A DNA stretch of 22,104 nucleotides, from the IMG/VR virus record IMGVR_UViG_3300010885_039334, positions 1 to 22,104 of that record; one strand, written 5' to 3'. The notes beneath the pieces were generated by a model. That model was given only the letters and a program-made list of their open reading frames with translations, made no database searches and was not told where the DNA came from. Below, one piece after another: positions 1 to 22,104 of the stretch. This stretch comes from a virus. A program made the translations under genes and the position numbers. The stretch's first letter is position 1. Each line of letters opens with the position of its first letter.

Positions 1-296
1 ATATGCCTGGAAAATTACCTGGAGAAGAAAGTTTTGATTCATTAAAATTTGGTGTTCCGATTAATGTTGCTATCATACATCCAGAAGATTGCTATATGAC
101 CCTAGAAGGGTTTGGTGTTGTGCCTTGGAAAGAAGGAAAAGCCTTTATAATAAACATCAGACATTATCATAGTGTAATAAATTTCTCAAATAAATCTAGA
201 ATACATCTAATTGCTCATGGAAAATTGAATCAAAAAACTGATGAATTTGTAGAATTAATAGCAAGAAGTTATCACAAGCAATATGAACGTAATTGA
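1..296 (+). CDS. Asp/Asn beta-hydroxylase-like 2OG-Fe(II) oxygenase, C-terminal part
   Basis: This is the 3' end of a gene that is open to the left window edge. An in-frame ATG lies at position 3, but the first metal ligands expected upstream of it (HxD) are missing, so the real start is probably outside the window. The visible 97 residues form the second half of a jelly-roll oxygenase domain. The distal iron-ligand histidine is in HYHSVIN (H56), followed ten residues later by R66 in SRIHLIAHG, the arginine that anchors 2-oxoglutarate in aspartyl/asparaginyl hydroxylase-like enzymes. The stop overlaps the next gene by 14 bp, so the two are probably co-translated. The substrate cannot be told. 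The H-x9-R spacing matches the oxygenase at 11909-12580, but the two proteins are otherwise different. Confidence 0.6.
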   Translation, partial: MPGKLPGEESFDSLKFGVPINVAIIHPEDCYMTLEGFGVVPWKEGKAFIINIRHYHSVINFSNKSRIHLIAHGKLNQKTDEFVELIARSYHKQYERN

Positions 297-1518
297 GTTT
301 AAAGTTCCTGACGAAAAAAATCTAGTATTTTGTATGGTTGATACTTTCAACACATTTAAAGAAAACTGGATTAAAGAATTAATTAAAAATCAATCCGATT
401 ATACTATTAGTAATTTATATAGTAAAAAATATACTATATTACAGGGATTAGACGAAGATGATCTAATAAAATATGCTTCTAAAAGATATGATTATGCTTG
501 TGTGTTTAGCACTGGAACTGAATTTATAAATGGTGATGCTTTCTTTAAGAATATAGAATTGGAATGTACCGATGATTTTCTTATTAAAGGACATATATTA
601 GATAGAGATGATGCATATTATGAACTACATCACCAATGTTATCTTATTAATCTAAAAAATTACAGATTTTTAAACTTTCCTCTTATTGGAAAACAAGAGT
701 TAGCAACACTGCATGTACAATTAGATCCTATACGATCAAAAGAAAACTTACACGATACATATACACCTCTTTGGATTAAACAAGGAAACTCATATAGAAA
801 TTATAATCATAAATGTCATGGATGGAATATAATTTCTAAATCTCTAGAGTATTTTGATATCATTGCGTTTAATACAGAGATAAGAGATAGTAAGAAACAC
901 CTGTATCCTGAAAGTACATTAGATTTTTATAAACAAATAAATTATGTATATTTTAAGGAAAAATACTGTAGTGATACATTTATACATACTAAAAATACAG
1001 AGAATATGATTTTTTCTCTAAAAGACATTAAGCAAATTGTAACTCCAGCAAGTGGAGAATGGTATATTAATGATATAAATCAAGAAAATAATTTAAAAAT
1101 TATAATCTATGATTACAATTTAAATAGTTTAAAATATTGGGAAAATAATATTACTAAATTATTAAATATTGATTATCAATTTATCCAATGTGATTTGTTA
1201 AATGATTCGTTACCATTATGTTTAAAATTAGATAGAGAATTAGAAAAATTTACTTTAATAAATTTAAGTAACATTTTTTGTTATGAAGGAACTTCTACTT
1301 TATCTAATACCAAATATCGTATGTATAAAGAAAATCAAATACTATCATACTTAAAAGAACATTTTCCTAATTCTTATATCTTTTTTTCAATAAGGGCAAG
1401 TTCTGGATTTATACATCATGAGGAAGTTCCTGTAAAAATTAAAGATATTCCTCAATATGATATAAAAGATCTAAAGAAACCAACATGGCATCAAAATGAA
1501 GATTGGTTATCCTTTTAA
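283..1518 (+). CDS. Two-part protein: glycosyltransferase-like N-terminus, methyltransferase-like C-terminus
   Basis: I do not recognise this 411-residue family with certainty. The N-terminal ~220 residues contain a segment reading GHILDR, then YYELHHQCYLINL, a pattern reminiscent of glycosyltransferase-type (GT-A) proteins of marine phages. No clear DxD metal site is visible. From about residue 245 a Rossmann-like methyltransferase layout can be traced: ASGEWYI where the glycine loop would be, an acidic strand end (IIIYDYN), QCDLLND, and LINLSNIFCYEG in the motif IV position. There is no signal peptide or membrane segment. The start ATG lies inside the preceding oxygenase gene (14-bp overlap). 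The 3' end overlaps the oppositely oriented radical SAM gene by 12 bp. Its likely role is sugar or methyl transfer on whatever the surrounding enzymes modify; that is inference. Confidence is high that the gene is real and low on function. Confidence 0.45.
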   Translation: MNVIEFKVPDEKNLVFCMVDTFNTFKENWIKELIKNQSDYTISNLYSKKYTILQGLDEDDLIKYASKRYDYACVFSTGTEFINGDAFFKNIELECTDDFLIKGHILDRDDAYYELHHQCYLINLKNYRFLNFPLIGKQELATLHVQLDPIRSKENLHDTYTPLWIKQGNSYRNYNHKCHGWNIISKSLEYFDIIAFNTEIRDSKKHLYPESTLDFYKQINYVYFKEKYCSDTFIHTKNTENMIFSLKDIKQIVTPASGEWYINDINQENNLKIIIYDYNLNSLKYWENNITKLLNIDYQFIQCDLLNDSLPLCLKLDRELEKFTLINLSNIFCYEGTSTLSNTKYRMYKENQILSYLKEHFPNSYIFFSIRASSGFIHHEEVPVKIKDIPQYDIKDLKKPTWHQNEDWLSF

Positions 1519-2667
1519 TTTATTAATTTCTTCTATAAAGAAATCTCTGCTTTTTTCTAATGATGTTTTAGAGATATAAGTGTCAATAAATTTTTCTAAT
1601 AATGGATTTAATCCTATAAATTCTTCTTTACGAATATCGTTTAATTTATTATGAAAATTTAAAAAATGATCGAAATGATCTAACCCATCTTCTTTTAAGT
1701 AATTTTGTATGCTCGTATTTTCTATATTTTCTATAAGAATTTCTTTATATTGTTTTGGTAAATTTTTTATGTTTAGAAAAACCGGATATTGAACTATCTG
1801 ATAATTATAACTAAATCTAGGATATTTTTCTTTTATAAACATTTCTAATTTACGATATACATTAACATTATAAACCGATAATGCCGAATGTATTTTAATA
1901 TCTGTGTCTTTATTATTTCTCTTTTTAATTAATTCAGTATAATAAGATAAATTTTCTTCAATTTGATCAAAATTAGAATTTGATCTAATGAAATTATTTA
2001 AATCTCCATGAGCATCAATACTGATATTTAAATCTAAAGATTTACAATTTTGAAAAGCATAATTGACATTATCTTTTGGTAAAACTGTACCGTTGGTGCT
2101 AAGTTCAATGCGTAAATTATCAATTTTATTAATAGAAATTATTTTTTTAAAAAATAAATCAGATTCGTTACCAAAAAGTGGTTCTCCGCCATATATTTTT
2201 ACTAGTTCTAATTCTGACAAATCTAAATCATTATATAACGTATTTCTATTATATTTTTCTTCACTGAGTGTTGTACCATATAATTCTTTTTCTTCTTCAA
2301 ACCATAAATGACTATAAGGGCTTGCACACATTCGACATTTTAAATTACATACATTATTAAAAAATAATTCGACTAGTTTTAACTTTCCAAAATTTTGATA
2401 TCCAAATTGTTCAATCATTATCTGACGCATAGATGTTAATCCTAATTTTTCCTCAACATGGCATTGACATCCGCTATCAATCTCGTTATTCAACATCTTT
2501 TTTCTCATATTACACATATGATCATTATTTCGTATGGTATCTATAGATTGTATTTCTTTAAAAGGAGTCATATTCATGTACTGTCCACATGGTAATACTT
2601 TACTATCAGGTTGTAAACTAGCACCTATAAACGGATATGGACAATATGTTTTAGAACTAATCGACAT
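1507..2667 (-). CDS. Radical SAM protein with N-terminal twitch domain
   Basis: The 386 residues start with a half-SPASM (twitch) cysteine domain: C9 in YCPYPF, C27 in VLPCGQY and a CQCH motif at 67-70. This domain should bind an auxiliary Fe-S cluster. The radical SAM core follows, with C107-x3-C111-x2-C114 (NVCNLKCRMC) for the SAM-binding 4Fe-4S cluster, GGEP at 160-163, and STNGT and NISIDAHG strands. The C-terminus carries HFLNFHNKLNDIR, shared with the paralogue at 3144-4322, and the two align end to end. The auxiliary site is atypical: one Cys replaces the usual CC pair, and the last pair is CxC rather than CxxC. The start ATG overlaps the upstream oxygenase stop by 11 bp, and a CAGG-like site lies upstream. 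Such enzymes start radical chemistry from SAM; substrate unknown. Confidence 0.85.
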   Translation of the reverse strand: MSISSKTYCPYPFIGASLQPDSKVLPCGQYMNMTPFKEIQSIDTIRNNDHMCNMRKKMLNNEIDSGCQCHVEEKLGLTSMRQIMIEQFGYQNFGKLKLVELFFNNVCNLKCRMCASPYSHLWFEEEKELYGTTLSEEKYNRNTLYNDLDLSELELVKIYGGEPLFGNESDLFFKKIISINKIDNLRIELSTNGTVLPKDNVNYAFQNCKSLDLNISIDAHGDLNNFIRSNSNFDQIEENLSYYTELIKKRNNKDTDIKIHSALSVYNVNVYRKLEMFIKEKYPRFSYNYQIVQYPVFLNIKNLPKQYKEILIENIENTSIQNYLKEDGLDHFDHFLNFHNKLNDIRKEEFIGLNPLLEKFIDTYISKTSLEKSRDFFIEEINKLKG

Positions 2668-3157
2668 ATTCAGTAACCTGTAAAATTATTCTTGGAGTAT
2701 GACTTATATTAGCGGCACCATGAAGATCTGTTGATAGATTGTATTCATATACATCGCCTGCTTTATAATTGTCTATCATTTTGTCTTTGTAAATAAAAAT
2801 GTGACCAGGTATATAATCAGTTAATGGTATCCAATATCGAATACAAGACATATCATGTGTATGCGGATCCGAATGCATTGGCATAAATTGACCTGGATAC
2901 AATTTTGTTATCCACCAATGTATTTTACCCTTAGTCCATGGTGGAATTAATTCTATATCTAAATCTTGTTTTTCATAAACCCACCAATGTACTGCTGTAA
3001 GATCATATCCTGCTTCTTTGGCATGTTTATATTCATCCGATTCAACAACATATGCTGGATCCCAGTCTCTAGGCCTTGCTTGTCCTTGTTTAGATAAAAC
3101 TAAATTGATCCAATTTGGATGAATCCAATTAAAATAGTTACCTTTATAAATCATCAC
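2657..3157 (-). CDS. Small 2OG-Fe(II) oxygenase
   Basis: This 166-residue protein is a compact double-stranded beta-helix oxygenase. The iron triad is visible: H95-x-D97 in PGQFMPMHSDPH and the distal H146 in TDLHGAANISHTPR. R156, ten residues on, is the expected 2-oxoglutarate carboxylate anchor. The strand GHIFIYKD between them is shared with the tandem oxygenases at 10126-11237. There are two possible starts, ATGATG; the first (3157) is used here. It overlaps the upstream radical SAM stop by 14 bp and the downstream radical SAM start by 11 bp, so it sits tightly between two paralogous twitch radical SAM genes and probably acts in the same pathway. It would hydroxylate or desaturate a peptide, sugar or other acceptor in the cytoplasm. 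The exact substrate cannot be inferred. Confidence 0.75.
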   Translation of the reverse strand: MMIYKGNYFNWIHPNWINLVLSKQGQARPRDWDPAYVVESDEYKHAKEAGYDLTAVHWWVYEKQDLDIELIPPWTKGKIHWWITKLYPGQFMPMHSDPHTHDMSCIRYWIPLTDYIPGHIFIYKDKMIDNYKAGDVYEYNLSTDLHGAANISHTPRIILQVTEYVD

Positions 3158-4322
3158 TAGTAAGCATATCCATTTGTTGAATAAAAAAATCTTTACTATC
3201 GATTAATTTATTTTGTTGTTTGTATTGAGAGATAAAATCTTCTAAAAGTTGATTTTTGTCCCCTAACATTTCGTTCCTTATATTGTTTAATCCTTCATGA
3301 AAATTAATAAAATGTCCAAATAAATCCTCTCCTGGCATATCTAATAAATTTAATAGATGCTTATAGTTATTTCCATATCCAACAATAATAGGTCGAATTA
3401 TATCTTTTAATTTGTTAGGTATATGTCTAATACACATATGAGATGGATACTCTAAAGGTTTTATTACAGGAATTATTTTAGGATACTTATTTAAAAAATT
3501 TTCAATTTCTTTTAACTTGTTAATGTTATAGACACTAACAGTGATAATTGCTCCCAATCTAATATTAGGATTATTTTTAAATCGATTATAGAAATAATTT
3601 AAATTATTTTCTATAATTTTAAATTTTGATCCACTACGAAAGTAATCGTTTAACTCACCAACACCGTCAATACTAATAGTAAATTCTAAAAAATTACATT
3701 CAGTTAATATGTTTAATATATAATCAGATGGAATAATAGTACAATTTGTTATACAGGATAAGTTAACTTTTTTAATATCACTGTTTTTATAAAGATTAAT
3801 TAAAAATTCTTCACATCTTTTACTTAAAAACAATTCTCCACCTTCTAAATGAATTTTTTTAATGTTTTCGTAATTAATATTTTTATAGATATCATTGTAA
3901 TTATATTTTTTATCTACAAATGATTTTCCGTAAAGTTTTATTTCATCAGCCATCCATAGATGACTGTTTCCGCTAGTGCAGCCTCTACATTTAAGATTAC
4001 ATAAATTATCAAAAAAAACTTTTATCTCTGTTAAATTTATATCCGTAGTAAACCCATATTCTCTTATTAGATTATCTCTTTCAGAATTTAAACCAATGTT
4101 TTTATTAGAATCACACTGTTTACAATTTGGAATAGTTTCTCCGTTTAACATTTTTTTTCGAATATTTTTAAATGTTGTTGAGTGTAAGATATCATTTTGA
4201 TTATTATAATCAACATCTGATTCGCGTATCTCATTATTCCACCAACAACAAGGAGCTACTCTTCCAGAAGAGATACTCAATGATTTCCAAGGTGCTGGAC
4301 AATATGACAAAGGGATTTCCAT
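3144..4322 (-). CDS. Radical SAM protein with N-terminal twitch domain, variant GGEL
   Basis: At 392 residues, this is the paralogue of the radical SAM gene at 1507-2667. The N-terminal twitch domain has a full cysteine set: C8 (YCPAPW), C25-C26 (APCCWW), C67 and C70 (NCKQC). The core motif is C108-x3-C112-x2-C115 (NLCNLKCRGC). The next motif is GGEL at 161-164 instead of GGEP, and the strand that normally reads STNGT reads CITNCT, so an extra pair of cysteines sits near the active site. FTISIDGVGELNDYFRSGS and HFINFHEGLNNIRN are typical of the family. The start ATG directly follows the TAA of the upstream oxygenase (adjacent codons, no gap). The cysteine-rich variation suggests a substrate different from that of its sister enzyme; this is inference. 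Confidence 0.83.
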   Translation of the reverse strand: MEIPLSYCPAPWKSLSISSGRVAPCCWWNNEIRESDVDYNNQNDILHSTTFKNIRKKMLNGETIPNCKQCDSNKNIGLNSERDNLIREYGFTTDINLTEIKVFFDNLCNLKCRGCTSGNSHLWMADEIKLYGKSFVDKKYNYNDIYKNINYENIKKIHLEGGELFLSKRCEEFLINLYKNSDIKKVNLSCITNCTIIPSDYILNILTECNFLEFTISIDGVGELNDYFRSGSKFKIIENNLNYFYNRFKNNPNIRLGAIITVSVYNINKLKEIENFLNKYPKIIPVIKPLEYPSHMCIRHIPNKLKDIIRPIIVGYGNNYKHLLNLLDMPGEDLFGHFINFHEGLNNIRNEMLGDKNQLLEDFISQYKQQNKLIDSKDFFIQQMDMLTSDDL

Positions 4323-5135
4323 TTAATAACTACCTAAATGATCGATACCAATTTTTTTACGAAAAGTATCTGTAAATTTACAATCTATCCTGAGCCCATA
4401 TTCAACTTCAGCTGATGATTCTCCGCCGTGCCAGTCTTGATCATTCCAAAAAGCAGCATGGCAATTTATATAATGTTTATCTTCTGTTTTCGGATCCCAT
4501 ATATAGAAACCTCGTTTAGTACGGTATCTTATATGTATGAATTCATTTTTATGTTCCGTATACCCTTGTTCATCACCACCATTCTTAGCATCTAGATCTC
4601 TATGTTCAAATGCTTTACCATTATGATCGCAATGAAAAAATATAACTCTACCAATTTGATCTATTACGTCTTGCTTTACTAAATTTTCAACCCAACTAAC
4701 AACACCTTTAAAAAATTTAGACTCTTCGGTCTTATATCTTTCAGAGTTTCTTTGATTCCAATCTCCTTGATCCCATAAAAAATAATAGATATAAGGATCG
4801 TTGGCTCCCATTGTTACTTTTAAATATCTAGTGAATATATTTCTATTTTTAAAATTTGATAAATCTGTAAGATATAAAGGATCGCCCGCTTGCCGAATAG
4901 GATGAGTTTTAGGTAATTCTAGATATTCCTGCACTGCCTTATATATAGGTTTCCAATTGATTATATAACTAGCGTCATCCCATTTAAATCCTGGAGACAT
5001 CCAAGTTCCTTCTTTGGCATAATCTCTAGCTAGAGAAAATCCTCGTGCTATCTCAGGATGCAATTTACAAAATCCATCAATATCTAGATAGGGATCTAAA
5101 TTTATATAAGGCAATCCGCCAATACCTTTAATCAT
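4323..5135 (-). CDS. 2OG-Fe(II) oxygenase-like protein
   Basis: From ATG 5135 this is a 270-residue protein; an in-frame TTG at 5150 would add five residues but has no better ribosome site. Counting from the ATG, iron ligands are recognisable as H178-x-D180 (AFEHRDLD) and H236 (DWHGGESS), with R249 (YGLRID) as the likely 2-oxoglutarate anchor. The strands EFIHIRYRTKRGFYIW and NCHAAFWND fit the jelly-roll core. The N-terminal ~150 residues (including PYIYYFLWDQGDWNQ) are an extension I do not recognise. The gene opens run B, abuts the downstream radical SAM gene with no gap, and is divergent from the gene at 5162, only 26 bp away. It may be an aspartyl/asparaginyl hydroxylase-type enzyme with an unusual N-terminal domain; substrate unknown. 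Confidence 0.6.
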   Translation of the reverse strand: MIKGIGGLPYINLDPYLDIDGFCKLHPEIARGFSLARDYAKEGTWMSPGFKWDDASYIINWKPIYKAVQEYLELPKTHPIRQAGDPLYLTDLSNFKNRNIFTRYLKVTMGANDPYIYYFLWDQGDWNQRNSERYKTEESKFFKGVVSWVENLVKQDVIDQIGRVIFFHCDHNGKAFEHRDLDAKNGGDEQGYTEHKNEFIHIRYRTKRGFYIWDPKTEDKHYINCHAAFWNDQDWHGGESSAEVEYGLRIDCKFTDTFRKKIGIDHLGSY

Positions 5136-5161
5136 ATACGTACTTATCAATTAAATATCTC
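5136..5161. promoter_or_regulatory. Divergent start region, no visible Shine-Dalgarno on either side
   Basis: Two genes start head to head within 26 bp, so both transcription signals must lie here or inside the opposite gene. On the + strand TTAAATA (5151-5157) sits four bases before the ATG. It resembles the TATAAATA late promoter -10 of T4-like phages but is not exact. On the - strand TTGATAAG precedes the ATG. No AGGAG-like sequence is present for either gene. In DNA this AT-rich such matches arise by chance. Confidence 0.25.
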
Positions 5162-5854
5162 ATGCCAAATTTTGAATACTATTATAATATTGTGCCCGGC
5201 AAAGGACTTTGTCGTAATAATTTAATCTATACAAGCCTAATAAGTTTAGATAAAAAAGTATTCTGCCAATGGTATCAAAACGATACAGATTACCATAAAG
5301 GCCAAAATCAGATAGTAGATCCAACTTTAATGGAAGAGAAATGGAACAAAGAAATTGAGTTCTTAACTCTAATGGTAAAAAATTATCCAGAGCATGTTCC
5401 TAATGTTATAGAAATCGATCATAGAAATAGGAAGATTTTTTTAGATATCGATGGAGTTGATTTTTGGCAATCTGCCGATCCAATCAAACAAGACTACGAT
5501 AATATCTTACCGGATTGGCAAAAGCAGATGCTAGAAATAATACAATCACATAAAAATCTAGGAATTTACAAATATTCAATGCATCCGAGTAGTTATTTTG
5601 TTGTTAACGGAAAATTAAAGAGTATCAATTATTTCTTTTGTTATACTGAAGATATGCCATTAATATCATTAAAATCTGTTTTAAGTCATATAAGTGAGGA
5701 TAGACAAAAGGATCTTTTTCCTAAAATGATAGCATCTGGGATTGATTTAGAAAGATCTACACCATTTAAAGATATACAAATTTTAGCATTTGAAAGTTTT
5801 AAAACTAATTTTCCTTCAGAAGTAATGGAGGAGGCAAAGAAAATATATGTTTAA
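5162..5854 (+). CDS. Degenerate kinase-like protein
   Basis: The 230-residue product is a distant paralogue of the protein at 11230-11916. The layout follows a small phosphotransferase/kinase fold: a strand ending VFCQWY, a helix with a conserved acid (KWNKEIEFL), VIEIDHRNRKIFLDIDG as the strand-hinge region, then IYKYSMHPSSYFVV where the catalytic loop would sit and LKSINYFF where DFG would sit. Key residues are missing: the catalytic Asp of the loop is absent and the DFG Asp is Asn. If the fold call is right it is a pseudokinase or has been repurposed. The start ATG at 5162 has no clear Shine-Dalgarno. Its last 8 bases overlap the next gene (ATGTTTAA). The kinase fold is an inference from motif spacing and needs a profile or structure check. 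Confidence 0.4.
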   Translation: MPNFEYYYNIVPGKGLCRNNLIYTSLISLDKKVFCQWYQNDTDYHKGQNQIVDPTLMEEKWNKEIEFLTLMVKNYPEHVPNVIEIDHRNRKIFLDIDGVDFWQSADPIKQDYDNILPDWQKQMLEIIQSHKNLGIYKYSMHPSSYFVVNGKLKSINYFFCYTEDMPLISLKSVLSHISEDRQKDLFPKMIASGIDLERSTPFKDIQILAFESFKTNFPSEVMEEAKKIYV

Positions 5855-6407
5855 TCTAATCGAGTGGAATGAAAATTTAGATTTAGATGAATTCTATAAA
5901 GAAGCAGATAAAAGAGGTTTCGTTAATAATTCTAGTCAAAAAAATATGATAGATTGCTTCCAAAACGAACGAGAGTGGAATGCTTGGATATTATACGAAA
6001 ACAACAAACCTATAGGAGCAGTAGCAGCACACTCCTTTGACGATGTTATGGGTAATAATAGTTATAGGATACTAACTCGGGTATGTACGTTTGGTGAATA
6101 CTCTTTAAATAAAGGATTAATTACACCTAAACGTCTTGTAGGAGAACATCAAAATCTAACCGATCAATTCTTACTTCCAAAATGTATAGAATGGGTAGGT
6201 AATCGAGGTAGGATGTTTGCTACCTCAAATGCTAGTAAGGAAGCAAGCCAAAGACTTGTACATAGTTATTATTTTCCCACACTTGCTAAATTAGGAATCG
6301 TATCCAAAATTAAAGACATATACTATCGATCAACAGATCAAACAGTATGGGAAATACATCCTGATAATTTCTATAGAAATTTACAACGTTATCCTAGATG
6401 GATCTAA
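5847..6407 (+). CDS. GNAT-like acyltransferase protein
   Basis: The 186-residue protein has the outline of a GNAT N-acyltransferase: a central strand AWILYENNKPIGAVAAHSF, which in GNATs brings substrate and acetyl-CoA together, followed by a basic and glycine-containing stretch and the helix SKEASQRLVHSYYF. The acetyl-CoA loop (Q/RxxGxG/A) is not clear, so the assignment is tentative. Translation is likely strong: GGAGGAGG (5827-5834) lies 12 bases before the ATG, inside the preceding kinase-like gene, which it overlaps by 8 bp. It is the second and last gene of its short run and overlaps the SDR gene on the other strand tail to tail by 27 bp. A role in N- or O-acylation of the pathway product would fit; not demonstrated. 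Confidence 0.4.
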   Translation: MFNLIEWNENLDLDEFYKEADKRGFVNNSSQKNMIDCFQNEREWNAWILYENNKPIGAVAAHSFDDVMGNNSYRILTRVCTFGEYSLNKGLITPKRLVGEHQNLTDQFLLPKCIEWVGNRGRMFATSNASKEASQRLVHSYYFPTLAKLGIVSKIKDIYYRSTDQTVWEIHPDNFYRNLQRYPRWI

Positions 6408-6980
6408 GTTAGGGTTGATGCGTTTCAATTCAGATTGAACAAAAGGTGTTAACTTCCATCTAAATTCAATATTTCTTATTGAAGGTTTTTGGGCCCAAAA
6501 AATAATCGTATCAACTATATCATCGCAACTTGTTGTGTAATCACTAGTAAACGATGTTGGATTATTCGTGTCAACGCTTGTGTTTTCTATAAAACCAAGA
6601 TCTAAATGCAACAACGGAATTCCTTTTGGATTTAAACTTATTAAACGGCAAGCTTCTGCTAATTCTTGTTTATCGTGTACATAATCTGTAGGTATCAATT
6701 CAGGATAAAATCGACTCACTGATCCCATAACTACCATCATATCTACCTTTTCTTTTAATGCTTCAACTAATTTCAATTGTTGTCTGTCACGATACGCATT
6801 ATTAATGAATATTTCAGCACCAGATGCTTCTTCAACGATCTTATCGAAATTTTTTTCTAAATCATAACCATTGCTGCGACTCATTCCTACTATTTCTCTA
6901 CAACTTATCTCTGTAAATTTATCATATATTGCTTTACCAATACCTGACGTGTGTCCTGTAATAACTATCTTCTTATTCAT
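6381..6980 (-). CDS. Short-chain dehydrogenase/reductase (SDR)
   Basis: The 199 residues form a compact SDR-type Rossmann domain. The nucleotide-binding loop is TGHTSGIG (8-15), NNAYRD (from 60) replaces the usual NNAG, GSVSR (86-90) supplies the catalytic Ser, and Y100-x3-K104 (YVHDK) is the catalytic pair. All active-site elements are therefore present, so it is probably an active NAD(P)H-dependent reductase or dehydrogenase. It is shorter than typical SDRs (~250 residues). Its ATG overlaps the upstream SDR stop by 8 bp (ATGAATAA), and it is the last gene of run D, overlapping the GNAT-like gene tail to tail. A ketone or hydroxyl group, possibly on a sugar, is a plausible substrate, acting after the oxygenases or radical enzymes; that is inference. 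Confidence 0.8.
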   Translation of the reverse strand: MNKKIVITGHTSGIGKAIYDKFTEISCREIVGMSRSNGYDLEKNFDKIVEEASGAEIFINNAYRDRQQLKLVEALKEKVDMMVVMGSVSRFYPELIPTDYVHDKQELAEACRLISLNPKGIPLLHLDLGFIENTSVDTNNPTSFTSDYTTSCDDIVDTIIFWAQKPSIRNIEFRWKLTPFVQSELKRINPNLDPSRITL

Positions 6981-7434
6981 TTATATTAAATCCTGCAAAA
7001 GTAAAATTTGGATTGTCTAACCAAAATTTTATAGTATTGGCTATTGTTTTATAATCATTATAACTACTACTTGTTAATCTTAAATATAGAATAGGTTTTT
7101 TGTTTTTTAGAGATATCTGAACTATCTCTTTTTCTAAATCTTTCTTTTCTTTACTGTATTCTGGCATATTAATATCAAGATTTATAGAAGCAATACTTCC
7201 ACAAATAACAAGTTTACAACTATCTTTTAATTTTTCAACATATTTTAATTGTGTTCCTAAAGCATGGGCATTTAATATTACTACGCTATTGGATTCAATT
7301 AATTCTACAATTTTATCTATATCAGTGGCTAAATTATAAGGCCTATTAAAACTTATACAGTTAAATTCATTACATAAAAATTTACCTAAACCTCTTGTGC
7401 TTCCTGTAATATAAAATTTATCACTATATACCAT
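6973..7434 (-). CDS. Small SDR-family protein
   Basis: At 153 residues this is a minimal SDR and a paralogue of its neighbour at 6381-6980. It keeps TGSTRGLG (10-17) for dinucleotide binding, NAH (55-57), GSIAS (79-83) and Y93-x3-K97 (YSKEK). The usual C-terminal substrate-binding part is almost absent, making it about 100 residues shorter than standard SDRs, yet the reading frame is intact. It lies four bases downstream of the long radical SAM gene and overlaps the next SDR by 8 bp. The two may work as a heteromer, with one supplying missing surface, or on successive steps. Activity is uncertain because of the small size, but the catalytic residues remain. Confidence 0.72.
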   Translation of the reverse strand: MVYSDKFYITGSTRGLGKFLCNEFNCISFNRPYNLATDIDKIVELIESNSVVILNAHALGTQLKYVEKLKDSCKLVICGSIASINLDINMPEYSKEKKDLEKEIVQISLKNKKPILYLRLTSSSYNDYKTIANTIKFWLDNPNFTFAGFNINE

Positions 7435-7438
7435 TAAA

Positions 7439-9052
7439 TTATCCTAATCTTAAATAATTTTTTAATTTCTCATGATTTTTTATAGCATAGTTGTGATTTA
7501 TTTCAAAAAAAGGAAGACTCATTTCATTATCAGTTGCTTCTAAAGCATGATAACTGCTGGTAATAAATTCTCTATGTATATTGTAACCGGGTTGTTTATT
7601 AAACCGTCTTAAATAATTCTCTATATCTATTATTATCTGTCTAGCATGTTTTTTACTCTTTATATCACCTTCACCTGTTCTATGCCACTCGTATGGATCA
7701 GAATTTATAGGAAAACTATATCCGTATTTTCCAAAATCTTTTTCAATGTCAGATAAAAAAGTGTATTCAGATAGATCTGTTGTTGGTCGAAGCTCTAATG
7801 GACTTAACTGTAAGTGATCTATATATTTAAAACCTTCATCTTTATACCAATCAGCGAGATCATAAAAATCTGATTCGTTATCTTTAGGTAATCCAACAAT
7901 TACTGTAACCTCTACAAAAACATCATTTCCCCAAACTTCTTTAGCTATTTTAAAAGAATCGATCTTTTTTTGATTACTTCTTCCTTTATTTAACAAGGAC
8001 CCTGTTTTTTCATTCCATGTATCTAATCCGTAATATGCATATATTACACCTATGTCTTTTAAAATCTGTGCTTGCTCAGGATTAGCACCTATTAAGTCCA
8101 TTCTAACAAAACATTTAAATCTAGGTTGAAATGGCAACATTTTTATTGCATCTCTTATTAAAATTAATTTTTCTGTATAATCATTAAAAGTATCATCTAC
8201 TATATAATACTTGTAAATTCCCCATTTTTTCCAATTATCATATAATTCATTATATATAGTTTTTTTATATTTTACAGTATCTTTTGTTTTAGATCCTTTC
8301 ATTGGCCAAGAACAATAATCACAATTAAAAATACAACCTCTACTAAATTCTATAGAAAGAATTTCATTTGGATTTAAAAAGTCACTATCTTCATAGGATA
8401 TTTCTGTTTCTTTAAATTTAAAACTGTTTCCTAATGCTCGTGTATCAAAATTTATTAGTTTACTCATAGGAATATTTTTCTTATGTTTATCTAATAAATC
8501 AATAATTTGTGTTTCACAGAATCCTAAAAGAATGTGATCAACGTATTCATCTTTTACATATTCATATGCATGAGTTCCACCTAAAACTATTTTTATGTTA
8601 ACATTTAATTTTTTAATATAGTCTGTAAATTTTTTATAAGTTTTAAAAGTTATATTATAACTTAAACTTTCAGTATACCAATTTTTTGTTTTCATAACAT
8701 CAAATACTGATTCATCTTCATAACATACTTGTTCTTTATTAACATCCGGCGTAAAAGCTCCAAGCCAATCATGTGTTATGTCTTTAATAGTTGTAGTATC
8801 ACCGTTCATAATATCAAATGCCCTGTATGGCATCCAATTAACACTAAAACCTATCATTAATGTATTTGATCCGGTTGAAAGATCTAATATTTCTTTAAAG
8901 CTTTCAAAATTTAATGATGAAGAATTATTAACTACTAATACACTATATCCGCCATTTTTTCTAAGAATATTTGCTAAAGCATAGATACCATGATTACGTG
9001 TCATAGCAGCAATAAGTGGAACATCAGAAAATAATACAATATCATATGTCAT
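7439..9052 (-). CDS. Long radical SAM protein, B12-binding-like N-terminus and Elp3-like core
   Basis: The 537-residue protein starts with a Rossmann-like region (strands DIVLFSDVP, YSVLVVNN, TLMIGFSV, IKIVLGGTH) arranged like the cobalamin-binding domain of class B radical SAM enzymes. The DxHxxG cobalamin ligand motif is not visible, so B12 binding is doubtful. The radical SAM core has C240-x3-C244-x2-C247 (RGCIFNCDYC), YIVDDTFND, FKCFVRMDL, YYGLDTWNEKTG and VTVIVGLPKD, typical of the Elp3/MiaB-like superfamily. The C-terminal ~100 residues have no motif I know. A good ribosome site (AGAGG at 9066-9062) lies nine bases before the ATG. It is the only gene of run D with a gap before it (37 bp), perhaps with its own promoter. 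The reaction could be methylation, C-C bond formation or thiol chemistry. Confidence 0.8.
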   Translation of the reverse strand: MTYDIVLFSDVPLIAAMTRNHGIYALANILRKNGGYSVLVVNNSSSLNFESFKEILDLSTGSNTLMIGFSVNWMPYRAFDIMNGDTTTIKDITHDWLGAFTPDVNKEQVCYEDESVFDVMKTKNWYTESLSYNITFKTYKKFTDYIKKLNVNIKIVLGGTHAYEYVKDEYVDHILLGFCETQIIDLLDKHKKNIPMSKLINFDTRALGNSFKFKETEISYEDSDFLNPNEILSIEFSRGCIFNCDYCSWPMKGSKTKDTVKYKKTIYNELYDNWKKWGIYKYYIVDDTFNDYTEKLILIRDAIKMLPFQPRFKCFVRMDLIGANPEQAQILKDIGVIYAYYGLDTWNEKTGSLLNKGRSNQKKIDSFKIAKEVWGNDVFVEVTVIVGLPKDNESDFYDLADWYKDEGFKYIDHLQLSPLELRPTTDLSEYTFLSDIEKDFGKYGYSFPINSDPYEWHRTGEGDIKSKKHARQIIIDIENYLRRFNKQPGYNIHREFITSSYHALEATDNEMSLPFFEINHNYAIKNHEKLKNYLRLG

Positions 9053-9089
9053 AATTTTAAACCTCTTGTATTTATTATAATAAAAAATC
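9053..9089 (-). promoter_or_regulatory. Candidate internal promoter and ribosome binding site
   Basis: This 37-bp gap separates the CSD/P4H fusion gene from the long radical SAM gene. Reading on the minus strand it holds TATAAT (9079-9074), a perfect sigma70-type -10 that overlaps AATAAATA, close to a T4-type late promoter, and then AGAGG (9066-9062) before the ATG at 9052. No convincing -35 box is seen. It may allow separate expression of the radical SAM and two SDR genes. Confidence 0.35.
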
Positions 9090-10121
9090 TCACTTTACGA
9101 GATCATCTATATTTTTAAAAAAATCTAAACCAAACGTCTGTTCAATTTTATCTTTAATTTCATTGTCTGATTCTAGATTCTTTAATTTCCTCCAAAGAAC
9201 AACATTTCCACGTTGTATCTCCATAAATTTTTTAATATAAAAAGGATCAGTAAATTCTGGATTTTCTTGTGGCATAAAAACACTCCTATCTGTAAATCCA
9301 ATTCTTTCGCTTTCGCTAAAAAAACAACTAGCTATCCATTTTGTACCTTCAGTGATCTTTGTACTCTCATGTATAGTTGACCAATTCGTTTCTTCATCAT
9401 AAGATTGTTTAAAGTATAATATAGATCCTGCTTTTGGTTTAATATCTACTCCAAGTTTAGGAAAACTTGTAATTCCTCCTACAAAATCATCATTTAAATA
9501 TAAAATACCTGTTCCAACACGATCGCCGCCATGACTATAATAGTTAATCTGTGCAGGATCATAAGGATAATCATGATGTAAATCTAAAAATTGTCCTTCT
9601 TCATAATTGTAAATATCAATCGCTTCAATATAAGAATGAGGGATACCACAATTCTCTACGATAACATTAGCAATGTAATTATAATGATACGGATCCATCC
9701 CTAGACTAATTCCACGATTTTCAACGTCTTCAGTTACTTGAGCATAACTTTCTTGTCTCGATTGTTTTCCCGAATTTGGATTCATCTTATCTTGTATGTG
9801 CTTATTAATAATAGTTTCACATAAATCTTTAGAAACAACATCCTCAAATACAATAATTAAAGGATTTTCAGAGTAAATTTTTCCGTTATTTAATGACAAT
9901 ACCGGAGAAGGTACTGCATTATCTTCTAATACAGAGATACTTATAGCAACATCTCTCCCATTACGGTTAACTCTTTCAAATGAAATTTTCTGTAATTCTT
10001 TCATTGTTCTAGGTTCAGTGATCATTTCCCATTTTTCGCAAATGATATCATCACCTTTATCGGTTTTTACGAAACCAAATCCTTTAGCATCATTAAACCA
10101 TGTTACAATTCCAGTTTCCAT
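9090..10121 (-). CDS. Cold-shock domain fused to prolyl-4-hydroxylase-like 2OG oxygenase
   Basis: The 343 residues combine two domains. Residues 1-65 look like a cold-shock OB-fold: TGIVTWFNDAKGFGFVKT carries the RNP1-type KGFGFV. The RNP2 position (usually VFVH) is altered to IICE, so nucleic-acid binding may be weakened. Residues ~85-270 are a prolyl-4-hydroxylase-like oxygenase: H182-x-D184 (LHHD), the LYLND strand, GGITSFP, and the distal H251 followed ten residues later by K261 (GTKWIASCFF), the 2-oxoglutarate anchor usual for P4H enzymes. The last ~70 residues are helical and unknown. Four bases separate its ATG from the upstream stop, and GGTGA precedes it. I infer oxidation of a protein or nucleic-acid-associated target with the OB-fold giving binding. 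The start is firm, because the CSD begins at the first residue. Confidence 0.83.
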   Translation of the reverse strand: METGIVTWFNDAKGFGFVKTDKGDDIICEKWEMITEPRTMKELQKISFERVNRNGRDVAISISVLEDNAVPSPVLSLNNGKIYSENPLIIVFEDVVSKDLCETIINKHIQDKMNPNSGKQSRQESYAQVTEDVENRGISLGMDPYHYNYIANVIVENCGIPHSYIEAIDIYNYEEGQFLDLHHDYPYDPAQINYYSHGGDRVGTGILYLNDDFVGGITSFPKLGVDIKPKAGSILYFKQSYDEETNWSTIHESTKITEGTKWIASCFFSESERIGFTDRSVFMPQENPEFTDPFYIKKFMEIQRGNVVLWRKLKNLESDNEIKDKIEQTFGLDFFKNIDDLVK

Positions 10122-10125
10122 TATT

Positions 10126-10671
10126 TCACCAAAAATTAAAAATATATTTAGGCTCTAGCCCACAATTCGTTCCGGCATGCCATAGTTTTCTACTAGACCA
10201 TTTATATACCGAACCTTGATCTTGATTATAAAAACATTTATCCTCAACAATAAAAATATGACCAAATTTAGGTTTACTCATGTGGCAATGGAACCTAACA
10301 ACGTCAGGAATTTTTGATAATTCGGTTTCGTCATCGTTTACGTCCCAATGTTGGGGGGCAAATCTACCAGGATGTATTCTACTGATCCAAGCAGATTTAT
10401 AATTTGATATTTGAGCAAAATTAGCAAATTTGTCTACTATGCTTTGATCAAACTGTTTTCCAGGAAGAAACATATCCCAATTAACTGTACCACCGTTATC
10501 TACTGTTTTATATCCTGCATTTTCCCATAAATCAACAACTTCATCTAATCCAGGAATCACGTCACCACGTTTATGCTTAGGTCCAATATACTCAGGAGTT
10601 GCATTCTCTAAATCTCTAATAACAGATTCCCAATCAATTAACAAACAGCAATTACCAAAATATTCAATCAT
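10126..10671 (-). CDS. 2OG oxygenase-like protein, tandem paralogue 1
   Basis: The 181-residue protein begins YFGNCCLLIDW, matching YFGNTLDKIDW in its upstream neighbour; the two are clearly duplicated. The metal triad is H108-x-D110 (PQHWDV) and H165 (WHAGTNCG). KPKFGHIFIVED is a family strand shared with the oxygenase at 2657-3157. The anchor position ten residues after the distal His is Lys (K175) rather than Arg. It overlaps the upstream paralogue by ATGA and lies four bases before the CSD/P4H fusion gene, so the three oxygenases are probably produced together. Cytoplasmic, with no signal peptide. Substrate unknown; an aspartyl/asparaginyl-hydroxylase-type reaction is the closest guess. 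Confidence 0.65.
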   Translation of the reverse strand: MIEYFGNCCLLIDWESVIRDLENATPEYIGPKHKRGDVIPGLDEVVDLWENAGYKTVDNGGTVNWDMFLPGKQFDQSIVDKFANFAQISNYKSAWISRIHPGRFAPQHWDVNDDETELSKIPDVVRFHCHMSKPKFGHIFIVEDKCFYNQDQGSVYKWSSRKLWHAGTNCGLEPKYIFNFW

Positions 10672-11237
10672 CTAGGTTTTCCTAAAAAATGAAAAAGATA
10701 GTATGATTCACTTCCACAATTAGTTCCAGCGTGATGTGAACGATAACTATCCCACTCATATATTTCATGTTGAGATATATTATAAAAACATTCATCTTCT
10801 AAAATAAAAACGTGACCAAATTTAGGTTTGTCAATAAAACAGACCCATCTTTTAAGATCGCCTTCGGCTAACCATTCTTCTTCTTTGTCTTCAACATCCC
10901 AGTGATATGGAACATTCCTACCAGGATGCACTTCGCTAACAAATACTCTTCTAGGATCAGCATTAACTATATTAGAAAATACATTACAAATCTCATAATC
11001 AAAATGATTTCCTGGATAATAATCATACCAAAATATCTCTGCTAAATTATAACCAGCATTATTCCAAGTATTGATAATACCTCGATATGAATTTAATAAA
11101 CTTCCTTCAGCAGTAGCTTCGCTCCTATCTACAACTGTTGTTACAGAATTATAATCACCCGTATCACTATCTTGGCAAAGTTTAACTATTGGATCCCAAT
11201 CTATCTTATCTAATGTATTTCCAAAATACTTAGGCAT
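10668..11237 (-). CDS. 2OG oxygenase-like protein, tandem paralogue 2
   Basis: The start chosen is ATG 11237 (MPKYFGN...), giving 189 residues. A TTG at 11252 is in frame, but GGAG (11250-11247) lies nine bases before the ATG, and the ATG gives the 8-bp overlap seen at other junctions (ATGCCTAA). The domain is the same as in the next gene: H112-x-D114 (PYHWDV), KPKFGHVFILED, and H169 in HHAGTNCG. Ten residues after the distal His stands Tyr (Y179) where related enzymes have Arg or Lys, so 2-oxoglutarate may be held differently, or the protein may be catalytically altered. Together with its sister at 10126-10671 it may form a heterodimer or act on a related acceptor. Confidence 0.62.
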   Translation of the reverse strand: MPKYFGNTLDKIDWDPIVKLCQDSDTGDYNSVTTVVDRSEATAEGSLLNSYRGIINTWNNAGYNLAEIFWYDYYPGNHFDYEICNVFSNIVNADPRRVFVSEVHPGRNVPYHWDVEDKEEEWLAEGDLKRWVCFIDKPKFGHVFILEDECFYNISQHEIYEWDSYRSHHAGTNCGSESYYLFHFLGKPR

Positions 11238-11916
11238 CAGGATTTTCTCCAAATAATTTCCTATATATATCAGACATGGTATAATTTCCCCACATCACAT
11301 GTGTACCTAAACTACGTTTAAACATTATTTCTAAATTTATTTTACCATTATTTAGATTACCAGTTTCATTAAGTCGAAATCTAGCAGTTTCATGTATTAT
11401 TCCTTGCATATACTTCTCTTCAATAAAAGGAGAACTCACAGGAACACAGCCATACCAATCAATGGCTCTCATATTATCCTTATCATCAATATAATGACAA
11501 TGAGGATACATTGTTAATTTATAAAAACCGTCATTATATTGATCTATCATAATTTCTTCTATTTTATCTAACCACTCTAACGGCCAATTCTTATCTGAAT
11601 AGATTATCTCGTTACAACTATAACCATACCATTTTAAAAATATCTTCTTATTGTTATAATCAATATCTATTATTTCTGGAGCATATATTTTGTCTTTAAA
11701 AATTTCAATATTATCTAATTCATTTTGAAAAAACCAATCAACTACTTCTTCAGTATATAACGGACGATCTTCAACCATTTGATAATTGTTTGGGTAAGAA
11801 TAATTTTTACAAAAAACAGTTCCTTTATAACCTATCAAGGGCTCATATGTTTGTTGTGCCATACAACGAACACCTTCTGTATCTAATTTTAAATATGGTT
11901 TCCATTTATTATTCAT
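11230..11916 (-). CDS. Kinase-like protein, paralogue of the 5162-5854 gene
   Basis: The 228 residues follow the same plan as the product of 5162-5854: VFCKNY with a Lys in the position of the ATP-binding lysine, a helix with acids (VVDWFFQNELDNIEIF), APEIIDIDYNNKKIFLKWYG, then FYKLTMYPHCHYIDD and RAIDWYG. The last two look like the catalytic loop and the DFG motif of small-molecule kinases (compare HPxNxxxD and IDFG). Here the metal-binding Asp of the second motif is kept (IDWYG), but the catalytic base Asp of the loop is not visible, so phosphotransfer is uncertain. It overlaps both neighbours by 8 bp. It is the less degenerate of the two copies. The fold assignment is inference from motif order. 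Confidence 0.42.
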   Translation of the reverse strand: MNNKWKPYLKLDTEGVRCMAQQTYEPLIGYKGTVFCKNYSYPNNYQMVEDRPLYTEEVVDWFFQNELDNIEIFKDKIYAPEIIDIDYNNKKIFLKWYGYSCNEIIYSDKNWPLEWLDKIEEIMIDQYNDGFYKLTMYPHCHYIDDKDNMRAIDWYGCVPVSSPFIEEKYMQGIIHETARFRLNETGNLNNGKINLEIMFKRSLGTHVMWGNYTMSDIYRKLFGENPDA

Positions 11917-12580
11917 AATTTAATAAAAATTCTTTAGGTAAATTTTTTATTAAATTGTTAATATCTTTTTTTCCTATTTTAAAAGATACTTTCATTAATT
12001 CAAAATCGTAATTAAAATCAGTTATTGTTTTATTTTTATTAGATAGATTAAGCCACGGACTTATAAGATTATCAAAATCATATCTAGGATATGAACTATT
12101 TGGTGTTATTGAGATCATTACAGGATCATCTATATTTGATCGATTTAGTAATTTCCTAACAACAATCTGAGATCTATCAAATTTTCCAAAACTAACTGCT
12201 GAATGAAGAATCCCAGCATTCATATCATACCAAAATCCGTCAGCCTCAAGCTTATGTAATTTTTCATTTTCCAAATCTATTAAATATCCACAATCGCCTG
12301 ATAGATTAAGATGATATCTATCATCGATATCAGCGTGTTTAAAATAGCAAGTTCCGCTTTGTAAATTTATTATCCTTGCTTGTCCTACATCCATAGGTAA
12401 CGAATTTAGTAAATTTTCCCAAACAGAATTTTTATATTCTTCTTTTATAACCCAAGGATCATAGAAAAAATCACCCGTTGGTTTATTCAAAACTATCTGT
12501 TTTGATTGATTTATATCTTTAACACATTCATTAATTAAAGATATAGAAATTTTATATTCTGTCTTAACTAACATACTCAT
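11909..12580 (-). CDS. Aspartyl/asparaginyl beta-hydroxylase-like oxygenase
   Basis: From ATG 12580 this is a 223-residue protein. The frame stays open to 12700, but that extension would run into the divergent PP-loop gene and has no family match, so the internal ATG is preferred (a second ATG is at 12574). The core reads GQARIINLQSGTCYFKHADI with H82-x-D84, DDRYHLNL, then the distal H126 (AGILHSAVS) and R136 exactly ten residues later (DRSQIVVRK), the arrangement of Asp/Asn hydroxylases. The C-terminal ~80 residues are unassigned. It opens run D and overlaps the kinase-like gene by 8 bp (ATGAATAA). It would hydroxylate an Asp/Asn-like or other acidic acceptor, using iron, oxygen and 2-oxoglutarate. 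Confidence 0.75.
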   Translation of the reverse strand: MSMLVKTEYKISISLINECVKDINQSKQIVLNKPTGDFFYDPWVIKEEYKNSVWENLLNSLPMDVGQARIINLQSGTCYFKHADIDDRYHLNLSGDCGYLIDLENEKLHKLEADGFWYDMNAGILHSAVSFGKFDRSQIVVRKLLNRSNIDDPVMISITPNSSYPRYDFDNLISPWLNLSNKNKTITDFNYDFELMKVSFKIGKKDINNLIKNLPKEFLLNYE

Positions 12581-12632
12581 ATTTATAGAGCAAATATTTG
12601 TTTGGTTATAAAAAGATATAGTAAATATCATT
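12581..12632. promoter_or_regulatory. Divergent promoter region between runs D and E
   Basis: This 52-bp segment is the longest non-coding stretch in the window and separates two divergent runs. On the minus strand TATAAATA (12587-12580) is an exact match to the T4 late promoter -10 consensus, but it overlaps the ATG of the oxygenase gene, so a transcript from it would be leaderless or start downstream. On the plus strand TATAGT (12617-12622) lies ten bases before the ATG of the PP-loop gene. Neither gene has an obvious Shine-Dalgarno. The matches are short and the region is nearly all A/T. Confidence 0.35.
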
Positions 12633-13340
12633 ATGATTAAGTGTGTCAAATACGACCATGTATCTATTCCGATAGATAATAATTGGAAAAATATTGGCAT
12701 TAGCCTAAGTGGTGGTGCTGACAGTGCAATGCTAGCCTATCTAATATGTTTAAATACTTCAGCAAATATACATATTAGCACACACATAAGATGTTGGAAA
12801 ACAAGACCTTGGCAATCTTATGTTTCTGAAGAAGTTTATAACTGGCTTGTTAACAGATTTCAAAATTTAACTTTTAAAAGACATATAAATTTTATACCTC
12901 CTGAGTTGGAATGGGGAAATATCGGACCAAATATTATAGACGAATATAAAAAATTAAAATCAGGAAATCAAATAATCTTACGATCATTTAACGAATATCT
13001 CATACACAAAGAGTCATTAGATGCATGGTTCGGAGGAATAACATTAAATCCTGATATTAAATTTAATAATGCCCTAAAAGATAGAGATAAAGGTCATATT
13101 GATCCTATTATGATGCACATGGATATATTAATAGGACATCCGTTTGTTTATACAAAAAAAGATTGGATTATTAAACAATATAAAAATAATAATATACTAG
13201 ATCTTTTAAATTTAACCCGTAGTTGTGAAGGAGAATTTGAAGGATTAGATTATAAAACTTATAAACCAGGACAATCTGTTCCAGTATGTGGTAAATGTTT
13301 TTGGTGTCAAGAAAGAGATTGGGCAATTTGTTGTGAATAA
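12633..13340 (+). CDS. QueC-like PP-loop ATPase
   Basis: The 235-residue protein has an ATP-pyrophosphatase PP-loop SGGADSA at 26-32 and a C-terminal zinc site: C198 (TRSCEG), C219, C222 and C225 (VCGKCFWCQERDWA). This C...CxxCxxC end followed by a basic helix is characteristic of QueC (7-cyano-7-deazaguanine synthase), which adenylates a carboxylate and turns it into an amide and nitrile. The spacing between the first and second zinc Cys is longer than in QueC as I remember it, and the middle part differs. No QueD or QueE-like gene is in the window, so a role in 7-deazaguanine synthesis is not supported. More likely it activates a carboxylate in the local pathway. It leads run E and overlaps the next radical SAM gene by 8 bp. 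Confidence 0.75.
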   Translation: MIKCVKYDHVSIPIDNNWKNIGISLSGGADSAMLAYLICLNTSANIHISTHIRCWKTRPWQSYVSEEVYNWLVNRFQNLTFKRHINFIPPELEWGNIGPNIIDEYKKLKSGNQIILRSFNEYLIHKESLDAWFGGITLNPDIKFNNALKDRDKGHIDPIMMHMDILIGHPFVYTKKDWIIKQYKNNNILDLLNLTRSCEGEFEGLDYKTYKPGQSVPVCGKCFWCQERDWAICCE

Positions 13341-14598
13341 TTCTAAAACATTTTGTATGCATCCGTTTACAGGATTAGCAACTAGAGAAGACGGAGCAGT
13401 TAAAGTTTGTTGTAGAAGTTTACCGGTTGGGTGGATACAAAAAGAATCATTAGAAAATATATGGAATAATGATAATATGAAACGTATCCGTAGACAAGTT
13501 CTAAACAATGAACGGCCGCCAGAATGTATTCCGTGTTTTAATTTAGAAGATCAAGGTGTAGAAAGTCTCAGACAACGACATATAAAAGGAGATATACCGG
13601 AGGCTCGGATAAATCTCTATCCGTCTGCTATATTAGATATAGATAAAGATTATGCGATGCCTTTTACATTTCCTACAATGGAAATAAAAGTAAACAATCT
13701 TTGTAATTTACGTTGTCGTATGTGTAATCCTCTTGATAGTACTAGTTGGAAGGATTGGGAAGAAGTAGTTCCGTTTTATAAAAAAGAAAACAACTATCTC
13801 GTTCCTACAGTTAAGGAACTTGTAAAAACACCAGGACAATACATTGGTCCTTTTGATAATAGCAATAATTGGTGGAAAAGTTTTGAAAAACTTTTACCCT
13901 ATTTCCAACGGGTAGAATTTGCTGGTGGGGAACCGCTTATGGATCCAAATCACTATAAAATTCTAGATATGTTAAAACCTTATGGAAAAAATATAGAACT
14001 AAAATACGCTACTAACGGAACTACATTAGGTATTAATAAAAATAGAACGATACATGATTACTGGCCACATTTTAGATCAGTATCTGTAAACATCAGTATA
14101 GATGGTATACATGATGTCTATAATTATATACGAAGTAATAGTAATTTTTCTACGATTGAAGAAAATATAAAAGAAATTCAAAAAATTCCAAATGTAAGCA
14201 GAATTGTTGGTGCATTTACTGCACAAGCAGGAAACATATTACAAGCAGCTGAATGTATTGATTATTTTATTAACAAAATGGGTATTATTTTTTATAGTCA
14301 TAGAGTAAGTTATCCAAATTGTTTATCAGCTCAAGTATTACCAAAAGAGTTGAAACTATTGGCAATTTCTAGATTGGAAGATGTTAGCAAACGTTTAGTA
14401 GATTTTCCTAAAATAAAAGAAAATAAATTATTAGAAAAAATAACATTACAACAGATACAGGATAATATAAATTACCTAAATTCAAAAGATCAAAATCATC
14501 TTTGGTTTGATTTTGTTAATTTTAATAGAAATTTAGATAAAACAAGGTCGCAAGGTCCTTTAGAATTAGTTATACCTGAATTTAAACCGTATGTATAA
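13333..14598 (+). CDS. Radical SAM protein with N-terminal twitch domain (long form)
   Basis: The start chosen is GTG 13333, giving 421 residues and an 8-bp overlap (GTGAATAA) with the PP-loop gene. A GTG at 13288 would overlap that gene's zinc motif by 53 bp, and there is no ATG before the first cluster Cys. The twitch part has C8 (FCMHPF), C26-C27 (KVCCRS), C65 and C68 (ECIPC). The core has C124-x3-C128-x2-C131 (NLCNLRCRMC), AGGEPL with GGEP at 198-201, TNGTT and NISIDG. About 65 residues separate the CxxxCxxC and GGEP motifs, more than in the forms at 1507-4322. The C-terminus FDFVNFNRNLDKTR is the family signature. Its closest relative here is the product of 16502-17911. It overlaps the next radical SAM gene by 8 bp. 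Confidence 0.87.
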   Translation: MNNSKTFCMHPFTGLATREDGAVKVCCRSLPVGWIQKESLENIWNNDNMKRIRRQVLNNERPPECIPCFNLEDQGVESLRQRHIKGDIPEARINLYPSAILDIDKDYAMPFTFPTMEIKVNNLCNLRCRMCNPLDSTSWKDWEEVVPFYKKENNYLVPTVKELVKTPGQYIGPFDNSNNWWKSFEKLLPYFQRVEFAGGEPLMDPNHYKILDMLKPYGKNIELKYATNGTTLGINKNRTIHDYWPHFRSVSVNISIDGIHDVYNYIRSNSNFSTIEENIKEIQKIPNVSRIVGAFTAQAGNILQAAECIDYFINKMGIIFYSHRVSYPNCLSAQVLPKELKLLAISRLEDVSKRLVDFPKIKENKLLEKITLQQIQDNINYLNSKDQNHLWFDFVNFNRNLDKTRSQGPLELVIPEFKPYV

Positions 14599-15490
14599 AG
14601 TTCAAAGCCGCTGGCCACATCAAAATACAATTAAGATAGAATGGAATCTAGGCAAACGCTGTAATCTAGATTGCGCCTATTGTCCAGAATATATCCACGA
14701 TAATCACAGTGCGCACACAGACATAGAAGTACTTAAACGCACAGTGGCGTGTTTAAACGCATTAGGTAAGCCTGTGCGTCTAAGTCTAACAGGAGGTGAG
14801 CCTAGTGTACATCCCCAGATAGAAGAACTATTAGAAGCTATAAATGCTGCTGATAATATAGTTTGGTTAAGCATGACTACAAATGCTACACGGACAGGAA
14901 AATGGTATGTAGATCAATCAAGATATATTGATCAATATGTTTTTAGTTTACACTATGAGAAGAATAGTAAAACATCATTTGAACACATTATAGCATTTCA
15001 TTCTGCTAAAACTGATACGAAAATATTAGTCCATATTATGGCACATCACAAATATATGGATGAAGTAAAAGATGGAGTGTTTTCTTGTAAGGCATTAGAA
15101 ATTCCTTATGTTATTCGAAGAATACGTTGGACAGAAGGTAATCATGATTTATTCGATGATATGAGATACAATCATCATGATCTTCAATGGATTAAAAGAT
15201 CTACTAAAACAGCAGAACCAAATTGTATAATTGATGATAATGAACTATTACATGCTAACGATATAATCAAATCTCACATGAATCAGTTTAACGGATGGTC
15301 TTGTAATGCTGGTATAGAAAGTCTAATGATTAATTGGGATGGAGAAGTACATAGAGCAACTTGTAGAGTTGGAGGAAGTTTAGGAAATATATATGATAAT
15401 AATTTTATAGTTCCTGAAGATCCTATTACGTGTACTAGGAACTGGTGTACCTGTGAGTCAGATATCCCTTTAAGTAAAATTAATATATAA
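14591..15490 (+). CDS. SPASM-type radical SAM protein, mosaic base composition
   Basis: The 299 residues start directly with the radical SAM core: C24-x3-C28-x2-C31 (KRCNLDCAYC), GGEP at 68-71 and MTTNAT. A C-terminal auxiliary-cluster region begins at GWSCNAG (C238), followed by C258 (ATCRVGG), C281, C286 and C288 (CTRNWCTC), so it should carry one or two extra Fe-S clusters as in SPASM enzymes. It shares this end (GWxC...) with the products of 15480-16505 and 19489-20487. The first ~210 bp after the start are clearly richer in G+C than the rest (see findings). The ATG overlaps the twitch radical SAM stop by 8 bp, and the 3' end overlaps the opposite gene by 11 bp. SPASM enzymes often modify peptides, but some act on small molecules; substrate unknown. 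Confidence 0.85.
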   Translation: MYKVQSRWPHQNTIKIEWNLGKRCNLDCAYCPEYIHDNHSAHTDIEVLKRTVACLNALGKPVRLSLTGGEPSVHPQIEELLEAINAADNIVWLSMTTNATRTGKWYVDQSRYIDQYVFSLHYEKNSKTSFEHIIAFHSAKTDTKILVHIMAHHKYMDEVKDGVFSCKALEIPYVIRRIRWTEGNHDLFDDMRYNHHDLQWIKRSTKTAEPNCIIDDNELLHANDIIKSHMNQFNGWSCNAGIESLMINWDGEVHRATCRVGGSLGNIYDNNFIVPEDPITCTRNWCTCESDIPLSKINI

Positions 15491-16505
15491 TCTTTTCTTT
15501 ATTCTCATGTGTCTCTGGCATACAAAAACATGATGTATTAGGACAAATAACTTGTTTTAATTCAGGTTTAAAATTTTCTTTAAAATTTTCATCTAAGATA
15601 CTGAAATAGTAATCTAATCCATACAATTTAGCATCACATGACCCTGTTAACTTTCCTTTCCAATTAATGTATATTCTATCTAGTCCTATCGAACAGTTCC
15701 ATCCTTTAAAATTATTACATTCATTATTAATATAGGTTCCAGGTCTAGCATATATTTTTTTTCCGTTACTAAGGATTGCGGTACTTTCCCATAAACGTAA
15801 ATCTTTAATAAGACTTCTATTTTTCCAAAACCAAGAAACATTAGGAATTCGTTTTAAATCCTTTTCTAAAAAAGACATTTGTTCATCAGTATATAACGGA
15901 ACAGTAATTTCGGTATCATTAACAATATGTTTTTGCTGTTCTATTACTTTAGCTAACATTATAAACCAAGGATACTTACTATTGGTTTTCATATAATTAA
16001 TATCTTCTATACCTTTATCCCAGTATAACGGATCCATAAGAATTTTAACTGTTGTTTTAACATTTTTTTCATATAATATATCGGCTACATTTGTTATATG
16101 TTCTACATTACCTTGATCTATATGATGTGTTAAATGAGCATTGTCAATATCGTGACCGTATTTCTCCCACCACCTTAATGTCCTAGATCCGTTCGATACT
16201 AACGTAAAATATACATCGTGATCTTTTTTAATTTCTTCAATAACATACCCTAGTTCTTTTATTAAAGTTGGTTCTCCACCAGCCATAAAAAAAGAAAATC
16301 TTGTTTTTCCTAAATTAGTTTTATAATAATCCATAAGGCATTTTAAATTATCTATAATTTTATTAGAATCTTTAGGGTACTTATGAGTACCATCATTACT
16401 TCCTGGATAACAATATCGACATTTAAAATTACAATAGTTTGAAGGATCCCATTGTATGTCCAATAATTCTTTAGGTCTACGAGAAACTATTTTAATTGGA
16501 ATCAT
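15480..16505 (-). CDS. SPASM-type radical SAM protein
   Basis: The 341-residue protein has C25-x3-C29-x2-C32 (NYCNFKCRYC), AGGEPT with GGEP at 76-79, and LVSNGSR. The auxiliary region starts at GWNCSIG with C271, then C290 (GSCDAK), C321, C326 and C328 (CPNTSCFC). The C-terminal cysteine pattern is nearly the same as in the product of 14591-15490, which lies on the other strand and overlaps it tail to tail by 11 bp. The two are therefore related copies arranged back to back. Its ATG overlaps the upstream twitch radical SAM stop by ATGA. It is the last gene of run F. Fe-S chemistry is confident; the reaction is not. Confidence 0.85.
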   Translation of the reverse strand: MIPIKIVSRRPKELLDIQWDPSNYCNFKCRYCYPGSNDGTHKYPKDSNKIIDNLKCLMDYYKTNLGKTRFSFFMAGGEPTLIKELGYVIEEIKKDHDVYFTLVSNGSRTLRWWEKYGHDIDNAHLTHHIDQGNVEHITNVADILYEKNVKTTVKILMDPLYWDKGIEDINYMKTNSKYPWFIMLAKVIEQQKHIVNDTEITVPLYTDEQMSFLEKDLKRIPNVSWFWKNRSLIKDLRLWESTAILSNGKKIYARPGTYINNECNNFKGWNCSIGLDRIYINWKGKLTGSCDAKLYGLDYYFSILDENFKENFKPELKQVICPNTSCFCMPETHENKEKIIY

Positions 16506-17911
16506 AATAAATGCCTTAATTCTGGAAATATTTTTGAAGAATCTAAATTCCTAATATTATCTAATTTATTGATATATTCTTTAAATCCTGGTAATAGATA
16601 ACTGTTATCATTTGAATCCATATGTTTTAAAACTGCTTCCCATCGTTTCCATCCGTAAGGATTTATTTTCCAAAAATCATCATCTTGTCTATAATTATTC
16701 CAAAGCCAATCTTTAAACTCTCTAAATATTTCATGTACTTCTATCTTGTCTTCTTTTGCTAATATTTGTATACTTAAAAATGTCGGAATGTAAAGAAGAT
16801 GCATATTAATTAACCCACCTCCCATTTGTACATTATATGACGATTCTCCTAGATTTATTTTTTTAAATTTTGAGTTAACTTTCCATTTAATAAAATCAGG
16901 TAAATGTTTAATATTAAGTATCTGTATAGCAGTAGCAATGCTAACTTGAATATTATCAGGTGTGTTATCTAACATTTTTAAATTTTTCTCAACTATATCC
17001 CATTTAGTTGGATATCGAATATACTCATCTCTCTCATAACAAGCGTCCATGCTAACAGCAAATTTTACTTTCTTAAATTTACTCCATAGCCTTATAAGAT
17101 CATTATCTACCAATAGCCCATTTGAATTATATCTTAATAATATCTGATCTTGATATCCTTGTCTAATTATCTCTTCAATAAATGTTTTATGTTCATTGAT
17201 CATTAACGGTTCGCCGCCAGCAAAGTAGACTTGTTTTAAATTAGGAACTTGTTTATTCATTTCTTTCCAAAATGTATACTTTTCATGCCATTTATTATTA
17301 AAACTTTTTCTATCCCATCTCATCTGATCAGACACATCTTTATTTTCTAATAACGGCATTAATTTCTTATGATCACTAACCCATTGGCTCGAATCGTGAG
17401 GGGAACACATGACACATTTAATATTACAGGTATGCCCTAATCTTAAATCTAGATAAACTAATTTTTCCGGTATAGTTCCGTCGATATTTGTTTTCTCTAT
17501 AAGATTAGGAATATCAATTCCGTCTTTATGCCATGTCATAGTTTCCCAAATTCGTTTACTAACTACTCCGTTTTTTTCTTCTTCAAAACATTTTGTACAA
17601 CTAACAGGTATTTGATTATTAATCATAGTTTTTCTTACAGATTTCATATAAGAATTATTCCATGCTTGCATCGGAGTTTCTCGACCAAAATTAGCAGGAG
17701 TACCGTCTTCCATTTTAACCAACCCTACTTCATGATTTTTTCCTGCGCCGCTAGCATTAGCACTACAGCAAAGTCTCATATCACCATTTGGTCTTGTAGC
17801 AAAATGAATCCAGGGCAAAACACAGTAAGTTGAAGATGACGAAACTTCTTCTATCTCTCTTTGATATTTCCCAATCTCTGTATTTTTATTATTATACCAT
17901 TCTCGATCCAT
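16502..17911 (-). CDS. Radical SAM protein with N-terminal twitch domain (longest copy)
   Basis: At 469 residues this is the largest of the four twitch enzymes. A polar N-terminal tail of ~28 residues precedes the twitch cysteines C30 (TYCVLPW), C48-C49 (RLCCSA), C105 and C108 (SCTKC). The core motif is C162-x3-C166-x2-C169 (HTCNIKCVMC), GGEP is at 232-235 (YFAGGEPL), followed by NSNG and AVSMDA. The ~60-residue insertion between core motifs, rich in Trp and Lys, is shared in position with the product of 13333-14598. The C-terminus INKLDNIRN is the family signature. AGGA lies upstream of the ATG. An 8-bp gap separates it from the preceding SPASM gene and an ATGA overlap joins it to the next, so the three radical enzymes should be made together. 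Confidence 0.86.
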   Translation of the reverse strand: MDREWYNNKNTEIGKYQREIEEVSSSSTYCVLPWIHFATRPNGDMRLCCSANASGAGKNHEVGLVKMEDGTPANFGRETPMQAWNNSYMKSVRKTMINNQIPVSCTKCFEEEKNGVVSKRIWETMTWHKDGIDIPNLIEKTNIDGTIPEKLVYLDLRLGHTCNIKCVMCSPHDSSQWVSDHKKLMPLLENKDVSDQMRWDRKSFNNKWHEKYTFWKEMNKQVPNLKQVYFAGGEPLMINEHKTFIEEIIRQGYQDQILLRYNSNGLLVDNDLIRLWSKFKKVKFAVSMDACYERDEYIRYPTKWDIVEKNLKMLDNTPDNIQVSIATAIQILNIKHLPDFIKWKVNSKFKKINLGESSYNVQMGGGLINMHLLYIPTFLSIQILAKEDKIEVHEIFREFKDWLWNNYRQDDDFWKINPYGWKRWEAVLKHMDSNDNSYLLPGFKEYINKLDNIRNLDSSKIFPELRHLL

Positions 17912-17919
17912 GTGATGTC

Positions 17920-18900
17920 CTAAAATTGTAAATTAAACTTATCTATTTTACCGCATTGCTTACTGCATTCTAATAATGGTTTAGATTGCCATGTATCTGA
18001 TACTTTATCAAATATTTTATTTTTAAAAATATCCAATAAATTATGAGTTTTTAATGATAAAAAATTAATATCTCTATCTGTTATATCTATCTTAGATTTA
18101 TGCATCGGATACATGGAATGTGTATCTAACCAACAACAGGGAATAACATATCCTTGTGAATTAACATATATACTTTTATCTTTTAATACTTTACAATTTA
18201 TTTCTCTATTTAAAGAAATATCGTAATTATCTAATGTTTTTTTAAGATAATCACTTTTATCCGAAGGATATATATTATGACTTGTTTTTCCTTCTTTAGT
18301 TAATACAGTTAAAACATTTTCTCTAAATCTAGAAGTATGTTTAGCATTAAAATTTTTAAATCCTAATTTTTCAGATAATAATTTACACTCTTCAATTTGA
18401 TGTTTATTATGATCAAAAACTAACATATCCCATATTGCATTGCCGCCTGCATTAATAAAAGCAGAAGCATTTTCAATTATTTTTTTCCAATCTGTGCCAA
18501 CTCTATAAAGACTATGTGTATCTAATAGTCCATCAATACCAAAACGAACATCAATATCTAATTTTGCTAGATCTATCCACCAATCTTCATTACGAGCACT
18601 ACCATTAGTATTCATTCCAAGTTTAATATTATTGTTAGATTGACGAATATATTGAAAAATTTCTAAAGTATCTTTAGCAATAATTGGGTCTCCGGTATTA
18701 CCGCACATATAGATCCTATCTAGATCCTTTAATATTTCAACACTAAACCATTTTTTAAATTTTTCTAAAGTAATTTCATCAAGAACTATCCAGGGATTAT
18801 CAACCCCTCCTTGTATATTTCTAGAACACATTGGACAACTTGCTTGGCAACGGCTAGTTACTTCTAAATGGACTGTTTTAATATATTCTAAATTATACAT
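17920..18900 (-). CDS. Radical SAM/SPASM protein with CGNTGDP motif
   Basis: ATG 18900 is preferred over the in-frame TTG at 18915, since it gives the recurrent 8-bp overlap (ATGTATAA) with the methyltransferase gene and leaves the family start intact; the product is 326 residues. The core has C18-x3-C22-x2-C25 (SRCQASCPMC). In place of GGEP it has MCGNTGDPII, a known variant in SPASM-type enzymes. Then MNTNGSARN and IDGL follow. The SPASM end has C236 (INCKVL), C255-C256 (IPCCWLDT), C312 and C316 (ECSKQCG). It belongs to a different branch from the other radical enzymes here. It ends with TAG, eight bases before the longest twitch gene. Confidence 0.86.
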   Translation of the reverse strand: MYNLEYIKTVHLEVTSRCQASCPMCSRNIQGGVDNPWIVLDEITLEKFKKWFSVEILKDLDRIYMCGNTGDPIIAKDTLEIFQYIRQSNNNIKLGMNTNGSARNEDWWIDLAKLDIDVRFGIDGLLDTHSLYRVGTDWKKIIENASAFINAGGNAIWDMLVFDHNKHQIEECKLLSEKLGFKNFNAKHTSRFRENVLTVLTKEGKTSHNIYPSDKSDYLKKTLDNYDISLNREINCKVLKDKSIYVNSQGYVIPCCWLDTHSMYPMHKSKIDITDRDINFLSLKTHNLLDIFKNKIFDKVSDTWQSKPLLECSKQCGKIDKFNLQF

Positions 18901-19504
18901 TGTTTTTAAATCCAATTAACATAAATCTATTGTATTTGGGTAATTCTAATATTGATTTAGAAAGAACTTTTATTTTACTTTGAATTTCAAACTCTTCTAT
19001 GTTATTAACACATCGTATATGCTCATCTAATTCAAAATAATCATTACTTTGTAATACAATAAGAGATTCTTTTGGAATGTTTTCTAACCATCTATTATAT
19101 GTATCCTGTGTAACATGCTCACAACTTGTATTAATTACTATGTCTGGAAAAAAATCATATTGATATTTGTCCATGCTACAAGTAATTGCATTAAATTTTC
19201 CGGACATATCTTCAATCTTATTCATTGTTCTTGATATTTCTTTACATACTGGATCAATATCAATAGATACAATTTTATTTGTTTGTATAGTAGATTGAAA
19301 TATTAAACTTGCTAATACACCATTCCACCCGCCATGTATTACTATATTATTGTCTATAGAAGTAACATGCCCCATTAATTCGTTAATTAACCAGAGTTTA
19401 CTTTTAATTTGACCTTTCCAGAAACTTTCTAGTGTACGAGTATTGTCGTTGCTATTACGTATAGCATCCATCCAAAATAAAATATGATCTATATCAATTT
19501 GCAT
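18893..19504 (-). CDS. Class I SAM-dependent methyltransferase
   Basis: The 203 residues form a short Rossmann methyltransferase. Motif I is IVIHGGWNGVLAS (G58, G59, G62), the acidic end of strand 2 is VSIDIDP (D82/D84, binding SAM ribose), and DIVINTSCEHV (121-131) fills the motif IV place. No target-recognition domain is present. The acceptor is unknown; the NTSCEH motif does not match DNA-methylase DPPY/NPPY signatures, so DNA methylation is unlikely. It overlaps the upstream SPASM radical SAM gene by 16 bp and the downstream one by 8 bp, and so sits translationally locked between two radical enzymes. It probably caps a hydroxyl, amine or carboxylate made in the same pathway; inference. 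Confidence 0.78.
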   Translation of the reverse strand: MQIDIDHILFWMDAIRNSNDNTRTLESFWKGQIKSKLWLINELMGHVTSIDNNIVIHGGWNGVLASLIFQSTIQTNKIVSIDIDPVCKEISRTMNKIEDMSGKFNAITCSMDKYQYDFFPDIVINTSCEHVTQDTYNRWLENIPKESLIVLQSNDYFELDEHIRCVNNIEEFEIQSKIKVLSKSILELPKYNRFMLIGFKNNV

Positions 19505-20487
19505 TTAGGTATCTTACTATCAGCCGAACTTATACAACTATTAGTTATACAAATTCTAGATCGATCAAATAAAGTAAATCCGGTTTCTAATGTTCCTAAT
19601 AAGTCATCATGACAACTATAAGATCTCTTAACTTCATTTCCTCGTATTATTAAACTCTGATATCCACTGTTGCATTTCCATCCTTTAAATTTATTAAATC
19701 CATAAGAATTAAATCTCTCTGCTTGATCAAAATCATATGTGTTTCCATTAGAATCTTTTAATTCAATTTGATAAATTGCGTTTTGTTTAATATGCTGCGG
19801 AAACCCTGTCTGCATAATGTCTATCATTTCTTTTGTATATCCATTAACTATTTCAGTAGCTGTATCATTACTTTGAGGTTTTAATGTTACAGGTATACCT
19901 AGATTATGAAATCGTTTACAACGATTATAATATTCATAAAATCTATTAGGAACCATTACTTGATTAATAGTTACAAATATTTGATTTTCTATTAGAAATA
20001 AAAGTTTTTCACTAAATTCTGTTTCGTTAGCAAACTCTGCATGAAAACTTGCCGTAACACTTGCTCTATCTAAAAGTGATAATTTACCAACTAATCTTTT
20101 CCACCATTTTAATCCCGGACTACAATTACTAGTCATATGAAAACTTTGATATTTAGGTTCAATATCACTAGAATAATGATCTATTAGATTTAAAAAATCT
20201 TTATAAGCAGTTGGTTCTCCGCCGCTAAAACTAAAATGAAAATCTGTAAATCCATTTTGCCTAGCCTGTCTTTTTATTTCATCAATAGTTTTTTTATAAA
20301 GATCAATATCATAATGATCAACCTTATCACTACGAGCATAGGGCCAACAATATGAACAATTATAATTACAAAATCTTCCTAATATCCAACTAACAGAAAA
20401 TAAAGGATTGTCTAACATAGTTTTTTGACCAAAACTAGTTATATCATCCCAAGGTATATTTTGGAAATTAGAGTTTGTTAAATTCAT
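19489..20487 (-). CDS. SPASM-type radical SAM protein
   Basis: At 332 residues it carries C40-x3-C44-x2-C47 (RFCNYNCSYC), SGGEPT with GGEP at 89-92, and MTSNCS, where Cys replaces the usual Gly of STNG. The auxiliary part begins GWKCNSG (C272), then C292 (SYSCHDD), C313 and C318 (CITNSC) and C329. The CxC seen at the end of the related products of 14591-16505 is absent, so the last cluster may have a different ligand set. The upstream ~30 residues are a short extension. The gene overlaps the repeat/glycosyltransferase-like gene by 20 bp and the methyltransferase gene by 16 bp, the longest same-strand overlaps in run F. It is likely the first radical step after the glycosyltransferase-like protein, if gene order reflects pathway order. 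Confidence 0.84.
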   Translation of the reverse strand: MNLTNSNFQNIPWDDITSFGQKTMLDNPLFSVSWILGRFCNYNCSYCWPYARSDKVDHYDIDLYKKTIDEIKRQARQNGFTDFHFSFSGGEPTAYKDFLNLIDHYSSDIEPKYQSFHMTSNCSPGLKWWKRLVGKLSLLDRASVTASFHAEFANETEFSEKLLFLIENQIFVTINQVMVPNRFYEYYNRCKRFHNLGIPVTLKPQSNDTATEIVNGYTKEMIDIMQTGFPQHIKQNAIYQIELKDSNGNTYDFDQAERFNSYGFNKFKGWKCNSGYQSLIIRGNEVKRSYSCHDDLLGTLETGFTLFDRSRICITNSCISSADSKIPKCKLI

Positions 20488-22104
20488 TATTCAACCAATC
20501 CCAATCATTAATCTTAGCTAACATTGATTTATTATCATAGTTTGTTAATCCAAATGTTTTGCCCATTAAAGCACCCTTAATAGAATATTCACCATAAGGT
20601 TTATCAGCCCCAATTCTACACCAAACACCTAATCTCTTTTCTGTTTCATCATCAATTTGACTGTCAATTACTTTACTTGACATTTTAACACATTCTCTAA
20701 AGGCACTCTTCCATGTATTAAAAGGATCAGTATTGAATACAGTTAAATTACTAATACCATCCATAGGATTAAATTTCTTACTAATAGACGTAGACATATC
20801 AACTGTTGAGGTATCTAGTTCTAAAGTGAGTTTCTTTGGAAATAGTTTAACACCGCCATATCCATATACTAAGTCATTAACTGGATTTTTACTCTTCCAC
20901 ACAAATACAGAATCTTTATCCCAGGGATTAACTACGTAATCTAAATTAAAATCCTCTACTATTTGTGAATCACCATCAACTACCCAAAACATTGAAGTAG
21001 TAGATATTCTAGCTGCTTGTATATGAGCGTTGTGAATACCTTCAATACCGTGTACTCTTTTAGCTTGTGGGAATCTACTTTTTAGATTTATCCAGTTATC
21101 TTCTGCATTTGGTTCTTTATAAGATATAAAAATTATATCATAAGTTTCTTCAAATAAATGTTCGTCCATTTCTTTCTTATTGATAAAAAATAAATTATCA
21201 GCTTCTTTTTTAGCAATAGGATATGTTTTTGGAATAAGATTTAATCTAGAATGAATAGTATTTGAAGCATTCCATTGATGTACATATTCCTTGTCATAAT
21301 CAGGTACAATATATGTTAAATCTTGTAGCAATTTAGAATCACTATTTAATACCCAGAACATAGATGTAGTTGATTGGAATGAAGTGATACGATCATATAT
21401 AATATCATCAGTATTTAATTCCAATATATCATATCCAACTTTAGAGAGCTTATCATTTATTTCTTTCTTGTTAATAAAGAATAAAGTTTTAGATTCTCTC
21501 TTTGAGATAGGATATTTTTTTGGTATTAAGAATAGATTTGGTGTTTCGTGATTAATTGGTTTCCATTGATGTACGTATTCTTTATCATAATCAGGTACTA
21601 CATAATTCAATTCAGTTAACAACTTACACTCAGGTGCTAATACCCAGAACATAGAGGTTGTTGATTGGAATGAAGTGATGCGATCATACACATCGTCATC
21701 GAATGACAATTGTATTTTATCATAAACAACTTTAGATATTTGTTCGTCCATTTCTTTCTTATTAATGAAGAACAAACTCTTTGCTTCTCTATTAGTAATT
21801 GGATAATGTTTTGGTATTAAAAATAGATTTGGTGTTTCATGATTAATTGGTTTCCACTGGTGTACATAATCCTTATCATACTCCGGTACTAGATATATTA
21901 GATCAGTTAATAATTTACACTCAGGTGCTAATACCCAGAACATAGAGGTTGTTGATTGGAATAACATGATACATTCATATACATTATCATCAATTTTAAG
22001 TTGTAAGATATCATATCCAATTTTAGAAATCTTATCATCCATTTCTTTCTTACTGATAAAAAATAGATGATCTGCTTCTTTCTTTGTAACAGGATAATCT
22101 TTTG
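20468..22104 (-). CDS. Tandem-repeat protein ending in a glycosyltransferase-like domain (5' partial)
   Basis: The frame is open to the right window edge: the last 62 bases continue in frame with sequence like the end of another repeat, so the ATG at 22042 is internal and the protein is longer than seen. Counting from that ATG, residues 1-291 are three gapless 97-residue repeats. Residues 292-524 form a larger GT-A-like domain: YDIIFISYKEPNAEDNW, STTSMFWVVDGDS with a DxD-type D356-G-D358, VYGYGGVKLFPK, SNLTVFNTDPFNTW and SAFREC. The repeats look like shortened copies of this domain: they keep STTSMFWV but have APEC or NSDS in the DxD place, so they cannot bind sugar-nucleotide metal the same way. 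It leads run F as seen. Likely activity: glycosyl transfer by the last domain only, with the repeats serving as a scaffold; inference. Confidence 0.65.
   Translation of the reverse strand, partial: KDYPVTKKEADHLFFISKKEMDDKISKIGYDILQLKIDDNVYECIMLFQSTTSMFWVLAPECKLLTDLIYLVPEYDKDYVHQWKPINHETPNLFLIPKHYPITNREAKSLFFINKKEMDEQISKVVYDKIQLSFDDDVYDRITSFQSTTSMFWVLAPECKLLTELNYVVPDYDKEYVHQWKPINHETPNLFLIPKKYPISKRESKTLFFINKKEINDKLSKVGYDILELNTDDIIYDRITSFQSTTSMFWVLNSDSKLLQDLTYIVPDYDKEYVHQWNASNTIHSRLNLIPKTYPIAKKEADNLFFINKKEMDEHLFEETYDIIFISYKEPNAEDNWINLKSRFPQAKRVHGIEGIHNAHIQAARISTTSMFWVVDGDSQIVEDFNLDYVVNPWDKDSVFVWKSKNPVNDLVYGYGGVKLFPKKLTLELDTSTVDMSTSISKKFNPMDGISNLTVFNTDPFNTWKSAFRECVKMSSKVIDSQIDDETEKRLGVWCRIGADKPYGEYSIKGALMGKTFGLTNYDNKSMLAKINDWDWLNNEFNKL
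21170..22104 (-). repeat. Tandem 291-bp coding repeats (three full units plus a partial unit)
   Basis: Full units lie at 22042-21752, 21751-21461 and 21460-21170, with the end of another at 22104-22043. The period is exactly 291 bp (97 codons), confirmed at the DNA level: a stretch of about 48 bases beginning at 21624 is repeated without change 291 bases on at 21915. Unit 1 and unit 2 are the most alike; unit 3 has diverged in the middle (NSDS for APEC, NASNTIHS for KPINHETP). The next unit, from 21169, is the larger glycosyltransferase-like domain. The array probably grew by recent unequal exchange and continues past the window. Confidence 0.9.

Follow-up and report, generated by a model that had tools for sequence, protein, structure and literature searches.

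A radical SAM- and 2OG oxygenase-rich island of T4-superfamily phages, possibly involved in late glycan tailoring

The window analysed here, a viral stretch of 22,104 nt (IMG/VR record IMGVR_UViG_3300010885_039334), holds 25 genes (g01 to g25), and none of its intergenic gaps exceeds 37 nt. An earlier note had counted nine radical SAM (rSAM) and seven Fe(II)/2OG-type oxygenase genes among them; this count was borne out, with the metal-binding motifs intact, as judged from the sequence, in all 16. Rfam and tRNA searches of the window gave no matches, no protease or exporter gene was found in it, and a hydrophobic-segment check revealed no membrane segment in any of its proteins, for which reason O-antigen conversion of the gtr/oac type (with a membrane-bound flippase, glycosyltransferase or acetyltransferase) was rejected as a candidate. 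Among 50,697 phage records, no match was obtained either for the window (megablast) or for g17, g18, g24, the g25 domain and the family F22 described below (tblastn).

All nine rSAM genes match PF04055, eight of them above the curated cut-off and g05 (ORF 3144) at 24-26 bits, below the cut-off of 29.5, and all nine carry the CxxxCxxC motif; by this core and these cluster ligands they are predicted to be members of the rSAM superfamily. Within each family that could be built, all relatives of near full length retain the motif (3/3 to 57/57). The N_Twi_rSAM cut-off (NF033640, 170 bits) is passed by four N-twitch proteins: g03 (1507..2667, minus strand, 224 bits), g05 (3144..4322, minus, 218 bits), g18 (13288..14598, plus, 319 bits) and g21 (16502..17911, minus, 369 bits, dN/dS 0.10). 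Additionally, g11 (7439..9052, minus) is of the B12-binding type (PF04055 1.9e-17; TIGR04072 1.9e-16, below cut-off) and g22 (17920..18915, minus) of the SPASM type (PF04055 2.1e-9; SPASM 1e-4). The remaining three are g19 (14591..15490, plus; PF04055 2.6e-12; dN/dS 0.11), g20 (15480..16505, minus; 7.3e-13; dN/dS 0.13) and g24 (19489..20487, minus; 6.4e-13; dN/dS 0.12). Sequence-profile searches of the PDB returned only generic rSAM enzymes for g24 and nothing usable for g21 and g23. Prokaryotic viperin was also considered and rejected, as the best score was 48.7 bits against the NF038283 cut-off of 180 and PADLOC gave partial, superfamily-level matches only.

The oxygenase-like genes are assigned to the Fe(II)/2OG class by Pfam (g01 and g12) or by a conserved HxD...H triad that would bind the metal in the other five. 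The first, g01 (1..296, plus; 5′ end outside the window), is the 3′ part of an aspartyl/asparaginyl-hydroxylase-like gene (PF05118, Asp_Arg_Hydrox, 7.3e-7), a full-length relative of which reaches 9e-12, and g12 (9090..10121, minus) joins a cold-shock domain (CSD 1.5e-9) to a prolyl-4-hydroxylase-like oxygenase (2OG-FeII_Oxy_3 1.5e-10). The triad genes, all on the minus strand, comprise three small paralogues, g04 (2657..3157; H95, D97, H146; weak PF05118 match, 0.03), g13 (10126..10671; H108, D110, H165) and g14 (10668..11252; H117, D119, H174; 37% identical to g13), together with g06 (4323..5150; H183, D185, H241, 28 sequences) and g16 (11909..12700; H122, D124, H166, 46 sequences). Neither g06, g13, g14 nor g16 matches a Pfam family, and HxD...H is present in at least 90% of their relatives. 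An LpxO-type lipid A hydroxylase was discarded, the PF05118 genes of relatives scoring 21 bits against the NF033391 cut-off of 500.

The short-chain dehydrogenase (SDR), PP-loop and kinase-like folds named in the earlier note also hold. For instance, g09 (6381..6980, minus) is SDR-like (adh_short 1.8e-4, below cut-off) and g10 (6973..7434, minus) is its truncated paralogue (31.7% identity). The QueC-like PP-loop ATP pyrophosphatase g17 (12633..13340, plus), with a four-Cys C-terminus, has invariant or nearly invariant SGGxDS, RCWKTRPWQ and CGKCFWC motifs; its best PHROG match is QueC-like (4e-7) and its PDB sequence-profile matches are weak PP-loop ones only. A queuosine (7-deazaguanine) pathway was rejected, since g17 scores 14.4 bits against a QueC cut-off of 22 and QueD, QueE and FolE are absent from the window. 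The protein encoded by g07 (5162..5854, plus) has a protein-kinase-like fold in its AlphaFold2 model (pLDDT 93), for which Foldseek returned kinases, with WbdD at rank 8. It is devoid of the usual catalytic aspartates: by eye, HRD reads HPS and the Asp of DFG reads Asn, while S139, H141, P142, S144 and N156 are conserved. It is probably a pseudokinase or a divergent transferase, and g15 (11230..11916, minus) is its kinase-like paralogue (1e-10). The GNAT-like acyltransferase call for g08 (5847..6407, plus; no Pfam match) is a by-eye reading. The class-I methyltransferase-like g23 (18893..19504, minus) has a relative in the phage Mosig annotated as 'putative methyltransferase', and the 411-aa protein of g02 (283..1518, plus) has no assigned function.

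The last gene, g25 (20468..22102, minus; 5′ end outside the window), is glycosyltransferase-like. The earlier note had considered this repeat protein a possible substrate of the other enzymes, but its C-terminal domain (~20471-21166), preceded by degenerate partial copies, is predicted to adopt a GT-A glycosyltransferase fold with a DxD motif, and is thus enzyme-like and not an obvious substrate. The DxD aspartates are invariant in 20 sequences, and the AlphaFold2 model (pLDDT 90.5) has GT-A enzymes as its Foldseek matches, with modest TM-scores to solved structures (0.31-0.47); a PDB sequence-profile search with the domain gave nothing usable.

Relatives were counted as 61 dereplicated IMG/VR groups. 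A core of approximately ten genes (g16-g25) recurs among them, and within it g16-g24 are found together and in similar order: g22 and g23 in 59 groups, g21 and g24 in 57, g19 in 54, g18 in 50, g16 and g17 in 47 and g20 in 39. The most widespread island gene, g23, is also found in 38 of 43 unbiased contigs, and dN/dS values of 0.10-0.18 indicate purifying selection on g19-g24. The other 15 genes constitute an exchangeable shell, in which g15 is found in 32 groups, g06 in 30, g08 in 28 and g02 in 17 (usually paired with g01), and g03, g05, g10 and g12 in 3-5 (g03 in three and g12 in five). When flanking structural genes were used as queries instead of island genes, 44 of the 48 contigs obtained held rSAM genes, most of them several and up to 16. 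Chance clustering is ruled out by a 357-kb relative in which a stretch of 21.8 kb contains all 13 rSAM genes. The modification system that had been proposed, with a conserved neighbourhood, finds support in this core, and the relatives are not scattered singly, the pattern that the earlier note had set as its refuting test. Its notion of one elaborate pathway has fared less well, as the 15 shell genes are exchangeable and the same slot is filled with different rSAM sets in other phages of the lineage.

The island-bearing contigs belong to T4-superfamily (gp23) phages. In the long relatives that reach its borders, with one partial exception, the island occupies a single slot: genes for a VrlC-like protein and tail fibres, plus two that are glycosyltransferase-like, border it at one end, and a receptor-binding gene resembling the major tropism determinant at the other. 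The invariant flanks read F24 (VrlC-like)-F18-F19x3-F20-F21-F22x2 and F00-F05-F08-F14-F13-F12, where F19 resembles jumbo-phage tail fibres and F00 scores above the cut-off for Mtd_N, the N-terminal domain of the major tropism determinant. In the relative closest in gene order (G009), thyX and other genes separate the cluster from a tail-fibre operon ~9 kb away. The window reaches neither flank, and its own position between tail-fibre and receptor-binding genes would be that of its relatives. It is best read as the interior of a swappable, hypervariable island shared by T4-like phages, many of jumbo size, that form a very large and uncultured group.

With regard to expression, the late motif NATAAATA lies upstream of F18 (9/9), F00 (7/7), F19 (9/28) and F20 (5/13), but of none of the 27 F21/F22 genes, and its frequency upstream of island genes (17/258) resembles that of the antisense control (12/258). 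The island thus appears to have no late promoters of its own, and overlapping genes continue into it out of the tail-fibre operon; it is therefore probably co-transcribed with the tail genes, late in infection.

Phages rich in rSAM genes have already been noticed (2010, 2017, 2020), and cultured phages with miniature islands exist: Pelagibacter phage Mosig, Agrobacterium phage Atu_ph07 and Campylobacter phage CP220. Among the closest known systems is the host recognition cluster (HRC) of pelagimyophages, including Mosig EXVC030M (PMC7029224; MT647606), which is likewise hypervariable, lies between VrlC/tail fibres and holds rSAM cassettes, glycosyltransferases, Asp/Asn hydroxylases, a sugar aminotransferase and an epimerase. 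Mosig carries g20-, g22- and g23-like genes, with an ArnB-type aminotransferase, an epimerase and a carbamoyltransferase alongside its rSAM genes; however, it has two PF04055 matches, against nine in the 22 kb of the window, and no match to the PP-loop/N-twitch core. The T4-like Campylobacter phages CP220 and CPt10 encode 11-12 rSAM proteins, for which a metabolic advantage for the host was suggested (PMC2853527). Their interchangeable module is similar in that it has five rSAM genes as well as nucleotide-sugar transferase-like ones and is followed by tail-fibre genes, but the rSAM subfamilies differ and neither a 2OG-rich shell nor a PP-loop core was seen. Its amidinotransferase is a homologue (9e-58) of family F04, present in 13 of the 61 groups and absent from the window, so that a CP220-type module of multiple rSAM genes plus amidinotransferase was rejected. 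In Atu_ph07 (NC_042013), the same locus holds the VrlC-like F24 and the F18 and F19 tail genes, followed by rSAM genes gp165, gp168 and gp171 on the same strand and the rSAM-like gp164, but these approximately four genes are weakly related to those of the window and no glycosyltransferase-like or 2OG gene was recognised. Finally, the 183-kb marine T4-like TARA_ERS488813_N000010, which carries 12 rSAM genes plus one for an Fe-S carrier, was reported under Fe-S metabolism, and neither locus nor core figures in the part of that description consulted (PMC5332604). The lineage-wide locus and its conserved core appear undescribed in the accessible literature. Phage rSAM genes, earlier catalogued under auxiliary metabolism or as curiosities of Fe-S biology, are here a conserved, lineage-wide feature of a host-recognition locus, which points to a large reservoir of radical enzymes still to be characterised, some perhaps acting on sugars.

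We favour, with moderate confidence, a late cytosolic glycan-tailoring island of T4-superfamily phages that acts on tail fibres or on a host surface glycan. The absence of nucleotide-sugar genes, pointed out earlier, holds for the window and not for its relatives, whose islands add a nucleotide-sugar dehydrogenase, a LegB/RmlB-like dehydratase and a DegT aminotransferase; epimerase/dehydratase, class-III aminotransferase and SGNH hydrolase genes also recur in relatives, as do several GT-A-like genes, and some bacterial homologues, described below, have glycan genes as neighbours. IscA/IscU Fe-S assembly genes occur in several of the larger relatives, accompanied in two of them by ferredoxin. 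A sugar or glycan is the most likely substrate. In the model that we infer, the soluble enzymes would form a tailoring line in the cytosol, where rSAM enzymes would carry out difficult C-H chemistry, 2OG oxygenases would hydroxylate, g17 would use ATP to activate an acid or hydroxyl, methyl- and acyltransferases would add small groups and g25 would attach the finished product. The latter most likely alters the contact surface between phage and host, and we lean towards a decoration carried by the tail fibres of the phage itself over a change in the host glycan. A bolder version, offered only tentatively, is that the lineage rewrites its tail fibres by an undescribed rSAM/2OG pathway, yielding a new glycan or side-chain modification, and varies this modification by exchanging the enzyme cassettes that lie between fibre operon and receptor-binding gene. 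If so, host recognition would be diversified chemically and not by sequence. Searching the literature brought up no report of tail fibres modified by rSAM enzymes. With rSAM genes a conserved feature of this locus, the long-standing puzzle of what chemistry such phages carry out at the contact surface, and whether it sets host range or excludes competitors, becomes testable, with Mosig and Atu_ph07 available in culture for direct study.

It is possible, if rather doubtful, that the tail fibres are left untouched and that the O-antigen or capsule sugar of the infected cell is remodelled, leading to receptor masking, superinfection exclusion or less sticking of progeny to debris. Such a role was proposed for the HRC glycosyltransferases of pelagimyophages (PMC7029224), and in Vibrio phage K566 PagP is annotated a few kb from rSAM genes. 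The nucleotide-sugar genes of relatives would fit, as would bacterial homologues within O-antigen and ABC-transporter clusters, such as a Wzm/Wzt/GT2 cluster in Ca. Jettenia (L233) and adjoining DegT and GT2 genes in Oligoflexia (L205). Recognisable glycan genes are near only a minority of 78 bacterial homologue loci, a figure that comes without a background rate; two genome contigs that resemble misbinned phage contigs ('Thermoplasmata' L204 and 'Rhodobacteraceae' L234) were left out. Known O-antigen conversion modules employ membrane proteins. By contrast, none is found in the window or in the islands of two relatives, and expression that probably trails the tail genes also argues against host remodelling.

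Direct modification of tail-fibre side chains (hydroxylation, cross-links, C-methylation or epimerisation), sugar-free, seems unlikely. Peptides are often substrates of SPASM/twitch-type rSAM enzymes, which are present here together with Asp/Asn-hydroxylase (PF05118) and prolyl-hydroxylase-like members, and the island prolongs tail-fibre gene arrays, but the nucleotide-sugar enzymes and GT-A-like genes that recur in islands point away from it.

Against the tailoring reading stand the small share of bacterial homologue loci with recognisable glycan genes nearby, the modest TM-scores of the g25 model, the distance between cluster and tail-fibre operon in G009 and the chance that the 3′ ends of tail operons simply tolerate insertions of unrelated genes. 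That the region is an insertion hotspot of this kind, collecting unrelated metabolic genes, would agree with the strong differences in shell genes among relatives and with the term hypervariable (PMC7029224), but it is contradicted by the conserved core, its order and purifying selection, and by the rSAM genes of the flank-seeded contigs, and we regard it as quite improbable. A RiPP-like peptide natural-product cluster is least credible of all: rSAM/SPASM enzymes and 2OG hydroxylases do recall, by enzyme type, the pathways of heavily modified peptides, but, as the earlier note had observed for precursor and exporter, neither these nor a protease is encoded, and the gaps between the called genes are too short to hold a precursor.

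The window, an IMG/VR virus fragment of 22,104 bp with a GC content of ~28%, is densely coded: most of its 25 genes overlap, the widest intergenic gap is 37 nt, and no tRNA or known RNA genes were found. The nine radical SAM (rSAM) genes counted in the earlier note all match that family, and each of the seven it assigned to Fe(II)/2OG oxygenases has the HxD...H triad or a hit to an oxygenase family of that type. The others encode two SDR-like, two kinase-like, one GNAT-like, one QueC-like PP-loop (g17) and one methyltransferase-like protein (g23), as well as g25 (the ‘repeat protein’) and one unknown, g02. In g12 (9090-10121), a cold-shock domain is fused to a prolyl-4-hydroxylase-like 2OG oxygenase, an unusual pairing of a nucleic-acid-binding domain with an oxygenase that no more than 5 of the 61 related groups share. 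The kinase-like g07 (5162-5854; HRD reads HPS and the DFG aspartate reads Asn) and g15 (11230-11916; IDW motif kept, HRD not) look catalytically altered and are possible pseudokinases.

Relatives of these genes are not scattered singly, the pattern that the earlier note named as refuting a system: the core recurs in conserved order, with intact motifs and low dN/dS. Scanning IMG/VR with g21 (an N-twitch rSAM) and g17 retrieved 139 loci which, with ten long contigs, form 61 groups. Among these, g22 and g23 are each present in 59, g24 and g21 in 57, g19 in 54, g18 in 50, g17 and g16 in 47, g20 in 39 and g25 in 36, while the exchangeable genes g01-g15 range from 32 (g15) and 30 (g06) down to 3 (g03/g05). 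Core gene order is strongly conserved, with a few recurring rearrangements; rSAM motifs are intact in all relatives examined, and dN/dS for g19-g24 is 0.10-0.18 in the lowest-divergence pairs. As the loci were retrieved through g17 or g21, the core counts are partly ascertained, and an independent search was therefore seeded with flanking structural genes. The flank families F12 or F18 led to 48 contigs, of which 44 carry rSAM genes (maximum 16 per contig); in the 43 tested, a g23 relative is found in 38, a strong g24 match (E < 1e-130) in 19 and a strong g17 match (E < 1e-50) in 8. Thus, the slot is nearly always rSAM-rich and g23 is near universal, the window's own core being one filling among several.

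The window ends short of both flanks, and the borders of this island were read in long relatives. The largest (the contig of L068; 357,559 bp, 27 tRNAs), which has a T4 gp23 capsid gene (4.7e-83), confines all 13 of its rSAM genes to 167.6-189.4 kb. At one border, nine of the ten long contigs present F24 (VrlC-like and very large), F18, F19 in three copies (tail fibres), F20, F21 and the F22 pair (GT-like, with a DxD-type motif), followed by the island; F19 is similar to tail-fibre N-termini of T4-superfamily jumbo phages, e.g., Atu_ph07 and PA5oct. The other border, F00-F05-F08-F14-F13-F12, is seen in all seven long contigs reaching it, with single members absent from some, and F00 matches Mtd_N (major tropism determinant N-terminal domain) above cut-off. 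The tenth contig, G009 (that of L070), keeps the window's gene order from g01 to g24, minus g03, g05 and g11; thyX and other genes follow the cluster, a tail-fibre operon lies ~9 kb off, and genes at the far end resemble, by eye, F13, F14, F08 and F05.

A motif typical of T4 late promoters (NATAAATA, at most 80 nt upstream) precedes F18 (9/9), F00 (7/7), F48 (5/5), F19 (9/28) and F20 (5/13), none of 27 F21/F22 genes, and 17 of 258 island genes versus 12 of 258 in the antisense control. This distribution, with overlapping genes continuing out of the tail operon, suggests that the island would be expressed by read-through of late tail-gene transcripts, from which we infer co-transcription.

The C-terminal domain of g25 is predicted to adopt a GT-A glycosyltransferase fold (pLDDT 90.5). 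Its model matches 29 solved structures at E <= 0.001, nearly all glycosyltransferases; the one that is not, a sugar nucleotidyltransferase, has a related fold. The DxD aspartates of the domain are kept without exception in 20 relatives. Upstream of this catalytic-type domain are partial GT-A copies without DxD (21167-22102); most relatives have only the single-domain version.

Several observations together favour a sugar or glycan as the substrate and either tail fibres or the host surface as the target. No membrane segments were found in any window protein or in any of 33 proteins from the island of the 357-kb phage. Related islands carry epimerase/dehydratase genes closest to LegB/RmlB models (below those models' cut-offs), as well as nucleotide-sugar dehydrogenase, DegT and class-III aminotransferase, SGNH-hydrolase-like and amidinotransferase-like genes. 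The island of phage Mosig, between tail fibres and VrlC, contains Asp/Asn hydroxylases, MoaA-like enzymes, an ArnB-type aminotransferase, an epimerase and a carbamoyltransferase. Among 78 bacterial loci with g21 homologues, that of Ca. Jettenia sits inside a Wzm/Wzt/GT2 cluster and an Oligoflexia cluster (g21-g24-g22-g21) adjoins DegT and GT2 genes, but most of the 78 have no glycan gene nearby. Finally, several of the larger relatives carry genes for Fe-S supply, with IscA-type genes in 6 of 34 contigs, IscU-type in 3 and a ferredoxin in two, in agreement with an earlier report on one marine phage (PMC5332604). Position, late read-through and the lack of membrane proteins make us lean towards tail fibres, although the host surface remains a close alternative.

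G009 encodes its own Fe-S supply, with an IscU-type protein, two IscA-type proteins and a ferredoxin at 27.0, 43.8 and 48.3-49.7 kb. Arrays of several N-twitch-type rSAM genes are found in Bacteriovoracaceae, Bdellovibrionales and Elusimicrobia genomes (L223, L210, L235). Two contigs that GTDB assigns to a Thermoplasmata archaeon and to Rhodobacteraceae (L204, L234), with 72% identity to g21 and tail-fibre genes, look like misbinned phage DNA.

Phages rich in rSAM genes have been described before: Campylobacter phages CP220/CPt10 have 11-12 rSAM proteins, with an interchangeable module of five rSAM genes (PMC2853527); a 2017 paper noted 12 rSAM genes in a T4-like marine phage (PMC5332604); and the host-recognition clusters of pelagimyophages vary in their rSAM cassettes (PMC7029224). 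In the available text of these papers, and in the largely open-access journal literature searched, no description was found of the conserved PP-loop/N-twitch core, of a constant slot with tail-fibre genes on one side and Mtd-like genes on the other, or of its near-universality in this lineage. F24, F18 and F19 are also present in the cultured phage Atu_ph07, where the rSAM genes gp164 (rSAM-like), gp165, gp168 and gp171 come after them, and the locus is therefore open to testing. Another cultured jumbo phage, Vibrio phage K566 (L284), has a run of N-twitch-like rSAM genes at 16-23 kb and, a few kb away at 25.9 kb, an annotated PagP lipid A acyltransferase.
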